A model generated the notes under the pieces. The model ran no database searches. It was not told where the DNA came from and worked only from the letters and a program-made list of their open reading frames with translations. Positions 1 to 64,000 of a stretch of DNA of 64,000 nt are shown here, in pieces. The translations under genes were made by a program, and so were the position numbers. Where the stretch lies: contig NZ_JACHMF010000001.1 in NCBI RefSeq assembly GCF_014204895.1, positions 7,316,001 to 7,380,000 on the forward strand. The letters are read 5' to 3'. Source of the DNA: Paractinoplanes abujensis (GTDB taxonomy: Bacteria > Actinomycetota > Actinomycetes > Mycobacteriales > Micromonosporaceae). Position 1 is the stretch's first letter, and every line of letters begins with the position of its first letter.

Positions 1-383
1 GTGCCCTCCGGCGCGGTCACCGCGACCGTGGCCGACGCGAGCGTGCCGGTGCCCGCGACGGTGCCGTCGTTAAGCGTGACGCTCACGGTGAAGCTGCCGG
101 TGGTGGCGTACTTGTGCGTCCAACTCGTCGAACCGGCCTCGGCGGTCTGCGCGGCGGTGCCGTCACCCCAGCTGATGACGCGGCTGATGTTCGCGGGCTC
201 CGTGTCGTCGTCGGCCAGGGCGCTCTGCGTGAGCGTCACCGACTGGCCAGCCCAGACAGCGTTCGTGTTCAGCGCGTACGTGCCCGTCGGCGGCTCGCCG
301 GCCGCGAGCGCGGGCGAGGCGATGCCCACGGCCAGGGACGCGGCAAAAAGGGCAGGTAGGGCGCGGCGGTAAACGAGTTTCAT
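1..383 (-). CDS. Secreted PKD/Ig-like domain protein, N-terminal part
   Basis: The minus strand is open from an ATG at 383 to the window edge, so only the first ~127 residues are present. The N-terminus is a clear Sec signal peptide (MKLVYRRALPALFAASLAVG, then an Ala-rich cleavage site ending SPALA). The mature part contains VISWGDGTAAQT and HKYATTGSFTVSVTLNDGT, the W-G-D-G-T and Y-x3-G-x-Y/F-T-V pattern of PKD-type beta-sandwich domains. Such proteins are exported and usually bind polysaccharide or protein at the surface. The rest, including any catalytic domain, lies outside the window. The domain call is good; the specific role is unknown. Confidence 0.75.
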   Translation of the reverse strand, partial: MKLVYRRALPALFAASLAVGIASPALAAGEPPTGTYALNTNAVWAGQSVTLTQSALADDDTEPANISRVISWGDGTAAQTAEAGSTSWTHKYATTGSFTVSVTLNDGTVAGTGTLASATVAVTAPEG

Positions 384-519
384 GGATCCCCCGTTGATCT
401 GCCTCCCCGTCCCGACAGAGGGGAGCCAGCGGACAATACCGGTGCGACAGGGTATTGATCAAGCCCGTTCTTCGGCCCGAGCCGTAACCTTTCTCGGCTC
501 TCGGCACGTTGTCTAGAAC

Positions 520-978
520 GTGCGGCTTTCCCCCAAATCAGTCTTTGTCGGACTAGTGGCAATCGGCCTGCCGGTCGCGGTCACCGTCGGCTGGACCCTC
601 GCCACCCCGCCCGTACGCCCCGCTGCAGTGGGCGCCCCTGGCGGTGAGGGCGCGCTCGGAACCGCCCCCACCTCCCCGCAACGGGAGCCGGTGGCCGTCC
701 GCTACACGGCCCAGCCCCACCGGCCGGCCGGCCCCACGGCCCCCGCCGGTGCCCCCGTCCCCACCACGGCCGCCCCGTCGTCGTCCCCGACACCGACGAC
801 GGTCGTCCCGGTGTCCACGCCGTCCCCCACGCCGTCGGTCAGCACGTCGGAGGACCTTCCGCCGCTGACCCTGCCGCCCGTCCCCACGCCCACCGAGATC
901 ACCGGCCCGCCGAGCTGGGAGCCGCCGTCCACGGATCCCTCCTCGTCGTCGTCGGATCCCGAGTCCACCAGCCCCTGA
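520..978 (+). CDS. Membrane-anchored or secreted Pro/Ser/Thr-rich protein
   Basis: A 152-aa product from a GTG at 520. Residues ~8-28 are a hydrophobic segment (VFVGLVAIGLPVAVTVGWTL), which could be an uncleaved anchor or a signal peptide. Everything after it is low complexity: Pro, Ser, Thr and Ala, with no Cys and no recognisable fold, like extracellular linker or stalk regions. The gene is divergent from the PKD gene, with 136 bp between them. No strong Shine-Dalgarno precedes the GTG, so the exact start is uncertain (a later GTG at 556 is possible). Function unknown. Confidence 0.6.
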   Translation: MRLSPKSVFVGLVAIGLPVAVTVGWTLATPPVRPAAVGAPGGEGALGTAPTSPQREPVAVRYTAQPHRPAGPTAPAGAPVPTTAAPSSSPTPTTVVPVSTPSPTPSVSTSEDLPPLTLPPVPTPTEITGPPSWEPPSTDPSSSSSDPESTSP

Positions 979-1019
979 CCGTCCCGGCGGGACTGTGCCG
1001 GCTGCTCTACTCTTCTGGC

Positions 1020-1841
1020 GTGAATGCGGAAAACGGCCGGCCCCTGAGCGCGGTCAAGCAGTTCGCGATCGGGGCCGGGCTGCTCGGGCGTGGGCTCGGG
1101 ATCGTCTTGCGCAGTCCGAAGCTGCTGGCGCTCGGGCTGGTGCCGGCGCTCATCTCCGGGGCGCTCTACGCCACCGCGCTGTTCTTCCTGCTCGACTATC
1201 TGCCCGAGTTGAGCCGGGCCGTCACGTGGTTCGCCGACGACTGGGCCGAGTGGCTGCGTGACCTCATGCAGGTGCTCGGGGGCCTCGCCCTGCTCGGGGT
1301 GTCGGTGCTGCTGGGCGTGCTGACCTTCACGGCGGTCACCCTGTTGATCGGCGACCCGTTCTACGAGCGCATCTCCGAGCTGGTCGAGGACCGGTTCGGC
1401 GGGGTTCCCGACGAGGTCGAGGTGGGGTTCTGGCCGTCGCTGCGGCGCAGCCTGGCCGACTCGCTGCGGCTGATCGGGTTGTCCGTCCTGATCGGAATCC
1501 CGCTGTTCGCGCTGGGTTTCCTGCCGGTGGTGGGCCAGACCGTGATCCCGGTGCTCGGCGGGGCGTTCGGCGGGTGGCTGCTGGCCCTCGAACTCACCGG
1601 TGTGCCGTTCCAGCGGCGCGGGCAGCGGTTGCGGCACCGGCGGGTCGTGCTCGGGCAGCACCGGCCGCTGGCGCTCGGGTTCGGCGTGGCCGTCTTCTGC
1701 TGTTTCCTGATCCCGCTGGGCGCGATCCTGCTGATGCCGGCCGCGATCGCGGGCGCCACGCTGCTGGCCCGGCAGTCGCTGGGGCACACCGTCAAGGCGC
1801 CCGTGTCAGGCGGAGTCGCGGACCACCAGCTCCGTCGGTAA
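1020..1841 (+). CDS. EI24-domain (CysZ-like) integral membrane protein
   Basis: A 273-aa product from a GTG at 1020. Several hydrophobic segments are visible (about residues 33-60, 82-112, 155-190 and 218-250), and GDPFYERISELVEDRF matches the conserved loop of the EI24/CysZ family. In E. coli, CysZ is a sulfate permease; actinobacterial members are usually annotated only as EI24-domain proteins, so sulfate transport is not established here. Length is normal for the family. The 3' end overlaps the convergent LacI gene by 36 bp. Confidence 0.7.
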   Translation: MNAENGRPLSAVKQFAIGAGLLGRGLGIVLRSPKLLALGLVPALISGALYATALFFLLDYLPELSRAVTWFADDWAEWLRDLMQVLGGLALLGVSVLLGVLTFTAVTLLIGDPFYERISELVEDRFGGVPDEVEVGFWPSLRRSLADSLRLIGLSVLIGIPLFALGFLPVVGQTVIPVLGGAFGGWLLALELTGVPFQRRGQRLRHRRVVLGQHRPLALGFGVAVFCCFLIPLGAILLMPAAIAGATLLARQSLGHTVKAPVSGGVADHQLRR

Positions 1842-2813
1842 CACCACGGCGTCGGGCCGGCCGGGGTCGCCGTTGATCAGGCCGAGCAGCTGGCGGGCCA
1901 TCGTGCGGCCCATGTCGGCGATCGGCTGGCGCACGGTGGTCAGCGGCGGATCGCTGTAACGGCTTATCTCGAAGTCGTCGAAGCCGATCACCGCGACGTC
2001 GGCCGGGACGCGGCGACCGGCCTCCCTCAGGGCGATCAACGCTCCGTGCGCCATCATGTCGCTGGCCACGAACACCGCGTCGAGCGCCGGGTCGGCGGCC
2101 AGCAGCGAGCGCATCGCGCTGATGCCGGACTCGCGGGTGAAGTCGCCGAACCGCACGTGCTGGGGCAGGCCGGCCTCGTCGAGCGTGGCCCGGTAGCCCG
2201 CCAGCCGGTCGATGCCGGCCACCATGTCCTGCGGCCCGGCGATGGTGGCGATCCGGCGGCGGCCGCCCGCGACCAGATGCCGTACGCCCGCGGCGACCCC
2301 GCCGAAGTGATCCACGTCCACATAGGGCACCGTGGGACCGCCGATGGGACGGCCGCTGCAGATGACAGGGATGCCGAGGCGGGCCAGGGTGCCGGGGAGC
2401 GGGTCGGCGCCGTGCATCGAGGCGAACATGACGCCGTCGACGTGACCGGCCACGGCGTACCGCTCGACCCGGACGTGGCTCTTCGGAGAACCGGCCATCA
2501 TCAGCACCAGCTGCTTGTCGGCCGCCTCCAGCTCGACGCCGACGCCGCGGATGATCGCGGGAAAGAACAGGTCGTCCGAGAACACCCGGTTGGCCGTCTC
2601 GGGCAGGATCAGCGCGATCGACTCGGTGCGCTGGGTGACGAGGCTGCGGGCAGCCTGGTTGGGCACGTAGCCCAGCTCGTCGACGGCCCGGGTGACCGCC
2701 TCCCGGATCGAGGCGGCCACCGAGGTCGAGCCGTTGACGACGCGGGAGACGGTCGCCCGGGACACCCCGGCGCGGCGCGCCACTGCTTCCAGGGTCGGCC
2801 GCGCCCGCGTCAC
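1806..2813 (-). CDS. LacI-family transcriptional regulator of the beta-glucosidase unit
   Basis: A 335-aa product with a textbook LacI headpiece: PTLEAVARRAGVSRATVSRV is the helix-turn-helix plus hinge start, followed by a periplasmic-binding-protein-like effector domain (IALILPETANR ... IGFDDFEISRY). I place the start at the GTG at 2813 (a TTG at 2816 is possible), behind a GA-rich Shine-Dalgarno, because upstream codons add a sequence unlike the family. It lies 17 bp downstream of the GH1 gene and is co-transcribed with it. The likely ligand is a beta-glucoside, inferred from the neighbour. It probably binds the operator at 4281-4292 and so represses both genes including itself. Confidence 0.9.
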   Translation of the reverse strand: MTRARPTLEAVARRAGVSRATVSRVVNGSTSVAASIREAVTRAVDELGYVPNQAARSLVTQRTESIALILPETANRVFSDDLFFPAIIRGVGVELEAADKQLVLMMAGSPKSHVRVERYAVAGHVDGVMFASMHGADPLPGTLARLGIPVICSGRPIGGPTVPYVDVDHFGGVAAGVRHLVAGGRRRIATIAGPQDMVAGIDRLAGYRATLDEAGLPQHVRFGDFTRESGISAMRSLLAADPALDAVFVASDMMAHGALIALREAGRRVPADVAVIGFDDFEISRYSDPPLTTVRQPIADMGRTMARQLLGLINGDPGRPDAVVLPTELVVRDSA

Positions 2814-2830
2814 CAAAGTCTCACCCCTCG

Positions 2831-4249
<1,419 letters not shown>

Positions 4250-4280
4250 GCGTTCCCCGCTTCCTTGTGCGAGACTCAAC

Positions 4281-4292
4281 TTAACCGGTTAA
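4281..4292. promoter_or_regulatory. LacI-type operator upstream of the GH1 gene
   Basis: TTAACCGGTTAA is a perfect 12-bp palindrome with the central CG typical of LacI-family operators, 31 bp upstream of the beta-glucosidase ATG. On the gene's strand it directly follows a TATTAT that could be a -10 element. A related TACCGGTA palindrome lies at 4320-4327. The position fits repression by the adjacent LacI protein; binding itself is inferred. Confidence 0.75.
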
Positions 4293-4366
4293 TAATAGGG
4301 TCGGAAACTTTCGCCGCCATACCGGTAAGTCGAATGTAAGCTCGCTTGCCAGTCCGCCGGGGGGAA

Positions 4367-5125
4367 TCAGCCGGTGCGGAGCGCGGAAATCAGGCGCGGG
4401 TCCCCGGTCACGACCAGGCGGTCCGTGCGCAACCGGCCCATCAGCATCAGCAGCAGATCGCTCGCCGTGCCGGTGGCCTGTGCGCGGGCGTGGTGGTCGT
4501 CGGAGTCGAGAATCGTGCCCGTGTCGAGCAGGGCCACCCCGGCCCCGCGCAGCCGCACGAACCACTCGTAACCGGCGTCGTTGGCGATCAGGTGGACCAC
4601 GCCGTGCAGGTCGGTCGGGCCCTTTCGGCGGCCGGCGGGCAGCCAGGTGTCGAGCACCTCGCTCACTCCGTCGGCGGCCAGCTTGGTCTCGATCGGGGTT
4701 GGGCGCTCGGCCGCGGACTCGGCGTCCCAGCGGTGCACCGAGATCTCGTGAGCCATGCGGCGCTGCCAGAACGACGCCTTCTTGGCCTGCGGCGCCCAGT
4801 TCCAGGCGGCGAAGTCGGCGTCGAGGGCCTCGAGCGTCTCGATCGTGCCGGTCAGCTCGCGGCGCAGCCCGTCCAGCGCGGTCTCCCACTCGGGGCGGGG
4901 TGGCACCTGCGGCGGGTCGGGGCGCTCGGTGACACCGCGCGCCGCGATCTCACGGACCCAATGCAGCTCGGACGTCAGGTGCTCGACCAGGTCGGCGACC
5001 GTCCAGTCGGGGCAGCCGGGGACGGCCGCCTCGGGGCCGGCCTGGGCGACCGCGTCCTGCAGCGCGGGGCTGTCGGCCCGCAGCGCCGCGAGCCAGAAGT
5101 CCTTTGTCGCGTGCAGCCTGTTCAT
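4367..5125 (-). CDS. Maleylpyruvate isomerase family (MDMPI/DinB-like) protein
   Basis: A 252-aa product from an ATG at 5125 with a GGGAGAG Shine-Dalgarno 7 nt upstream; an earlier in-frame start adds residues unlike the family. The N-terminal half has the DinB-like four-helix pattern of mycothiol-dependent maleylpyruvate isomerases (VPGCPDWTVADLVEHLTSEL, and RRMAHEISVHRWDAE carrying candidate metal-ligand His residues). The C-terminal ~90 residues resemble the MDMPI C-terminal domain. Actinobacteria carry many such paralogues, mostly of unknown substrate; some use mycothiol, and mshA for its synthesis is also in this window. The gene is divergent from murB. Confidence 0.8.
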   Translation of the reverse strand: MNRLHATKDFWLAALRADSPALQDAVAQAGPEAAVPGCPDWTVADLVEHLTSELHWVREIAARGVTERPDPPQVPPRPEWETALDGLRRELTGTIETLEALDADFAAWNWAPQAKKASFWQRRMAHEISVHRWDAESAAERPTPIETKLAADGVSEVLDTWLPAGRRKGPTDLHGVVHLIANDAGYEWFVRLRGAGVALLDTGTILDSDDHHARAQATGTASDLLLMLMGRLRTDRLVVTGDPRLISALRTG

Positions 5126-5193
5126 CGCGATTCTCTCCCGCTTCACCGGACCGCCGATGAGGTGCCCGAACCGTTGAGCCTAGGGTGGTTGCC

Positions 5194-6237
5194 GTGCCTG
5201 ACGTTACCGCCGCTCCGCAAACCGTCCTGTCGGCGTACACGACGCTACGCCTCGGCGGCCCAGCCGGCACCTTGACGGTCGCCACCGAAACGGACCAAGT
5301 GGTTGCTACCGTGCGTAATGCCACGGAAGATGGGCGGCCGCTGCTGGTTCTGGCGGGCGGCAGCAACGTCGTGATCGGCGACGAGGGCTTCGACGGCACG
5401 GTCCTGCTGCTGCGCACCCGCGGCGTCCGGGTCGTCGAGGAGCACGCGGACAGCGTCGTGCTGCGGGTGGCCGCGGGCGAACCCTGGGACGACCTGGTGG
5501 CGTACACGGTGGAGCAGGGCCTGTCGGGCATCGAGTGCCTGAGCGGGATCCCGGGCTCGGCGGGCGCCACCCCGATCCAGAACGTGGGGGCGTACGGGCA
5601 GGAGGTCGCTCACACGATCGTGGCGGTCCACGCCTACGACCGCGAGACCCGGACGCTGCGGGTGATGCCCCCGGCCGAGTGCGGCTTCGCCTATCGCGCC
5701 AGCGTCTTCAAGCACAGCGACCGGTACGTGGTGGTGGAGGTCGACTTCCGGCTGGCCCGCTCGGCCGAGTCGGCCCCGATCCGCTACGCCGAGCTGGCCC
5801 GCCACCTCGGTGTCGAGGCCGGTGATCGGGTCCCGCTGCAGCAGGCCCGCGACACCGTGCGCAAGCTGCGCGAGCAGAAGGGCATGGTGCTCGACGCGGA
5901 CGACCGCGACACGTGGTCGGTCGGCTCGTTCTTCACCAACCCGGTGGTCGGCGCCGACGAGTGGGCCGCGCTCGGCTTGGACGCCCCGCACTGGCCGGGC
6001 GAGGACGGCACGGTGAAGATCCCGGCGGCCTGGCTGATCGAGCGGGCCGGCTTCGGGAAGGGCTTCGCGGGCGACGGCGTGGCGATCTCCACCAAGCACA
6101 CCCTGGCGCTGACCAACCGGGGCACAGGCACCACCGAGGCCCTGCTCCGGCTGGCCCGCACGGTGCGCGACGGCGTGCGCGAGCGCTTCGGCGTCGAGCT
6201 GCACCCGGAACCCGTGCTGATCAACTGTGCGCTCTGA
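5194..6237 (+). CDS. murB: UDP-N-acetylenolpyruvoylglucosamine reductase
   Basis: The second committed step of peptidoglycan precursor synthesis: FAD- and NADPH-dependent reduction of UDP-GlcNAc-enolpyruvate to UDP-MurNAc in the cytoplasm. The FAD domain shows TLRLGGPA and LVLAGGSNVVIGD. The active site shows FAYRASVFK (Arg), VGSFFTNPV (the proton-donating Ser) and LHPEPVLIN (Glu). The 347-aa length is normal. I chose the GTG at 5194, which has an AGGGTGG element just upstream; a GTG at 5185 is also in frame. It is divergent from the MDMPI-family gene and convergent with the CAP gene, with only 3 bp between stops. Confidence 0.95.
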   Translation: MPDVTAAPQTVLSAYTTLRLGGPAGTLTVATETDQVVATVRNATEDGRPLLVLAGGSNVVIGDEGFDGTVLLLRTRGVRVVEEHADSVVLRVAAGEPWDDLVAYTVEQGLSGIECLSGIPGSAGATPIQNVGAYGQEVAHTIVAVHAYDRETRTLRVMPPAECGFAYRASVFKHSDRYVVVEVDFRLARSAESAPIRYAELARHLGVEAGDRVPLQQARDTVRKLREQKGMVLDADDRDTWSVGSFFTNPVVGADEWAALGLDAPHWPGEDGTVKIPAAWLIERAGFGKGFAGDGVAISTKHTLALTNRGTGTTEALLRLARTVRDGVRERFGVELHPEPVLINCAL

Positions 6238-6240
6238 GCG

Positions 6241-6771
6241 TCAGTCCCAGCCGAACACCTGGGTGTAATAAGGCACCCCGTTGGCCGCGTAGACGACGCC
6301 GGTGCCGATCGACTTGGCGCCGCAGTTGAGCATGTTGGCGCGGTGCCGCGGGCTGGCCATCCAGGCCTCGATCACCTCGGCCGCCGTGCGGTAGCCCCAG
6401 GCGATGTTCTCGCCCGAGGGCTGCTCGTATCCGGCCAGGTGGGACCGCCGCACGAAGGTCGTGCCGTCTCGCCAGACGTGGCTGAACAGGCCGGTGCGGG
6501 CCATGTAGAGGCTCTGCCGCACCGAGGCCACGACCAGTTCCCGGTCGACGGTGAGCAGGCGGCGGCATCCGTTGGCCCAGCGCTGCCGGTTGGTCATCGT
6601 GACGACCTGGGACATCAGGGTGCGCGGGGCGACGACCGTGGGAGTGGCGACGGCAGTCGTGGTCGTGGCCGCCGGTGGTGCGGGTGGCGTCGGCACACCG
6701 GCCAGCGCCGGGCCGGCCACGGCGAGCCCGATCACCGGCCCGGTGATCAGCAGGACGAATTGTCGCAGCAC
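6241..6771 (-). CDS. Secreted CAP-domain (SCP/YkwD-like) protein
   Basis: A 176-aa exported protein. Residues 1-24 are a signal peptide ending GPALA, followed by a short Pro/Ala/Thr-rich linker and then the CAP fold. Family signatures are MTNRQRWANGC, ARTGLFSHVWRDG, SGENIAWGYRTAAEVIEAWM, SPRHRANMLNC and YYTQVFGWD. The paired Cys residues in GCRR and NCG could form a disulfide, as in other CAP proteins. Bacterial CAP proteins are extracellular; their biochemical role is poorly defined. The GTG start at 6771 has AGAGGAG upstream. Confidence 0.85.
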   Translation of the reverse strand: MLRQFVLLITGPVIGLAVAGPALAGVPTPPAPPAATTTTAVATPTVVAPRTLMSQVVTMTNRQRWANGCRRLLTVDRELVVASVRQSLYMARTGLFSHVWRDGTTFVRRSHLAGYEQPSGENIAWGYRTAAEVIEAWMASPRHRANMLNCGAKSIGTGVVYAANGVPYYTQVFGWD

Positions 6772-7117
6772 GGCACAGCTCCTCTCCCTGGGCGACGTCG
6801 CCCACCTAGGGATATCGGATCCGTTATCGGGCGGTACGTCCCATCTTTGCCGGAAACCGGAAATGCGGGCGGAGAACGTGTCAGTCTGAGGGGATTAGTG
6901 ATCTTGGGAAATGGGCGGTTGGCCCGCGAATCTGTGACTGTCCGTAAATAGACCGTGACATCACGCTATCGTGGCTTTGCGCGGTTGATTCCGCCACCGG
7001 CTGTGGCCGGAGCAGAACACACGACATCGACCCTCCACCGGGCGCCGGCCGGCGTACGGGCGGGCGGTCGTGTCCGGACCTGAGCACGACCGAGGGGTGG
7101 GGCATGGTGAGCACAGG
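6772..7117. other. Intergenic region between the CAP gene and the OmpR-type regulator
   Basis: 346 bp without a credible gene. It must hold divergent promoters for the CAP gene and the regulator. Visible elements are a perfect 14-bp palindrome GGGCGACGTCGCCC at 6790-6803 and the inverted repeat CGTGACATCACG at 6954-6965, with a second GTGAC at 6934-6938. I found no copy here of the CTCA-n16-GCCGA promoter seen at the flagellar units and no GCAACCG repeat. Function of the palindromes is unknown. Confidence 0.5.
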
Positions 7118-7816
7118 ATGAGTCGCCTACTCGTCGTCGAGGACGATCCGGACATCGCACTCGCCCTGCGTCTGTTGTTCAGCCGTGCGGGTTACGAGGT
7201 GGCGCACGCCGGCGACGGCCGTACGGGTCTCAAGGAGGCCTACGCGGAGCACCCCGACCTGGTGGTGCTCGACGTGGGCCTGCCCGAGATGGACGGGTGG
7301 CAGGTGCTCGAACGCCTGCGCGACGTCTCGGACGTGCCGGTGCTGGTGCTGACCGCGCACGGACAGGAGGCCGAGAAGGTCCGCGGGCTGCGCGGCGGGG
7401 CCGACGACTACCTGACCAAGCCGTTCGCCAACAACGAGTTGCTGGCCCGCGTGGAGGCGCTGCTGCGGCGCTCGTCGAGCGGGCAGAACAGCTGGGCCAG
7501 CCAGGTCTACGACGACGGCTTGGTGCACCTCGACCCGACCAAACGCCGGGTCTACGTCAAGGGCGACGAGAAGCGCCTCACGCCCACGGAGTTCCGGCTG
7601 CTCAACGCGCTGGTCCGGCACGCCGGGGCGGTGCTCAGCCCGAACCAGCTGCTGACCCAGGCCTGGGACGACCCGACCGGCATCGGCCAGGAGCGCGTCA
7701 AGTTCGCCGTGCTGCGCCTGCGCCGCAAGCTCGGCTGGTCCGACCCCGACGATTCGCCCATCGAATCCGTTCGTGGATTCGGTTACCGCTATCGCCGTCC
7801 CGGCGGAGAGTCCTGA
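7118..7816 (+). CDS. OmpR/PhoB-family response regulator, orphan
   Basis: A 232-aa two-domain regulator. The receiver (1-~118) has acidic pair Glu8/Asp9-Asp10, phospho-acceptor Asp52 (VVLDVGLPEMDG) and Lys101 (DDYLTKPF). The winged-helix DNA-binding domain (~130-228) has RLTPTEFRLLNALVRHAG and VRGFGYRYRRPGG. I chose the ATG at 7118 because the receiver begins right there; an in-frame GTG at 7097 is possible. No histidine kinase is adjacent, so it is an orphan. It sits 89 bp upstream of cheA. It may be the regulator of this locus and could correspond to Actinoplanes TcrA, but that identity is only a guess from position. Confidence 0.85.
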   Translation: MSRLLVVEDDPDIALALRLLFSRAGYEVAHAGDGRTGLKEAYAEHPDLVVLDVGLPEMDGWQVLERLRDVSDVPVLVLTAHGQEAEKVRGLRGGADDYLTKPFANNELLARVEALLRRSSSGQNSWASQVYDDGLVHLDPTKRRVYVKGDEKRLTPTEFRLLNALVRHAGAVLSPNQLLTQAWDDPTGIGQERVKFAVLRLRRKLGWSDPDDSPIESVRGFGYRYRRPGGES

Positions 7817-7843
7817 TTTCCCCTTGGTAGTGGTCCGGGTGTC

Positions 7844-7869
7844 CTCAGGTGATGAAGACGACAACCGAT
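7844..7869 (+). promoter_or_regulatory. Candidate FliA-type promoter of the cheA operon
   Basis: CTCA at 7844-7847, 16 nt, then ACCGAT at 7864-7869, 36 bp before the cheA GTG. It differs from the other flagellar copies only in the first base of the -10 element (A for G). Weaker than the others for that reason. Confidence 0.55.
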
Positions 7870-7905
7870 GAGGGCCTTGGAACGCCGAGCAGGAGGTAAC
7901 GAAGC

Positions 7906-10266
7906 GTGGAAGATCTTGGTGAGATCGTTGGCGAATTCCTCATGGAAAGCCACGAGAACCTGGACCAGATCGACCGGGACCTGGTCGAGCTCGAGCAGGA
8001 CCCGAACTCGCGGGACCTGATCTCGCGCATCTTCCGGGCGATCCACACGATCAAGGGCACCAGCGGCTTCCTGGCCTTCAGCCGCCTCGAGAAGCTGGCC
8101 CACGCGGGCGAGTCGCTGCTGTCGAAGCTGCGCGACGGCGTCATGCCGGTCACCCCGACCACGATCACCACCCTGCTCGCCACCATCGACGGTGTGCGCT
8201 CGATCCTCTCGGCGATCGAGGAGACGCAGGCCGAGGGTGATGTCGACATCGACAGCATCATCGCCCAGGTCAACGCGCAGATGAACGCCGACCCGGCGGC
8301 CGACGCCCCCGCCGCCGATGCCCCCGCCGCCGACGCCGCCCCGGCGGCCGAGGCCGAACCGGAGCGGCTCGACGAGACGGCGTCCCGCCCGGCCCCCGAG
8401 CCGGTCGACAACCAGCGCAAGCCGATTGGCGAGATCCTCGTCGAGACCGGCGCCGCGCAGGCCTCCGACGTCGGCTCCGCGCTGGCCCAGCAGATCGAGG
8501 GCGACGAACGCAAGCTCGGCACGATCCTGCTCGACGAGGGCAAGGCCCAGCCGGCCGCGGTCAGCGAGGCGCTGCAGGCCCAGACACCCAAGCGCAGCAT
8601 CGCCGACAGCGCGATCCGCGTCGACGTCGACCTGCTGGACACGCTGATGAACATGGTCGGCGAGCTCGTGCTGGCCCGTAACCAGCTGGTCCGCGGTGTG
8701 ATGGAGACCGGCGACGCCACTCTCGTCCGCAGCGCCCAGCGGCTCGGCATGATCACCAGTGAGCTGCAAGAGGGCATCATGAAGACCCGGATGCAGCCCA
8801 TCGAGCACATCTGGTCGAAGCTGCCCCGAGTCGTCCGCGACCTCAGCCAGTCGCTGGGCAAGCAGGTCCAGCTGGTCATGCAGGGCAAGGAGACCGAGCT
8901 CGACCGCAGCCTGCTCGAGGCGGTCAAGGACCCGCTGACCCACCTGGTGCGCAACGCGGTCGACCACGGCATCGAGAATCCGGACCAGCGGACCGCGGCC
9001 GGCAAGGGCCCCGAGGGCACCCTCACGCTGCGCGCCTATCACGAGGGCGGGCACGTGGCGGTCGAGGTGGCCGACGACGGCGCCGGCCTCAACGTCGAGC
9101 GGATCGCGCAGAAGGCGGTCGAGAACGGCCTGCTGCGCGCCGACCAGATCCCCAACATGGACCGCCGCGACATCATGGCGATGGTCTTCCAGCCCGGCTT
9201 CTCGACCGCGGCCAAGGTCACCAACGTCTCCGGCCGCGGCGTCGGCATGGACGTGGTCAAGACCAACATCGAGAACATCGGCGGCGCGGTCAGCGTCGAC
9301 TCCAAGCCCGGCGAGGGCACGGTCTGGCGGCTCACCATCCCGCTCACGCTGGCCATCATCCAGGCCCTCACCGTCGACTGCGGCGATCAGCGTTACGTGA
9401 TCCCGCAGGTCGCGGTGCTGGAGCTGGTCTTCATCGACGGCCAGTCGACCAAGATCGAGTACGCCTCGGGCGCGCCCGTCTACCGGCTCCGCGGCAAACT
9501 TCTTCCCCTCGTCCGCCTGGATCGCGCGCTCGGTCTCGAGGTGGGCGGCGACCAGGGCGTCTACATCATGGTGCTGCAGGCCGACGGCAGGCGTTTCGGC
9601 CTGGTCGTCGACCGGGTGCTCAACACCGAGGAAGTCGTGGTCAAGGCGCTCAACTCCCGGTTCAAGGACATCGGCCTGTACGCCGGGGCGACCATCCTGG
9701 GCGACGGCAAGGTGGGCCTGATCCTCGACGTCTCGTCGCTGGCCCGGCGCAGCCACCTGGCCGCCGATGCCGAGCGGCAGAACCTGGAGGCCTCGTCGCG
9801 GGCCTCCGGTGCCGGTGGCACGGGTGAGCGGCTGCTGGTCACCGCGGTCGGCGAGCGCCGGGTGGCGATCCCGCTGGACACGGTCACCCGGCTCGAGGAG
9901 TTCCCGCGCGACCGGATCGAGCACGCCGGCTCCCGCGAGGTCGTGCAGTACCGCGGCCAGATCCTGCCCCTGGTGCGGTTGTCGCACCTGCTCGGGGCGT
10001 ACGGGGAGGAACCGGAGGGCGACAACGTCTCGGTCGTCGTCTACAGCGAAGGCGCCAAGAGTGTGGCGCTGGTGGTCGACCGGATCGTGGACATCGCCGA
10101 GAACTCGACCACGGCCCGCCGCGACGCCGAGGAGGACGGCCTGGTCGGCACCGCGGTCATCCAGCAACGGGTGACCGAGTTGCTGGACGTACGGCGGGCG
10201 ATCCTGGCGGCCGACCCGAACTTCTACACCGATCTGGAAAACGACGAACTGCTGGTGGAGGCCTGA
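7906..10266 (+). CDS. cheA: Chemotaxis histidine kinase CheA with two CheW-like domains
   Basis: A 786-aa kinase that autophosphorylates in response to receptor arrays and passes phosphate to CheY and CheB. The HPt domain (1-~110) has His47 in AIHTIKGTSGF. After an Ala/Asp/Pro linker (~127-170), where P2 would lie, there is instead a tandem repeat: PIGEILVETGAAQASDVGSA (from 173) and KLGTILLDEGKAQPAAVSEA (from 203). Then come the dimerisation helices, the ATPase (HLVRNAVDHGIEN, DDGAGL, GRGVGMDVVK) and two consecutive CheW-like domains (~490-620 and ~640-775). The GTG at 7906 has AGGAGG upstream. It begins a tightly packed operon running to 15356. Confidence 0.97.
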   Translation: MEDLGEIVGEFLMESHENLDQIDRDLVELEQDPNSRDLISRIFRAIHTIKGTSGFLAFSRLEKLAHAGESLLSKLRDGVMPVTPTTITTLLATIDGVRSILSAIEETQAEGDVDIDSIIAQVNAQMNADPAADAPAADAPAADAAPAAEAEPERLDETASRPAPEPVDNQRKPIGEILVETGAAQASDVGSALAQQIEGDERKLGTILLDEGKAQPAAVSEALQAQTPKRSIADSAIRVDVDLLDTLMNMVGELVLARNQLVRGVMETGDATLVRSAQRLGMITSELQEGIMKTRMQPIEHIWSKLPRVVRDLSQSLGKQVQLVMQGKETELDRSLLEAVKDPLTHLVRNAVDHGIENPDQRTAAGKGPEGTLTLRAYHEGGHVAVEVADDGAGLNVERIAQKAVENGLLRADQIPNMDRRDIMAMVFQPGFSTAAKVTNVSGRGVGMDVVKTNIENIGGAVSVDSKPGEGTVWRLTIPLTLAIIQALTVDCGDQRYVIPQVAVLELVFIDGQSTKIEYASGAPVYRLRGKLLPLVRLDRALGLEVGGDQGVYIMVLQADGRRFGLVVDRVLNTEEVVVKALNSRFKDIGLYAGATILGDGKVGLILDVSSLARRSHLAADAERQNLEASSRASGAGGTGERLLVTAVGERRVAIPLDTVTRLEEFPRDRIEHAGSREVVQYRGQILPLVRLSHLLGAYGEEPEGDNVSVVVYSEGAKSVALVVDRIVDIAENSTTARRDAEEDGLVGTAVIQQRVTELLDVRRAILAADPNFYTDLENDELLVEA

Positions 10267-10267
10267 G

Positions 10268-10705
10268 ATGGCGAGCCGTCAGTTCGCCACCTTCGAGGTG
10301 GCCGAACAGCTCTTCGGCGTCGAGGTGCACACGGTGCAGGAGGTGCTCTCCTACAACGAGTACACCCCTGTGCCGCTCGCGCCCCCGGCCATCGGCGGGC
10401 TCTTCAACCTGCGAGGCCAGGTGATCGCCGCGGTCGACCTGCGGGTCCAGCTCGGCCTGGCCCGCAAGGAGCTCGAGGGCCCGGTGATGAACGTGATTCT
10501 GCGCGGCGACGGCGAGCCGGTCAGTCTCGTGGTGGACCGGATCGGCGAGGTGGTCGACCTCGACGACGACACGTTCGAGCCGCCGCCCGACACGCTCAGC
10601 GGACCCACTCGCGACCTGGTCGTGGGCACGTTCAAACTGGACGGCCGGCTGATGCTGGCCCTCGACGTGAACGCGGCCGTCGACACGTACCGCGCCACGA
10701 CCTGA
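10268..10705 (+). CDS. cheW: Chemotaxis adaptor CheW
   Basis: A 145-aa single CheW domain that couples chemoreceptors to CheA. QFATFEVAEQLFGVEVHTVQ, the conserved NLRGQVIAAVDLR and SLVVDRIGEVVDL are all present, and the length matches CheW. The ATG lies one base after the cheA stop, so the two are translated together. With the two CheW-like domains already on CheA, the array has at least three adaptor modules. Confidence 0.95.
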   Translation: MASRQFATFEVAEQLFGVEVHTVQEVLSYNEYTPVPLAPPAIGGLFNLRGQVIAAVDLRVQLGLARKELEGPVMNVILRGDGEPVSLVVDRIGEVVDLDDDTFEPPPDTLSGPTRDLVVGTFKLDGRLMLALDVNAAVDTYRATT

Positions 10706-11577
10706 TGTACAGCCTCGTCAGCGCCCCGGTGCTCGGCTTCGACCTGACTCGCCTCACCGGCGGGTCGGCCACGGCCGAGGTCGTGCTGCGCGGCCTGCGG
10801 TTGCAGGCGGCCGACCTCCCGCTGCTGGCCGAACGGCTGCCGGACGAGGACGCGCGCGGACCGCTCTGGGTCGAGGTGGAGAGCGCAGCCCGCCGGATGC
10901 CGTCGCTCAAGGGCCTGAACAAGGACGACGCGGCCGGCAGCCTCGCTCTCGTCGAGCGCGCGCCGATCGGCACGGTTGACGCCCTGCTGACCTGCCTGCG
11001 GTACGACGTGATGGCGTGGACCTGGTCGGGCACGGGCCGCGACGCCCAGCAGTCCGAGGTCGCGGCCGCGGCCACCGCCCTGATCTGCGACGCCGCCGTG
11101 GCCAGCTATCTGCGCGAGGTGCTCGACGCCGACACCCGGCGCCGGCTCGGGGCGGGCTGGGTCGCGGCCATGCGCAAGCTGCCGGTCGGCGCGCCGATCG
11201 ACCTGGGCCCGCACCACTACACGGTCTCGGCCCTGCTCGATCGGCTGCGCTCGCTGCGGTCGAACGATCTGAGCCGGTTGATGGCCTCGGCCGACGACGC
11301 CCGCCGCAACACCGGGGGCTGGTCCCCTGCAGTGCATTCGGCGTCCTGGGCGGCTTATCTGTCGGATCGGGTCCGTACGGCCGCCGCGGCGCAGATGCTG
11401 TTGGTACAGGCCGTCGACACGGCCGCCATTCCGTTGGCCGACCGGGCCGGCGGGGTGTGGAACATGCTCAGCGGCGCGGTGCAGGCGCTCGTGGTGCGGG
11501 ATCTGCTCGACACCTCGACCGCACACCGGCTGCTCGCCCCCGTCGTGGCCGCGCTCGGCCCCGCGTGGCTGGGTTAG
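10705..11577 (+). CDS. Unrecognised protein of the chemotaxis operon
   Basis: A 290-aa product that I cannot assign to a family. It overlaps the cheW stop by one base (TGATG) and is followed after 11 bp by cheB, so it is part of the operon. The sequence looks largely alpha-helical and Ala/Leu/Arg-rich, with no signal peptide, no membrane segment and no P-loop. Notable stretches are GPLWVEVESAARRMPSLKGL, LRYDVMAWTWSGTGRDA and HSASWAAYLSDRVRTAAAAQ. Its place suggests an array or CheB/CheR accessory protein; this is inference from context only. Confidence 0.8.
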   Translation: MYSLVSAPVLGFDLTRLTGGSATAEVVLRGLRLQAADLPLLAERLPDEDARGPLWVEVESAARRMPSLKGLNKDDAAGSLALVERAPIGTVDALLTCLRYDVMAWTWSGTGRDAQQSEVAAAATALICDAAVASYLREVLDADTRRRLGAGWVAAMRKLPVGAPIDLGPHHYTVSALLDRLRSLRSNDLSRLMASADDARRNTGGWSPAVHSASWAAYLSDRVRTAAAAQMLLVQAVDTAAIPLADRAGGVWNMLSGAVQALVVRDLLDTSTAHRLLAPVVAALGPAWLG

Positions 11578-11588
11578 GAGGTGGCCAG

Positions 11589-12785
11589 GTGATTTCGGTC
11601 CTCGTTGTCGACGACTCGGTGGTTGTCCGCCGCTTGATCGTCGACGCCCTCGGCGGAGCCGAGAACATCGAGGTCGTCGGTACGGCGTCCAACGGTCTGC
11701 TGGCCCAGGCCAAGATCGACCAGCTCAAGCCCGACGTGATCACGATGGACATCGAGATGCCGCAGATGGACGGCATCACGGCGGTCCGCGAGCTGCGCAA
11801 GCGGCACAAGCAAATCCCCGTGATCATGTTCAGCACGCTGTCGGCCTCGGGCGCGACGGCCACCCTGGAGGCGCTCTCCGCGGGCGCGACCGACTACGTG
11901 ACCAAGCCGAGCAACGTCGGCTCGATCAACGAGTCGATCAAGGCAGTCCGCGACGAGCTCGTCCCCAAGATCTATGCGCTTGCGGGCCGCCGCCGGCCCG
12001 GAGCCCCCGCGGGGCCGCCGGCCCGGCCCGGCGCCCCGGCCGCGCCCGACCGCCCGGTCGCCGGGCGACCCGGATCCGCACCGCCGCGCGCGGGCCAGTC
12101 GCCGGCCGGACGCCCCGGCGCCGCACCGGCCGGACCCGGCGCGGGCCGGCCCGCCACTACCGCCCCCCGGCGGAGCGCGCCCGGCGGACGCATCGACATC
12201 CTCGCGATCGGCTCGTCCACCGGCGGCCCGGACGCGCTGACCAAGGTGCTGCAGGGCATCCCGGCCGACATCCCGGTGCCCATCGTCATCACCCAGCACA
12301 TGCCCCCCGTCTTCACCAAGATGTTCGCCGAGCGCCTCGACCGCAGCACACCGCTGCGGGTCGTCGAGGCCGGGGACGGGATGGAGCTGACGCCCGGCTG
12401 GGCGTACGTGGCTCCGGGAGACCACCATCTGGTCTTCCATCGCCGGGGAACGGCCACGCTGACGCAGCTCAGCGGCGCGCCGCCGGAAAACTCCTGCCGG
12501 CCGGCCGTGGACGTCATGTTCCGGTCCGTCGCGGCGCTCTACGGCGCATCGACGTACGCAACGATTCTCACCGGAATGGGACATGACGGACGAGGTGGAG
12601 CGAAGGTGCTGAGAGACGCGGGCGCCGAGGTGCTGGCACAGGACGAGGCCACCTCGGTGGTGTGGGGCATGCCGGGCGCCGTGGTCGGCGCGGGGCTGGC
12701 GGACGAGATCCTGCCGCTCGACCGGATCGCCGCGCACCTGGTCAACCGGGTCAAGTCCGGCCGGTCGGCGGCGGTGGCCCGATGA
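11589..12785 (+). CDS. cheB: Chemotaxis protein-glutamate methylesterase/deamidase CheB
   Basis: A 398-aa enzyme that removes methyl groups from receptor glutamates when phosphorylated by CheA. The receiver (1-~125) has Asp54 in MDIEMPQMDG and Lys106 in YVTKPSN. An unusually long Pro/Ala/Gly/Arg linker occupies ~133-198. The esterase domain has the catalytic triad Ser210 (GSSTGG), His237 (ITQHMPP) and Asp333 (GMGHDGRGG). I chose the GTG at 11589 with AGGAGG upstream; the frame is open further 5' but overlaps the previous gene without homology. The stop overlaps the cheR start. Confidence 0.96.
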   Translation: MISVLVVDDSVVVRRLIVDALGGAENIEVVGTASNGLLAQAKIDQLKPDVITMDIEMPQMDGITAVRELRKRHKQIPVIMFSTLSASGATATLEALSAGATDYVTKPSNVGSINESIKAVRDELVPKIYALAGRRRPGAPAGPPARPGAPAAPDRPVAGRPGSAPPRAGQSPAGRPGAAPAGPGAGRPATTAPRRSAPGGRIDILAIGSSTGGPDALTKVLQGIPADIPVPIVITQHMPPVFTKMFAERLDRSTPLRVVEAGDGMELTPGWAYVAPGDHHLVFHRRGTATLTQLSGAPPENSCRPAVDVMFRSVAALYGASTYATILTGMGHDGRGGAKVLRDAGAEVLAQDEATSVVWGMPGAVVGAGLADEILPLDRIAAHLVNRVKSGRSAAVAR

Positions 12786-13627
12786 CGCTCTCGCAGGCCG
12801 AGTTCAACTTCGTCTCCCAGCTGGTCCGGCGCGAGGCCTCGATCGTGCTCGCGCCCGGTAAGGAGTACCTGGTCGAGGCGCGGCTCATCCCGGTCGCGCG
12901 CGTGGTCGGCGCGGCCAACGTCAACGAGTTCCTGGCCGACCTGCAGCGCCGGCCCGACCCGGCCAAACAACGCAAGATCATTGACGCCCTGACCACTAAC
13001 GAGACGTCGTGGTTCCGCGACCGCGAGCCGTTCGCGGCGCTCACCGACGTCGTGCTGCCCGAGCTGGTCAAGTCGCGCGCGACCGCCCGCAAGATCCGGG
13101 TGTGGTCGGCCGCCAGCTCCAGCGGCCAGGAGGCTTACAGCCTGGCCATCACCATGCAGGAGACGCTCCCGCCGGGGTGGAGCTACGACATCATGGGCAC
13201 GGACATCTCGACCGAGATGGTCAAGCGGGCCGAGACCGCGGAGTACAGCCAGGTCGAGGTGAACCGCGGACTGCCCGCCGCGCAGCTGGTGCAGTACTTC
13301 GAGCGGGCCGGTGCACATTGGCGGATCGCGCCGGCGCTGCGCCGCAACGTGTCGTTCCGGCTGATGAACCTCACCGCGCCGCTGCCCGCCATGCAGCCCT
13401 TCGACGTCATCTTCCTGCGCAACGTCCTGATCTATTTCGACGTCGCGACCAAGCGCACCGTGCTGCAGAACGTGGCCAAGCTGCTCCGGCCGGACGGCTG
13501 GCTCTTCCTGGGCGCGGCCGAGACGACGATCGGGATCGACGACAACTACGAGCGTGTGGCCGCCGGCCGCACCTCCGCCTACCGAGTCCGTAGCGGGGCG
13601 TCCCTGGGCGCCGCGAGAAGGGGATGA
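12782..13627 (+). CDS. cheR: Chemotaxis protein methyltransferase CheR
   Basis: A 281-aa SAM-dependent enzyme that methylates receptor glutamates for adaptation. The N-terminal helical CheR domain has ALTTNETSWFRDREPFAALT. The SAM-binding domain has RVWSAASSSGQEAYSLAI (the G-E-E-P-Y-S motif in a variant form, GQEAYS), IMGTDIS and FDVIFLRNVLIYFD. The ATG at 12782 overlaps the cheB stop by 4 bp. There are no C-terminal tetratricopeptide repeats, so it is the short enteric-like type. Confidence 0.96.
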   Translation: MTLSQAEFNFVSQLVRREASIVLAPGKEYLVEARLIPVARVVGAANVNEFLADLQRRPDPAKQRKIIDALTTNETSWFRDREPFAALTDVVLPELVKSRATARKIRVWSAASSSGQEAYSLAITMQETLPPGWSYDIMGTDISTEMVKRAETAEYSQVEVNRGLPAAQLVQYFERAGAHWRIAPALRRNVSFRLMNLTAPLPAMQPFDVIFLRNVLIYFDVATKRTVLQNVAKLLRPDGWLFLGAAETTIGIDDNYERVAAGRTSAYRVRSGASLGAARRG

Positions 13628-14019
13628 AGCCGATGCGCGCCATGGTGATCGACGATTCCCGCGCGATGCGCATGATCCTCAAGCGCATCGTCACCAAGCT
13701 CAACTTCGAGGCGGTGGAGGCGGGCGACGGCAAGGAGGCGCTCGACCTTCTCCACGCGATGACCGAGGTGCCGGAACTGGCCCTCATCGACTGGAACATG
13801 CCGAACATGAACGGGCTCGAGTTCGTCACGCACGCGCGGGCCGATCCGCGGCTGCGCGAGATGACGCTGGTCATGGTCACGACCGAGAGCGAACAGAGCC
13901 AGATCGTCCGCGCGCTCGCCGCGGGCGCGCACGAATACGTGATCAAGCCCTTCACCGAAGGCGCCATGATCGAAAAGTTGGCCCTGCTGGGCCTCGTCCC
14001 GACCGGAGCGAACTCATGA
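13624..14019 (+). CDS. cheY: CheY-like single-domain response regulator
   Basis: A 131-aa stand-alone receiver, the likely diffusible output of CheA. Asp10/Asp11 (VIDDSRAMR), phospho-acceptor Asp56 (ALIDWNMPNMNG), Thr86/Thr87 and Lys108 (YVIKPF) are all in place. The D-W-N-M-P signature is that of motor-type CheY. It overlaps cheR and the following CheX-like gene by 4 bp at each end. A second CheY-like gene lies at 14498, so which one signals to the motor is open. Confidence 0.93.
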   Translation: MKPMRAMVIDDSRAMRMILKRIVTKLNFEAVEAGDGKEALDLLHAMTEVPELALIDWNMPNMNGLEFVTHARADPRLREMTLVMVTTESEQSQIVRALAAGAHEYVIKPFTEGAMIEKLALLGLVPTGANS

Positions 14020-14501
14020 GCATCGAAGTCGAGGTCAATGAGAACGACCTCGCCGAGATGGTGGAGCAGGTGTGGGAGTCGTATCTGGATCCCGAGGGCG
14101 TGAGCCCGCTGATCCCGACCTACGACGAGAACCAGCCGTCCGAGGTGCACTCCTCCGTCTCCATCACCGGTTCCTGGACCGGATACGTCGTCTACGCCTC
14201 GTCCGTCGCGGCCGCCCGGCGCGCCGCCGGCGCGTTCCTGGCCATGGAACCGGATGAGGTCGGCGACGAGGACCTCTCCGACGTGCTGGGCGAACTGGCC
14301 AACATCGTCGGTGGCAACGTCAAGGCGATGTTGCCGCCGGGCGCGCTGCTCTCACTGCCGCAGGTGGTGCTCGCGCCCGAAGCGACGGCGCGTTTTCCCG
14401 GCACCCAACGGATCAGCGGGGTCTACGGGATGTGGGAGGGCGAGCCGGTGTCGATTTCCATGTGGCATAGCCGCGGTGACAACAAGGAGGGCGCGGAATG
14501 A
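14016..14501 (+). CDS. cheX: CheX-like CheY-P phosphatase
   Basis: A 161-aa protein with the CheC/CheX/FliY fold. The catalytic E-x2-N motif is present as Glu93-Asn96 in GELANIVGGNVK, in the long helix that inserts into the CheY active site. The surrounding order is also typical: strands around VSITGSWTGYVVYA, then helix, motif helix, and closing strands GVYGMWEGEPVSISM. It would dephosphorylate CheY-P, as the cluster has no cheZ. It lies between two CheY-like genes with 4-bp overlaps on both sides, which supports that partnership. Confidence 0.8.
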   Translation: MSIEVEVNENDLAEMVEQVWESYLDPEGVSPLIPTYDENQPSEVHSSVSITGSWTGYVVYASSVAAARRAAGAFLAMEPDEVGDEDLSDVLGELANIVGGNVKAMLPPGALLSLPQVVLAPEATARFPGTQRISGVYGMWEGEPVSISMWHSRGDNKEGAE

Positions 14502-14860
14502 AGATTCTCATCGCTGACGACAGCCGGGTGATGCGGCAGATCGTGGTCCGCACCCTGCGCCAGGCCGGCTTCGGTGATCACGACCTGATCGAGGCGGCCA
14601 ACGGGCAGGAGGCCTTCGACATGGTCAACTCGGAGAGCCCCGATCTGGTGCTGTCCGACTGGAACATGCCTGAGATGACCGGCATCGAGGTGCTCAAGAA
14701 GCTCCGGGCGGCCGGGAACGACGTCAAGTTCGGCTTTGTGACGTCCGAGAGCACTCCTGAGATGAAGGAACAGGCGGATTCCGCCGGTGCTCTCTTTTTC
14801 ATCGTGAAGCCCTTCTCGGCTGAGCGATTCGATGAGGTCTTCGCTCCTATTTTGGGATGA
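14498..14860 (+). CDS. Second CheY-like single-domain response regulator
   Basis: A 120-aa receiver with Asp7/Asp8 (IADDSRVMR), phospho-acceptor Asp54 (VLSDWNMPEMTG), Thr82 and Lys104 (FIVKPF). It shares the D-W-N-M-P signature with the CheY at 13624 but is clearly divergent. With two receivers and CheB, one may act at the motor and the other as a phosphate sink or as partner of one CheX-like protein. It overlaps the upstream CheX-like gene by 4 bp. Confidence 0.9.
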   Translation: MKILIADDSRVMRQIVVRTLRQAGFGDHDLIEAANGQEAFDMVNSESPDLVLSDWNMPEMTGIEVLKKLRAAGNDVKFGFVTSESTPEMKEQADSAGALFFIVKPFSAERFDEVFAPILG

Positions 14861-14867
14861 TTACGAC

Positions 14868-15356
14868 ATGTCTGACGTAACGGTTCTTCCTGGCACCCTG
14901 GCCGTCCGCAACCTTTTCGAGGATCTGCTCGGCCGGGAGGTGACCGTCAGCCCCGGTGAGCCTCTCAGCGCCGATGAGATTCCCACCTCGACGGTCGCGA
15001 TTTTCGTCGACTCGGCCCAGAACATCTATGCCGTGCTCGGGATGGAGCTGGCCCTGGCGGCCAACGCCGGCGCCGCGCTCGGCCTGCTGCCCGCCGGTGC
15101 GGCCGAGGACAGCATCGACGACAAGCAGCTCTACCCCAACCTGGCCGAGAACGTGGGCGAGCTCTGCAACGTGCTGACCAGCCTGCTCAACCGTGAGGGG
15201 GGCCCGCACATCAAGCTCCACCAGGTCGTCTATCCGGGTGAGCCGCTGCCCGGCGACGCCCGGGCCCACCTGATGGCGCTCGGCCGGCGCGTCGACCTGC
15301 TCGTCGACGTCAACCGGTACGGCAAGGGCAAGCTCAGCCTTTCGCTGGCGCCCTGA
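14868..15356 (+). CDS. Divergent CheX/CheC-like protein, last gene of the che operon
   Basis: A 162-aa product, 7 bp after the second CheY-like gene. It is not an obvious family member, but its element order parallels the CheX at 14016: paired strands (STVAIFVDSAQNIYAVLGME), a helix, then a long helix with E-x2-N as Glu98-Asn101 (ENVGELCNVLTSLLN), then strands at the end (RRVDLLVDVNRYGKGKLSLS). I therefore infer a CheX-like phosphatase or its inactive partner. The ATG at 14868 was chosen because the protein begins cleanly there. An intrinsic terminator follows directly. Confidence 0.65.
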   Translation: MSDVTVLPGTLAVRNLFEDLLGREVTVSPGEPLSADEIPTSTVAIFVDSAQNIYAVLGMELALAANAGAALGLLPAGAAEDSIDDKQLYPNLAENVGELCNVLTSLLNREGGPHIKLHQVVYPGEPLPGDARAHLMALGRRVDLLVDVNRYGKGKLSLSLAP

Positions 15357-15370
15357 TCACGAGAGACACA

Positions 15371-15400
15371 GAAGGGCCCGCCTGACGGCGGGCCCTTCTT
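15371..15400 (+). terminator. Intrinsic terminator of the chemotaxis operon
   Basis: A 12-bp perfect stem GAAGGGCCCGCC / GGCGGGCCCTTC around a TGAC loop, followed by TT. It lies 15 bp after the last che stop and before the flgD promoter. Confidence 0.9.
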
Positions 15401-15427
15401 GCGTTGCCGGACGGGATCAGTCCGGTG

Positions 15428-15453
15428 CTAAGCAAATTGCCGATCCGGCCGAA
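15428..15453 (+). promoter_or_regulatory. Candidate FliA-type promoter of flgD-flgE
   Basis: CTAA at 15428-15431, 16 nt, GCCGAA at 15448-15453. It lies between the che terminator and the flgD ATG (37 bp downstream), where a promoter is required. Confidence 0.7.
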
Positions 15454-15490
15454 GCAGAGTTTGAGCGGGCTAAACGGACGGGAGCAACCT

Positions 15491-15937
15491 ATGACCTCGC
15501 CACTCTCCGGACTCTCCGGCGCCGCGGCTGCCGCGGCGGCCGGGCCCGGCGCCAAGGAGAAAAGCAAGACGCTGGGCGACCGGGACACCTTCATGAAGCT
15601 CCTGGTGGCTCAGCTGAAGTATCAGGACCCCAGCAAGCCGGCCGACTCCACCCAGTTCCTGGCCCAGACCGCCCAGTTCACTCAGGTCGAGAAGCTCGAA
15701 GGCATCGCCGACATGCTCAAGGGGCAGCAGCTGATCACGGCCAGCTCCCTGGTCGGCAAGAACGTCGAATACATGGACGGCGACGGCGTCCGGCACACCG
15801 GCGTCATCTCGGCCGCCAAGCTCAACGGCGACAGCGAACCGATGCTTCGGATCGGGAACACGGAAGTGCAGCTGTCCAAGGTCACGGAAGTCCAGGAGAA
15901 ACAGCCTGGCGGGACCGACGCGACGACAAAGCCGTAA
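15491..15937 (+). CDS. flgD: Flagellar hook-cap (hook assembly) protein FlgD
   Basis: A 148-aa protein. It carries the conserved FlgD N-terminal block DTFMKLLVAQLKYQDPSKPA followed by STQFLAQTAQFTQVEKLEGI, and is exported by the flagellar type III system to cap the growing hook. It is shorter than enteric FlgD (about 230 aa): the C-terminal tudor/FnIII region is reduced to one short beta segment (GKNVEYMDGDGVRHTG). I chose the ATG at 15491, with GGGAGC upstream. flgE follows after 25 bp. Confidence 0.92.
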   Translation: MTSPLSGLSGAAAAAAAGPGAKEKSKTLGDRDTFMKLLVAQLKYQDPSKPADSTQFLAQTAQFTQVEKLEGIADMLKGQQLITASSLVGKNVEYMDGDGVRHTGVISAAKLNGDSEPMLRIGNTEVQLSKVTEVQEKQPGGTDATTKP

Positions 15938-15962
15938 CTCCTCAACCGAGAAGGAACCACCC

Positions 15963-17246
15963 ATGTTGCGTTCGCTCTATTCCGGCATCAGCGGCCTGCA
16001 CGCGCATCAGCAGATGATGGACGTGACCGGTAACAACATCGCCAACGTCAACACCGTCGGTTACAAGGCGAGCTCCGTCCAGTTCCAGGACACGCTGAGC
16101 CAGATGACCGCCGCGGCCGGCGCCCCGCAGAACGGCCAGGCCGGCTCGAACCCGGGCCAGGTCGGCCTCGGTGTCCGCAACGCCGGCATCACCTCGAACT
16201 TCAGCCAGGGCTCGGCGCAGACCACCGGCAAGGCCGGCGACATGATGATCCAGGGTGACGGCTTCTTCATCACCCGCCGGGGCAACGAGGAGCTCTACAG
16301 CCGGGCCGGCTCGTTCTTCTTCGACGCCAACGGCACCCTGGCCACCGCGACCGGCGAGCCCGTGCAGGGCTGGACCGCCGACGAGGACGGCACGGTCAAC
16401 CCGGCCGCGAAGCCGGGCGACATCAGGATGCCCCTGGGCAAGAGCATCTCACCGGTGGCCACCAGCACGGTGGAGATGAAGGGCAACCTGACCAATGACA
16501 TGCCCGAGGGCGTGACCGACCCGACCACGATCCCGGCCATCGAGATCCCGTTCAAGGCGTTCGACAAGACGGGTAACCCGATCAGCCTCTCGGCGAAATT
16601 CACGCGGACCACCGCCGATCCCACGGCCTCCGTCCAGGACTGGAAGGTGACGCTCACGAAGTCTGGTGATGACGGGCCGGCCACGCCGGTCACCGCGACC
16701 ATCCAGTTCAAGGACGGCAAGCCGGTCGCCACGCCGCCGGCGACGAAGGCGATGCTGGAGTTCTCCGGGGCCACCGCGATCGACCCCAACATCAGCGACA
16801 CATTCTCCGTCGACGCCGGGGACCTGACGATGTTCCACGGCCTGACCGAGGCCCGGGTGTCGGACTCCAACGGCAACGCGGCCGGCACGCTGGCTTCGCT
16901 GTCGTACACGGTCTCGGACACCGGCCAGATCGTCGGCGCGTTCAGCAACGGCCAGAAGAAGGTCCTCGGTCAGGTCGCCCTGGCCACGTTCAAGAACGTC
17001 AACGGGCTCGAGAAGACCGGTGACTCGCAGTGGCGTTCCACCGTCAACTCCGGTCTGGCCCAGGTCGGCACGCCCACCAGCTCCGGCCTCGGCCAGGTCA
17101 TCAGCGGCGCGCTGGAGATGTCGAACGTCGACCTGGCTCAGGAGTTCACCAACCTGGTCATCGCCCAGCGCGGCTTCCAGGCGAACTCCCGCATCATCAC
17201 GACCTCCGACGAGCTGCTCCAGGAGCTCGTCAGCATGAAGCGGTAA
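15963..17246 (+). CDS. flgE: Flagellar hook protein FlgE
   Basis: A 427-aa axial protein forming the hook, exported through the flagellar type III gate. The N-terminal rod/hook motif is MLRSLYSGISGLHAHQQMMD then NNIANVNTVGYKASSVQFQD, and the C-terminal motif is SNVDLAQEFTNLVIAQRGFQ then ANSRII. The middle (~90-330) is the variable exposed part. The ATG at 15963 has AGAAGGA upstream. Position after flgD and length support FlgE rather than FlgG, which I do not find in the window. Confidence 0.93.
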   Translation: MLRSLYSGISGLHAHQQMMDVTGNNIANVNTVGYKASSVQFQDTLSQMTAAAGAPQNGQAGSNPGQVGLGVRNAGITSNFSQGSAQTTGKAGDMMIQGDGFFITRRGNEELYSRAGSFFFDANGTLATATGEPVQGWTADEDGTVNPAAKPGDIRMPLGKSISPVATSTVEMKGNLTNDMPEGVTDPTTIPAIEIPFKAFDKTGNPISLSAKFTRTTADPTASVQDWKVTLTKSGDDGPATPVTATIQFKDGKPVATPPATKAMLEFSGATAIDPNISDTFSVDAGDLTMFHGLTEARVSDSNGNAAGTLASLSYTVSDTGQIVGAFSNGQKKVLGQVALATFKNVNGLEKTGDSQWRSTVNSGLAQVGTPTSSGLGQVISGALEMSNVDLAQEFTNLVIAQRGFQANSRIITTSDELLQELVSMKR

Positions 17247-17272
17247 ACGGCATCACCAGGAGTTCGGCCGCC

Positions 17273-17306
17273 GGCCGGGGCAGGCGCGTTCGCGTCTGCC
17301 CCGGCC
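17273..17306. terminator. GC-rich inverted repeat after flgE
   Basis: GGCCGGGGCA (17273-17282) pairs perfectly with TGCCCCGGCC (17297-17306). There is no T-run, so it may be a weak or factor-assisted terminator. It lies 26 bp after flgE and before the flbD promoter. Confidence 0.55.
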
Positions 17307-17354
17307 GTCGTCGTTCGACGCCAAGGTCTGCACCCGTACGACCACCGGTTCGAT

Positions 17355-17381
17355 CTCATCGGCAACCGCGATCAGGCCGAA
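17355..17381 (+). promoter_or_regulatory. Candidate FliA-type promoter of flbD-motA-motB-fliL
   Basis: CTCA at 17355-17358, 17 nt, GCCGAA at 17376-17381, 61 bp before flbD. The spacer is one base longer than in most other copies, as at fliC. Confidence 0.55.
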
Positions 17382-17442
17382 ACACATGTCGAAGGCCACG
17401 GACGGCCGGCCAGCCAGGAACAACACCACCACCCAAGGACGG

Positions 17443-17736
17443 ATGAAAGTGATCCTCGTAACCCGCATCAACGGTGCTGTGTTCGCCCTGAACCCCGACC
17501 TGATCGAGCGTGCCGAGTGCACTCCCGACACGGTCGTCACGCTGGTGGACGGCACGAAGTACATCATCGCCGAGTCCGTGCCCGAGTTCATCGAGTCAGT
17601 GCGGCACTACCGCGCCTCACTGATCGCCCAAGCGAGTCGTCTCGAGGCCGAGCCCACCAACACCCACTCCTCCGCTCCGTCGTCCGACGGCGACGACGAC
17701 GCCAAGGTGCTCCCGCTGCACCGGAATGGACGCTGA
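17443..17736 (+). CDS. flbD: FlbD/SwrD-family flagellar protein
   Basis: A 97-aa protein whose first ~65 residues are the FlbD/SwrD domain (MKVILVTRINGAVFALNPDL, then VDGTKYIIAESVPEFIESV). In Bacillus, SwrD raises flagellar motor power; members sit between the hook and mot genes, as here. A Ser/Asp-rich tail follows (HSSAPSSDGDDDAKVLPLH). I chose the ATG at 17443 with AAGGACGG upstream; an earlier in-frame ATG adds a Thr/Asn-rich stretch not typical of the family. Its TGA overlaps the motA start. Confidence 0.88.
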   Translation: MKVILVTRINGAVFALNPDLIERAECTPDTVVTLVDGTKYIIAESVPEFIESVRHYRASLIAQASRLEAEPTNTHSSAPSSDGDDDAKVLPLHRNGR

Positions 17737-18527
17737 TGGACATCTCAACTGTCGTCGGTGTAGTCGCCGGCCTCATCATCATCTTCACCGTTCAGATCCT
17801 GGAAGGCGGTTCACCGGCCTCCATCATCCTGATCCCGTCGATGCTGCTGGTGTTCGGCGGCGCGTTCGCAGCCGGTATGGCGGGTGGCGTCCTGAAGGAC
17901 GCGACCGGTGCCGGCAAGCAGCTCCAGAAGGCGTTCACGGCCAAGGTCACGCCGCCCACCAAGCTGGTCGAAGAGGTCGTGAAGCTGGCCGAGCGGGCCC
18001 GCCGCGAGGGCCTCCTGGCCCTGGAGGACGCGGTCAAGACCGTGGAGCACCCGTTCCTGAAGCGGGGACTGCAACTGGCGATCGACGGCACCGACCCGGA
18101 CGAGCTGCACGACATCCTGCACGCCGAGATCGCGGCCAAGAAGAAGGCCGACAAGGCCAGCTCGAAGCTCTTCGAGAACATGGGCGGCTACGCCCCGACA
18201 ATCGGCATCATCGGTACGGTCATGGGCCTCGTGCACGTGCTCGAGAACCTCGACAAGCCGGACACCCTCGGTCACTCCATCGCCGCCGCGTTCGTCGCGA
18301 CCCTCTGGGGCGTGCTCAGCGCCAACGTCATCTGGCTGCCCGTCGCCGCCCGCCTGGCCCGGCTCAGCGGCGTCGAGGCCGAGGAGATGGAGCTGGTCGT
18401 CGACGGTGTGCTGGCCATCCAGGCCGGCTCGAACCCGCGTCTCGTGGCGCAGAAGCTCCGCAGCCTCCTCCCGCCGGACGAGGCCAAGAAGGCCGAGGCG
18501 GCCGCGAACACGAAGAAGGCGGCCTGA
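17736..18527 (+). CDS. motA: Flagellar stator protein MotA
   Basis: A 263-aa inner-membrane protein that with MotB forms the proton (or sodium) channel driving rotation. Four hydrophobic segments are visible (~5-22, 28-48, ~150-172, ~180-205). The cytoplasmic loop (~70-140) contains the charged region that contacts FliG (KLAERARREGLLALEDAVKT). The family signature is GGYAPTIGIIGTVMGLVHVL. The C-terminus ends in a Lys/Ala-rich tail. It overlaps flbD by one base and precedes motB by 4 bp. Confidence 0.95.
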   Translation: MDISTVVGVVAGLIIIFTVQILEGGSPASIILIPSMLLVFGGAFAAGMAGGVLKDATGAGKQLQKAFTAKVTPPTKLVEEVVKLAERARREGLLALEDAVKTVEHPFLKRGLQLAIDGTDPDELHDILHAEIAAKKKADKASSKLFENMGGYAPTIGIIGTVMGLVHVLENLDKPDTLGHSIAAAFVATLWGVLSANVIWLPVAARLARLSGVEAEEMELVVDGVLAIQAGSNPRLVAQKLRSLLPPDEAKKAEAAANTKKAA

Positions 18528-18531
18528 CGCG

Positions 18532-19548
18532 ATGAGCGGTGGCGGCGGTAAGCGCAAGAAGCCTCATGAGGAGCACGAGGAGCACGTCAACCATGAGCGC
18601 TGGCTCGTGTCGTACGCCGACATGCTGACCCTGCTGTTCGTACTCTTCGTGGTTCTGTACTCCATGAGCGACGTCAACATGAAGAAGTTCGCCCAGCTCG
18701 CCTCGGGTCTGTCGTCCGGTTTCGGCGCTCAGAGCGTCGCCTTCCAGGGCCAGACCGGGCCGATGGACGGCTCCGGCAACAGTGCCGAGATCGTGCAGAT
18801 CGACCCGGGCGCCAACCCGGGCGACGGCAAGGCGGGCAACTCCAACCTGACCGCTCAGCAGAAGGAGGCGGTCAAGGCCGCGATGGCGGCCGAGGACCGT
18901 AAGAAGGCTTCGCAGAATGCGGAAGCCGCCACCAAGGAAGCCGAGAACCTCAAGAAGATCGAGAACAAGATCTCCGATGCCCTGGCCGCGCAGAAGCTGC
19001 TCGGCTCGGTGCAGTTCACCATCGACCGGCGTGGCCTGGTCGTCACCATCCTGACCAACGAGGTGGTGTTCGCCGGCAACCGGGCCGACCTGCAGCCCGG
19101 CGGTAAGAAGATCCTCGACGCCATTGCCCCGTCCCTGGTCAAGCTGCCGAACAACATCGAGGTCGACGGCAACACCAACCAGCTCAAGGCCAAGACCACC
19201 TTCTACCCCAGCGGCTGGGAGCTCAGCGCGGCCCGCGCCTCCACCACGGTGCGATACCTGGGAAACCACGGCATCGCCAAGAACCGGATGAGCGCGGTCG
19301 GTTTCTCCGACACCAAGCCACTGATCAACCCGTCCGACCCACGTTCGATCACCATGAACCGCCGCGTGGACATCGTGGTGCTGACAACGCTCAGCGCCGA
19401 CCAGGCGGCACTGCTTCCGGCCGCGGCCGGGGCCGACAACAAACTGCACCCGGGACAAACCTCAGCTGCAGCCAAGTCGGCTCAACAGGCCGAAACGCAG
19501 GCCGATAACAACAGCGAAGCCAACAACACCAACCCGACGCAAGACTGA
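18532..19548 (+). CDS. motB: Flagellar stator protein MotB
   Basis: A 338-aa partner of MotA. The short cytoplasmic N-terminus is rich in His/Glu/Lys. The single membrane helix starts at ~26 and carries the ion-accepting Asp30 (SYADMLTLLFVLFVVLYS). A long periplasmic linker with a charged helix (~100-145) leads to the OmpA-like peptidoglycan-binding domain (~150-290; IDRRGLVVTILTNEVVFAG, LSAARASTTVRYL, NRRVDIVVLTT). The C-terminal ~40 residues are Ala/Gln/Asn-rich. I chose the ATG at 18532; the frame is open further upstream inside motA. Confidence 0.95.
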   Translation: MSGGGGKRKKPHEEHEEHVNHERWLVSYADMLTLLFVLFVVLYSMSDVNMKKFAQLASGLSSGFGAQSVAFQGQTGPMDGSGNSAEIVQIDPGANPGDGKAGNSNLTAQQKEAVKAAMAAEDRKKASQNAEAATKEAENLKKIENKISDALAAQKLLGSVQFTIDRRGLVVTILTNEVVFAGNRADLQPGGKKILDAIAPSLVKLPNNIEVDGNTNQLKAKTTFYPSGWELSAARASTTVRYLGNHGIAKNRMSAVGFSDTKPLINPSDPRSITMNRRVDIVVLTTLSADQAALLPAAAGADNKLHPGQTSAAAKSAQQAETQADNNSEANNTNPTQD

Positions 19549-19560
19549 GAGGAGCTTTCG

Positions 19561-20019
19561 ATGAGCAAGGACGAGACGACCACCACCGCCGCCGACGCCC
19601 CCAAGAAGTCCAAGAAGATGCTGATGATCATCGTGGCCGCCGCAGTCGTGCTGCTGGGCGGCGGCGGGGCCGGTGCCTTCTTCATGCTCAAGGGCGACAA
19701 GGCCGAGGCCGCGCCGGTCAAGGGCAGCGTGGTGGCCCTGGAGGACGCCATGACCATCAACCTGGCCGACGGTCACTACCTCAAGCTGAACTTCTCGCTG
19801 CAGCAGACCGCGGACGCCGGCGCCGAGTCGGTTGACACGAGCGAGGCCCGCGAGCTGGCGATCGACGAGTACACCGGCAAGAGCCTGGCCGACCTCTCCA
19901 CCGAGAAGGGCCGTGAGGAGCTCAAGAAGGAGCTCACCGCGAAGATCGTGAAGGCGTACACCGAGGAAGACAAGAAGATGGTGATGGGCGTCTACTACAC
20001 CTCGTTCGTCACCCAGTAA
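19561..20019 (+). CDS. fliL: Flagellar basal-body-associated protein FliL
   Basis: A 152-aa single-pass membrane protein that surrounds and stabilises the stator. After a short Thr/Lys-rich cytoplasmic segment, residues ~20-41 form the membrane helix (MLMIIVAAAVVLLGGGGAGA). The periplasmic domain has LEDAMTINLADGHYLKLNFS and ends with a helix and strand (KIVKAYTEEDKKMVMGVYYT), as in the stomatin-like FliL fold. The ATG at 19561 has GAGAGGAG upstream. It is the last gene before a strong terminator. Confidence 0.93.
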   Translation: MSKDETTTTAADAPKKSKKMLMIIVAAAVVLLGGGGAGAFFMLKGDKAEAAPVKGSVVALEDAMTINLADGHYLKLNFSLQQTADAGAESVDTSEARELAIDEYTGKSLADLSTEKGREELKKELTAKIVKAYTEEDKKMVMGVYYTSFVTQ

Positions 20020-20037
20020 CGACCAGCTGGTCAGCTC

Positions 20038-20079
20038 GAGCGGGCGGGTTCACTCCGGTGAACCCGCCCGCTCGGCTTT
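20038..20079 (+). terminator. Strong intrinsic terminator after fliL
   Basis: A 16-bp perfect stem: GAGCGGGCGGGTTCAC (20038-20053) and its complement at 20058-20073, loop TCCG, followed by GGCTTT. It separates the mot unit from fliM. Confidence 0.93.
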
Positions 20080-20103
20080 CCAGGGCTTAAAACGGTCCTC
20101 CCG

Positions 20104-20129
20104 CTCAGCCGTTCCGGAAACGAGCCGAT
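20104..20129 (+). promoter_or_regulatory. Candidate FliA-type promoter of the fliM operon
   Basis: CTCA at 20104-20107, exactly 16 nt, GCCGAT at 20124-20129. The fliM GTG is at 20139, so the predicted transcript start falls within a few bases of the start codon and the fliM mRNA would be nearly leaderless. Confidence 0.7.
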
Positions 20130-20138
20130 GGGGACAAC

Positions 20139-21086
20139 GTGACCAACGCCGCACGAACCCCGGGCCGGATATCCCGCCGCGGCCAGGGGACAGGGCCGAC
20201 CGCCTACGACTTCCGCAAGCCGATCAAGCTGTCCCGTGAGCACGTCCGGACGTTGCAGATCGCGTTCGAGACCTACGCCCGGAGCTGCGGAACCCTGCTC
20301 ACCACGCGTCTGCGAGCGGTCAGCAACGTCACGCTCGCCTCGATCGAGCAGCTGAACTACGACGAGTACGTCGCGGCCCTGAACAACCCCACGGTGATCG
20401 CGGTGGTGGCGCTCGACCCGCTGCCCCACACGGCACTGATGGAGATCTCCACCTCGGCGTCAATGACCGCGATTGATCATATGCTCGGCGGTCCCGGCGG
20501 TCCCCAGCCGGAGCGGCCGCTGACCGAGGTCGAGATGCCTCTGCTGCGCGGCCTGCTCGAGCGGATGCTGGGCGAGCTGCGCTACGGCTTCGAGACGCTG
20601 GTCGACATCCACCCCAAGCTCAAGGACATCGAGTACAACGCGCAGTTCCTCCGGGCCCATCAGCCCGGGGACGCCTGCGTGATCGCGTCGTTCGACGTGA
20701 AGATCGGCGCGGAAGAGACCATGCACACCTTCTGCCTGCCCTTCAACACGATCCTCCCGGTGCTCTCGCGCACCGAGACGGTGGTGCTCAGCGAGGCCGA
20801 GCGGGCCACCAAGGAAATGTCGATGCGCAACCTCACGGCCGGCCTTTCCTCGGCCCCGCTGGACGTTGCGGTCCGATTCCAGCCCATTCGCATGCGGACC
20901 GATGACATCGTGGACCTACGGCCCGGAGATGTCGTCCCGCTCGGTCATCCGACCAGCCAGCCGCTCGAGGTAACCGTCAACGAGACCGTTTTCGCCCATG
21001 CAGTTCCCGGTAACCAGGGTGCCCGGCTCGCCTGTCTCGTCGTGCCCACCCCCAAGGAATCGCCCAAGGAGTCTGGTCGCCCATGA
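20139..21086 (+). CDS. fliM: Flagellar motor switch protein FliM, without N-terminal CheY peptide
   Basis: A 315-aa C-ring protein. The middle domain (~45-230) is clear: [36 protein letters not shown] and the repeated helix-strand units. The C-terminal SpoA domain (~240-305) includes [20 protein letters not shown] and VVPLGHP. The N-terminal 25 residues are Arg/Gly/Thr-rich and lack the LSQ-x-EIDALL motif that binds CheY-P in E. coli and B. subtilis. No start codon exists upstream in frame that would restore it. The GTG at 20139 has GGGGAC upstream. The stop overlaps fliN by 4 bp. Confidence 0.93.
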
Positions 21087-21835
21087 CCGCGCCCACCATC
21101 ACCGCGCCGCAGCTGGCGCTCGCCCGCAACGCGGCCGACGCCGCTCTGGGCGTCCTGCCCACCAGCCGGCCCCTGGCCGTCGCCGAGCCGATCGCCGCCG
21201 GCGCGGACATCCTGACCGAGGGGCAGGCGGTCACCGCCAGGTTCAGCGGTGCGGCCACCGGCGAGGTCGTCGTGGTGGTCGGGCAGGACCTGGCGGACGC
21301 GCTCAAGGAGAGCCCGCTCGGCGAGCTCGACCTGACCGCCGCCGTGCGACCGGCGCTGGAGGCCGCCGCCCGGGTGTTCGGGCCGGTCGTGCTCGACCCC
21401 GGCCAGGTGATGGAGCCGCAGGTGGCCCTGAGCGCGATCGCCGCCAAGGACGACGCCGTCGCGGTGCCGCTGGTCGAGGGCCCCGAGATCCGTGCCGTGC
21501 TGGCCCTCGCGCTGAGCCCTTGGCCGTCCGACGCCGTGGGCGGCAACGTCGCCCGGCGGGAATCGGCCGGGCCCGCGGTGCCGCTGCGCGGCGGGCTGGA
21601 CATGCTGCACGACGTCGAGATGGAGGTCTCGGCCGAGCTGGGCCGCACCCGGATGAGCGTGCGGGAGCTGCTGTCGCTGACCCCGGGCGCGATCGTCGAG
21701 CTCGACCGGGCCGCCGGCAGCCCGGCCGACCTGCTGGTCAACGGCCGGTTGATCGCGCGCGGCGAGGTCGTCGTGGTCGACGAGAACTTCGGCATCCGGG
21801 TCACCGAGATCGTCGCCCCCGGGGTCGAGGGGTAA
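21083..21835 (+). CDS. fliN: Flagellar motor switch protein FliN with a large N-terminal domain
   Basis: A 250-aa protein, nearly twice the E. coli FliN length. The C-terminal ~80 residues are the SpoA domain ([40 protein letters not shown]). The N-terminal ~165 residues look like a CheC/FliY-type alpha/beta domain ([40 protein letters not shown]), but the helix where CheC, CheX and FliY carry E-x2-N has no Asn. So it may be a degenerate FliY-like fusion rather than an active phosphatase. It lies between fliM and fliO with near-overlapping junctions. Confidence 0.88.
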
Positions 21836-21840
21836 CGGTC

Positions 21841-22263
21841 TTGTTCGAGATCGTCCTGCGGATCGGCTTCTCGCTCTTCATCATCCTCGGGATGATGTGG
21901 GGCCTGGCCCGGCTCATCCGGCGTCCGCTGCTCGGGCGCGGGCACGGGACGCTGGAGGTGCTCAACCGCCAGCAACTCTCCCGGGGCGCCGCGGTGGCCG
22001 TGGTCAAGGTGGCCGACCGCGCGATGATCCTCGGCGTCACCGACCAGCAGGTGAGCCTGCTCGGCGAGGCCGAGGTCGAGATCTTCGAGCACCATCACGC
22101 CGAGCACCGCGACCACCTGCAGGTAGCGGATGAACTGGCCGGCGGGCCCCGCGATCTACCCGGACGGCATCCCGCGGCATCCCGGCTCGAGGGTTCGGTC
22201 CTCTCGCCGCGCACCTGGAAGACGGCGCTGGAGTTCCTCCGCGATCGGACCAGTCACCGATGA
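21841..22263 (+). CDS. fliO: FliO-like flagellar export protein
   Basis: A 140-aa single-pass membrane protein. One hydrophobic helix (~3-22, LFEIVLRIGFSLFIILGMMW) is followed by the FliO cytoplasmic domain (LEVLNRQQLSRGAAVAVVKV, MILGVTDQQVSLLGE). FliO helps assemble the FliP ring. The start is a TTG at 21841 with GAGGGG 8 nt upstream, directly after the fliN stop; the frame is open far upstream, but that part is antisense or out of frame to fliM and fliN. The stop overlaps fliP by 4 bp. Confidence 0.85.
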   Translation: MFEIVLRIGFSLFIILGMMWGLARLIRRPLLGRGHGTLEVLNRQQLSRGAAVAVVKVADRAMILGVTDQQVSLLGEAEVEIFEHHHAEHRDHLQVADELAGGPRDLPGRHPAASRLEGSVLSPRTWKTALEFLRDRTSHR

Positions 22264-23117
22264 TCAAGCGCGCGTTGTTCCTGTTGCTGGCGAGCCTGGG
22301 GTTGGCGCTCGTGCTCCTGCCCGGGGCGGCGGGCGCGGAGCCCACCCGTACGCCGGCCGCACCGGACCGCGCGCCCGCGACAGTGGTGGTCGCCCTGCCG
22401 GAACGAGCCCCCGCGCCGCCCAGCCCGCCGGCCCGTCCCAGCCGGCCCAACATCAACGTCAACATCAACGGCACCAACCCGGACGGCAGTCGCCCGGCCA
22501 CGTCGCTGATCATCATGCTGGGCCTGACCGTGCTCTCGGTTGCGCCCGCGTTGCTGCTGCTCTGCACGTGTTTCACCAAGATCTTCATGGTGCTCGGCAT
22601 CACCCGCAACGCGCTCGGCCTGACCAGCATGCCGCCCAACCAGGTGCTGGCCGGCCTGGCCGTGTTCATCAGCCTGTTCATCATGGGACCGACCGTGTCG
22701 CAGATGAACGAACAGGGCGTGCAGCCCTATCTGAAGGGCGACAAGAGCCAGTCCCAGGCGTTCGAGGACGGCGTGAAGCCGTTGCGCGACTTCATGTGGA
22801 AGACCACCCGCGAGGACGAGGTGGCGCTCATGATCAAGCTGTCGGGCGACGAGCGGCCGCGGAACCGGGACGACGTCGAGCTGACCACGCTGGTGCCCGC
22901 GTTCGTGCTGTCCGAGCTGCGCGCCGCCTTCATCATCGGCTTCGTCATCTTCATCCCGTTCCTGCTGATCGACATGGTCGTCTCGGCGTCCCTGATGTCT
23001 CTGGGCATGATGATGCTGCCCCCGGTGACAGTGGCTCTGCCCTTCAAGCTCCTGTTGTTCGTGCTGGTCAACGGGTGGGGGTTGATCCTGACGGCGCTGG
23101 TGGCGTCGTACCGATGA
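22260..23117 (+). CDS. fliP: Flagellar type III export gate protein FliP
   Basis: A 285-aa polytopic membrane protein, the main ring subunit of the export gate. It has a signal peptide (1-~26), then a Pro-rich region with NINVNINGTNPDG, then the family core: LLLLCTCFTKIFMVLGITRN, TSMPPNQVLAGLAVFISLFI, and VLSELRAAFIIGFVIFIPFL. The C-terminus ends normally at ILTALVASYR. The ATG overlaps the fliO stop; the TGA overlaps the fliR ATG. There is therefore no room for fliQ, which normally lies here. Confidence 0.95.
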   Translation: MIKRALFLLLASLGLALVLLPGAAGAEPTRTPAAPDRAPATVVVALPERAPAPPSPPARPSRPNINVNINGTNPDGSRPATSLIIMLGLTVLSVAPALLLLCTCFTKIFMVLGITRNALGLTSMPPNQVLAGLAVFISLFIMGPTVSQMNEQGVQPYLKGDKSQSQAFEDGVKPLRDFMWKTTREDEVALMIKLSGDERPRNRDDVELTTLVPAFVLSELRAAFIIGFVIFIPFLLIDMVVSASLMSLGMMMLPPVTVALPFKLLLFVLVNGWGLILTALVASYR

Positions 23118-23878
23118 ACTTCAGCGTCCCGACCGCCGAACTGCTCGCCCTGATGCTCGGCGCGGCCCGTACGGGGGCCTGGATGATGGTCTGCCCGCCG
23201 TTCAACTCGCGGCTCATCCCGGGCACGGTCAAGGCGTTGCTCTCGGTCGGGCTGACCCTGCCGCTGTTCCCCTACCTGCGCGGCACGCTCCCGTCGCTGC
23301 AGACGTCGGACATCATCTTCAGCGTCCTGATCCAGGTCTTCGTGGGTGCCGGGCTCGGCTTCGTCACCGCGGTGATGTTCGCCGCGTTGCAGGCCGCCGG
23401 TGACCTGATCGACCTGTTCGGCGGTTTCACACTGGCCATGGGTTACGACCCGCTCTCGCAGAACCAGAGCTCGATCTTCGGCCGCGTCTACAACCTCATC
23501 GCGGTCACCCTGCTGTTCGCCACCGACGGCCATCAGCTCGTCCTGCGCGGCTTCCTGCAGACCTTCAAGACCGTGCCGCTCAATTGGACCTTCACGTCCG
23601 GCACCTTCACCGAGCTGCTGATCAGAGGGATCGGTGAGCTGTTCCTGGCCGCCGTGCAGATCGCCGGTCCGTTGATCGCCGTCCTGTTCCTCACCGATGT
23701 GGCGTTCGGCCTGCTCAACCGGGTCGCGCCGGCGCTCAACGCGTTCCAGCTGGGCTTCCCGGCCAAGATTTTCATGGTGCTGCTCATCTCCGGTATCGCC
23801 ATCTCCGCCCTGCCCGGCGTGGTCGACTCGATCGTGGAGCGCGCGGTCAACGCCGTCGTTCAGCTCACCGGCACCTAG
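23114..23878 (+). CDS. fliR: Flagellar type III export gate protein FliR
   Basis: A 254-aa polytopic protein, the single FliR subunit that closes the FliPQR helical gate. Typical segments are LMLGAARTGAWMMVCPPFNS, VFVGAGLGFVTAVMFAALQA, GDLIDLFGGFTLAMGYDPLS and RVAPALNAFQLGFPAKIFMV. The length matches stand-alone FliR, and neither it nor FliP is long enough to include a fused FliQ. It starts inside the fliP stop codon (ATGA). Confidence 0.95.
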   Translation: MNFSVPTAELLALMLGAARTGAWMMVCPPFNSRLIPGTVKALLSVGLTLPLFPYLRGTLPSLQTSDIIFSVLIQVFVGAGLGFVTAVMFAALQAAGDLIDLFGGFTLAMGYDPLSQNQSSIFGRVYNLIAVTLLFATDGHQLVLRGFLQTFKTVPLNWTFTSGTFTELLIRGIGELFLAAVQIAGPLIAVLFLTDVAFGLLNRVAPALNAFQLGFPAKIFMVLLISGIAISALPGVVDSIVERAVNAVVQLTGT

Positions 23879-23925
23879 CTCGTCCTCCTCCCGCATGATC
23901 CACAAGCCGTGACCCAGGGGGTGAG

Positions 23926-25017
23926 ATGTCGGGCGAGAAGACTGAACAACCGACACCCCAGAAACTCAAGAAGGCCAAGCGCGAAGGCCAGATCGGCAAG
24001 TCCCAGGACATCGGCGCCTGGTTCGGCATGCTGGCCGCGAGCGTGATGCTGCCGCGCACCCTGGAAACGGCCATGAAGCACGCCGAGGAGCTGGTCACGC
24101 AGATCCCCGACGTCATCGCCGACCCCCAGCCGGCCCAGGCGATGGCCCTGCTCAAAGAGGCCGGCATGAGCACGGTGTGGGCCGTGCTGCCGCTGGCCCT
24201 GACGATGATGGTGGTGGGCATCGCCGCTTCCGGTGCCCAGGGCGGCATCCGGGTCGCGACCAAGCTGTTCATCCCCAAGTTCAACCGGCTCAACCCGTGG
24301 CCCGGCCTCAAACGGATGCTCGGCCCGCAAGCCCTCTGGGAGGGCACCAAGGCCCTGGTCAAGACCGGCGTGCTGGCCGGCGTCCTCTACGTCACCACCA
24401 AGGACGTCTTCCCGGCGCTGATGAGCGCCGGGCAGCTGCCGCTGGCCGCGCTGTTCGGCACCGTCACCGACGCCGCCCTCAACCTGATCCGGGCCGCCTC
24501 GGTGGCGGGTATCGCCATGGCCGCGGCCGACTACTTCGTCGTGCGCCGGCGCACCAACAAACAGCTGCGGATGACCAAGGAAGAGGTCAAGCAGGAGTAC
24601 AAGAACAGCGAGGGCGACCCGCTGATCAAGGCGCAGATCCGGGCCCGGCAGATGGCGATGGCCCGCAACCGGCAGATGGCCGACGTGCCGACCGCGGACG
24701 TCGTCATGGTCAACCCCACCCACGTGGCCGTGGCGTTGCGTTACGAGGCGCAGAAGGGCGCGCCGCGCGTCGTGGCCAAGGGTCAGGGCCCGCTCGCCAC
24801 CAAGATCCGCGAACTGGCCGGCGAGCACCGCGTTCCCATGGTCGAGGACAAGCCGCTGGCCCGTGCGCTCTACGGCGGCGTCGAGGTGGGCCACGAGATC
24901 CCGGCCGAGTTCTTCGGCGCGGTGGCCCGGGTGCTGGCGTTCGTCATGAGCCTGAAGGTGAAGGGCTCGGCGGCAGGCCTGCACCGCAACCCACATTCTG
25001 AATCAGAGGCCGCATAA
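23926..25017 (+). CDS. flhB: Flagellar type III export switch protein FlhB
   Basis: A 363-aa protein that switches export specificity from rod/hook to filament substrates. The N-terminus has EKTEQPTPQKLKKAKREGQI, four membrane segments follow (~30-48, 84-105, ~143-162, ~183-205), and the cytoplasmic domain contains the self-cleaving NPTH at 263-266. The C-terminal domain has EHRVPMVEDKPLARALYGGV and ends with a ~25-residue tail. The ATG at 23926 has GGGGGTGAG upstream, 47 bp after fliR. Confidence 0.96.
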   Translation: MSGEKTEQPTPQKLKKAKREGQIGKSQDIGAWFGMLAASVMLPRTLETAMKHAEELVTQIPDVIADPQPAQAMALLKEAGMSTVWAVLPLALTMMVVGIAASGAQGGIRVATKLFIPKFNRLNPWPGLKRMLGPQALWEGTKALVKTGVLAGVLYVTTKDVFPALMSAGQLPLAALFGTVTDAALNLIRAASVAGIAMAAADYFVVRRRTNKQLRMTKEEVKQEYKNSEGDPLIKAQIRARQMAMARNRQMADVPTADVVMVNPTHVAVALRYEAQKGAPRVVAKGQGPLATKIRELAGEHRVPMVEDKPLARALYGGVEVGHEIPAEFFGAVARVLAFVMSLKVKGSAAGLHRNPHSESEAA

Positions 25018-25089
25018 CTGAAAAGTTAGGAGATTTCCTCACATAGGTCCCTCGAACGGGGGAAGATCGGCATGCGGGAAGAGCCCTCG

Positions 25090-25115
25090 CTCAGTGGCGG
25101 CGACAGATCGCCGAA
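25090..25115 (+). promoter_or_regulatory. Candidate FliA-type promoter of flhA
   Basis: CTCA at 25090-25093, exactly 16 nt, GCCGAA at 25110-25115, 66 bp before the flhA GTG in the 164-bp flhB-flhA gap. Confidence 0.75.
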
Positions 25116-25181
25116 GAGGGAAACGCCAGGACGGCGAACCCCGCGCAGGGATGGCTCCAACGTCCACTCCTGGAAGGTGCC

Positions 25182-27236
25182 GTGAAGAACCGCAACATCA
25201 GCAAACTTGCCGTGCCCGTCGGGGTCGTCGGCATCGTCCTCATGATGGTCGTGCCCTTGCCGACCTTCCTGCTGGACATGTTGATCGCGCTCAACATCAC
25301 CGCGGCCCTGCTGATCATGCTGACCAGCATGTTCGTCCAGAAACCACTGGACTTCTCGATCTTCCCGGCCCTGCTGCTGGTAGCCACCCTGTTCCGCCTC
25401 GCGCTCAACATCAGCGCGACCCGCCTGGTGCTGAGCGAGGGCGACGCGGGCAAGGTGATCCACGCGTTCGGCAGCTTCGTCGTCGGTGGCAACCTCGTCA
25501 TCGGCCTCGTCATCTTCCTGATCCTGGTGATCGTCCAGATGGTCGTGGTCACCAAGGGCGCCGAGCGGGTGGCCGAGGTCGGCGCCCGCTTCACCCTCGA
25601 CGCCATGCCCGGCAAGCAGATGGCGATCGACGCCGATCTCAACGCCGGCCTGATCGACGAGGACCAGGCCAAGAAGCGCCGGGCCGAGGTGGCCGCGGAG
25701 GCCGAGTTCTACGGCGCCATGGACGGTGGTTCCAAGTTCGTCAAGGGCGACGCCATCGCCGCCGTCATCATCACGCTGATCAACCTGGTCGGCGGGTTCG
25801 CGATCGGCGTGGCCCAGCAGGGCATGGCGGCCGGCGACGCGATGAACCACTACAGCCTGCTGAGCATCGGCGACGGCCTGGTCTCGCAGATCCCGGCCCT
25901 GCTGCTCTCGGTGGCCACCGGTCTGATCGTGACCCGCTCGGCCACCTCGGGCGACATGGGTTCGACGGTCACCACCCAGCTCAGCCAGAACAAGCTCGCG
26001 CTGCGCATCGCCGGCGGCGCCTCGCTGGCCCTCTGCGTCATCCCGGGCCTGCCCAAGGTTCCCTTCCTGGTGGTCGGCGCGGCAGTCCTGATCGCCGCGC
26101 AGAAGATCAAGGACCCGGTGCCGGAGGAAGAGGTGGCGGCGGCCGCGGCGGCCGGCGAGGCGGTCGAGATGCCGCCCGCGGACTCGCCGGAGCAGCTGCT
26201 GGGCGAGATGCGCGTCGACCCGCTCGAACTCGCCCTCTCACCCGACCTCGTCGACCTGGTCGACGCCAGCAGCGGGGACCTGCTCGACCGGGTCCGGGCG
26301 TTGCGCCGCAAGATGGCCATGGAACTCGGCGTGATCATGCCGCCGGTGCGCACGCGAGACGATCTCGACCTGCCGCTTTCCTCGTACGCCATCCGGATCT
26401 CCGGCACCGACGCGGGCACCGGCGAGGCGCCGCCCGGCACGGTGCTGGCCATCGGCGACGGGTTGCAGGGCCTGCCCGGCAAGGCCGGGGTCGAGCCGGT
26501 GTTCGGCCTGCCCGGCAAGTGGGTGCCGTCCGAACTGCACTACCAGGCCGAACTGTCCGGCGCGACGGTGGTCGACCGGGCCAGCGTGATCATCACGCAC
26601 CTGGCCGAGGTCGTCCGGACCAACGCCAGCCGGCTGCTCGGCCGCGAGGACGTGCGCGCGCTGACCGAGACGGTCAAGCGCACCCACCCGGTCGTGGTCG
26701 AGGAGCTGACGCCCGCGGTGCTCAGCCTCGGCCAGATCCAGAAAGTGCTCCAAGGGCTCCTCGACGAGGGCGTACCGATCCGCGACCTGGTACGCATCTT
26801 CGAGGCGCTCTCCCTTCGGGCGAAGGTCTCCGTCGACCAGGACAGCCTGGTCGAGGCGGCCCGCGCGGCGCTGGGTCCCGCTATCGCGGCCCAGTACACG
26901 ACCGCCGGCCGGCTCACGGTGATCACGCTCGACCCCATGCTCGAGCAGCAACTGCTCGAATCTCTGCGGCCCAGTGAGACGGGGGCCTTCATGGCGATCG
27001 ACGGCATGCGTGCCGAGGCGATCGTCAGCGAGGCGGCCCGGCTCACCGAGACCGCGGAACAGCAGGGGCTGGCCCCCGTGCTGGCCTGCTCGCCACAACT
27101 GCGGCTGCCACTGATGCGACTGCTGCGCGCCGGATCGCGCCGGGTCCAGGTGCTGTCGTACGGCGAAATCTCTGGTTCCACAGCACAGATCGAAACGATT
27201 GGGGTGGTCAACGGTGCCTACGCGGGTGCTGCTTGA
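25182..27236 (+). CDS. flhA: Flagellar type III export protein FlhA
   Basis: A 684-aa protein that forms the nonameric export ring and docks substrates and chaperones. About eight membrane segments occupy the first ~310 residues, with the FHIPEP-type signature as TLFRLALNISATRLVLSEGD and the loop ERVAEVGARFTLDAMPGKQM. The C-terminal cytoplasmic domain (~340-684) includes DLLDRVRALRRKMAMELGVI and RTHPVVVEELTPAVLSLGQI. The GTG at 25182 has TGGAAGGTG upstream. The last 23 bp overlap the FlhF-like gene. Confidence 0.96.
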   Translation: MKNRNISKLAVPVGVVGIVLMMVVPLPTFLLDMLIALNITAALLIMLTSMFVQKPLDFSIFPALLLVATLFRLALNISATRLVLSEGDAGKVIHAFGSFVVGGNLVIGLVIFLILVIVQMVVVTKGAERVAEVGARFTLDAMPGKQMAIDADLNAGLIDEDQAKKRRAEVAAEAEFYGAMDGGSKFVKGDAIAAVIITLINLVGGFAIGVAQQGMAAGDAMNHYSLLSIGDGLVSQIPALLLSVATGLIVTRSATSGDMGSTVTTQLSQNKLALRIAGGASLALCVIPGLPKVPFLVVGAAVLIAAQKIKDPVPEEEVAAAAAAGEAVEMPPADSPEQLLGEMRVDPLELALSPDLVDLVDASSGDLLDRVRALRRKMAMELGVIMPPVRTRDDLDLPLSSYAIRISGTDAGTGEAPPGTVLAIGDGLQGLPGKAGVEPVFGLPGKWVPSELHYQAELSGATVVDRASVIITHLAEVVRTNASRLLGREDVRALTETVKRTHPVVVEELTPAVLSLGQIQKVLQGLLDEGVPIRDLVRIFEALSLRAKVSVDQDSLVEAARAALGPAIAAQYTTAGRLTVITLDPMLEQQLLESLRPSETGAFMAIDGMRAEAIVSEAARLTETAEQQGLAPVLACSPQLRLPLMRLLRAGSRRVQVLSYGEISGSTAQIETIGVVNGAYAGAA

Positions 27237-28839
27237 GGGACCGGCCATCGAGCCGCTGCTGGCTCAGGTGCGCGATGAGTACGGCTCCCGTGTCCGGATC
27301 ATCTCCGCCGACAAGGTCCGCAGTGGCGGCGTCGGTGGTTTCTTCGCCAAACAGCATTACGAGCTGTCGGTCGAGGTGCCGGACCCGAACGAGGACAGGA
27401 ATGACATGACTTCACGGATGAAGACGACCGACACCGGCCAGCACAGCCTGGAACGGCTCCTCGAGCGAGCCGAGTCGCAGGACCGGATGGACGACCCGGG
27501 CCGGGCGGCACCACGCCCGTTCGGCGGGAGCGCCTCACCGCGCTCGGTCACGCCGGCGTCGTTCGGCATGACCCGGCCCGCCGAGACCCCGTCCCGGCCC
27601 GCCGCCGAGAGCGGGTTCGGTGCCGACGAGGGCCGCAGCGCCGCGTTCGGGGACACCGGGGCCGCGTTCGCCGAGCTGATGGCCGGCCTCAACGGCGGTG
27701 ACCAGCTCACGTCGCGCCCCAAGCCGGCGCCGCGGGAGGAGCCCGCCCCGACCGTACGGCCGTTCCGCCCGGCCGCGGCCAGCGAGTCGCCGGTCAACGT
27801 GGCCCGGACGCCCGCACCGGCGGCAGTCCCGGCTCCGCCCGCCCCGGCCCCGGCCGTGGTGGCCCCGCAGTCGCCCGCCGCTCCGTCCTTCGTGACCGAG
27901 CCGCCCGCACCGGCCCCGGCCATCGCGCCGACGTCACCCGCGCCGGTCTCGCCCGCGCCCCGCCTCGCCGACCGCATCGGTGGGCTGGCCGCCAGCGAGA
28001 TCGAGATCGACGAGGTGCCGCCCGCGCCCGAGCCGGTCGCCGAGACGCCGGCCCCCGTCGAGACGTACGGGTTCCAGCCGGCCTCGCCGGTCTCGGCCGT
28101 TCCGGCCCCGGCCGCCGCCACGGCCCCGCCGGTCGCCGACAACGAGCCGGTGGTGCGGAACCTGATGTCGGTGGGCATGCCGGAGAACATGGCCCGCCAG
28201 ATCACCGGCAGCGACACCTACGCCGGCGTGCTGAGCGTGCTGGCCGCGCGGCCCAGCGCCCCGGGCATCCCGGACGGGCCGGGCGAGATCCTGGTGCTCG
28301 CGGGTGACATCAACCTGGGGGTCACCATCGGCCGCCAGCTGCTCGACCAGATCGGCGTGCCGGAGAACCACCTGCTGCTGGCCGCGCAGTCGACGGCCGG
28401 CACCGGGCTCCACTCGTCGCGGCTGATCTCGACGCCCGAGGCGGCCGAGAGCCGCACCGAGAAGCTGCACAGCGCCGAGGAGCCCTGGGTCGTCGTGCTC
28501 GAGGCGCCGGTGGGCGGCACCGACCCGATCTGGGTCAACGAGATGTGCGACGCGATCGGGGCCACCGCGGTCTGGGCGGTCGTCGACGCCACCCGCAAGA
28601 CCGCTGACAGCGCCCGGCACCTGCGGACGCTCGGCGAGGTGGAGTCGCTGGTGGTGCACGGCGTCGAGCTGACCGGTGACCCGGCCTCCGTGCTCGGCCT
28701 GGACCTGCCGATCTACTCGCTGGACGGCAAGCCGGCCACCCCGCACGCCTGGGCCGCCATGCTCTGCGCGCGGATCGCGTCCGACGTCATGCCGGTCGCC
28801 GCGGCCCCGCGGCGCGTCACCCGCACGGTGCGGCAGTGA
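27214..28839 (+). CDS. FlhF-like protein lacking the GTPase P-loop
   Basis: A 541-aa product starting at a GTG inside the flhA 3' end. Residues 1-~55 resemble the FlhF N-terminal (B) domain: LLAQVRDEYGSRVRIISADK then VRSGGVGGFFAKQHYELSVE. A long Pro/Ala-rich disordered region spans ~90-305. The C-terminal ~230 residues have the FlhF order of segments (GEILVLAGDINLGVTIGRQL at the P-loop position, then AVWAVVDATRKTADSARHL), but the glycine-rich GxxGxGKT motif is missing, so GTP hydrolysis is unlikely. Position after flhA is the usual flhF site. I infer a degenerate FlhF that may still place or count flagella. Confidence 0.72.
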   Translation: MPTRVLLEGPAIEPLLAQVRDEYGSRVRIISADKVRSGGVGGFFAKQHYELSVEVPDPNEDRNDMTSRMKTTDTGQHSLERLLERAESQDRMDDPGRAAPRPFGGSASPRSVTPASFGMTRPAETPSRPAAESGFGADEGRSAAFGDTGAAFAELMAGLNGGDQLTSRPKPAPREEPAPTVRPFRPAAASESPVNVARTPAPAAVPAPPAPAPAVVAPQSPAAPSFVTEPPAPAPAIAPTSPAPVSPAPRLADRIGGLAASEIEIDEVPPAPEPVAETPAPVETYGFQPASPVSAVPAPAAATAPPVADNEPVVRNLMSVGMPENMARQITGSDTYAGVLSVLAARPSAPGIPDGPGEILVLAGDINLGVTIGRQLLDQIGVPENHLLLAAQSTAGTGLHSSRLISTPEAAESRTEKLHSAEEPWVVVLEAPVGGTDPIWVNEMCDAIGATAVWAVVDATRKTADSARHLRTLGEVESLVVHGVELTGDPASVLGLDLPIYSLDGKPATPHAWAAMLCARIASDVMPVAAAPRRVTRTVRQ

Positions 28840-29084
28840 TTCGTCCATCGGTCCTGCTGTTCGCGCTCCTGATGAGCGCGCCGGCGCTGTACCGCTACGT
28901 GCTCGACCAGGTCGACGTCACCGAGGTTCTGATCCGGTTCGTTATCGCCGTGCCGATCGCCGCCCTGCTGCTCGCGGGGTTGCGCTTCGTCACCGCGGGA
29001 TACGGCCGGCCGGAGGGGAAGCCGGCAGGCACCCCGGTGACACCGAGCCCGCTCGACGCGCCGGAGGCACAGAAGCCGGCCTGA
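28836..29084 (+). CDS. Small two-helix membrane protein downstream of the FlhF-like gene
   Basis: An 82-aa product starting at a GTG that overlaps the previous stop by 4 bp, hence translationally coupled. Two hydrophobic segments (~4-20 and ~32-50) are followed by a Pro-rich tail. I do not recognise a family. It is not FliQ: it lacks FliQ's conserved core and the second helix is too short. In operon position it stands where flhG would be. Function unknown. Confidence 0.7.
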   Translation: MIRPSVLLFALLMSAPALYRYVLDQVDVTEVLIRFVIAVPIAALLLAGLRFVTAGYGRPEGKPAGTPVTPSPLDAPEAQKPA

Positions 29085-29095
29085 CAGGTCCACGT

Positions 29096-29131
29096 AAAAG
29101 GGGGTGACCGCTTCGGCGGCCACCCCCTTTT
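29096..29131. terminator. Bidirectional terminator between the plus-strand export operon and fliK
   Basis: AAAAGGGGGTG (29096-29106) pairs with CACCCCCTTTT (29121-29131), with an inner CCGC-TTCG-GCGG stem. The A-run on one side and T-run on the other let it work in both directions between convergent operons. Confidence 0.93.
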
Positions 29132-29138
29132 GCGTGTC

Positions 29139-31019
29139 TTAGGCGTGCGTGTCGAGCCGGCTCGAGCCGGGGGCGGCCGGCCGGATCGTCGGCGCGGCCG
29201 TCTCGGCCGGTGCCGCCGGTCCGGTCTCGCGGCGCCCGCCGCCCGGGAAGGCCGCCGCCGCGAACTGCTGGCGCGCCTGCTCCTGCTGCGCGTTGCCCTG
29301 CCGCAGGTCGAGCGTCGTGTTGCGGAAACCGGCGTCGGTCAGTTCGCGCCGCAGGTCGTCCATGGCGTTGCGCAGGGCCTCGTTGCCGGCGTCGGTGCCG
29401 CCGGTCAGCTGCACGTTGATCTCGCCGTTGCGGATCTCGGCCACCACCTGCACCGGGCCCAGGTCGACCGGGTGCAGGTTGACGGTCAGCCGGTGCACGC
29501 CGTCCGCGTCCAGCTTGAGCGGCACGATCCGCATGGCGAGCTGGGCCGCGGGTGGCTGGAAGGCCGGCGCGGCGGCGGGCGGCGGCGGGGCGCCGGCGGC
29601 GGGTGCGGCCGGGGTCGCCGCCTGGGGCCCGGAGACGCCGGCCAGGCCGGCCTGACCGAGCGTGCCCGGGGTGGCGGCGCCGTCCGGTGCCACACCGGGC
29701 GCGGCGGCCGGGTTGACCGGGTTGGCGGTCACCGGACCGGTGGCGGAGTCGGCTGGGGCCTGGTCGGGCAGGGCGCTGGACGGGGCCGGAGCCGCCGCCG
29801 GGTCGGCCGGCGCGCCCGCTCCCGTGCCGTCGGCCGGGGCCGGTGTGGTGTTCGCGGGCGTGGCGGCTGCCGCGTCGGCCGGGGCCGGCGTGGTGCCCGC
29901 GGAGCTGGCGGCTGCCGCGTCGGCCGGGGCCGGCGTGGTGCCCGCGGGTGTGGCGGCGGCTGCGGTGTCGGCTGAGGCCGGTGTGGGCGGCACAAGGCCG
30001 GCCGGACGGGGTCCGGCCATCGGGGTCGCGCCGGTGGCCGGCGCGGTGAGTGCGCTTGCCGCGTCGGCTGCGGCCAAGGGGCCGGCCGGGACCGCGGTGC
30101 CGGCCGGGTCGGAGCCGACGGCCTGGCGGCCGTCCCCGGTTCCCGCGGCTGGTCCACCCTGAGCAGCCGCACCGGTCTGGGCGAGCTGGGCGGCGAGGGC
30201 CGGCGGCAGTGGTGTGCCGAGGCCCTGCTGCGGGCCGGCACCGGCCGCCGGGTTGGCGGTCGCCGGAACGGCGGCGGCCTGCGGCGTGGGTCCGCCGGCG
30301 GTTTCCCGGGCCGGGTCGGCCGGCGGGTTCGGGACCGTGGCCGTCTGGCCGGCCGCGGCGGCCATCGCGGCTGCGGTCTGAGCGACGGCGGCTGCCGCGG
30401 CCTGAGAATCCTGCGCAGGCGCGGCGCCGGCTTCCGGATTCCGGGTGGTTGCGGTCTCGTCGGTGGCCACGCGGTCACCGGTGTCGGAGCCGGTCTGCTC
30501 GGCGCGGCCGGTGCCACCCTGGCCGTCGGCCCGTTCGCTCCGGACCCGGTCGGTCCCCGTCCGGTCGGCCGGGGTGCGCTCGCCGGGGCGGTCGGCCCGG
30601 TCCGCTCGGCCCGAACGGTCGGAGCGTCGGCCGGCCTCGGCCCGGTCCGCGCGCGCCCGGTCGCCGGAGGCGCGGCTCGAGGCGGTGTCGCGGTCCTCAG
30701 CACGCCGCTGGTCGGCCCGGTTCGCCGCGGCGGCCCGGTCGGCCGCCTCCCGCTGCAGGGCGCTGCGCCCCGCGGCGGCCCGCCCGGCGTCGGCCCGGCG
30801 GTCGGCGTCCCGCTGGTCGGCCCGGTCCCCGGCGGCCCGGCGCGCGGCCGCGTCGCGGCCGTCGGTCCCGGTCGTCTCGTCCCGTTTCGGCTTGTCGAGC
30901 TCGGCCGAGAGCGCGGAGCCGAACTCCTCCCCGCCCTCGCCCCGCTTGGACGCGGGCCGCCGGGCGATATCGGCCGCCGACGTGCGGTCGGCTCCGCTCA
31001 CGGAATTCGGCATCTTCAT
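29139..31019 (-). CDS. fliK: Flagellar hook-length control protein FliK
   Basis: A 626-aa protein, last gene of the minus-strand basal-body operon. The recognisable part is the C-terminal hook-length domain (~490-600: LAMRIVPLKLDADGVHRLTV, NLHPVDLGPVQVVAEIRNGE, LRRELTDAGFRNTTLDLRQG), which contacts FlhB to switch export. The rest is low complexity: an Arg/Ala/Asp-rich stretch (~45-175), then Pro/Ala/Thr-rich sequence including repeats of GTTPAPADAAAA. Long disordered N-terminal regions are normal for a molecular ruler, but this one exceeds enteric FliK (about 400 aa). The ATG at 31019 has GGAGGAGAG upstream. Confidence 0.88.
   Translation of the reverse strand: MKMPNSVSGADRTSAADIARRPASKRGEGGEEFGSALSAELDKPKRDETTGTDGRDAAARRAAGDRADQRDADRRADAGRAAAGRSALQREAADRAAAANRADQRRAEDRDTASSRASGDRARADRAEAGRRSDRSGRADRADRPGERTPADRTGTDRVRSERADGQGGTGRAEQTGSDTGDRVATDETATTRNPEAGAAPAQDSQAAAAAVAQTAAAMAAAAGQTATVPNPPADPARETAGGPTPQAAAVPATANPAAGAGPQQGLGTPLPPALAAQLAQTGAAAQGGPAAGTGDGRQAVGSDPAGTAVPAGPLAAADAASALTAPATGATPMAGPRPAGLVPPTPASADTAAAATPAGTTPAPADAAAASSAGTTPAPADAAAATPANTTPAPADGTGAGAPADPAAAPAPSSALPDQAPADSATGPVTANPVNPAAAPGVAPDGAATPGTLGQAGLAGVSGPQAATPAAPAAGAPPPPAAAPAFQPPAAQLAMRIVPLKLDADGVHRLTVNLHPVDLGPVQVVAEIRNGEINVQLTGGTDAGNEALRNAMDDLRRELTDAGFRNTTLDLRQGNAQQEQARQQFAAAAFPGGGRRETGPAAPAETAAPTIRPAAPGSSRLDTHA
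29829..29981. repeat. 45-bp tandem repeat inside fliK
   Basis: GTCGGCCGGGGCCGG starts at 29829, 29874 and 29919 (45 bp apart), with a decayed copy at 29967 (48 bp on). Each unit encodes 15 residues of the TTPAPADAAAA type in the FliK ruler region, so copy number changes would alter protein length without a frameshift. Confidence 0.85.
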
Positions 31020-31051
31020 GCGGCTCTCCTCCAGATCGGGCGGTCGACGGG

Positions 31052-32059
31052 TCAGCCGCCGAGCGCGGCGAGGGCCTTCTGGACCTTCGGGACGTACTTC
31101 TGGGTCTCCGAGAACGGCGGGATGCCGCCGTACCGGTGCACCGCGCCGCCGCCCGCGTTGTAGGCGGCCAGCGCCAGCGGCAGCGACTTGAACTCGCGCA
31201 GGTTGCGGGCCAGCAGCTTGGCGCCGCCGTTGATCGCCTGCGCCGGGTCGAAGGAGTCCTTGACGCCCAGCCCGCGCGCGGTCGACGGCATGAGCTGCAT
31301 CAGGCCCTGGGCGCCGGCCTTGCTGACGGCCTTGGGGTCGTACCCGGACTCGACCTTGGCCACCGCCGCGAGCAGCTTGGGTGAGACGCCGTACCGGTTG
31401 CCGGCCTGCACGAAGAGGTCGGCGTAGGGCACCCCGGCCAGGGCGCCGGTGCCCTGCAGACTGGCCGGGCGGATCGCGGAGACGGCGTTCTGCGGGGTGA
31501 CCGGGAAGTCCGAGACGACGCGGCGGATGTGCGTCGGTTTCTCGTACACGCTCTGGATCTTGACGTGGTCGCCCGGCTTGGGAGCCGCGATCATCTTGTT
31601 GTCGCCGAGGTAGATGGCGACGTGGTCGACGGGGGAGTCGAACGCGAGGATGTCGCCCGGTTTGGCCTGGGCCAGGTTGGCCACCGGCTCGCCCGCCTTG
31701 GCCTGCTGGTGCGACAGCCGGGGCAGTTTGATGCCGAGGTCGCTGTAGGCCCGCTGCACCAACGCCGAACAGTCCAGCCCCTTGTCCGGGTCGGTGCTGC
31801 CGAAGACGTACGGGGTGCCGAGGTATTTCTTGGCCGCGTCGACGACGTTCTGACCGGTGGCCTGGTTGTTCAGGCGCATGCTGCCGCCCTGCCCGGTCGC
31901 GCTGGCCAGCGCCGAGGCGAACGTGGTGGTGCCGCCGGGTCCGGTGGTGCTCACGGTGCCGGTCGCACCGGTGGCGCCCGGAGCGGGGTTGACCGGGGTG
32001 AGTCCGAGCTGGCCCTGGAGCTCCTGGATGCGGTTGAGCACCCCGGTGACACCGATCAT
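31052..32059 (-). CDS. NlpC/P60 endopeptidase - lytic transglycosylase fusion, FlgJ-like position
   Basis: A 335-aa two-domain peptidoglycan hydrolase. The NlpC/P60 domain (~65-180) has Cys97 (GLDCSALVQRAYS) and His146 (VDHVAIYLG). The C-terminal SLT domain (~212-330) has catalytic Glu237 (AVAKVESGYDPKA), GLMQLMPSTARGLGV and LALAAYNAGGGAVHRYGG. There is no signal peptide, although both activities work outside the membrane; the N-terminus (MIGVTGVLNRIQELQGQLGL) suggests export by the flagellar type III gate. Between fliJ and fliK, it probably opens the cell wall for the rod. It overlaps fliJ by 4 bp. Confidence 0.9.
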   Translation of the reverse strand: MIGVTGVLNRIQELQGQLGLTPVNPAPGATGATGTVSTTGPGGTTTFASALASATGQGGSMRLNNQATGQNVVDAAKKYLGTPYVFGSTDPDKGLDCSALVQRAYSDLGIKLPRLSHQQAKAGEPVANLAQAKPGDILAFDSPVDHVAIYLGDNKMIAAPKPGDHVKIQSVYEKPTHIRRVVSDFPVTPQNAVSAIRPASLQGTGALAGVPYADLFVQAGNRYGVSPKLLAAVAKVESGYDPKAVSKAGAQGLMQLMPSTARGLGVKDSFDPAQAINGGAKLLARNLREFKSLPLALAAYNAGGGAVHRYGGIPPFSETQKYVPKVQKALAALGG

Positions 32060-32499
32060 TCAGCGCCCCCGCTGCGCGCCGCGTTGCGGGCCTTGCTGGT
32101 CATCGCCAGCTCGTCCAGGTTGGCCTGGTCCTTGCGCAGGTCGTTGGCGCGCACCATCTCGGCGTGCCGTTCGGCCATCATCTCGACCGCGCGCCGGCGT
32201 TTGGCCGCGTCGGCCAGCACGGCCATCCGCTCGCGCTCGACCTCCTCGGCCTCTTCGACCATGCGGTGCGCGCTCATCAGGGCGCCGGCCAGTGACTGCC
32301 GGGCGACGAGCCCCGCCACGATGGCCCGGGCGGTGCCCTCGGTGGGCGCCTCCGCGCCGACCAGATCGAGCTGCTTACGCCGTACGAGGTCCTGGGCCTC
32401 ACGGATCTCGGCGCGCGACTGCATGACGGCGCCCTTGGCCGCGTCCTCCTGGGCCTTGCGGGCGCGGAGCACGGGAGAGAGCCGGAAGAAACGGTTCAC
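32056..32499 (-). CDS. fliJ: FliJ-like flagellar export protein
   Basis: A 147-aa protein predicted to be almost wholly coiled-coil, as expected for FliJ, which inserts into the FliI ATPase ring. FRLSPVLRARKAQEDAAKGA at the N-terminus matches the FliJ pattern; sequence is otherwise poorly conserved in this family, so position (after fliI) carries much of the call. The GTG at 32499 has CTAGGAGG upstream. A separate promoter candidate lies just upstream. Confidence 0.82.
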   Translation of the reverse strand: MNRFFRLSPVLRARKAQEDAAKGAVMQSRAEIREAQDLVRRKQLDLVGAEAPTEGTARAIVAGLVARQSLAGALMSAHRMVEEAEEVERERMAVLADAAKRRRAVEMMAERHAEMVRANDLRKDQANLDELAMTSKARNAARSGGAE

Positions 32500-32541
32500 G
32501 TTCTGCCTCCTAGCGGCCGGGACGGGCCCTCACTTATCCCG

Positions 32542-32567
32542 GTCGGCCCGCGACCCGAATCGCTGAG
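32542..32567 (-). promoter_or_regulatory. Candidate internal FliA-type promoter upstream of fliJ
   Basis: On the minus strand CTCA (32567-32564), 16 nt, GCCGAC (32547-32542), in the 93-bp fliI-fliJ gap. The stretch CTCAGCGA matches the flgB and flgN promoters (CTCAGCGGA). It would boost fliJ, the cell-wall hydrolase and fliK. Confidence 0.65.
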
Positions 32568-32572
32568 GTCCT

Positions 32573-32590
32573 GCACCCGAGCTGCAACTG
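32573..32590. promoter_or_regulatory. Direct repeat resembling a TcrA box, fliI-fliJ gap
   Basis: GCACCCG-AGCT-GCAACTG on the plus strand: one exact and one 6-of-7 half site of GCA(A/C)CCG, spaced by 4. It lies 5 bp upstream of the fliJ promoter -35 but in the opposite orientation to the flgB box and reaching to within 2 bp of the fliI stop. Tentative. Confidence 0.45.
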
Positions 32591-32592
32591 GC

Positions 32593-33900
32593 CTACGAGG
32601 CGGCGATCAGCGCGTGGAGCTGGGCCCAGGCCTCCTCGGCGGTGACGCGCTCGTCGAGGCCCTGGCGCAGGAACGCGTTGATGTGGGGCCAGATCGCGGT
32701 CGCGCGGTCGGCGTCCGGGTTCGTGCCGGCCACGTACGCGCCGATCTCGACCAGCTCGCGGACGTCGCGGTGGGCGGCCATCAGGCGGCGCAGCTCGGTC
32801 GCGTCGGCCTTCTGCTCCTTGGTGGTGATCTTGTTGGCCACCCGGGAGATCGAGTCGAGGGCCTGGATGCTCGGGAAGTGGCCGGCGGTGGCCAGCTTGC
32901 GGTCGAGCACCACGTGGCCGTCGAGGATCGAACGGGCGGCGTCGGCGATCGGCTCGTTGTGGTCGTCACCCTCCACCAGCACGGTGTAGAGGCCGGTGAT
33001 GCTGCCGCGCGCGCCCGGCCCGGCCCGTTCCAGCAGGGAGGCCAGCATCGCGAAGACCGACGGCGGGTAGCCGCGGGTGGCGGGCGGCTCGCCCACCGAC
33101 AGCCCCACCTCGCGCTGCGCCATGGCCGCGCGGGTCACGCTGTCCATCATCAGCAGCACGTCGGCGCCCTCGTCGCGGTAGTACTCGGCGATCCGGGTGG
33201 CCACCGCGCCGGCCCGCAGGCGCACCAGCGGCGGCGTGTCCGAGGTCGCGATCACCACCACCGACCGGGCCAGCCCCTCCTCGCCCAGGTCGTGCTCGAT
33301 GAACTCGCGGACCTCACGACCGCGCTCGCCGACCAGCGCCACCACGTTCAGCTGGGCCGACGTGCCCCGCGTGATCATGCTCATCAGCGTGGACTTGCCG
33401 ACGCCGGAGCCCGCGAAGATGCCGATGCGCTGCCCCCGCCCGCACGGCACCAGCGTGTCCAGCACCCGTACGCCCAGAGACATCGGCTTGTCGACGAGCT
33501 GCCGCTCCATGGCCGACGGGGGCGCGGCGTCGATGCTGACCAGGTGCCCCTGCAGCGGGGGCCCGCCGTCCATCGGGCGGCCCAGCCCGTCCAGGATCCG
33601 GCCCTGCAGGTCGGGGCCGACGGCCACCCGCAGCGGCCCGCCCGTGCTGACCACCGGCGTCCCGGCGCCCAGCCCGGCGATCGGGCCGAGCGGCAGGCAG
33701 GAGAGCTTGTCGCCGTCGATGGCGGCCACCTCGGCGAAGATCGCCTCCGCGCCCTCGCCCATCTGCACCAGGTCGCCGACCCGGGCGTCGACCCCGCTGA
33801 CGGTCACCCGCAGGCCGACCGCCCCGACCACCCGGCCCCGGGTGAGCGGGCGGGCCGCCTCGATCGCCGCCGACAAGCGGTGGCGGAACACGTCAGTCAT
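32593..33900 (-). CDS. fliI: Flagellum-specific ATPase FliI
   Basis: A 435-aa F1-beta-like ATPase that powers or regulates flagellar export. Walker A is GSGVGKST at about 164-171, Walker B is VLLMMDSVTRAAMAQREVGL, and the family block is GEPPATRGYPPSVFAMLASL LERAG split across ~275-300. An arginine-finger region and the C-terminal helical domain are intact. Length is normal. It is followed by fliJ and preceded by fliH, the standard export ATPase complex order. Confidence 0.97.
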   Translation of the reverse strand: MTDVFRHRLSAAIEAARPLTRGRVVGAVGLRVTVSGVDARVGDLVQMGEGAEAIFAEVAAIDGDKLSCLPLGPIAGLGAGTPVVSTGGPLRVAVGPDLQGRILDGLGRPMDGGPPLQGHLVSIDAAPPSAMERQLVDKPMSLGVRVLDTLVPCGRGQRIGIFAGSGVGKSTLMSMITRGTSAQLNVVALVGERGREVREFIEHDLGEEGLARSVVVIATSDTPPLVRLRAGAVATRIAEYYRDEGADVLLMMDSVTRAAMAQREVGLSVGEPPATRGYPPSVFAMLASLLERAGPGARGSITGLYTVLVEGDDHNEPIADAARSILDGHVVLDRKLATAGHFPSIQALDSISRVANKITTKEQKADATELRRLMAAHRDVRELVEIGAYVAGTNPDADRATAIWPHINAFLRQGLDERVTAEEAWAQLHALIAAS

Positions 33901-33915
33901 CCTGCGCCTCTCCCG

Positions 33916-34596
33916 TTACAGCAGTCGTAGCGCTTCCCGGGCGCGGTCGACCGCGGCGGCGATGGTCGCGTCCACCGTCGCCATGCCGGTCTCCGCGACC
34001 GCGTCACCGGGCCGCAGCGCACCGTCCGGCCGCAGCCGCACCCGGCGTCCCTCGTACTCGAAATCCGTCTCGCCGGCGTCGCCGACCAGCGTGTGGTAGT
34101 CGTCCGGGTGCAGGCTGACCACCAGCGCCCCGGCGTCGGGGGTGGCCGTCATGGCCCTTCGCAGCGCCGCCACCGTGCGGCCCTGCGGGTCCTCCAGGCT
34201 GCGCCCGACGATCGCCTCGGCCAGCTCGAAGGCGTGCGCCAGCAGCACCTCCTGCAGCTCGGCGAAGGTGGGCATGAGCTGGTTCTCGTGCTCGGTGACG
34301 GCCCGGCCCAGGGCGTTGACCGCCTGGGCCAGCGCGGCCGCCCGGCGCTGCTCGTGGGCCTGCTCGGCCGCGGCCGCCCGGGCCTGCGCGTTCTGCGCGG
34401 CGGCGGCCGCCTCGCGCTGGCCCTGGGCCCAGCCCTCGGCGTAACCGGCGGTGCGGGCCTGCTGCTTGACGCGGTCGAGGGAGCTGCCGTCGGCGGGCAG
34501 GCCGGTGCGCAGGTCGACCGCGAACCGGGCGGTGGAGGCCGACTCGGCCATCGAGCCGCGCAGCACGGGGCTGCTGCTCTCAGGCGATGAGCTCAT
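33916..34596 (-). CDS. fliH: Flagellar export regulator FliH
   Basis: A 226-aa protein that dimerises and holds FliI at the C-ring. It has an Ala/Gln-rich helical region containing GYAEGWAQGQREAAAA, the usual FliH lead-in to the long helix, and a C-terminal domain (LHPDDYHTLVGD, YEGRRVRLRPDGALRPGDAV, VDRAREALRLL) as in FliH/HrpE. I use the ATG at 34596, which overlaps the fliG 3' end by 17 bp; an in-frame start 12 bp upstream is possible. Confidence 0.9.
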   Translation of the reverse strand: MSSSPESSSPVLRGSMAESASTARFAVDLRTGLPADGSSLDRVKQQARTAGYAEGWAQGQREAAAAAQNAQARAAAAEQAHEQRRAAALAQAVNALGRAVTEHENQLMPTFAELQEVLLAHAFELAEAIVGRSLEDPQGRTVAALRRAMTATPDAGALVVSLHPDDYHTLVGDAGETDFEYEGRRVRLRPDGALRPGDAVAETGMATVDATIAAAVDRAREALRLL

Positions 34597-35605
34597 CGGC
34601 CTCGCCACCGCGCTGGACCTCGATCTGACCGGAGTCCTCGAGCGAACGGATCACCGAGACGATCTTGGCCTGGGCCTCCTCGACCATCTTGACCTTGACC
34701 GGGCCGAGCAGGTCGATCTCCTCGAGCAGGTTCTCGCGGCCGCGCTCGGAAAGGTTCTTGGTGACCTTGTCGCGCACGGTGTCGGGCACACCCTTGAGCG
34801 CGGTGGCCAGGTCGGCCGGCTCCACCTGGCGCAGCACCAGCTGGATCGCGCGGTCCTCGAGGTTGATGATGTCCTCGAACATGAACATCCGGCGCCGGAT
34901 CTCCTCGGCCAGCTCGGGGCTGCGGGCGTCCAGGGCTTCCAGGATGAGCCGTTCGGTGGTGCGGTCGGCGCGGTTGATGATGTCGACCAGCGGCTGCAGA
35001 CCACCGACGGTGGAGAGCTCGTCCGGCTGCAGCACCGACGAGAGCTTGCGCTGCAGGGCCTGTTCGACCTGGCGGATGATCTCGGGGGAGGTCCGGTCCA
35101 TCACCGCGATCCGGTGCGCCACCTCGGTCTGCACCTCGATCGGCAGGCCGGCCAGGATCGACGAGGCGAGCGCGGAGGGGATGTGCGCCAGCACCAGCGC
35201 GATCGTCTGCGGGTGCTCGTGCTGCACGTACGAGAGCAGCTGCCGGGGGTCGGCGTGGCTCAGGAAGTTGAAGGGGATGTCGTTCATCGACGCTTCGAGG
35301 CGGTCCAGTATCAACGCCGCGCGGTCCTTGCCCAGTGAGGCCTCGAGCAGCTCGCGGGCGTAATCCATGCCGCCCGAACCGGCGTACCGGGTGGTGGCCA
35401 TGGCGTAGAACTCGTCCATCACGTCGTCGACCTGGGTCGGTTCCAGCTTGCCGAGCCGGGCGATCTCGGCCGAGATCATCTCGACCTCTTTCTCCGACAT
35501 CTGCGACATGATCTGGGCGGACTGCTCCTTGCCGAACTGCACGAGCATGATGGCGGCCTTGCGCACGCCCGTCATCGACATCGTGGTGAGCGCCGGTGTG
35601 GTCAA
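34580..35605 (-). CDS. fliG: Flagellar motor switch protein FliG
   Basis: A 341-aa C-ring protein linking FliF to the stators. The armadillo-like middle domain contains the EHPQ motif (HEHPQTIALVLAHI). The C-terminal torque helix region includes FEDIINLEDRAIQLVLRQVE and SERGRENLLEEIDLLGPVKV, with the charged residues that interact with MotA. I chose the TTG at 35605, which has GAGGGAG 7 nt upstream; an earlier start would add an unrelated dozen residues. Confidence 0.95.
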   Translation of the reverse strand: MTTPALTTMSMTGVRKAAIMLVQFGKEQSAQIMSQMSEKEVEMISAEIARLGKLEPTQVDDVMDEFYAMATTRYAGSGGMDYARELLEASLGKDRAALILDRLEASMNDIPFNFLSHADPRQLLSYVQHEHPQTIALVLAHIPSALASSILAGLPIEVQTEVAHRIAVMDRTSPEIIRQVEQALQRKLSSVLQPDELSTVGGLQPLVDIINRADRTTERLILEALDARSPELAEEIRRRMFMFEDIINLEDRAIQLVLRQVEPADLATALKGVPDTVRDKVTKNLSERGRENLLEEIDLLGPVKVKMVEEAQAKIVSVIRSLEDSGQIEVQRGGEADELIA

Positions 35606-35691
35606 CGCGTACTCCCTCTTCAACCGCAGCGGAAACAAGCCGTGGGACGGCTGTGGCGGCGGCCGGGCTCAGCCGGCCGCCGCGCGAAGGG

Positions 35692-37320
35692 TCAGCGCGT
35701 CACATCAGCGGCCAGCCAGCCGCGCAAGAGCACTGCCATCTCCTCCGGTTGATCCTTGACCATCTGATCGATCTCCCGCTGGCGTTCCTCGCGAGCCTGC
35801 ACGTTCGTGTCGTCCATGGCCATCCCGGCCTCCAGCATCTGCGCCGGGATCGCCTGGTTGAGCTCGGCGAGCCGCTGAGCCTCGAGCGCGGCCTGCATGT
35901 CCTCGAGGTGCTTGCGCTCCTCGGGGGTCAGGCCCCGCCGCTTCTTGCTCTTGCGGCTGAAGCGCCAGGCCAGGAAGAGCAGGACCAGGACGAGCGCGGC
36001 CAGGCCGGCGGTCTTGTACATCGACATCTGCTTGGCCTCGACGGCGGCCGCGGACGAGGCGGTCAGCGCCTCCTGGGCAGCCTTGGCCGCGCTCTGATCG
36101 AACGGCATGGCCGAGACCGCGATGGTGTCGCCCCGCGTGGCGTCGATGCCGGCGGCGGCGGTCACCAGCTGCTGCACCTGCGCCGGGTCGATGGTGGTGC
36201 CGGTGCTGCTGTTGAGCAGCACGGCCACGCTCAGCTTCTTGATGCCGCCGGGCGCGCTCCGCCGGACCTCGTTGACCTTGTTGACGGCGTTGTTCTTGGT
36301 GCTGCTGCTGTTCTCGTACTGACCGGGGCCGCTGCTGCCGCTGCTGCCGGTGCTGCAGCCGGGGCCCGCGATGTTGTCGGGACCGAGCACGCCGCCGGCG
36401 CAGTTGTTGGCGCCGTTGTACGCCTCGCGCTGGTTCGTCTCGGAGAGCGCGGGCACCGACGGGTCGGCGTTGAAGGTCTCGCTCTGCGTCTCGGTCTGGT
36501 CGAAGTCCAGCGTCGCCGTGGTCACCACCGACGAGTTGCCCCGGCCGACCACGCTGTCCAGCATGCTCTGGATGGAGGTGTTCATGCGGTTCTGGAAGGC
36601 GACCGTCTGCGCGTCGGTGCCGCTGTCCCCGCCCGTGCCGATGGCCGCACCACCACCGGTCGAGAGGATCTTGCCGTCCGCGCCGGCCACGGTGATCTGG
36701 GTCGGGTCCAGGCCCTCCACGCTCGAGGCGACCAGGTGGACGATGCTCTGCACCTGATCGCTGCTCAGCTGCTCGGTGGCGCTCGTGGCCACCAGCACCG
36801 AGGCGGTGGGCTTGTCCTGCTCGTCGGCGAAGACGTCCTTCTTGGGGATCACGAGGTGCACGGTGGCCGCCTCGACGCCCTCGATCGACTTGATCGTGTT
36901 GGACAGCTCGCCCTCGAGCGCCCGCTGGTAGTTCGTCTGCTGCATGAAGTCGCTGGTGGTGATGCCCTGCTGGTCGAGCAGCGCGTAGCCGGTGCCGGCG
37001 TCGCCGGGCAGCCCTTCGCCGCTCAGCGACAGCCGCAGATCGTTGACTTGATCCTGCGGCACCAGAATCGTCTGCCCGTCGTTGGCCAGCTCGTAGCTGG
37101 TGCCGGTCTTCTTCAGCGACTCGACGATCGCGCTGGCGTCCTTGGACGAGAGGTTGTTGAAGAGAATGGAGTACGACGGCTTCGACGCCCACGTGGCGAA
37201 GAAGTAAGCGCCCACGACGAGCGCGATGACTGCCGCGATCGTGACGGCCTTCTGTCCCGGGGTGAAGGACCGGAACGTGTCCGTGACGCGGCGAACCGGA
37301 GCGGGAAGGCGGTCGGTCAT
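35692..37320 (-). CDS. fliF: Flagellar MS-ring protein FliF
   Basis: A 542-aa membrane ring protein, the first structure assembled. It has two membrane helices, near ~22-42 and ~440-460, and periplasmic ring-building motifs between them (NDGQTILVPQDQVNDLRLSL, VEGVEAATVHLVIPKKDVF-type, PTASVLVAT). Between ~300 and 345 there is a Gly/Ser/Asn-rich loop corresponding to the beta-collar insertion. The C-terminal cytoplasmic tail (QPEEMAVLLRGWL) is the FliG-binding peptide. It starts at 37320, immediately after fliE. Confidence 0.96.
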   Translation of the reverse strand: MTDRLPAPVRRVTDTFRSFTPGQKAVTIAAVIALVVGAYFFATWASKPSYSILFNNLSSKDASAIVESLKKTGTSYELANDGQTILVPQDQVNDLRLSLSGEGLPGDAGTGYALLDQQGITTSDFMQQTNYQRALEGELSNTIKSIEGVEAATVHLVIPKKDVFADEQDKPTASVLVATSATEQLSSDQVQSIVHLVASSVEGLDPTQITVAGADGKILSTGGGAAIGTGGDSGTDAQTVAFQNRMNTSIQSMLDSVVGRGNSSVVTTATLDFDQTETQSETFNADPSVPALSETNQREAYNGANNCAGGVLGPDNIAGPGCSTGSSGSSGPGQYENSSSTKNNAVNKVNEVRRSAPGGIKKLSVAVLLNSSTGTTIDPAQVQQLVTAAAGIDATRGDTIAVSAMPFDQSAAKAAQEALTASSAAAVEAKQMSMYKTAGLAALVLVLLFLAWRFSRKSKKRRGLTPEERKHLEDMQAALEAQRLAELNQAIPAQMLEAGMAMDDTNVQAREERQREIDQMVKDQPEEMAVLLRGWLAADVTR

Positions 37321-37321
37321 G

Positions 37322-37687
37322 TCAGGCCTGCATCCTCATGATTTCCTGGAAAGCTTCCACGGCCTTGTTGCGGACGGCCAGCGTGAGCTGGAGGCCGAGC
37401 TGGGCCTCGTTGGCCGCCATCGTGTACTGGGCCGGATCCTGGAGCGTGCCGTCGGCGGCCTGGACCGCGAGGTCGCTCGCCTTGTTCTGCGACGCCTGCA
37501 CGCTTTCCAGACCACGCGACAGCATGCTGGCGAAGCTCTCGTTCGGTCCCTGCGCCTCGGTGGCCTTGTCGGCGCCGGTCAGGGCGCCGGCCCCGCCGAT
37601 GCCGCCGAGGCCGGAGGCCTTGTCGAGTCCGGACACCGCGGAGATGCTGCCGAACGGGCTGCCGATCGGGCTTATCGGGGAGACCAT
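37322..37687 (-). CDS. fliE: Flagellar hook-basal body protein FliE
   Basis: A 121-aa protein that joins the MS-ring to the rod and is the first export substrate. The C-terminal half is diagnostic: SFASMLSRGLESVQASQNKA and LGLQLTLAVRNKAVEAFQEI MRM at the very end. The N-terminus is Gly/Ser/Ile-rich. It lies in the conserved flgB-flgC-fliE-fliF order with only one base to fliF. GAGGTAGACG precedes the ATG. Confidence 0.94.
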   Translation of the reverse strand: MVSPISPIGSPFGSISAVSGLDKASGLGGIGGAGALTGADKATEAQGPNESFASMLSRGLESVQASQNKASDLAVQAADGTLQDPAQYTMAANEAQLGLQLTLAVRNKAVEAFQEIMRMQA

Positions 37688-37695
37688 CGTCTACC

Positions 37696-38088
37696 TCACT
37701 TTCCGAGGTTGATCGCGGCGGTGTAGGAGTCCTTGGCCCGGTCGACGACCGACAGGTTGGCCTGGTAGGCGCGCTGGGCCATCATCATCTGGGCCATCTG
37801 CGAGCTCAGGTCGATGTCGGGCTTGCGCACGTAGCCCTGGTTGTCGGCGAGCGGGTTGTCCGGGTCGTGCACGAGCACACCCTCGGCACTGCCGAACGCG
37901 ACGCCACCCACCTGGGCGCCGTTGCCGTCCTGGGCCTCCTGCGCGATCACGTACCGCGCCTGGAACGCCTTCTCGGACGTACGGCTGGTGTTGTCCATGT
38001 TGGCGATGTTGTCGGAGACGGCATCCAGCCACTTGCGGTAGACGGTCACGCCGGAACCGGCGACCCCGATAGCGTTGAAAGTGCTCAT
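37696..38088 (-). CDS. flgC: Flagellar proximal rod protein FlgC
   Basis: A 130-aa rod protein. The N-terminal axial motif is SGVTVYRKWLDAVSDNIANM and the C-terminal motif is MMAQRAYQANLSVVDRAKDS. Its length matches FlgC. It sits between flgB and fliE; the ATG at 38088 has GGAGCC upstream, 2 bp after the flgB stop. Confidence 0.95.
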   Translation of the reverse strand: MSTFNAIGVAGSGVTVYRKWLDAVSDNIANMDNTSRTSEKAFQARYVIAQEAQDGNGAQVGGVAFGSAEGVLVHDPDNPLADNQGYVRKPDIDLSSQMAQMMMAQRAYQANLSVVDRAKDSYTAAINLGK

Positions 38089-38090
38089 CG

Positions 38091-38438
38091 TCAGGCTCCC
38101 TTGATCGCGTCGCGCAGCATCGAGTACTTGGTGTCCAGCGCCCGCAGGGTCAGCTGGTAGCGCATCGTCGTGTCGATGTGGGAGAGCGTCTCCTCGTCGA
38201 GGTTGACGTTGCTGCCGTTCAGGCGGGTCGGCTCCAGCGAATCCCTGGTCTGCGGAGCGACTCCCAGCGGCGACAGACCCTTGGCCACGGCGCCGCGCAA
38301 CGCCTCCTCGAACTCAACCTTACGAGCCTTGTAGCCCGGGGTTTCGATGTTCGCAATATTGTTCGCGATAGCGCTCTGCCGGGCCGCGAGACCGGTGACC
38401 GCGACGCGCAGGGCGGACGACGAGACATCGTCGAACAC
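38091..38438 (-). CDS. flgB: Flagellar proximal rod protein FlgB
   Basis: A 115-aa rod protein with SSALRVAVTGLAARQSAIAN then NIANIETPGYKARKVEF at the N-terminus and TLRALDTKYSMLRDAIKG at the C-terminus. I chose the GTG at 38438 with AAGGAGCTGCT upstream; an earlier ATG adds an unrelated leader. It is the first gene of the ten-gene minus-strand basal-body operon and has a promoter and TcrA-like box upstream. Confidence 0.94.
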   Translation of the reverse strand: MFDDVSSSALRVAVTGLAARQSAIANNIANIETPGYKARKVEFEEALRGAVAKGLSPLGVAPQTRDSLEPTRLNGSNVNLDEETLSHIDTTMRYQLTLRALDTKYSMLRDAIKGA

Positions 38439-38513
38439 AGCAGCTCCTTGTGTAGGTCCAAGGCCGCCGATCCGTGGCATTTCGGTGAGCGATCCGTCGC
38501 TCGTACATTGCAG

Positions 38514-38539
38514 TTCGGCTCCCGCGCCGATCCGCTGAG
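38514..38539 (-). promoter_or_regulatory. Candidate FliA-type promoter of the flgB operon
   Basis: On the minus strand CTCA (38539-38536), 16 nt, GCCGAA (38519-38514), about 75 bp before the flgB GTG. The -35 context CTCAGCGGATCGG nearly matches flgN's CTCAGCGGAGTCGG. Confidence 0.75.
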
Positions 38540-38546
38540 CGTCAGA

Positions 38547-38564
38547 CGGTTGCCAGCAGGTTGC
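38547..38564 (-). promoter_or_regulatory. TcrA-box-like direct repeat upstream of flgB
   Basis: Minus strand GCAACCT-GCTG-GCAACCG: two heptamers spaced by 4, one exact and one 6 of 7 to GCA(A/C)CCG. It lies 7 bp upstream of the -35 element, where an activator would sit. The consensus is recalled from Actinoplanes literature, not checked here. Confidence 0.6.
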
Positions 38565-38574
38565 TGAAACGCGA

Positions 38575-38614
38575 GAACGCCCCGGGGCCCCGCATAGGGG
38601 GTCCCGAGGCGTTC
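38575..38614 (-). terminator. Long hairpin after the fliD-fliS unit
   Basis: Arms 38575-38591 and 38598-38614 pair over 17 positions with one mismatch and one G-T, loop GCATAG. It lies 12 bp after the stop of the minus-strand gene at 38626 and upstream of the flgB control region, so it insulates the two units. Confidence 0.8.
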
Positions 38615-38625
38615 CGGCTCGGTCG

Positions 38626-38958
38626 TCACATGGCCCGGTCGACGTAGACGGGTCGTTTGACCGCCTCTCCCGTCTCGATCCGGGTCGTCATCGTCATCTG
38701 CTGGCGGGTCGCGGTCATCCGCCGGGCGATCTCCTCGGCCGCCTTGAGCTGGCGGGTCAGGATCTCGTCGGCTCGCGGCTTGAGCTCCAGCGGCAGCGCA
38801 CCCAGTTCCGTCGGCGCCTTCCACAGGCTGGCCGGCGGCGTCTCGGCGTGGCGGTGCTCGTCGGCCAGCATGGCCTCGATCGTCGCCACGTCCAGCTCGA
38901 GCTCGTCCAGCGCGTCGCTCCAGGCGTGCCCCCAGTTCCCGCCGCTCATGGTGCTCAT
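38626..38958 (-). CDS. Uncharacterised protein in the fliT position
   Basis: A 110-aa acidic protein, probably helical (WSDALDELELDVATIEAMLA, LTRQLKAAEEIARRMTATRQ). It lies 7 bp downstream of fliS at the end of the fliD-fliS unit, the place where fliT (chaperone of FliD) occurs in many flagellar loci. I see no clear sequence match to FliT, so a chaperone role is inferred from position, size and helical character. The ATG at 38958 could be replaced by one at 38949. Confidence 0.65.
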   Translation of the reverse strand: MSTMSGGNWGHAWSDALDELELDVATIEAMLADEHRHAETPPASLWKAPTELGALPLELKPRADEILTRQLKAAEEIARRMTATRQQMTMTTRIETGEAVKRPVYVDRAM

Positions 38959-38965
38959 CCGCTCG

Positions 38966-39352
38966 TCAGCCGGCCACCGCCGCGGCCGCGGCGTCGCGCC
39001 AGGCGTCGCGCAGCGGCTCGACGAAACCGCGGCACACGGCGACCCGCTCGGGGCTCTTGGCGATGTTGGCCCCGATCAGCTCGGTGATCAGGTAGCCGTA
39101 CAGGTTGGCCAGGCCCGGCGCGCCCGACCAGGCCTCGACGTCCAGGCTGACCTGCAGCTCGATGACGATCTCCTGCGCGTGCGTGATCTTCTCGTGGGCG
39201 GTTTCGAGCTCGCCCGCCCGCAGCGCCTCCTCGCCCTGCGCCAGGTCGAGGACCAGCCGGTCGTACAGCATGATCAGCAGCTTGGCGGGCGAGGCGGTCT
39301 GGATCGAGTCCTGCAGGTAGCGGTTGCGAAGGTTCGGGGCGGTCATGGTCAT
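38966..39352 (-). CDS. fliS: Flagellin export chaperone FliS
   Basis: A 128-aa helical protein that binds the flagellin C-terminus and delivers it to FlhA. The family signature LRNRYLQDSIQTASPAKLLI then MLYDRLVLDLAQGEEAL is exact in pattern, and LYGYLITELIGANI appears in the fourth helix. The ATG at 39352 has TAGGAGACCG upstream. It follows fliD by 46 bp, as in most flagellar loci. Confidence 0.95.
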   Translation of the reverse strand: MTMTAPNLRNRYLQDSIQTASPAKLLIMLYDRLVLDLAQGEEALRAGELETAHEKITHAQEIVIELQVSLDVEAWSGAPGLANLYGYLITELIGANIAKSPERVAVCRGFVEPLRDAWRDAAAAAVAG

Positions 39353-39398
39353 CGGTCTCCTAGGTCAGGGCCCTGCGACGGCTGGTCGGGGCGGTGGA

Positions 39399-40790
39399 TC
39401 AGAGGCCGGAGAGCTGGCCGGCGAGCCAGGTGGATTGGTTCTTGAGCTTGCCCAGTGACGTCTCGAGGTCGGCGTACTGCTTCTGGAGCGAGTTCTTCTT
39501 GGCCACGAGCCGGATGTCCCAGTTGCTGATCTGACTGTTGAGCCCGTCGATCTCGTTCTTGCGACCGGTGATGACCGAGGTGATGTTGACCGACTGGTCG
39601 CCCGCGTACTTCTCCATCTGGTCGGCGAACTCGATGCCGGCCGCCTGGATCTGCGACGGGTTCTCGTTGTAGGCGGTGGTGAACTTGGCCGCGTCGAATT
39701 TCAGCTGGCCGCTGCGGTCGAGTTCCACGCCGAGCTTGGACAGCGAGATCGAGATCTTCTCGAGGTTGGTCTTGGTGACGGGGTCGGTCGGCTGCGTCTT
39801 GTCGTACGACGGGTTCGCATAGGTGAGACCGAGGCTGATCTTGCTGAGCATGCTCTGCGAGATGTTGCGGACCGAGAAGTCGCCGGTCAGCGGCGAGCCC
39901 TTCTTGGTCGCCGCGTCGTAGGCCGTCTGCTTGGCGACCTCGCCCAGCGTGCCGTTGGCCGCGTCGACCAGCGCCTGGATCTTGCTCGCGATCCCGCTGA
40001 CGTCCTGGTCCGAGGTGACCGTGACGTCGTTCTCGAGCTTCGACACGGTGATCGAGACGCCCGGCATGAGCTTGGTGAACGTGTTTGTGTCGCTGGTGAC
40101 GGAGTAACCGCCGTTGGCGGCGTTGGCGTCGCCCCCGCCGATGTCGAGCTGGGCGTTGCCGGCGGAGGCCACGTTCGTCAGGGGCGAGGCGACGCCGTCG
40201 AGCCCGCTGTCGATCTTGAAGGCGTTGGCGCTGCCCGTCTTGCCCCCGCTGATCTGCAGGATGTCGGTGGCGCCGCCGGTGGTCACCACTGTCGCCTTGA
40301 GCCCGATGCCGGCCGCGTTGATCGCGGCGGCGACGCCCTTGGCCGACTTGTCGTCGCCCAGCGTGATCGTGTTGACCTTGTCGTTGGTGCTGCCGTCGAG
40401 CGGGCCGGTGGTGATCTGGATGGTGCCGGAGCTGATGTCGCCGGTGGTCGGGACCTTGGCCGTGGTGATCTGGTTCTTGGCCAGGCTCTTGACGTTGAAC
40501 ACGGTGGTTCCGGAGGCGCCGTTCGTGCCGGTCACGGCGGTGGCGGTCACGGAGCTGGAGCTCGACGTGGCCTTGACCGCGCGCCACGTGCTGAGCTGGC
40601 CCACGGAGTCGGCGGCGTTCTTGAGTGAGGTCAGCGCCGCGTTGACCGACTGGTAGGAGGCGATCGCGGTCTGGGCCGTGCTCACCTTTGTCTTGAGGCG
40701 GTTCTGCGGCGCCGCCTCGACCTGCATCAGTGAGTTGATCATGGAGGTGGTGCTGAGGCCACTGACGAGTCCGTCTACCGCTGTGCTCAC
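39399..40790 (-). CDS. fliD: Flagellar filament cap protein FliD
   Basis: A 463-aa protein that caps the filament and folds incoming flagellin. The N-terminus (TAVDGLVSGLSTTSMINSLM, QVEAAPQNRLKTKVSTAQTA) and C-terminal coiled coil (WDIRLVAKKNSLQKQYADLE) are typical FliD. The central variable domains are Thr/Ala/Gly-rich. The GTG at 40790 has GGCAGG upstream. It lies between the fliC terminator and fliS; I did not find a CTCA-n16-GCCGA promoter of its own. Confidence 0.93.
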   Translation of the reverse strand: MSTAVDGLVSGLSTTSMINSLMQVEAAPQNRLKTKVSTAQTAIASYQSVNAALTSLKNAADSVGQLSTWRAVKATSSSSSVTATAVTGTNGASGTTVFNVKSLAKNQITTAKVPTTGDISSGTIQITTGPLDGSTNDKVNTITLGDDKSAKGVAAAINAAGIGLKATVVTTGGATDILQISGGKTGSANAFKIDSGLDGVASPLTNVASAGNAQLDIGGGDANAANGGYSVTSDTNTFTKLMPGVSITVSKLENDVTVTSDQDVSGIASKIQALVDAANGTLGEVAKQTAYDAATKKGSPLTGDFSVRNISQSMLSKISLGLTYANPSYDKTQPTDPVTKTNLEKISISLSKLGVELDRSGQLKFDAAKFTTAYNENPSQIQAAGIEFADQMEKYAGDQSVNITSVITGRKNEIDGLNSQISNWDIRLVAKKNSLQKQYADLETSLGKLKNQSTWLAGQLSGL

Positions 40791-40822
40791 CGGAGCCTGC
40801 CTTTCACTGCCTGGAAAATGAA

Positions 40823-40855
40823 GCGGGGGCAGCCGCTTTTGACGGCTACCCCCAC
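40823..40855 (-). terminator. Hairpin terminator between fliC and fliD
   Basis: GCGGGGGCAGCCG (40823-40835) pairs with CGGCTACCCCCAC (40843-40855) with two mismatches around a CTTTTGA loop. It lies after the fliC stop on the minus strand; partial read-through could feed fliD. Confidence 0.75.
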
Positions 40856-40905
40856 CTATTCGGTCACTTGCCGATGAGATTCAGTTGCTGACGGTGGCAG
40901 TTCGG

Positions 40906-42186
40906 TTAGCGCAGCAGCGAGAGAACGTTCTGCGCCGACTGGTTGGCCTGGGACAGCATCGAGGTGCCGGCCTGGGTCAGGATCTGCGACCGGGTGAAGG
41001 ACACCATCTCCTGGGCCATGTCGGTGTCACGGATACGCGACTCCGACGCGGACAGGTTCTCGACCGCCACGTTGAGGTTGTTGATGGTGTGCTCGAAGCG
41101 GTTCTGCACGGCACCGAGCGTGGCCCGGCTGTCGGTGACCGACGACAGGGCCTTGTCGATCGCCTTGAGCGCGGCGTCGGGGTCCTTGGTCAGGTCGAGG
41201 GCCGCGGTGCCGAGCGTCTCGGAGTCGACGCCACCGATCGCGATGCCGATCTTCTGGTTGGCGTTCGCGCCGACCTGGAACTTGCCGGTGTTGCCGCCGG
41301 TGGAGTTCAGCGTGGTCAGGTTGACGCCCAGACCGCCGGAGTTGACACCCGTGGTGGTGTCGACGCTGCTGGCCACACCGATGTTCGTGTCGTTGGTGAT
41401 CGAGAAGTCACCGCTGCCGTTGACGTTGAACGTGGTGCGGTTCTGCGAGTCGACCTTGGCCGACATGGTGACCTCGTTGCCCTGGAAGCCGGCCGCCTTC
41501 AGGGCCTTCTCGAGGCCCGCGTTGACCGCCTTGGCCAGGTCCTGCGGCGACGCGTCGGCCGCCACCTTGTCCACCGAGACCTGGATCGGGGTGCCACCGG
41601 CGGAGATGTCGGTGCCGTTGGGTGACTTCGTCAGGCCACCCACCTTCTCCAGCGAGAAGGTGAACGTGCCGCTGCCGGTGACGCCGGACGGCAGCGAGGC
41701 CGCGGCGCCGCTGGTGGTGGCGGCCATCTGGGTGCCGGCGGCCTGCTTGGTGCTGCCGAACGTGCCGTCGAGCAGGCTCTGCTTGCCGAACGCCGTGCTC
41801 TTGCCGATCCGGTCGAGCTCGGCGTTGAGCTGGCCCATCTCCTTGTTGGCGGCCTCGGCGGCCGACGAGTCGGTGGCGCCCGAGTTGGCCGCCTGCACCG
41901 ACAGGTCGCGCATACGCTGCAGGATGGCGGTGGTCTCGTTGAGCGCACCTTCAGCGGTCTGCGCGACCGAGACGCCGTCCTGCGTGTTGCGCACGGCGAC
42001 CTTGAGCCCGCCGACCTGCGAGCGCAGGCCTTCGGAGATCGAGAGGCCGGCCGCGTCGTCGGCGGCCCGGTTGATGCGGAAACCACTGGACAACTTCTCC
42101 AGCGACTTCGACATCTGGCTGTCGGTGACCGACAGGTTCCGGTAGGCGTTCTGCGCGGCGATGTTCTGGTTGATGCGAAGACCCAT
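40906..42186 (-). CDS. fliC: Flagellin FliC
   Basis: A 426-aa flagellin, the only one in the window. N-terminal D0/D1: GLRINQNIAAQNAYRNLSVT, SLEKLSSGFRINRAADDAAG and LSISEGLRSQVGGLKVAVRN. C-terminal: FEHTINNLNVAVENLSASES and SQANQSAQNVLSLLR. The middle (~170-335) is the exposed variable part. I chose the ATG at 42186 with AAGGAGG upstream; upstream open codons are leader RNA. The leader carries a CsrA-type hairpin and the promoter fits FliA, so both transcription and translation appear controlled. Confidence 0.97.
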   Translation of the reverse strand: MGLRINQNIAAQNAYRNLSVTDSQMSKSLEKLSSGFRINRAADDAAGLSISEGLRSQVGGLKVAVRNTQDGVSVAQTAEGALNETTAILQRMRDLSVQAANSGATDSSAAEAANKEMGQLNAELDRIGKSTAFGKQSLLDGTFGSTKQAAGTQMAATTSGAAASLPSGVTGSGTFTFSLEKVGGLTKSPNGTDISAGGTPIQVSVDKVAADASPQDLAKAVNAGLEKALKAAGFQGNEVTMSAKVDSQNRTTFNVNGSGDFSITNDTNIGVASSVDTTTGVNSGGLGVNLTTLNSTGGNTGKFQVGANANQKIGIAIGGVDSETLGTAALDLTKDPDAALKAIDKALSSVTDSRATLGAVQNRFEHTINNLNVAVENLSASESRIRDTDMAQEMVSFTRSQILTQAGTSMLSQANQSAQNVLSLLR

Positions 42187-42191
42187 GAGTG

Positions 42192-42234
42192 CTTCCTCCT
42201 TGAGGGGTCTTGGAGCGGCCCATCCATGGGGCCG
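42192..42234 (-). promoter_or_regulatory. Candidate CsrA-binding leader of fliC
   Basis: In the fliC leader (minus strand) CGGCCC and GGGCCG form a 6-bp stem (42234-42229 with 42221-42216) whose 7-nt loop CATGGAT presents GGA. Fifteen bases further, the Shine-Dalgarno AAGGAGGAAG (42201-42192) holds two more GGA. A GGA-loop hairpin plus a GGA-bearing Shine-Dalgarno is the arrangement CsrA uses on B. subtilis hag mRNA. Confidence 0.65.
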
Positions 42235-42252
42235 TGGCGTTACGCCAGGCCG

Positions 42253-42279
42253 ATCGGCGCGGTGCCGACGGTTCATGAG
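42253..42279 (-). promoter_or_regulatory. Candidate FliA-type promoter of fliC
   Basis: On the minus strand CTCA (42279-42276), 17 nt, GCCGAT (42258-42253). It predicts a leader of about 60 nt that contains the GGA-loop hairpin. Confidence 0.6.
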
Positions 42280-42374
42280 CAGTCTGCGAGATTTCCCCCA
42301 CCATTTCCGGCGAATACGAAGAAACCCGAACGGAACTCACATGAACCCGGAATGCACCGGATCGGGGGAAATTC

Positions 42375-42400
42375 CTCAGCGGAGTCGGGGACGTGCCGAC
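42375..42400 (+). promoter_or_regulatory. Candidate FliA-type promoter of flgN-flgK-flgL-fliW-csrA
   Basis: CTCA at 42375-42378, 16 nt, GCCGAC at 42395-42400, 55 bp before flgN. A weak GCACCCG-like direct repeat (GAACCCG-GAAT-GCACCGG) lies upstream at 42343-42360. Confidence 0.7.
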
Positions 42401-42455
42401 GTGTCCGAATGAGCGGGTTGTTCGAGCCCGACCGGAGGCGAGACGGAGGACCAGG

Positions 42456-42941
42456 GTGAGCCTGACCGACCTGGCCAGCGTCCTGTGGCGTTCACGTGAG
42501 CTGCTCGAGATGCTGTTGTTCAAGCTGGAGGAGGAGCAGCTGCTTCTCGCGGCGGGCCGCTCCCGCTGGCTGAGCCACGCCACCCGCGAGGTCGAGGTGG
42601 TGCTGGAACAGATCCGGCAGACCGAAGTCATTCGCGCCGCCTACGCCCAGGACGTCGCGGTCGAGCTGGGGCTCGCGCCCGAGGCCTCGCTGGGCGAACT
42701 GGCCGACGCCGCGCCCGCGCCCTGGTCGGATCTGCTGCACCAGCATCGAAAGGCGTTCCTCCTGCTCACGTCCGAGATCAGTGCCCTCGCCGACGTGAAC
42801 CGCGACCTGCTCACGGCCGGGCAACGCGCAGCACGCGAAACCATGCTCGCGTTCGCCGAAACTGTGGAAACGTACGGACCGCAGGGCCAGACCGTTTCCG
42901 GCGGCGTCCGCCGCTCCAGCCTGGTGGATGAGGCGATCTGA
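42456..42941 (+). CDS. flgN: FlgN-like chaperone for hook-filament junction proteins
   Basis: A 161-aa helical protein with the FlgN/FlgN-like pattern: LLEMLLFKLEEEQLLLAAGR at the N-terminus followed by long amphipathic helices. FlgN binds FlgK and FlgL before export. It directly precedes flgK with a one-base overlap (TGATG), the standard arrangement. I chose the GTG at 42456 with ACGGAGG upstream; the frame is open further 5' through the promoter. Confidence 0.87.
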   Translation: MSLTDLASVLWRSRELLEMLLFKLEEEQLLLAAGRSRWLSHATREVEVVLEQIRQTEVIRAAYAQDVAVELGLAPEASLGELADAAPAPWSDLLHQHRKAFLLLTSEISALADVNRDLLTAGQRAARETMLAFAETVETYGPQGQTVSGGVRRSSLVDEAI

Positions 42942-44350
42942 TGGCTAGTTCATTCAGTGGTATCAACACGGCGCTCACGTCGCTCTACGCGCAACGCCGT
43001 GGCCTGGACATCACAGGTCAGAACATCGCGAACGCGAACACCGAGGGCTACACGAAGCAACGGGTGCGCATGGCGTCGCAGACCGGCAGCCTCAACCCCG
43101 GTGTGTACGCGACGACGACGCAGGTCGGCAACGGTGTGACCATCGCCGGTGTCGAGCGCGGCCGCAACGCGTACCTGGACGAGCGGGGGCGCACCGAGCA
43201 CGCCAACTCGGCGTACCTGCAGAGCCAGAAGGCCGCGTACGGGCAGATCGAGAGCGTGCTGGCGGAGCCGAGCGACACCGCCCTGCAGGCCCGTCTGCAC
43301 GACATGTGGGACGGCTGGAACGACGTCGCCAACAACTGGCAGGACCCGTCGACCCGTTCCTCGCTGCTCGAGAAGAGCCGCACCGTGGCGATCACCCTGA
43401 ACGACACGCGGGCCTCGCTCGCCAGTCAGTTCGGCGCGAACCGCAACGAGATGAGCGCGTACGTGGATCAGGTCAACACGCTGGCCGACAACATCGCGCA
43501 CATGAACAACCAGGTGGTGGTGGCCCGGGCGGCCGGCCTCGAGGCCAACGAGCTGCAGGACCAGCGGGACGTGGCGGTGATGAAGCTTTCCGAGCTGACC
43601 GGCGCGACCACGCAGGCCAAGACCAACGGCGCGGTCAACGTCTACATGGGAACGTCACCGCTGGTCAGCGACTTCTCCACGCGCAAGCTGGAGCTCTCCG
43701 GTCCGCCCAACCTCGACTCCTGGACCCCGACCACGCAGGTCGCGCTGAAGTGGTCGGGCACCGACACGTCGGCGACCGTCGGCGGCACCATGGGCTCGAT
43801 GCTCGACACGATGAACACCATCATTCCCGGCATCTCGGGCCAGCTCGACGACGTGGCCAAGGGTCTGGCCGACAGCGTCAACGCGCTCACCACCTCGGGC
43901 TACGACGTCAACGGGGATCCGGGCGTCGCCTTCTTCGACGGCACGAACGCGCGCGACATCAAGGTCGCGATCGACGACCCGGACAAGGTCGCCTTCTCCG
44001 CGGGCAACCCCAAGGCCGTGCCGCCGGCGGTCGCCGCGATCGACAACGACCGGGCCGACGAACTGGCCGCACTCGGCACCTCGCAGAACGGGCCGGACGC
44101 GAAGTACCAGCAGATGATCGGTCAGCTCGGCGTGGCCTCGCAGGCCTCGTCGCGGCGCAGTGAAATCCAGGACGCCGTACGGGATCAGGTCGACACCTCG
44201 CGCGAGGCCGAGTCGGGGGTCAACCTCGACGAGGAGATGACCAACCTGCTGACCTACCAGCGCGGGTACGAGGCGGCCTCCCGGGTGCTGACCACGATCG
44301 ACTCGATGCTCGATCAGTTGATCAACCGCACCGGTCTCGTCGGCCGCTAG
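42941..44350 (+). CDS. flgK: Flagellar hook-filament junction protein FlgK
   Basis: A 469-aa axial protein (HAP1). The N-terminal motif is FSGINTALTSLYAQRRGLDI, TGQNIANANTEGYTKQRV, and the C-terminal motif is VNLDEEMTNLLTYQRGYEAA then SRVLTTIDSMLDQLIN. It joins hook to filament together with FlgL. Length is close to the usual ~450-550 aa. flgL follows after 15 bp. Confidence 0.95.
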   Translation: MASSFSGINTALTSLYAQRRGLDITGQNIANANTEGYTKQRVRMASQTGSLNPGVYATTTQVGNGVTIAGVERGRNAYLDERGRTEHANSAYLQSQKAAYGQIESVLAEPSDTALQARLHDMWDGWNDVANNWQDPSTRSSLLEKSRTVAITLNDTRASLASQFGANRNEMSAYVDQVNTLADNIAHMNNQVVVARAAGLEANELQDQRDVAVMKLSELTGATTQAKTNGAVNVYMGTSPLVSDFSTRKLELSGPPNLDSWTPTTQVALKWSGTDTSATVGGTMGSMLDTMNTIIPGISGQLDDVAKGLADSVNALTTSGYDVNGDPGVAFFDGTNARDIKVAIDDPDKVAFSAGNPKAVPPAVAAIDNDRADELAALGTSQNGPDAKYQQMIGQLGVASQASSRRSEIQDAVRDQVDTSREAESGVNLDEEMTNLLTYQRGYEAASRVLTTIDSMLDQLINRTGLVGR

Positions 44351-44365
44351 CGGTAGGGGGACCGT

Positions 44366-45262
44366 ATGACGATTTCCAGCCGGGTCACCGACACCAGCAT
44401 GCGCCACCGCATGCTGGGTGACCTCAACCGCAGCATGGCCCGGGGCCAGGAGCTGCAAAAACAGATCTCGAGCGGCAAGCAGCTGAGCAAGCCCTCGGAT
44501 TCGCCGACCGGCACGGTGACGTCGCTGCAGCTGCGTGGCGAGATGCGGGCCACGCAACAGTTCTCCCGCAACGCCGACGACGGACTGGGCTGGCTCGGCA
44601 CCATCCAGGACAAGCTGGGCGACGCGTCGGGACAGATCATCCGCGTACGGGATCTGACCGTGCAGGGCCTCAGCTCGGCGAACAACGCGTCGGCGCGCGA
44701 GGCGATCGCCGTCGAGATCGACAACATCCGTCAGTCGATGATCGGCGAGGCCAACACCAAATACCTCGGCCGGCCCGTCTTCGGCGGGACCACGCCGGGT
44801 TCGGTCGCTTTCGACGAAACCGGATCGTACGTCGGTAACGACGGGCAGACGACCCGATCGGTCGGACCGAACGCCAAGGTGCGAATCGACACGACCGGCG
44901 CCGAGGCGTACGGAGCGAACGGCAGCGACACACAGCTCTTCAAGGTGCTGGGTGACATTTCGGCGGCCCTTCGCTCCAATGACGACGTTGCCCTGAACAC
45001 CGGTCTGTCAAATCTAGATACGGCGCACGATTTACTAAAGTCCACCCTTTCGGACGTTGGCGCCCGATATAATCGGATTACGCAGATGAAGCAGTCCGCT
45101 GATGATCACTTGCTGTCCGTGACGTCGCAGCTGTCCGATATCGAGGATGTCGACCTGCCCAAGGCGATTATGGAATTGCAGATCCAGCAGACGTCTTATC
45201 AGGCCGCCCTGGCCGCCTCGGCCAAGGTGATCCAGCCCTCGCTCATCGATTTCCTGAGGTGA
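44366..45262 (+). CDS. flgL: Flagellar hook-filament junction protein FlgL
   Basis: A 298-aa flagellin-like protein (HAP3). The N-terminal motif is SSRVTDTSMRHRMLGDLNRS style, with LQKQISSGKQLSKPSDSPTG, and the C-terminal motif is LPKAIMELQIQQTSYQAALA then ASAKVIQPSLIDFLR. The 3' part is AT-rich for this genome and holds a TTA leucine codon at 45032-45034, next to CTA, AAT and TAT codons. TTA codons are rare in such GC-rich actinobacteria. The stop lies next to the fliW start. Confidence 0.93.
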   Translation: MTISSRVTDTSMRHRMLGDLNRSMARGQELQKQISSGKQLSKPSDSPTGTVTSLQLRGEMRATQQFSRNADDGLGWLGTIQDKLGDASGQIIRVRDLTVQGLSSANNASAREAIAVEIDNIRQSMIGEANTKYLGRPVFGGTTPGSVAFDETGSYVGNDGQTTRSVGPNAKVRIDTTGAEAYGANGSDTQLFKVLGDISAALRSNDDVALNTGLSNLDTAHDLLKSTLSDVGARYNRITQMKQSADDHLLSVTSQLSDIEDVDLPKAIMELQIQQTSYQAALAASAKVIQPSLIDFLR

Positions 45263-45264
45263 CC

Positions 45265-45702
45265 ATGACTACTCGTACCGCTACCCGACCGATCGAGGCC
45301 ACGATGTCCGACCCGTCGCTGGGTCTGCCGACCATCACGATGGCGGTGCCCATGCCCGGCTTCCCGGCGCATCGGGAGTTCGTGCTCGTGCGGCTCAACG
45401 AAGACGGCCTGCTCTACGCGTTCACGTCCACCGAGGACCCCGACCTGCGCTTCCTCGTGGCGCCGCCGGAGCCCTTCTTCCCGGACTACGCGCCCGAGAT
45501 CGAGGCCGACGTCTTCGCCGCGCTCAACACGAAGGACGCGGACCGTCTGCTGCTGCTGACGGTCATCACGGCCGGCGCCAACGAGACCACGGCGAACCTG
45601 ATGGCCCCGATCGTGGTCGACCGGGACAGCATGCGCGCCATGCAGGTGGTGCTGAGCGGCACGGGTTTCCCCGTCCGCGCGGTCATGAACCCGGTCTACT
45701 GA
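45265..45702 (+). CDS. fliW: Flagellar assembly factor FliW
   Basis: A 145-aa protein that binds flagellin and, when free, allosterically inhibits CsrA. Family features are GLPTITMAVPMPGFPAHREF, LVRLNEDGLLYAFTSTEDPD, LRFLVAPPEPFFPDYAPEIE and LTVITAGANETTANLMAPIV. The ATG at 45265 has GAGGTG just upstream; a GTG at 45259 overlapping the flgL stop is possible. It directly precedes csrA, giving the usual partner pair. Confidence 0.94.
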   Translation: MTTRTATRPIEATMSDPSLGLPTITMAVPMPGFPAHREFVLVRLNEDGLLYAFTSTEDPDLRFLVAPPEPFFPDYAPEIEADVFAALNTKDADRLLLLTVITAGANETTANLMAPIVVDRDSMRAMQVVLSGTGFPVRAVMNPVY

Positions 45703-45791
45703 CAAATCCCGCAGGCGCGGCCGTACGTCCGGCGCACGGTCGCGCCTGACTCGCGATGCTGTCCGTCCACGGATGGAGGAGGGCACCGACG

Positions 45792-46034
45792 ATGCTCGTA
45801 CTGACCCGGCGCTCCGGGGAGAGCGTGATGATCGGCAACGATGTCGTCATCACTGTGCTCGAGGCGCGTGGAGACGTGATCCGGCTGGGCATCCAGGCTC
45901 CGCGTGACGTGCAGGTGCATCGCGAGGAGGTGTACCGGGAGCTGCAGGCCTCGAACCGGGAGGCCGCCTCGCCCACACAGGACGAGGTGCAGGCGGTCAG
46001 CAAGATGCTGAAGCCGTCGGCCACATCGGACTGA
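45792..46034 (+). CDS. csrA: RNA-binding translational regulator CsrA
   Basis: An 80-aa homodimeric RNA-binding protein. The N-terminus MLVLTRRSGESVMIGNDVVI then TVLEARGDVIRLGIQAPRDV and QVHREEVYREL is canonical, including the Arg and Val residues that contact GGA RNA. The C-terminal ~20 residues are a short polar extension. The ATG at 45792 has GGAGGAGGG upstream. It lies 89 bp after fliW and is followed by a strong terminator. The fliC leader is the likely main target. Confidence 0.96.
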   Translation: MLVLTRRSGESVMIGNDVVITVLEARGDVIRLGIQAPRDVQVHREEVYRELQASNREAASPTQDEVQAVSKMLKPSATSD

Positions 46035-46046
46035 ACAGCAATTCCG

Positions 46047-46083
46047 AACGCCCCGTCGCAATCGCGGCGGGGCGTTCGTTTTT
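46047..46083 (+). terminator. Intrinsic terminator after csrA
   Basis: GAACGCCCCG (46047-46056) pairs perfectly with CGGGGCGTTC (46068-46077), followed by GTTTTT. Confidence 0.94.
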
Positions 46084-46170
46084 CGGGCGTTTCCCTGTAA
46101 AAACTCCACAACAACTGAAAGATGTTCATTACCGCGCGAGCGGTGCTGTTCCGGCTTCCTAGGGGGATCG

Positions 46171-47715
46171 ATGTCGCGGTTGGCCCAACTCGGTATCGCC
46201 AAGCGTCTCGCCATGATCGTCGTAGTGGGCGCCGTCGCGTTGGCCGCACTGGCTGCTATCTCGCTGTCCGGCCAGGGCCGGCTGGCCGAGCAGGGCCGCA
46301 ACGTCTCGAACCTGCAGGCCTGCCAGGCGGCGATGAACCACCTCGACACCCGCCAGAGCGAGCTGAAGGTGGACGCCTACCGGTCGGCGCTGGGCCAGGA
46401 CGTGAGCCAGGACGTCGTCGACGACGTGCAGTCGGCCGCCGAGGCCGCGGACGGGGTGGCCGGCTGCGGACTGCCCGGCGACATGGCGCAGACGTTCACC
46501 GAGGACCGCCCCGCCTTCGTCGACTTCGGCCAGTTCATCTCCGACTTCGTGGCCTCCGGGGACAAGCGCACCCGGATCGGGGAGATCGCCGAGCGCAACA
46601 ACGTCACCGACGACAAGCTGGGCGCGCTGATCGACCGGGTCACCGCCGCCGTCGAGACCGAGGAGGGCGACATGGCCTCCACGATCAGTCAGACGCGTAC
46701 CCTCTCGATCGTCGTCGCCCTCGTCGGGCTGGTGCTCCTGATCGGCCTGGCCATTCCGCTCGCCCGCTCGATCCTGGTGCCGGTGCGCACCCTGGGGGCC
46801 GTCATCGACGCGCTCGCCCGCGGCGACCTGACCGGCCGCAGCGGCATCACCAGCCGTGACGAGCTGGGCCGGATGGCCGCCGGCCTGGACGGCGCGCTGG
46901 AATCGATCCGCGGCTCGCTCGAGACGATCGGGCGGGACGCGGACGCGCTGGCCGGTGCGGCCGGTGAACTGTCGGCAGTGGCCGCGCAGATCGCCGAGGC
47001 GGCCGGCAACACCGACCGGCAGACCGCGGCGGCCTCGGCCGAAGCCGACGAGATCTCACGCAACGTGCAGACGGTGGCGGCCGGTTCCGAGGAGATGGGC
47101 CTGGCCATCCGCGAGATCTCCCGCAACACCAGCGAATCGGCGCAGATCGCCTCGATCGCGGTGTCCGAGGCGGCCCGGGCCACCGAGACCGTGCGCCAGC
47201 TGGGCGACTCGTCGGCCGAGATCGGCAACGTGATCAAACTGATCACCTCGATCGCCGAGCAGACCAACCTGCTCGCCCTGAACGCCACGATCGAGGCGGC
47301 CCGCGCGGGTGAGGCCGGCAAGGGCTTCGCCGTGGTCGCCAGCGAGGTCAAGGACCTGGCCCAGGAGACCGCCCGCGCGACCGAGGACATCGGCACCCGC
47401 GTCGCCGCGATCCAACAGGACACCGGCGGCGCGGTCGAGGTCATCTCGCGGATCAGCGAGGTCATCGGCCAGATCAACGACTTCCAGACCACTATCGCGT
47501 CGGCGGTCGAGCAGCAGACGGCCACCACCGGCGAGATGAGCCGGAGCATCGCCGAGGTGGCCGGCGGATCGGCCCGGATCGCGGCCAACATCTCCGACGT
47601 CTCCGCCGCCAGCGCGGCCGCCGTACAGGGCGTCGAACAGACCAAGCAGGCGTCCAACGGCGTCGCCCGCACCGCCGACGACCTGCGTTCCCTGGTCAGC
47701 TCGTTCCGCATCTGA
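46171..47715 (+). CDS. Methyl-accepting chemotaxis protein
   Basis: A 514-aa transmembrane receptor, the only one in the window. TM1 is ~12-34, an extracytoplasmic helical sensor domain spans ~35-175, TM2 is ~178-200, HAMP ~200-252, then the signalling domain with the hairpin tip IAEQTNLLALNATIEAARAG and EAGKGFAVVASEVKDLAQET. The sensor has two Cys (in LQACQAAM and VAGCGLPG) that may form a disulfide. There is no C-terminal CheB/CheR tether peptide. The ATG at 46171 has AGGGGG upstream. Confidence 0.95.
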   Translation: MSRLAQLGIAKRLAMIVVVGAVALAALAAISLSGQGRLAEQGRNVSNLQACQAAMNHLDTRQSELKVDAYRSALGQDVSQDVVDDVQSAAEAADGVAGCGLPGDMAQTFTEDRPAFVDFGQFISDFVASGDKRTRIGEIAERNNVTDDKLGALIDRVTAAVETEEGDMASTISQTRTLSIVVALVGLVLLIGLAIPLARSILVPVRTLGAVIDALARGDLTGRSGITSRDELGRMAAGLDGALESIRGSLETIGRDADALAGAAGELSAVAAQIAEAAGNTDRQTAAASAEADEISRNVQTVAAGSEEMGLAIREISRNTSESAQIASIAVSEAARATETVRQLGDSSAEIGNVIKLITSIAEQTNLLALNATIEAARAGEAGKGFAVVASEVKDLAQETARATEDIGTRVAAIQQDTGGAVEVISRISEVIGQINDFQTTIASAVEQQTATTGEMSRSIAEVAGGSARIAANISDVSAASAAAVQGVEQTKQASNGVARTADDLRSLVSSFRI

Positions 47716-47824
47716 GACGCGCGCACCCGGACTGCACCGCCGCCGGAACGAGGTTGACAACGGCCGGGCCCCACTCTTTCGGTCAGACGGGAAGAGCCCG
47801 TCGAGCTGAGGCCGGGGAGTGACA

Positions 47825-48568
47825 GTGGGCGCGGAGCGGGAATCAGTGATCGGTGTGGTCAGCGCCGTCGACGCGCTGGATCTGACGGCCGATGCGCATG
47901 TGCACACCGGCTTCTCGGCCGGGCGGGACGCCGTCGGTGTGGTCGTCTCGGCGGCCGACCGGGCCGGGCTGGGTGCGCTCACCTTCGCCGACCAGGTGGG
48001 GCCGGAGACGACCTGGCTCTCCACCTACGCCGACTCGGTGCGGCGGGCTCAGCGGCGCACGGAGATGAAGCTGCGCATCGCGGCCGAGGTCGAGGTCGTG
48101 CGCCCGGACGGCTGGCTGGCCCTGCCGCCCGACATCAGCTACCTCGAGGCCCTCTCCGTCGCCGTGTCGCGTCTGCCGCTGCTGACCGGTGTGGCCGGCC
48201 CCCGTGAGGTGCGCGCCATGCTGACCGCGGGCGAGCTCTCCACCGACCAGGTGGCCGAGCAGCTGGTCGACGTGACCGTCCGCGGCATCGAGCGGGCCTC
48301 CCGCTACGCTCCGACCCAGCTCGCCCGTCCGCTCGGTCTGCTGGCCCAGGTCGGCTTGGACGACGCCGTGCTCGGTCCCGACCTGATCGACGCGCTGGCC
48401 ACGGCCTGCCGCGAGACCGGTACCGTGGTCGAGATCAGCGAGGCCTGGCGGTCGCCGTCGCCGCGGATGGTGGCGATGCTGCGTGAGTCCGGGGTGACTC
48501 TGGTGCCCGCGAGTGACGCCCGGTACGCCACCGAGGTCGGCCACTGGCAGTACGTCCGCCGGGTCTGA
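47825..48568 (+). CDS. PHP-domain metal-dependent phosphoesterase-like protein
   Basis: A 247-aa cytoplasmic protein. ADAHVHTGFSAGRDAVGVVV carries the H-x-H of the PHP motif I, LGALTFADQVG resembles motif II, and IAAEVEVVRPDG holds the conserved Glu of motif III. The C-terminal VTLVPASDARYATEVGHWQY carries the Asp/His of the last motif. Known members hydrolyse phosphoesters such as histidinol phosphate; the substrate here is unknown. I chose the GTG at 47825; one at 47819 is also possible. It lies in the same direction as the chemoreceptor, 109 bp downstream. Confidence 0.72.
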   Translation: MGAERESVIGVVSAVDALDLTADAHVHTGFSAGRDAVGVVVSAADRAGLGALTFADQVGPETTWLSTYADSVRRAQRRTEMKLRIAAEVEVVRPDGWLALPPDISYLEALSVAVSRLPLLTGVAGPREVRAMLTAGELSTDQVAEQLVDVTVRGIERASRYAPTQLARPLGLLAQVGLDDAVLGPDLIDALATACRETGTVVEISEAWRSPSPRMVAMLRESGVTLVPASDARYATEVGHWQYVRRV

Positions 48569-48649
48569 GCGAAACCGGCCGCTGTCCGTAGCCGTCTCCG
48601 TACTCTCAGTCATGCCAGCAGTTGGACGCGTAGGCATGGGAGAGAAGCG

Positions 48650-49459
48650 ATGAGCATGGTTCAGCAGGCCATCGAGGTGAGTGCGCCGTTGCACACGGTG
48701 TACGAGCAACTCGCCGCGTTCGAGAACTACCCGCAGTTCATGAGCGGCGTGCAGCAGGTGACCGCGACCGGTCACGACCGGACCCACTGGGTCATGGACG
48801 TGGAGGGTCACCGGCGCGAGTTCGACGCGCAGATCACCGAGCGCACGCTGGATGAGCGGGTCTCCTGGTCGACCATGGACGGGCCCCTGCTCGCCGAGAC
48901 CATCACCCTGCGACCCATGGGCGAGATGAAGACCCAGGTGGTGGCGCAGCTGGAGGCCGATGTCGCCTTCCTGATGCCGAACGACCGGCACGGCCAGGCC
49001 TCGCTGACCAAGCGCCTGAAGTCCGACCTGACCACCTTCAAGAGCCTGGTCGAGAACGGCCGGCTCGGTGCCAGCACGAAGAAGCTGGCCCGCCCGGTGC
49101 CGTCCCCGGCGGCGGTCGCCGCCCGCGCCAAGAACCGCGCACACCCGGGCGCGGGCTGGGGCACCAGCGCCGGTGAGCACAGCAACGCCAGCCGGGCCGA
49201 CCTGCCGTATCACGGTCTGTCGGCGTCCACGATGGCCACTCGCGTCGACATCACCTCGGCGCCCGGCATCAACGACTCGCACGACCTGGACGACGTGCTG
49301 GCTCCCGGGCGCCGGATCGGCCGGCCCGGCGCCGCCGGTGCGGGTGTCGGCGGGGCCGCCGGTGCCAGCGCCCGGATGGGCGGCCGGACCGACCACCAGG
49401 ACGTCTGGGGCGACGGCATGATCAACGAAGAGGACCGGGGCAGCGCCCACGACTGGTAG
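48650..49459 (+). CDS. SRPBCC (cyclase/dehydrase-like) protein with a long disordered tail
   Basis: A 269-aa protein. Residues 1-~140 are an SRPBCC/START-like helix-grip domain (QQAIEVSAPLHTVYEQLAAF, ENYPQFMSGVQQVTATGHDR, RTLDERVSWSTMDGP). This part resembles Streptomyces-type polyketide cyclase/dehydrase proteins, but the local genes give no pathway. Residues ~145-269 are Gly/Ala/Arg-rich and lack a fold. The ATG at 48650 has GGGAGAGAAG upstream. Confidence 0.82.
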   Translation: MSMVQQAIEVSAPLHTVYEQLAAFENYPQFMSGVQQVTATGHDRTHWVMDVEGHRREFDAQITERTLDERVSWSTMDGPLLAETITLRPMGEMKTQVVAQLEADVAFLMPNDRHGQASLTKRLKSDLTTFKSLVENGRLGASTKKLARPVPSPAAVAARAKNRAHPGAGWGTSAGEHSNASRADLPYHGLSASTMATRVDITSAPGINDSHDLDDVLAPGRRIGRPGAAGAGVGGAAGASARMGGRTDHQDVWGDGMINEEDRGSAHDW

Positions 49460-49471
49460 TCGCCGTTCGTA

Positions 49472-49519
49472 ACCGACCGACCGACCGACCGCCCGCCCGC
49501 TTCCCGCGTGGCGGGCGGT
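49472..49519. repeat. (ACCG)5 microsatellite and terminator-like hairpin
   Basis: Five perfect ACCG units at 49472-49491 run into a 10-bp stem ACCGCCCGCC (49488-49497) / GGCGGGCGGT (49510-49519). It lies between the convergent SRPBCC and histidine kinase genes, where a terminator is expected; there is no T-run. Confidence 0.7.
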
Positions 49520-49522
49520 GCG

Positions 49523-50938
49523 CTATCCGGCTGCTGACTCCCAGGTCACGATCAGCCGGGCCCCGTGCGGGTCCGCGTGCTCGTAGCGCACGGCGCCCCC
49601 GTTGGCCTCGACCAGGTGCCGCACGATGAACAGCCCCAGCCCCGAGCCGCGCATGAACCGGCCGAACAGGTTGGGCAGCAGCTCGTCGGGGATGCCGTGG
49701 CCGCTGTCCTGGACGATCAGGTCGACCTGCTCGCCGTGCCGCGCCGCCGAGATCACGATCGGCGCGGCCCCGTACGCGACGGCGTTGGTGACCAGATTTT
49801 GCAGTACGGCGGTGACGTGGCCCCGGTCGGCCAGCGCGGCCGGCTCGTCGTCGATCTCGATCAGCACCTCGTCCGGAGCCGCCGTCGACGCCGCGGCGAC
49901 CCCGGCCGCCACCTCGTGCAGGGGCACCGGGACCCGGCGCGCGGTGATCGAGCCCATGTCGAGCCGGAACAGCAGCTGCAGATCGTTCATCATCTTGATC
50001 AGCCGCTGGGTGTTCTTGTCGATCTTGGTGGCGAGCTCCAGCCGGATGTCGTCGGGCAGATCGGCCCAGTCGGCGTGGAGCAGCTCGGCCAGGCTGGCGA
50101 TCGAGCTGATCGGCTGCGCGACGTCATGGGTCAGCATCGCCGTGAGGTCGTTCTTGAAGGTCAGCGCCGTCTCGAGCCGGGTGTTGGCCTCGCGCAGCCG
50201 GGCGTTGCCGCGCTCCAGTTCGGCCGCCTTCTCGCTGAGCGTCTCCTCGGCCCGCTTGCGGTCGGCGATGTCGACGTACGTCGCCACGTAGGCCCGGGGC
50301 GTGCCCTGCTCGTCCGGAATGGGGGCCACGCTGGCCAGCACCGGCACCGAGCCGCCGTCGACGCGGGGGAGCAGCCAGTCCCCGCCGGACGCGGGCGGGA
50401 CGGGTGGGGGGTCGAGGCGTACGGGTTCGTCGGCGTCGTGGCCGGTGAGCTCGCGCCAGCGGCGGTTCACGTCGATCAGCCGGTAGTTGGCGTCGAGCAC
50501 CATGACGGCCTCGTTCATCGACTGGAACAGCGTGTCGGTGAACCCGGCGAGCTCACGCCGGCGGCGGTCGGCGCCTACCAGCGTACGGATCAGCTGGCCG
50601 AGCAGCACGAGCACGGCGATCGCGAGCAGGGTGGCCGCGGAGGCGGCAGCGTGCCGGGGAAACGCGGCCAGGCAGAGGGCGGCCGCGGCGAGCGTCAACA
50701 GGATGGCCGAGCCGTGCACGACCCGGCCGGCGGACCGGCTGTGCACCGGGAGCGCTTGCAGCAGCAGAGCGACTCCGGCCGGGACGAGCGCGGCCGCCGG
50801 ATCGGCGAGGAAGCCGTCCGGCGGAGCGCCTTTCAGTGACATGAGCAGGGCCGTGGTGCCGAAAACGGTGACCGCGACGCCGGCACAGCCCGCGGTCAGA
50901 CGGGAGAGCCTGCCCAGATCACGCGCCGCATCATGCAC
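49523..50938 (-). CDS. Membrane PAS-domain sensor histidine kinase
   Basis: A 471-aa kinase. Four hydrophobic segments lie in the first ~118 residues (~14-34, 48-66, 76-95, 98-118). A PAS/PAC unit follows (~131-230; FQSMNEAVMVLDANYRLIDV). A short coiled coil leads to the HisKA helix with His271 (LTHDVAQPISSI) and the ATPase with NLVTNAVAYGA, DSGHGIPDELLPNLFGRFMR and GSGLGLFIVRHLVE. No regulator is in its operon; the receiver-only protein at 51503 is 565 bp away and could be a partner. The ATG is at 50938. Confidence 0.9.
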   Translation of the reverse strand: MHDAARDLGRLSRLTAGCAGVAVTVFGTTALLMSLKGAPPDGFLADPAAALVPAGVALLLQALPVHSRSAGRVVHGSAILLTLAAAALCLAAFPRHAAASAATLLAIAVLVLLGQLIRTLVGADRRRRELAGFTDTLFQSMNEAVMVLDANYRLIDVNRRWRELTGHDADEPVRLDPPPVPPASGGDWLLPRVDGGSVPVLASVAPIPDEQGTPRAYVATYVDIADRKRAEETLSEKAAELERGNARLREANTRLETALTFKNDLTAMLTHDVAQPISSIASLAELLHADWADLPDDIRLELATKIDKNTQRLIKMMNDLQLLFRLDMGSITARRVPVPLHEVAAGVAAASTAAPDEVLIEIDDEPAALADRGHVTAVLQNLVTNAVAYGAAPIVISAARHGEQVDLIVQDSGHGIPDELLPNLFGRFMRGSGLGLFIVRHLVEANGGAVRYEHADPHGARLIVTWESAAG

Positions 50939-50995
50939 GTAATCCCCTCAATATCCGAGGAAAGGAGCATAACGCGGCGTATGCGGGTCAAGCGG

Positions 50996-51208
50996 TTACT
51001 TTCCGGCCCACTCGTAGCCGTCCTCGAGGACGATGCGCTCGGCCACCTTGACGATGTCCTCGTGGTGACGGTTGCCGTGGTGTCCGCAGAACGCCAGCTC
51101 GCCGCCGCTGGACAGCGTGACCACCAGCTTGGCGGCGGCGCTGCAACGGTCGCAGCGCTCGGTCAGCGAAGCAACGGTAGTGATCTCGGGCGACAGCAGG
51201 CTGGACAT
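50996..51208 (-). CDS. Small zinc-ribbon-like protein (DUF7455 type)
   Basis: A 70-aa protein with CDRCSAAAKLVVTLSSGGEL followed by AFCGHHGNRHHEDI: a C-x2-C plus C-x-H-H pattern that could bind zinc. This short family is common and highly expressed in actinobacteria, with no known function. The ATG at 51208 has AAGGAGAG upstream; the open frame further upstream is unlike the family. Confidence 0.8.
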   Translation of the reverse strand: MSSLLSPEITTVASLTERCDRCSAAAKLVVTLSSGGELAFCGHHGNRHHEDIVKVAERIVLEDGYEWAGK

Positions 51209-51502
51209 ATCGCTCTCCTTGCTCAGTGGCGGTGTGTAGCGGTACGAGGTGTCAATCGGTCTCGCGCCGCGCCGCTTTAGCTGTTCTGTTCGATCTTCCA
51301 GGGCCGTCCGGCGGGGCCGCCGGTGTTGCAACCCAGGTGCAACCGGGTCACCCCCAACGATGCCCTGAACCCGGCCCGGACATGCGTTGCCGTACGGGTG
51401 AAGTCACTAACAAATGCAAAGACCGGACCGCGCAACCTGCTGCCGATAGCGTGAGAGCGCGAACCGGCACGGAACGTGACATCAGAACCACCAGGAGGAT
51501 CC
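51209..51502. other. Divergent control region between the DUF7455 and receiver genes
   Basis: 294 bp without a gene. It must hold both promoters. The notable element is the GCAACCC-n4-GCAACCG direct repeat at 51328-51345. No CTCA-n16-GCCGA promoter is present here. Confidence 0.5.
51328..51345 (+). promoter_or_regulatory. TcrA-box-like direct repeat
   Basis: GCAACCC-AGGT-GCAACCG, two heptamers spaced by 4, one exact and one 6 of 7 to GCA(A/C)CCG. It points at the receiver gene 158 bp downstream. It also contains an inverted repeat GTTGCA/TGCAAC. Confidence 0.55.
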
Positions 51503-51907
51503 ATGTCGCAGGCGCCCGCACCCGAGACGCGGCCCACGGTCCTGGTCGTGGACGACGAGGAAGACCTGCGCGACATCATGCGGCGGATGCTCGAGCGCCG
51601 CGGCTTCGCCACCCTCATCGCCGGCGACTCCCAGCAGGCCATCGCCGCCTGCCGCGAGCATCCTGGCGACATCGACATCCTGGTCACCGACCTGGGACTG
51701 CCCGGCGTCTCGGGCGGCGAGCTGTCCCGGTCGGCCACCCAGCTGCGGCCCGAAATGAGCGTCGTCTACATCTCCGGGCTGCCCAAAGAACTGGCCGTCG
51801 CCGACGGTCTCATCGGCGAGGACGCGCTGCTGGTCAAGAAGCCGTTCAGCAGCGAGGTGCTCGTTCAGACGCTGCGCTCGGTGCTGGGCGAGGACGACGA
51901 AGCGTAG
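51503..51907 (+). CDS. Receiver-only response regulator
   Basis: A 134-aa CheY-like protein with Asp17/Asp18 (VVDDEEDLRD), Asp63 (LVTDLGLPGVSG) and Lys near the end (LLVKKPFSSEVLV). There is no output domain. The receiver resembles the REC domains of hybrid kinases more than motor CheY. A TcrA-like repeat upstream suggests it belongs to the flagellar/zoospore regulon. I chose the ATG at 51503 with AGGAGG upstream. It overlaps the convergent methyltransferase gene by 43 bp. Confidence 0.88.
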   Translation: MSQAPAPETRPTVLVVDDEEDLRDIMRRMLERRGFATLIAGDSQQAIAACREHPGDIDILVTDLGLPGVSGGELSRSATQLRPEMSVVYISGLPKELAVADGLIGEDALLVKKPFSSEVLVQTLRSVLGEDDEA

Positions 51908-52647
51908 GGCACGGTCAGCTCGCCCAGCCGCCAGCGGGCCGGCCCGTCGAGCACCGGCCAGCCCTCCGCGCGCATCCGCCGGCAGGTCGCCAGCCAGCGC
52001 TGCCGCGGTCCGAACGGGGTCGCCTCGGTCTCCCAGGCCCGGCCCAGCGCCCGCAGCAACGTGTGCACGGGCTCGCCCGGCACGTTGTGGTGGATCAACG
52101 CCTTGGGCAGCCGCTCGGCGAACGTCGCGGGGTGCTCCAGATCGGACAAACGGGCGGAAAAAGTGAGCGTCGCCGGTTCCCCTGCCTCGACCACGGTCCA
52201 CGTCGCGATCCGGCCCAGCTCGTCGCACGTGCCCTCGACCAGCACGGCCCCGGTCGCGGTCATCGCCGTCCAGGCCGCGGCCACCTCGTCCTCGGCGTAC
52301 TGCCGCAACACGTTGAACGCGCGCACCACCACCGGGCGCAGACCGGCCAGCTCGAAACCGCCGCGCCGGAACAGCAGGTGCGGGGGCTCGGCGTGCGGCT
52401 GGGCGGCCGCCACCCGTACGGGATCGATCTCCAGACCCACCACCGTGACGTCGGGACGCACGGCGGTGGCCAGCCGGCTGCGCAGCTCGACGGCGGTGAC
52501 CGGGGTGGCGCCGTAACCCAGGTCGATCACCAGCGGATCGGCCGCCGCCCGCAGCAGCTCACCGCACCGGTACGCCACGTAGTTGTCGACGCGACGGAGC
52601 CGGTTGGGATTGGTCGTCCCCCGGGTGATCGCGCCGACCGGCTTCAC
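51865..52647 (-). CDS. Class I SAM-dependent methyltransferase-like protein
   Basis: A 260-aa protein. VIDLGYGATPVTAVELRSRL is a glycine-poor motif I, and VVGLEIDPVRVAAAQ the acidic motif II, of a Rossmann methyltransferase. The substrate is unknown. It starts at a GTG 2 bp after the SDR stop, so the two form a unit. The 3' end overlaps the receiver gene on the other strand. Confidence 0.75.
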   Translation of the reverse strand: MKPVGAITRGTTNPNRLRRVDNYVAYRCGELLRAAADPLVIDLGYGATPVTAVELRSRLATAVRPDVTVVGLEIDPVRVAAAQPHAEPPHLLFRRGGFELAGLRPVVVRAFNVLRQYAEDEVAAAWTAMTATGAVLVEGTCDELGRIATWTVVEAGEPATLTFSARLSDLEHPATFAERLPKALIHHNVPGEPVHTLLRALGRAWETEATPFGPRQRWLATCRRMRAEGWPVLDGPARWRLGELTVPYASSSSPSTERSV

Positions 52648-52649
52648 GA

Positions 52650-53405
52650 CTACTTCTCCCGGTGCACCTTGTGCTGGGCCGCCTGCGCGATGGGACGCAC
52701 CACGATGCGGTCCAGGTTCACGTGCTGGGGGCGGGTCGCGGCGTACGCGATGATGTCCGCGATGTCGTCGGCCACGAGCGGTTCCCGTACGCCTTCGTAG
52801 ATCGCGTCCGCCCGGGCCTGATCACCGCCGAACCGCTTGAGCGAGAACTCGTCGGTGCGCACCATGCCCGGATCGACCTCGATGACCCGTACGGGCTTGC
52901 CCGACAGTTCCAGCCGCAGCGTGCCGACCAGGGCCGTCTGGGCGTGTTTGGCCGCTGTGTAGCCGCCACCACCCTCGTAGACCGTGAACGCCGCGGTCGA
53001 ACCGACCGTCACGATCGTCCCCGCCCCGCTCGCCTCCAGAGCCGGGAGCAGCGCCTTGGTCGTCCGGAGGGTGCCCAGCACGTTCACGTCGTACATCCAC
53101 TGCCAGTCGTCGACCGCCCCCGCCGCCACGGGGTCGAGCCCCTGCGCGCCGCCCGCGTTGTTGACCAGCAGCGTCACCGGGCCGCCGAGACCGCCCACCG
53201 CCGTGGCCAGCGCCGCCACCGACTCGTCGGACGTGACGTCGCACTCGACCGCGGTGGCCGCGGGCCCGATCTCCGCGACCAGCGCGGCCAGCCGATCGGC
53301 CCGCCGGGCCGCCGCGACGACGTGAAATCCCTCGGTCGCGAGGCGGCGGGCGGTGGCCGCCCCGATGCCGCTCGACGCGCCCGTCACCACTGCGATGTTC
53401 TGCAT
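52650..53405 (-). CDS. Short-chain dehydrogenase/reductase
   Basis: A 251-aa classical SDR. Cofactor motif TGASSGIGAATARRLA, NNAGGAQ, catalytic Ser (GSTAAFTVYEGG), Tyr and Lys (GYTAAKHAQ) are present; the Arg residues after the first Gly-rich motif (AARRADR) suggest NADP(H). Substrate unknown. I chose the ATG at 53405 with GGGGGAT upstream; an earlier GTG-type start adds a few residues. It is divergent from mshA. Confidence 0.88.
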   Translation of the reverse strand: MQNIAVVTGASSGIGAATARRLATEGFHVVAAARRADRLAALVAEIGPAATAVECDVTSDESVAALATAVGGLGGPVTLLVNNAGGAQGLDPVAAGAVDDWQWMYDVNVLGTLRTTKALLPALEASGAGTIVTVGSTAAFTVYEGGGGYTAAKHAQTALVGTLRLELSGKPVRVIEVDPGMVRTDEFSLKRFGGDQARADAIYEGVREPLVADDIADIIAYAATRPQHVNLDRIVVRPIAQAAQHKVHREK

Positions 53406-53489
53406 CCCCCCATGATTCCCGATGACTTGAGTCACCCCCGACCGGCGGCATGGTGGTTCAGCGGGTCCGGGCGGGGAAGATTAGTGACT

Positions 53490-53505
53490 GCGCAACAATT
53501 TGCGC
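53490..53505. promoter_or_regulatory. 16-bp inverted repeat upstream of mshA
   Basis: GCGCAA-CAAT-TTGCGC is a perfect palindrome 25 bp before the mshA GTG, in the 124-bp gap to the divergent SDR. A candidate operator; the regulator is unknown. Confidence 0.5.
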
Positions 53506-53529
53506 GACCCAGGTCCAGGAGGCGAAATC

Positions 53530-54795
53530 GTGGCAGAATGGCCGACCCCGCGGCGCATCGCCACCCTCTCGGTTCACACGTCCCCGCTCGAGCAGCCGGG
53601 CACCGGCGACGCCGGCGGCATGAACGTGTACATCGTCGAGGTGTCGAAGCGGCTGGCCCGCCTCGGCGTCGAGGTCGAGATCTTCACCCGCGCCACCCGC
53701 AGCGAACTACCCCCCGTCGTCGAGATGACTCCCGGCGTCACGGTCCGGCACATCACGTCGGGCCCGTTCGAGGGGCTGTCGAAGGAGGAGCTGCCCGCCC
53801 AGCTCTGCGCGTTCACCAACGGCGTGCTGCGGGCCGAGGCGGCCCGTCCACCGGGTCACTACGACCTGATCCACTCGCACTACTGGCTCTCCGGGCAGGT
53901 CGGCTGGCTGGCCCGGGAACGCTGGGGCGTGCCGCACGTGCACACGGCGCACACCCTGGCCAAGGTCAAGAACAGGCTGATCGCGGCCGGTGACCGCCCC
54001 GAGCCCAAGGCCCGGGTGATCGGCGAGGAACAGGTGATCGCCGAGTCCGACCGGCTGGTCGCCAACACCCGGTTCGAGGCGCAGGACCTGGTGACCTACT
54101 ACGACGCCGACCCGGCCCGCACGGCCGTCGTGCAGCCCGGCGTCGACCTCGGCCGGTTCTGTCCCGGCCCGGCCGACCGGGCCCGGTTCGGGCTGCCCGA
54201 GCGGGGCAAGGTGGTCGCGTTCGTGGGCCGGATCCAGCCCCTGAAAGCACCCGACGTGCTGGTCTCGGCGCTGGCCGACATGGCGCCCGACTCCCGGCTG
54301 GTCATCTGCGGCGGCCCGAGCGGCTCCGGGCTCGACCGGCCGAGCGCACTGATCGAGCTGGCTGCCTCGCTCGGGGTCAGCGACCGGGTCGTCTTCCTGC
54401 CCCCGCAGAACGGCGCCGGGCTGGCCGCCCTCTACCGCAGCGCCGACGTGGTGGCCGTGCCGTCCTACAACGAGTCGTTCGGGCTCGTCGCGCTGGAGGC
54501 GCAGGCCTGCGGCACGCCGGTGGTGGCGGCCGCGGTCGGTGGGCTGGTCACCGCCGTACGTCATGGGGTGAGCGGGGTGCTGGTCGACGGGCACGACCCG
54601 CGGGAGTGGGCTCACCGGCTCGACGACCTGCTGGCCGCGCCGCGTGAACTCCGGCGGCTGTCGGCCGGGGCGGTCGCGCACGCCGCCGGCTTCTCCTGGG
54701 ACCGTACGGCCGAGGGGTTGCTCGCCGTCTACCGTGGGGCGGTGACCGAGCACCGCGCCCTGATCGCCGAGCGCCTGGAGGCGTACGCATGGTGA
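53530..54795 (+). CDS. mshA: D-inositol-3-phosphate glycosyltransferase MshA
   Basis: A 421-aa GT-B enzyme, the first step of mycothiol synthesis: transfer of GlcNAc from UDP-GlcNAc to 1L-myo-inositol-1-phosphate. The N-terminal loop is [20 protein letters not shown]. The donor site has [20 protein letters not shown] and the E-x7-E motif [15 protein letters not shown]. Length is normal. The GTG at 53530 has AGGAGG upstream. It overlaps the YbjN-domain gene by 7 bp, as in mycobacteria. Confidence 0.96.
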
Positions 54796-55274
54796 CCGAT
54801 CTGATCGAGAAGGTGCTGACCGACCGCGAGCTCGAGTGGGAGAGCACCGGCCCCGGCGCCTACGTCGTCACGCTGCCCGGCACGCACAAGCTCAAGACCG
54901 CGGTCAACCTGATCGCCGGCGAGCACGCGCTGCGCATCGAGGCATTCGTCATGCGCCGTCCCGACGAGCGGCACGAGGAGCTGTGGGCGTGGCTGCTGCG
55001 CAGAAACGCCCGCATGTACGGGGTCTCGTTCTCCATCGACGCGGCCGGTGACGTCTACCTCACCGGGCGGGTGTCGCTCGGCGGCCTCGACGAGGACGAG
55101 CTCGACCGGCTCCTCGGGTCGGTTCTGACGTACGCCGATGAATCGTTCGACACGATGCTGGAGATCGGCTTCGGCACGTCCATCCGGCGCGAGTGGGAGT
55201 GGCGGGTCAAGCGCGGCGAGTCGCTGGCCAACCTGCAGGCGTTCAAGCACCTCGCGCCCTCCCCCGAGGACTGA
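54789..55274 (+). CDS. YbjN-domain protein (putative type III secretion chaperone-like fold)
   Basis: A 161-aa protein of the YbjN family ([60 protein letters not shown]). The fold resembles type III secretion chaperones, but the function is unknown. The gene directly after mshA is conserved in mycobacteria and here overlaps mshA by 7 bp. Confidence 0.85.
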
Positions 55275-55358
55275 CCGTCCTCTTTGCGCGGGTTCATCGG
55301 TCCGGTTCCGGGTAGTGGAGCGGGGATAGGAATACGCCGATCAGGAGAGGTGAGTGGC

Positions 55359-56237
55359 GTGGCCGCCCCCAAGACAGCCAAGAACCGGACCAGCCGCAAC
55401 GACACCCCCAACACCCCCGACGTGAGCGAGAGCAAGATCGCTCGGATGAAGGTCGACGACCTGCGCCGCGAACTGAAGAGTCGCGGCGTGAAGGGCACGG
55501 CCGACCTCAAGAAACCCGAGCTGGTCGACAAGCTGATCAAGGCCGAGGTCAAGGCGACTTCGGGTAAGCGCTCCGGAAGCAAGAATCCGACCAGCGGCAA
55601 CGACACCCCGAACACCCCCGAGGTGAGCGAGACCAAGATCTCGCGGATGAAGGCTTCGGAGCTGCGGACCAAGCTGGCCCGTCGAGGCGTCAAGGGCACC
55701 GCCGACATGAAGAAGCCCGAGCTGGTCGAGAGATTCGTCAAGGCGGAGCTCAAGAAGAGCTCGTCGGCGAAGGCGGGCACATCGGGAAAGACCGGTACGT
55801 CGGCCAAGAAGAGCACGTCGGCCAAGACCGGCACGTCGGCCAAGAAGACCGCGTCGGCCAAGGCCGGCACTTCGGGCGGCAAGCGTACGGGCAAGAAGAC
55901 CTCGTCGTCCGTCGACTACTCGCAGGAGATCACGTCGACCTCCGATCGGCCCGAGCGCGACGGGCGCAGCCTGGTCACCACCGACCACGAGGTGATCCGG
56001 CAGTGGGCCAAGGCGCGCAAGGCCGTGCCGTCCACCGTCGCCGGCACCCAGCACGACGGTCACCTGGGCGTGCTGCGGTTCGACTTCCCCGGCTACTCCG
56101 GGGATCGGCTGGTGGAGGTCAGCTGGGCCGAGTGGTTCGAGGCCTTCGACAAGCGCCGGCTCAACTTCATCTACCAGGAGCGCCGGTCGGGCGGCGGGCG
56201 CAGCAACTTCTTCCAGCTCGAGAACCCCGACGAGTGA
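55359..56237 (+). CDS. HeH/SAP-repeat, lysine-rich DNA-binding-like protein
   Basis: A 292-aa protein. Two helix-extension-helix repeats are evident: RMKVDDLRRELKSRGVKGTA and RMKASELRTKLARRGVKGTA, each preceded by NDTPNTPxVSE. A Lys/Ser/Thr/Ala/Gly-rich segment (~135-190, units such as SAKAGTSGKTGTSAKK) resembles histone H1 or HU tails. The C-terminal ~90 residues form a compact domain (HLGVLRFDFPGYSGDRLVEV, SWAEWFEAFDKRRLNFIYQE). SAP/HeH motifs usually bind nucleic acid, so a nucleoid role is inferred. The start is a GTG at 55359 (or 55350). Confidence 0.75.
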   Translation: MAAPKTAKNRTSRNDTPNTPDVSESKIARMKVDDLRRELKSRGVKGTADLKKPELVDKLIKAEVKATSGKRSGSKNPTSGNDTPNTPEVSETKISRMKASELRTKLARRGVKGTADMKKPELVERFVKAELKKSSSAKAGTSGKTGTSAKKSTSAKTGTSAKKTASAKAGTSGGKRTGKKTSSSVDYSQEITSTSDRPERDGRSLVTTDHEVIRQWAKARKAVPSTVAGTQHDGHLGVLRFDFPGYSGDRLVEVSWAEWFEAFDKRRLNFIYQERRSGGGRSNFFQLENPDE

Positions 56238-56595
56238 CCCTTATCCGACCAATTCGGTAGGCCGGATGTGGGACAGGTCATCCGCCGATCGGCCAATTGT
56301 CGATGACTGTGATGGTGCAGACAGATGGCGGACAGCCAGTTGGCTTGTCTGCCTTGACTGCCCCAACTAGCGTAATCAATGGACGTCGGACCGTTAGTTC
56401 GGGGAACTGGTTGATCGGAGACGATCGCCGCGGCCGACGTTTGGGGACGGGTGGCATATGCCGTTGGGGGACGGCGCGACCCGAGACCGGCGGTTAGTGC
56501 GGGCGACGCCTATGGGGATGGGCGTCGTCCGCCGCCGCCGGTGCCAAGCGAAGACGGCCTTCCGGGCCGTCTTTTTCTGTCACTAGGGTCGGGCC
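56238..56595. other. Structured intergenic region, candidate non-coding RNA
   Basis: 358 bp without a credible gene and less GC-rich than its surroundings. GGCGGACAGCCA (56327-56338) and TGGCTTGTCTGCC (56341-56353) form a near-perfect stem; GACGCC and GGCGTC around 56508-56525 form another. It ends with an intrinsic terminator at 56552-56577, which no annotated upstream gene seems to need. A short open frame from 56297 looks non-coding. Confidence 0.45.
56552..56577 (+). terminator. Intrinsic terminator of the candidate non-coding RNA
   Basis: AGACGGCC (56552-56559) / GGCCGTCT (56565-56572), loop TTCCG, followed by TTTTC. It precedes the GNAT gene by 19 bp. Confidence 0.88.
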
Positions 56596-57096
56596 ATGCC
56601 TGAGCTGCAGCCGTTGCGCGCCGATCATGCCGCCGCGGTCCTGACCTTCGAGCGGGCCAACCGTGCCTACTTCGCGGCCTCGGTCACCGACCGCGGCGAC
56701 GGCTACTTCGACGGGTTCGCCCAGCGGCACGCGGCCTTGCTGGCCGAGCAGGCGGCCGGCGTGTGCGCGTTCTACGTGCTCGTCGACGACGACGGCACGG
56801 TCATCGGCCGCTTCAACCTGTACGACATCGAGAACCACTCCGCGGACCTCGGCTATCGGGTGGCCGAGCACGTCTCCGGCCGCGGCATCGCCACCGCGGC
56901 CGTCCGCGAACTGTGCACCCTGGCCGCGACCAGGCACGACCTGCACAAGCTGCGGGCGGCCACCGCCCACGAGAATGTCGCCTCCCGCCGGGTGCTGACC
57001 AAGGCCGGATTTGCCCCGGCCGGCCCGGCCACCCCAGCCGATCTGGGCGGCAAGCAGGGCACGTGGTTCGAGCGCAACCTGACATCCCCGCGCTGA
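56596..57096 (+). CDS. GNAT-family N-acetyltransferase (RimJ/RimL type)
   Basis: A 166-aa enzyme. LQPLRADHAAAVLTFERANR at the N-terminus, VIGRFNLYDIENHSADLGYR, the acetyl-CoA loop VAEHVSGRGIATAAVRELCT and TAHENVASRRVLTKAGFAPA are diagnostic. RimJ/RimL-type enzymes acetylate N-termini of proteins or small amines; the substrate here is unknown. It starts 19 bp after a terminator, so its own promoter must be close. The gene belongs to a block absent from the mycobacterial mshA-gpmA locus. Confidence 0.88.
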   Translation: MPELQPLRADHAAAVLTFERANRAYFAASVTDRGDGYFDGFAQRHAALLAEQAAGVCAFYVLVDDDGTVIGRFNLYDIENHSADLGYRVAEHVSGRGIATAAVRELCTLAATRHDLHKLRAATAHENVASRRVLTKAGFAPAGPATPADLGGKQGTWFERNLTSPR

Positions 57097-57259
57097 AGCC
57101 GCCACCGCGCGACACTCCCACCGTCGGCGCCACGAGGATGCCAGGGCTGTCCGGCGGTCAAGCCGGTGCTGCCGCGGCACCCGTACCGGACCTGGGTGGA
57201 GGTGCCGGCCCGATCCGTTTGCGTCGACTCCGGCTGGGGCCAGGCCGATACGCCGCCTT

Positions 57260-58477
57260 CTATCGCAGGTCTGCGGTCACCGACGTGTCGGCCCGGATGG
57301 CGGCGGCCCGGCGTTCCCGTGGTGGCCCCGCCCACAGGTGCAGGCCCGCGGCGGCCGCGCCCAGTGCGCCCACGACGAGCCAGTGGGCGTCGCCCAGGAA
57401 TTCCAGGCCGGCGCCGCCCAGGGCGGGGGCCAGGAACGACGCGGCGGGGAAGGTCAGAAAGAACACCGCCTGGTAGCGGCCGCGCAGCGCCAAGGGGGCC
57501 AGCTCCGAGTTGATCTCGGCGTTGGGTGGAGCGGCCAGCATGCTGCCGACCGTCCAGATCACCGCGGCCAGCAGGTAGACGGCGAGGTGGTCGGCCACCA
57601 CCAGCAACCCGAATCCGAGGCCGTCGACGAGCAGGGCCAGCGCGAGCACCCGATGTTTGCGGCGGCCGTCGATCAGCCGGGGCACGAAGAGTTGCCCGAG
57701 CACGATCAGCGCCCCGCCGAGGGCGACCACCGAGCCGTACGCGGACGGGGACAGTCCGTCGGCGTGCATGGCCAGCGGGACGATGGTCTGGCTCTGGGTG
57801 TAGATCAGCGCCTGGATCAGGGTCAGCGCCACGAAGACCAGGAAGATCCGGTCTTTCAGGACGGTGCCGAACCCGGCCCGGGTAATGGTGACCGGGCGGC
57901 GCAGGGTCTCCGGCACCTTCCAGGCGATCAGCAGGCCGGTGACCAGGGTGCACGTCGCGTCGATGAGGAACAGGCCCAGGTAGCTCCACTGGGCGAGCAG
58001 CCCGGCCAGCAGCGAGGCCCCGGCCAGCCCCAGGTTGAGCGCCCAGAACTGCAGGTTGAAGGCGCGCGAGCGGTTCTCGGCGGGGGTCACGTCGATGATC
58101 GCGGCCACGAACGCCGGGCCGGCCATCGACTGGGCCACCCCGAGCAGGGTGCAGAGCACCGCGATCAGCACGAGTTCGCTGCTCAGGGCCAGGGCGACCA
58201 GCGCCGCGACGGTGCCGAAGTGCGAGGCCAGCAGCGTACGGCGACGGCCCCAGCGGTCGGTCAGGACGCCCCCGGCCAGGGTCCCGGCCAGACCTCCGAT
58301 CCCGTAAGTCCCCACGATGAGCCCCGCCTGCGCGGTCCCGGCGCCGCGCTGCGAGGTCAGGTAGAGCGAGAGGAACAGGATCGCGAAACCGCCGACCTTG
58401 TTGATCAGCAGGCCGGTCCAGAGATACCAGTACGTGGCGGACAGCCCGCCGGCCGTGTCACGCAGCCATGCCCGCAC
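57260..58477 (-). CDS. Major facilitator superfamily transporter
   Basis: A 405-aa protein with about 12 membrane segments. The MFS motif A between TM2 and TM3 is LAGGVLTDRWGRRRTLLAS. It is a clear paralogue of the adjacent transporter: both begin VRxW, then GLxxxxWxLWTGxLINxxGxF, and share [20 protein letters not shown] segments. I chose the GTG at 58477 by that alignment, with GGGAG upstream. The substrate is unknown; drug efflux is plausible. Confidence 0.85.
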   Translation of the reverse strand: MRAWLRDTAGGLSATYWYLWTGLLINKVGGFAILFLSLYLTSQRGAGTAQAGLIVGTYGIGGLAGTLAGGVLTDRWGRRRTLLASHFGTVAALVALALSSELVLIAVLCTLLGVAQSMAGPAFVAAIIDVTPAENRSRAFNLQFWALNLGLAGASLLAGLLAQWSYLGLFLIDATCTLVTGLLIAWKVPETLRRPVTITRAGFGTVLKDRIFLVFVALTLIQALIYTQSQTIVPLAMHADGLSPSAYGSVVALGGALIVLGQLFVPRLIDGRRKHRVLALALLVDGLGFGLLVVADHLAVYLLAAVIWTVGSMLAAPPNAEINSELAPLALRGRYQAVFFLTFPAASFLAPALGGAGLEFLGDAHWLVVGALGAAAAGLHLWAGPPRERRAAAIRADTSVTADLR

Positions 58478-58519
58478 CCGGAACTCCCGCAATAGGCAAC
58501 CGTCTTAACTGATCGGACG

Positions 58520-59809
58520 TTACCTGGCGGGCAGCTCGGCCGGAGCGTCGGCCACCGGCTCGGCGACCGACGGGACGGGCGCGGGCGGCTCGAAGGTCGT
58601 AGCCGGCGCGAGCTGCCGCATTCGCCGCTGCCGGCTCGGCCCGGCCATCAGATGACCGGCCGCGACCAGCGCGCACACGAGGAAGCAGCCGATCCACAGG
58701 GCCGTGTTGCCCAGGTGTTCCTGGGTCAGGCCGCCCATCACGGGGGCCAGCGCGGTGCCGGCCGACCAGCTGAGCGAGTTGAGCCCCTGGTAGCGGCCGC
58801 GCATCGAGGCCGGGGAGAGGGCGGCGACGGTGGTCGCGTTGCTGGGCGACTGAATCATCTCGCCGAGCGTCCAGATCACCACGCTGAGCGCGAAGAACCA
58901 GGACGCGTGGGCGAACGCGGTGAGCCCGAAGCCCACGCCGATGATCAGCGAACCGAGCGCGAGCACCCGGGCCGGGTCGCGGCCGCCGATCAGCCGGGGC
59001 ACGAACAGCTGCCCGAGCACGATGAGCACGCCGTTGACCGCGATCACCCAGCCGTACGTCGCCGCCGACAGGCCCTCGGCAGTCATCGCGATCGGCAGCG
59101 TCGACATGTGCTGCATCATCACGGCGATGCCGCCCAGCGAGACCAGCAGATAGGCCATGAAGACGCGGTCGGTCAGCACGGCGATCATGCCGCCCGAGTG
59201 GCGGGGCCGGGAGTCGCCGGGGGATCGGGCGGGCCGGGTCTCGCGGATGAAGATCAGGCAGATGACGGCGGTGACCAGGGTCGTGCCCGCGTCGACGACG
59301 AAGAGCAGCAGATAGTCGACCTTGGCGGCGAGCCCGGCGCCGACCGCGGAGAGCGCGAAGCCCAGGTTGATGGCCCAGTAGTTGAGCGAGAAGGCCCGCA
59401 CCCGGTCGGCCTCGGGCACGACGTCGACCATCATGGCCGAGAAGGCCGGCCGCACGGCCTCGCTGAACAGGCCGAGCGCGAAGGTCGCGACGAGGATCTG
59501 GGGGTAGTGCTGGGCGAAGCCGAGCGCCAGCATGAGGGCGGCCGCGCCGAACTGGGCGGTCAGCATGGTGGGTTTGCGGCCCCAGCGGTCGGCCAGCACG
59601 CCGCCCAGCGTCGTGCCGAGCGCGCCGCCGACGCCGTAGAGGCCGATGACCAGGCCGGCCTGGCTCTGCGAGAAGTGCCGGTCGGCGGTCAGGTAGATGG
59701 CCAGGAAAATGACCACGAACGAGCCCAGGCGATTGATCAGCGTGCCGGTCCAGAGCAGCCAGAACTGCCGGGGCAAGCCCCCCACGGCCTGGTCGAACCA
59801 AACCCGCAC
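58520..59809 (-). CDS. Major facilitator superfamily transporter, paralogue
   Basis: A 429-aa, ~12-helix transporter. Motif A is [20 protein letters not shown]. The C-terminus has a ~45-residue Pro/Ala-rich cytoplasmic tail absent from its paralogue. The start is a GTG at 59809 with GGGGGAACG upstream. It lies 42 bp upstream of the second transporter gene in the same direction, indicating a tandem duplication and possibly co-transcription. Confidence 0.87.
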
Positions 59810-59943
59810 GTCGTTCCCCCGTAAGTAGCGCCGAGCCCTTATTCCCTTACAACCTAGGTGCCGCCGCAACCGGGTTTCCATGTGGTGGTCACCACTTCGG
59901 GGTCGCGGCCCGCGGGGAAAGGGCCTGCGGCAGGATGGAGGCC

Positions 59944-60690
59944 ATGACAGGGACTTTGGTGCTGCTGCGACACGGCAACAGCGAGTGGAACGCCAAGAAC
60001 CTCTTCACCGGCTGGGTCGACGTCGACCTCGACGCCAAGGGAGAGGCCGAGGCCCGCCGTGGTGGCGAGCTGCTGAAGGAGAGCGGCGTGCTGCCGGACG
60101 TGGTGCACACCAGCGTTCTGCGCCGCGCCATCCGGACGAGCGAGATCGCCCTGCACATCGCCGACCGCCACTGGATCCCGGTGAAGCGGTCGTGGCGGCT
60201 CAACGAGCGTCACTACGGCGCCCTGCAGGGCAAGGACAAGAAGCAGACCCTCGAGACGTACGGCGAGGAGCAGTTCATGCTCTGGCGCCGGTCCTACGAC
60301 GTGCCGCCGCCGCCGATCGAGGCCGGCTCGGAATACTCCCAGTTCGACGACCCGCGCTACGCCTTCCTGCCGTCGGAGGCCAAGCCCAAGGCCGAGTGCC
60401 TCAAGGACGTGCTGGTGCGGGCCCTGCCCTACTGGTACGACGAGATCGTGCCGGACCTGCGCGCCGGCAAGACGGTGCTGGTGGCCGCGCACGGCAACTC
60501 GCTGCGGGCCTTCGTGAAGCACCTCGACAGCATCTCCGACGAGGCGATCTCGAAGCTCAACATCCCGACGGGGATCCCGCTGCGCTACGACCTCGACGAC
60601 GACCTGCGCCCGCTCAAGCCGGGCGGCGAATACCTCGACCCCGAGGCGGCCAAGGAAGCGGCGGCTGCGGTCGCCAACCAGGGCCGCTAG
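59944..60690 (+). CDS. gpmA: 2,3-bisphosphoglycerate-dependent phosphoglycerate mutase
   Basis: A 248-aa glycolytic enzyme interconverting 3- and 2-phosphoglycerate. The phosphohistidine is His10 in [11 protein letters not shown]; the second His lies in [11 protein letters not shown]; the catalytic Glu is in [11 protein letters not shown]. The length is typical of the cofactor-dependent type. I chose the ATG at 59944, which has GGATGGAGG upstream. It is followed by a terminator and then phoU on the other strand. In mycobacteria this gene likewise lies just upstream of senX3-regX3. Confidence 0.97.
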
Positions 60691-60705
60691 AAAAGCTGGA
60701 CGGCA

Positions 60706-60740
60706 AGAGGCCGGGACGCCCCCGTGGCGTCCCGGCCTCT
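60706..60740. terminator. Perfect hairpin terminator between gpmA and phoU
   Basis: A 15-bp perfect stem AGAGGCCGGGACGCC (60706-60720) with its complement at 60726-60740, loop CCCGT. It serves the convergent gpmA and phoU genes. Confidence 0.88.
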
Positions 60741-60763
60741 GCGCGACCAGGCGAGCGACTGGC

Positions 60764-61417
60764 TCAGCTCTGGTCGCCCACCGGCTCTCCGGTGATCAGG
60801 TACACGAGCTGCTCGCCCACGTTGACCGCGTGGTCGGCGTACCGCTCGTAGAAGCGGCCCAGCAGCGCGCCGTCGATCGCGGTCTCCGCGCCGTACGGCC
60901 AGTCGTCGTCCAGCATGATTTTGAAGAGCTTGCGCTCCAGCTCGTCGATCTCGTCGTCCTGGTGCTCCAGCTTGGCCGCCAGCTCGGCGTCGGGCTTGGC
61001 CAGCAGGTTGGCGATGCTCTCGGCCATCTGGTCGGCCACCTCGGCCATGCCCTGGAAGACCGGGCGCAGCTCGGCCGGCACGGCGGGCGACGGGTGCCGC
61101 CGCTTGGCCGTCTTGGCCACGTGCTCGGCCAGGTCGCCCATCCGCTCCAGGTCGGCCGAGATGTGCAGGGCCGTGATGACCATCCGCAGGTCGGAGGCGA
61201 CCGGGGCCTGCCGGGCGATGGTGTCGGCCACCTTCGCCTCGACCTGGCTGTTGAGCTCGTCGACCTCGTGGTCGCGCTCGATGACGGCCTCGGCCGCCTT
61301 GAGGTCGGCGGTGAGCAGGGCCTTGGTCGCCTTACGCATCGCCTCTCGGACGGCCTCCGCCATGGTGACCATCAGGCGGCTGACCTCGTTGAGATCGGCC
61401 TGAAACTCCTCGCGCAT
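60764..61417 (-). CDS. phoU: Phosphate-signalling protein PhoU
   Basis: A 217-aa helical-bundle protein that dampens the phosphate two-component response through the Pst transporter. Two PhoU repeats are seen with metal-binding-type motifs (DLERMGDLAEHVAKTAKRR and GRFYERYADHAVNVGEQLVY). I chose the ATG at 61417 with GGACGAGGAC upstream; an earlier in-frame start adds an unrelated leader. It is divergent from senX3 with a PHO-box-like repeat between them. Confidence 0.95.
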   Translation of the reverse strand: MREEFQADLNEVSRLMVTMAEAVREAMRKATKALLTADLKAAEAVIERDHEVDELNSQVEAKVADTIARQAPVASDLRMVITALHISADLERMGDLAEHVAKTAKRRHPSPAVPAELRPVFQGMAEVADQMAESIANLLAKPDAELAAKLEHQDDEIDELERKLFKIMLDDDWPYGAETAIDGALLGRFYERYADHAVNVGEQLVYLITGEPVGDQS

Positions 61418-61507
61418 GTCCTCGTCCCGGGGTTCGGTGGGGCCGTCCCGTAGCGGGGGCACGACCTTGGGCTGGTCTACAAACTATGCGGGCCTGGCGG
61501 CGCTCTC

Positions 61508-61545
61508 GTGAACAGCGATGAACGACGCCGGGCGCAGTGGTGAAC
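61508..61545. promoter_or_regulatory. PHO-box-like direct repeats between phoU and senX3
   Basis: On the plus strand GTGAAC (61508), ATGAAC (61518) and GTGAAC (61540); on the minus strand these are GTTCAC/GTTCAT spaced by about 11 and 22, as in Streptomyces PHO boxes (GTTCACC at 11-bp steps). They lie 91 bp upstream of phoU and 72 bp upstream of senX3. RegX3 would be the binder. Confidence 0.6.
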
Positions 61546-61617
61546 ATTATTCGACACGCGCCCGGTTTGTCCGGATCATGGTAGTAGCCAGGTAAACAAT
61601 GACCCTACGATCGCACC

Positions 61618-62907
61618 GTGGACCTGGCGTACGGCATCCCGCTGATTCTCGCCGCGCTCGTCATCGGCGTGGCCGGGGGCGTGTTGATCACCCGTGCCCG
61701 CCAGTCGCCGAGGCCGGGCGAAAAGTCCCGAAACCGGCCGCACGAGGGGGGACGCGCCATAGACACCGACGAGCCGCATACCGGCAAGCAGGGCATGAAG
61801 GGGCTCGGTCGCAAGAGCCTCGACTCGCTGCGGGTCGGCGTGGTGGTTCTCGACGCTGAGGACCACCCGGTGCTGGTCAACCCGGCCGCGCGGGCGATGG
61901 GCCTGCTGCGTTCGGGCGGGGCGCCGGGCACGATCGCGGCCCACCCCATCCTGCGCACGCTGGCCGGCCAGGTGCGGCGCACGGGCGTACGGCGGGAAGT
62001 CGAACTCGACCTGCCCCGGGGCCGGGCCGGTGCCGCCCAGGCTCCGCTCGGGCTGCACCTGCGGGCCGTCGCGCTCAACCAGACGCACGTCGCGGTCGAA
62101 GCGGCCGACGTCACCGAGTCGCACCGGCTGGCCCGGGTCCGCCGTGACTTCGTGGCCAACGTCAGCCACGAGCTCAAGACCCCCATCGGCGCGCTCCAGC
62201 TGCTGGCCGAGGCGCTGCTCGACGCGACCGAGCTGCCCGCGGCCGACCCGGCCGAGGCGCAGAACGAGGACCTGCTGGCCGCGCGGCGGTTCGCCGAGCG
62301 CATCCACCACGAGTCGGCCCGCATGGGTCGTCTGGTCAGTGAGCTGCTCGAGCTGACCCGGCTCCAGGGCGCGGAGCCGCTGCCCACCCCCGAGCCGGTC
62401 TCGGTCGACTGGGTGATCGCCGAGGTGATCGACCGCACCCGCACCACGGCGTCGGCCAAGACGATCGAGGTCGTCTACAACGGCCCCAAGGGCGGCACGG
62501 TCTACGGCAGCGACAGCCAGGTCGCCACCGCGGTGACCAACCTGGTGGAGAACGCGATCGCGTACTCCGGGGAGGACACCAAGGTCGAGCTCACCCTGCG
62601 TCAGGACGACGACTGGGTCGAGATCGATGTGGCCGACCAGGGCATCGGCATCGCGCCCCACGACGTCGACCGCATCTTCGAGCGTTTCTACCGTGCCGAC
62701 CAGGCGCGTTCCCGCTCCACCGGCGGGACGGGCCTGGGGCTGGCGATCGTCAAGCACATCGCGACCAACCACGGGGGCCGGGTCAGCGTGACCAGCAGCC
62801 TGGGCGACGGCTCGACGTTCACTTTGCGCCTACCGGCACGACCCCCCGAAGCCCCCTTGCCGTTACCGACGGCAATTGAGATCGAGTCCGGTTCGGCCGG
62901 ACGCTAG
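61618..62907 (+). CDS. senX3: Phosphate-responsive sensor histidine kinase SenX3
   Basis: A 429-aa membrane kinase. One N-terminal hydrophobic segment (~5-26), a charged linker, a PAS-like domain (~65-165; LRVGVVVLDAEDHPVLVNPA), then HisKA with His184 (VSHELKTPIGALQLLAE) and the ATPase (NLVENAIAYS, DQGIGIAPHDVDRIFERFYR, GTGLGLAIVKHIATNHGG). The PAS-plus-one-region layout and the partner regX3 32 bp downstream match mycobacterial SenX3, which senses phosphate status through PstSCAB-PhoU. The start is a GTG at 61618. Confidence 0.94.
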   Translation: MDLAYGIPLILAALVIGVAGGVLITRARQSPRPGEKSRNRPHEGGRAIDTDEPHTGKQGMKGLGRKSLDSLRVGVVVLDAEDHPVLVNPAARAMGLLRSGGAPGTIAAHPILRTLAGQVRRTGVRREVELDLPRGRAGAAQAPLGLHLRAVALNQTHVAVEAADVTESHRLARVRRDFVANVSHELKTPIGALQLLAEALLDATELPAADPAEAQNEDLLAARRFAERIHHESARMGRLVSELLELTRLQGAEPLPTPEPVSVDWVIAEVIDRTRTTASAKTIEVVYNGPKGGTVYGSDSQVATAVTNLVENAIAYSGEDTKVELTLRQDDDWVEIDVADQGIGIAPHDVDRIFERFYRADQARSRSTGGTGLGLAIVKHIATNHGGRVSVTSSLGDGSTFTLRLPARPPEAPLPLPTAIEIESGSAGR

Positions 62908-62938
62908 TCCCGGCAACCGGAAGATGGAAGGAACCACA

Positions 62939-63622
62939 TTGGCCCGCGTGCTCGTGGTCGAGGATGAGGAGTCGTTCTCCGACGCCCTGTCGTACATGCT
63001 GCGCAAGGAGGGCTTCGAGGTGTCGGTCGCCCCGACCGGGACCTCGGCGCTGACGCAGTTCGACCGGACCGGTGCCGACATCGTGCTGCTCGACCTCATG
63101 CTTCCCGAGATGTCCGGCACCGAGGTGTGCCGTCAGCTGCGGCAGCGTTCCGCCGTGCCGATCATCATGGTCACCGCCCGGGACAGTGAGATCGACAAGG
63201 TCGTCGGCCTGGAGATCGGCGCCGACGACTACGTGACCAAGCCGTATTCACCGCGCGAGCTCGTCGCCCGGATCCGGGCCGTGCTGCGCCGTCAGGGCAC
63301 CGAGGCCGCTGAGGTCTCGACGCCGACGCTGGCCGCCGGGCCGGTCCGGATGGACGTCGAGCGGCACGTCGTCACCGTCGACGGCGCCGGCGTGCAGCTC
63401 CCGCTCAAGGAGTTCGAGCTGCTCGAACTGCTGCTGCGCAACGCCGGCCGGGTGCTCACCCGCGGCCAGCTGATCGACCGGGTCTGGGGCGCCGATTACG
63501 TCGGCGACACCAAGACCCTGGACGTGCACGTCAAGCGGCTGCGCTCCAAGGTGGAGCCCGAGCCCTCGGCGCCGCGTTACATCGTCACGGTGCGCGGCCT
63601 GGGCTACAAGTTCGAGCCCTAG
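62939..63622 (+). CDS. regX3: Phosphate-responsive response regulator RegX3
   Basis: A 227-aa OmpR-type regulator. The receiver has Asp9, Asp52 (LLDLMLPEMSG) and Lys (YVTKPYSPRELVAR). The winged helix has LPLKEFELLELLLRNAGRVL and VTVRGLGYKFEP. I chose the TTG at 62939 with GGAAGGAA upstream; an ATG at 62924 would add MEGTT. It would activate phosphate-starvation genes, including its own divergent locus through the PHO-box-like repeats. Confidence 0.95.
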   Translation: MARVLVVEDEESFSDALSYMLRKEGFEVSVAPTGTSALTQFDRTGADIVLLDLMLPEMSGTEVCRQLRQRSAVPIIMVTARDSEIDKVVGLEIGADDYVTKPYSPRELVARIRAVLRRQGTEAAEVSTPTLAAGPVRMDVERHVVTVDGAGVQLPLKEFELLELLLRNAGRVLTRGQLIDRVWGADYVGDTKTLDVHVKRLRSKVEPEPSAPRYIVTVRGLGYKFEP

Positions 63623-63631
63623 GCCGGCCCG

Positions 63632-64000
63632 CTACGACTTCGGGGGTGCGGCGGGCTCACGTCCGCCGCGCTTCTTGGGTCCCTCGGCCGCCGCGGTCGC
63701 TGGGTGCACCGCCACCACGCCGGCCTTGAGCCGGGCGTCGCACAGCTCGGCCAATTTCCCGTACGCCGGTTGGCCGATCAGCGCGATCAGCTCGGGCGCG
63801 TACGAGATGTACATGGGGTCGCTGCCCACGTGGGCCTCGGGCGACGAGGTGCACCACCAGTCGAGGTCGTGCCCGCCCGGCCCCCAGCCGCGCCGGTCGA
63901 ACTCGGCCAGCGTCGACTGCAGCACCTTCGACCCGTCCGGGCGCTTGATCCAGTCTTGTTCCCGGCGTACGGGCAACTGCCAGCACACGTCGGGCTTGTA
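63632..64000 (-). CDS. Uncharacterised protein, C-terminal part
   Basis: Open on the minus strand from the window edge to 63632: at least 122 codons with no start inside that must be the true one (the first residues read [20 protein letters not shown]). A conserved-looking core ([40 protein letters not shown]) is followed by a Lys/Ala/Pro-rich tail. I do not recognise the family. It is convergent with regX3, 9 bp away. Confidence 0.7.

Follow-up and report, generated by a model that had tools for sequence, protein, structure and literature searches.

The stretch of 64,000 nucleotides analyzed here, which we call the window, carries flagellar and chemotaxis (che) operons of Paractinoplanes abujensis, a soil bacterium with swimming spores. 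The operons for basal body, hook, filament, motor, and chemotaxis share predicted promoters of a single FliA-type class. All nine sites of the form CT(C/A)A-N16/17-(G/A)CCGA lie where the original prediction had placed them and have the spacers it had given. Each of them is intergenic and ends 10–76 bp 5' of the start codon of the first gene of the presumed operon. They are listed together with a possible tenth site and the fraction of orthologues in the genus that carry the motif:

7844–7869, plus strand: predicted promoter of the che operon (cheA at 7906), CTCA-16-ACCGAT; genus 3/12
15428–15453, plus strand: predicted promoter of flgD-flgE, CTAA-16-GCCGAA; genus 17/24
17355–17381, plus strand: predicted promoter of flbD-motA-motB-fliL, CTCA-17-GCCGAA; genus 20/25, other families 36/39
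19481–19506, plus strand: possible internal promoter of FliA type upstream of fliL, within the end of motB, CTCA-16-GCCGAT; genus 10/26
20104–20129, plus strand: predicted promoter of fliM-N-O-P-R-flhB, CTCA-16-GCCGAT; genus 26/26
25090–25115, plus strand: predicted promoter of flhA with two genes downstream of it, CTCA-16-GCCGAA; genus 13/26
32542–32567, minus strand: predicted promoter of fliJ-lytA-fliK, CTCA-16-GCCGAC; genus 25/27
38514–38539, minus strand: predicted promoter of flgB-flgC-fliE-F-G-H-I, CTCA-16-GCCGAA; genus 28/29
42253–42279, minus strand: predicted promoter of fliC (fliD and fliS downstream), CTCA-17-GCCGAT; genus 25/29
42375–42400, plus strand: predicted promoter of flgN-flgK-flgL-fliW-csrA, CTCA-16-GCCGAC; genus 29/29

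The -10 element is GCCGA at eight of the nine sites and ACCGA at one, with spacers of 16–17 bp. The -35 element is CTCA (CTAA at flgD, as in 18/18 sites found in the genus) and not the TAAA-type -35 of sigma-28 promoters in E. coli and B. subtilis; this CTCA form agrees with the one reportedly used by Actinoplanes missouriensis. A terminator-like hairpin at 46045–46078 belongs to the flgN-flgK-flgL-fliW-csrA unit, and a separate FliA-type site is lacking at csrA, at fliW, and at the MCP gene (46171). The site at 19481 on the plus strand, with its -35 80 bp upstream of fliL, may be a further promoter. Terminators had also been expected just before the sites: a scan for T-tailed ones came back empty, though hairpins rich in G+C can be seen upstream of flgD and fliM.

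With slightly relaxed spacers (CT[CA]A-N15-18-[GA]CCGA), the window holds 18 matches on both strands, i.e., the nine predicted sites, eight matches inside genes, and one intergenic match (51280, minus strand) whose -35 lies 72 bp before a small gene at 50996–51208 outside the flagellar locus. Eleven of the 18 start no more than 110 bp upstream of a called start on the same strand, a zone that makes up 6.0% of both strands (binomial P = 8e-10, for a motif picked post hoc). Because the motif was picked after looking, the independent test of these sites is their conservation. Within 140 bp upstream of genes in 29 of 35 same-genus genomes, with the window itself left out, the motif was found at 186/227 orthologues of the nine operon heads versus 0/810 internal genes. 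Among the heads listed above, the motif is absent at 9/12 cheA, 13/26 flhA, and 7/24 flgD orthologues. Distances from site to gene are alike per operon in the relatives.

The predicted promoter class extends beyond the genus to other families, where the motif was found at flbD (36/39 genomes, 11/12 families), fliM (24/40, 6/13), flgB (14/26, 5/11), and flhA (9/20, 2/9). One of the 24 fliM matches is 141 bp away and has an 18-bp spacer, and two extend past the inferred start codon. In the same families, the motif is missing at fliM in 16/40 genomes and at flgB in 12/26 and was found at none of the orthologues of flgD (0/33), fliJ (0/14), motA (0/40), fliN (0/38), fliG (0/32), or flgC (0/28). 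Matches at flhB (7/39) were not counted as promoters, lying 180–195 bp upstream and inside fliR. One could still suspect that the motif matches are coincidences, or artefacts of coding sequence in a genome with high G+C content, given that eight of the 18 window matches fall inside genes and that the whole genome has 573 matches compared to 279 for a reversed control. However, the sharp separation of operon heads from internal genes in the relatives leads us to reject a chance origin of the nine sites, and the similar distances per operon and the conservation in other families likewise make such an explanation hardly credible. A genome-wide regulon based on this short motif was dropped, since its matches and those of the control are inseparable without a full gene map.

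The best reading of the nine sites is that they are genuine promoters of a FliA-family sigma factor, as in the sister species A. missouriensis. In that species, Jang et al. 2016 (J Bacteriol 198:2219; cited in PMC8306008) reportedly mapped 11 start points with CTCA(N15-17)GCCGAA, and fliQ is said to lie outside its flagellar cluster. The promoter type reported from A. missouriensis is the same as in P. abujensis, and the array of promoters is not in itself a novelty. As far as the accessible parts of the literature go, we found no report of a subdivision by TcrA boxes, of conservation across families, or of leader hairpins for the A. missouriensis cluster.

As predicted, fliA is outside the window, which contains no strong FliA-family gene. 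That one FliA-family sigma factor drives the locus can no longer be claimed, because three strong FliA-like genes are present in the genome, of which two lie 4 kb apart at 8.96 Mb and one at 9.13 Mb (scores of 6e-56 to 7e-53, one exceeding the family cut-off). In a tree, these paralogues are found among other actinobacterial FliA proteins, with one long-branched WhiG outside. Hashiguchi et al. 2020 (cited in PMC13293333) are said to have described three FliA-family sigma factors in A. missouriensis, the same number as in P. abujensis, unlike the four FliA-like genes present in 19/20 same-genus relatives searched. The nine sites would be read by RNA polymerase carrying at least one of the three FliA paralogues.

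FliA and WhiG promoters are similar, and a WhiG-type sigma factor instead of FliA might read those of P. abujensis. In favor of this idea, FliA and WhiG belong to one protein family (TIGR02479), and the available part of PMC8325347 describes the factors of Actinoplanes as WhiG-like flagellar sigmas and states that Actinoplanes species have WhiG. We nevertheless consider it very improbable: no gene of P. abujensis reaches the score range of strong WhiG-like matches (about 1e-80), and its best three genes at the scores given above group with flagellar FliA in the tree. A search for a strong WhiG-type sigma factor in the genome found none.

Some of the FliA-type promoters are accompanied by a second element. 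For A. missouriensis, Mouri et al. 2018 reportedly described the regulon of TcrA and a TcrA box. This box is a direct repeat, GCA(A/C)CCG-n4-GCA(A/C)CCG, according to the accessible part of PMC12691653. The same repeat recurs in the P. abujensis window with one to two mismatches, where it abuts the FliA-type -35 at three flagellar operons; the list also gives a candidate gene for TcrA:

7118–7816, plus strand: OmpR/PhoB-type response regulator, candidate TcrA by co-occurrence only
17330–17347, plus strand: TcrA-type direct repeat with two mismatches, 7 bp before the flbD -35
32573–32590, plus strand: TcrA-type direct repeat with one mismatch, inverted, 5 bp before the fliJ -35
38547–38564, minus strand: TcrA-type direct repeat with one mismatch, 7 bp before the flgB -35

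Allowing up to two mismatches, boxes accompany 29/29 flgB promoters (all at 7 bp), 21/22 flbD promoters (all 21 at 7 bp), and 18/26 fliJ promoters (16/18 at 5 bp) of the genus, against a background of 2/685 internal windows and 0.27% of shuffles. At flgN, a weak box is present in 6/30 genus genomes, and no TcrA-type box was found at the fliM, flhA, flgD, fliC, and cheA promoters. Such boxes also precede 26/30 fliA genes of the genus (8/8 for paralogue A, 7/8 for B, 5/8 for C, and 6/6 for D), with no box upstream of paralogue B of P. abujensis itself. Outside the genus, boxes with at most two mismatches were found at 0/14 flgB and 3/52 flbD promoters; two of these three belong to Paractinoplanes and Pseudosporangium, and the third is probably due to chance. 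A genome-wide search for the composite of TcrA box and FliA promoter returned five matches with up to three mismatches versus two in the control, among which only flgB and a one-mismatch site at 9055652 look convincing. The flgB operon (rod, MS ring, and export ATPase), flbD-mot, and fliJ-lytA-fliK thus probably need both TcrA and FliA in the manner of an AND gate, while fliM, flhA, flgD, fliC, and cheA would need FliA alone. With TcrA-type boxes upstream of the majority of fliA genes in the genus, the arrangement would form a feed-forward loop.

Another layer of control may lie in the leaders of the transcripts, where hairpins with GGA in the loop are found at three operons and the genes for FliW and CsrA are close by:

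17394–17407, plus strand: flbD leader hairpin GGCC-ACGGAC-GGCC (ANGGAN hexaloop, CsrA-type)
38466–38478, minus strand: another flgB leader hairpin with GGA in its loop
38487–38502, minus strand: flgB leader hairpin GAGCG-ACGGAT-CGCTC (ANGGAN hexaloop, CsrA-type)
42194–42203, minus strand: Shine-Dalgarno region of fliC, TCAAGGAGGA, possibly a second site of CsrA type
42216–42234, minus strand: hairpin of the fliC leader, CGGCCC-CATGGAT-GGGCCG, whose loop contains GGA
45304–45702, plus strand: fliW
45792–46034, plus strand: csrA

Window-wide, hexaloop hairpins with stems of at least five pairs are not enriched (one versus a mean of 4.2 in shuffles), and the argument for the leaders therefore rests on conservation rather than on window counts. 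The fliC hairpin was recovered by RNAalifold unaided, with 86.4% of cells paired and a covariation score of 0.352, compared to 0.152 ± 0.015 after shuffling and no more than 0.144 when the partners were slid. Covariation is weak for flgB (three pairs, one both-side change) and better for flbD. All 30 fliC leaders of the genus have two GGA sites, one of them over the Shine-Dalgarno region; CARGGA no farther than 25 nt from the start, present in 30/30 fliC leaders, also occurs at 26/26 flbD and 25/27 fliN leaders and is, as fliN illustrates, not specific to fliC. Among 31 fliC leaders, 30 of them from outside the genus, 19 have the hairpin and 12 have CARGGA near the start. The fit to the hexaloop form is imperfect in places: the fliC loop of P. 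abujensis has seven bases, not six, its flbD stem has only four pairs, and in 10/59 fliC leaders not even an ANGGAN hexaloop hairpin of 3 bp is present. Under a loose rule, hairpin counts were weaker in the genus leaders of csrA (8/30), fliG (5/30), flhA (4/27), and flgD (3/25). An Rfam search gave no match at gathering scores, and we found no report of such leader hairpins in Actinobacteria in the literature that could be consulted, including parts of PMC2587704, PMC8306008, PMC10746217, and PMC7652899.

No FlgM was detected in any of 41 flagellated genomes (E ≤ 0.01; 4/14 control genomes were positive), while CsrA and FliW are each present in 41/41 of them and both in 0/12 other genomes. As far as PMC2587704 could be consulted, it noted that flgM is absent from the flagellated Actinobacteria sequenced by then and that csrA adjoins flagellar genes, and it proposed CsrA control of flagellin in Kineococcus radiotolerans, whose Shine-Dalgarno site resembles BS2 of hag. 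That proposal concerned one site in one species, whereas a covarying hairpin across many genera is seen here. The parallel to the CsrA-FliW-Hag system of B. subtilis includes the presence of csrA, fliW, and flagellin as well as a leader GGA hairpin and a GGA over the Shine-Dalgarno region; the two differ in that P. abujensis has similar hairpins at flgB and flbD and that FlgM was not found. CsrA probably binds the GGA-loop hairpins in the leader of fliC (and those of flgB and flbD), and FliW, freed by flagellin export, would relieve it as in the hag system, so that CsrA-FliW would stand in for the missing FlgM checkpoint. Alternatively, the hairpins could act in mRNA stability or be targets of another RNA-binding protein; in favor of this, many stems are longer than those of typical selected CsrA ligands (PMC7652899, as far as accessible). 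We regard this as rather unlikely, given that A-N-GGA-N is the loop described for CsrA/RsmE in the parts of the literature available, that CsrA and FliW track flagellation as outlined above, and that hexaloop hairpins occur at a few flagellar leaders and are rare elsewhere (16/923 and 9/574 internal genes).

Textbooks present flagellar assembly as the prime example of a transcriptional cascade that includes a sigma-28/FlgM checkpoint. In P. abujensis, a FliA-family (sigma-28/WhiG-like) sigma factor would instead activate almost all flagellar and che operons at once. The original prediction had concluded from this that one promoter class replaces a strict early/late hierarchy. The shared class stands, yet this conclusion is too simple in view of the TcrA boxes at flgB, flbD, and fliJ and of the CsrA-type hairpins in the leaders of fliC, flgB, and flbD; these elements imply that order may come from an activator and from control after transcription. 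It could also be that the FliA-type promoter is one of several start sites and that other promoters mainly drive the early operons, leaving a normal hierarchy in place. The many species without the motif at flhA, cheA, or flgD would fit such a scenario, as would TcrA boxes that single out flgB, flbD, and fliJ. We hold it to be improbable nonetheless: no sigma-70-type match was found in 7001–47000, with a scan that suits actinobacteria poorly, and the accessible part of PMC8306008 describes simultaneous transcription of 33 flagellar genes without hierarchy in A. missouriensis, suggesting the post-transcriptional level as possibly relevant.

Judging from sequence and conservation, it is likely that the FliA class switches on all operons, that TcrA gates some of them, and that CsrA-FliW is probably the flagellin checkpoint. 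More tentatively, and as a possibility that we place a little short of an even bet, CsrA-FliW acting on hairpins of fliC, flgB, and flbD (perhaps also flhA) may have replaced FlgM/sigma-28 in flagellated Actinomycetes, with TcrA, a developmental regulator, wired onto this twice in zoospore-formers. One promoter class would then transcribe early and late operons together with order set post-transcriptionally, and TcrA would act via fliA and directly on basal-body, stator, and fliJ promoters. What is new are the conserved additional DNA sites and RNA hairpins, which suggest possible means of controlling the order of assembly. A lineage without detected FlgM and with one promoter class for most operons raises the question of how this order is kept, for which the hairpins and TcrA boxes named here offer specific sites for mutation.

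The source genome consists of a single contig of 9.33 Mb, of which the window covers positions 7,316,001-7,380,000. Its closest named FlhA match is Paractinoplanes ovalisporus (98% identity; the genome's own record is possibly absent from the list), which marks it as an Actinoplanes-type organism. A home-made gene caller yielded 70 genes in the window, and Pfam named che, flg, fli, flh, and mot genes together with fliW and csrA. The interval from fliP to fliR (22260-23878) yielded no fliQ call. Four genes of the cluster (10705-11577, 14940-15356, 28836-29084, and 38626-38958) match neither Pfam nor NCBIfam, and the gene after flhA (27226-28839) shows only a weak FlhF match.

Presumed operons of the cluster, with limits drawn from gene spacing
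cheA to cheY2
flgD-flgE
flbD-motA-motB-fliL
fliM-N-O-P-R-flhB
flhA and two further genes
fliJ-lytA-fliK
flgB-flgC-fliE-F-G-H-I
fliC-fliD-fliS
flgN-flgK-flgL-fliW-csrA, ending at a terminator-like hairpin at 46045

The nine FliA-type promoters, CT(C/A)A-N16/17-(G/A)CCGA, that the original prediction had placed before the first genes of these operons are all present with the spacers claimed, all intergenic, and end 10-76 bp upstream of a start codon. The degenerate pattern matches 18 times in the window, i.e., at these nine sites, at one other intergenic site, and at eight intragenic ones. The tenth intergenic match (51256-51280, minus strand, CTAA-N16-ACCGA) lies outside the flagellar locus, 72 bp before a small gene (50996-51208), and 48 bp further upstream there is a one-mismatch box (51328-51345) resembling that of TcrA, a developmental regulator of Actinoplanes missouriensis. 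Among clusters from 29 of 35 same-genus genomes (window excluded, motif scored within 140 bp upstream), the motif precedes 186/227 orthologues of the nine operon heads and 0/810 internal genes. For four more genes it is present before 28/108 orthologues (fliL 10/26, flhB 5/26, lytA 5/27, fliD 8/29), which suggests that promoters inside operons come and go between species. With the window included, the -35 element of flgD is CTAA in 18/18 sites found, and the sites of fliM and flgN read CTCA-16-GCCGAT (27/27) and CTCA-16-GCCGAC (30/30), respectively. The sequence evidence supports the earlier idea that a single class of promoters, read by FliA, would serve the cluster, and our confidence in this is high. 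Jang 2016 reportedly described the promoter CTCA(N15-17)GCCGAA in its abstract.

The genome contains 16 matches to the FliA_WhiG family, three of them strong (6e-56 to 7e-53), with one exceeding the curated cut-off. These three FliA-like genes all lie elsewhere in the genome, as expected from the original prediction that fliA is outside the window.

Strong FliA_WhiG-family matches of the source genome
8.956 Mb, FliA paralogue A
8.960 Mb, FliA paralogue B
9.133 Mb, FliA paralogue C

A fourth paralogue, D, is present in 19/20 same-genus relatives searched and was not found in the source genome with its three strong FliA-like genes. In a midpoint-rooted tree of 50 sequences, A-D form separate groups within one genus clade (support 96/90) that adjoins the FliA proteins of family f29, and the sole WhiG sits outside on a very long branch. 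For 15 other genomes compared, fliA is found 13-40 kb from fliM on the same contig.

FliM is present in 48/393 genomes of the class Actinomycetes, and we sampled 40 of the 47 positive genomes other than our own (13 families), permitting CT[CAT]A as -35 element and searching 250 bp upstream. The motif was found at flbD in 36/39 genomes (11/12 families), fliM in 24/40 (6/13), flgB in 14/26 (5/11), and flhA in 9/20 (2/9), and it was absent within this distance of flgD (0/33) and fliJ (0/14). None was seen at motA (0/40), fliN (0/38), fliO (0/37), fliR (0/39), fliG (0/32), or flgC (0/28), and scattered matches occurred at motB (2/40), lytA (2/26), fliF (1/31), and fliI (1/32) as well as at flhB (7/39, all located within fliR). 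With more freedom given to the -35 element, the motif is seen at flbD and often fliM in Nocardioides, Modestobacter, Geodermatophilus, Arthrobacter, Cryobacterium, and others. Predicted sigma-28-type promoters before rod, export-gate, and C-ring operons are thus not Actinoplanes-specific, because the motif is present in other families and genera. The word "promoter" is absent from the main text of a phylum-wide study of flagellar genes (PMC10746217).

According to PMC12691653, the TcrA box has the form of a direct repeat, GCA(A/C)CCG-n4-GCA(A/C)CCG. Scanning 60 bp before the -35 element of genus promoters (window included, at most two mismatches), we found it at flgB (29/29), flbD (21/22), in inverted form at fliJ (18/26), and at flgN (6/30), and at none of the promoters of cheA (4), flgD (18), fliL (11), fliM (27), flhB (5), flhA (14), lytA (5), fliD (8), and fliC (26). 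Controls gave 2/685 internal windows and 0.27% of shuffles. The gap between box and -35 element is 7 bp in 29/29 flgB and 21/21 flbD promoters and 5 bp in 16/18 at fliJ. The 300 bp preceding the fliA genes of the genus contain boxes as well (A 8/8, B 7/8, C 5/8, D 6/6), with none in this interval before paralogue B of the source genome. Outside the genus, they precede 2/20 genes (19 FliA, 1 WhiG); both boxes are perfect and belong to family f29 (loci L285 and L292, genomes G251 and G105). The sequences further favour TcrA acting on the flgB, flbD, and fliJ operons and on fliA, and our confidence that these boxes are genuine is good. Elsewhere in the source genome, a putative lipoprotein gene has a TcrA box combined with a FliA-type promoter (9055652-9055701, plus strand) 10 bp before its start codon, and a weaker combination of this kind (three mismatches; 548033-548082, minus strand) precedes a gene that, from reading its sequence, may encode a GAF-like sensor.

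Directly upstream of cheA, the gene at 7118-7816 encodes an OmpR/PhoB-type regulator. Across the 12 other genus regions that extend to it (several partial), its identity is 95-100%, compared with 58-94% for full-length flagellin matches. A search of 20 genomes found it at 98-99% identity in three of the genus, 63-64% in 4/4 of family f29 (G251 and G105 also encode it), and 42-50% in four others, with no match at E <= 1e-45 in the remaining nine. The gene is a candidate for tcrA because its occurrence follows that of the TcrA boxes, and with moderate confidence its product may bind them.

The flagellin leader carries a further conserved element. Under a loose rule (at least five pairs, ANGGA in the loop), a hairpin is present in 30/30 genus fliC leaders including the window (1.8% of shuffles), 28/30 at flgB, 21/26 at flbD, 8/30 at csrA, 5/30 at fliG, 4/27 at flhA, 3/25 at flgD, and at most one at each remaining gene tested. 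CARGGA near the start codon, also found in 30/30 fliC leaders, is not fliC-specific because it occurs upstream of flbD (26/26), fliN (25/27), and flgB (15/30) as well. In a set of 31 fliC leaders, all but one of them from other genera, the sigma motif is present in 21, the loose-rule hairpin in 19, and CARGGA near the start in 12. When 59 leaders were aligned (29 of the genus including the window's own, 30 others), RNAalifold without a supplied structure returned the fliC hairpin as the sole structure. When the hairpin was scored on this alignment, 86.4% of cells paired, both sides had changed in 47 cells (shuffles 13.8 +/- 3.1), and six pairs showed both-side changes (shuffles 4.5; reached in 23/500). 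Covariation scored 0.352, compared with 0.152 +/- 0.015 for shuffles and no more than 0.144 for slid partners. In 31/56 sequences the outermost pair does not form. Since kinship among leaders weakens the shuffle control and the structure was written after inspection of the alignment, the RNAalifold result and the slid control carry most weight.

An ANGGAN hexaloop is described for CsrA/RsmE in PMC7652899. With stems of at least four pairs, it occurs in leaders of flbD (22/26 genus, 24/39 class), flgB (18/30, 11/27), flhA (13/27, 8/20), fliC (21/30 genus; 40/59 on the alignment), flgD (0/25, 4/33), and fliM (1/27, 1/40) and at internal genes in 16/923 and 9/574. The flbD hairpin shows both-side changes at 4/5 pairs, while that of flgB is without convincing covariation.

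FlgM was found in 0/41 flagellated genomes, which accords with PMC2587704 and PMC10746217, while CsrA and FliW are each present in 41/41 and in 0/12 genomes outside the FliM-positive list. Judging from gene presence and conserved hairpins, CsrA-FliW may, with moderate confidence, take FlgM's place as flagellin checkpoint; CsrA control of a flagellin leader was proposed in 2008 for Kineococcus from one site (PMC2587704).

We propose a combined picture in which TcrA would activate FliA and FliA all operons, the operons for the basal body, the stator, and fliJ would take input from TcrA and FliA together, and flagellin would be restrained by CsrA until the start of export. In the openly readable literature searched, we found no description of the covarying fliC hairpin, of its counterparts in the flgB and flbD leaders, or of the conservation of the promoter in other families. 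The promoter array itself is reportedly already known from A. missouriensis.
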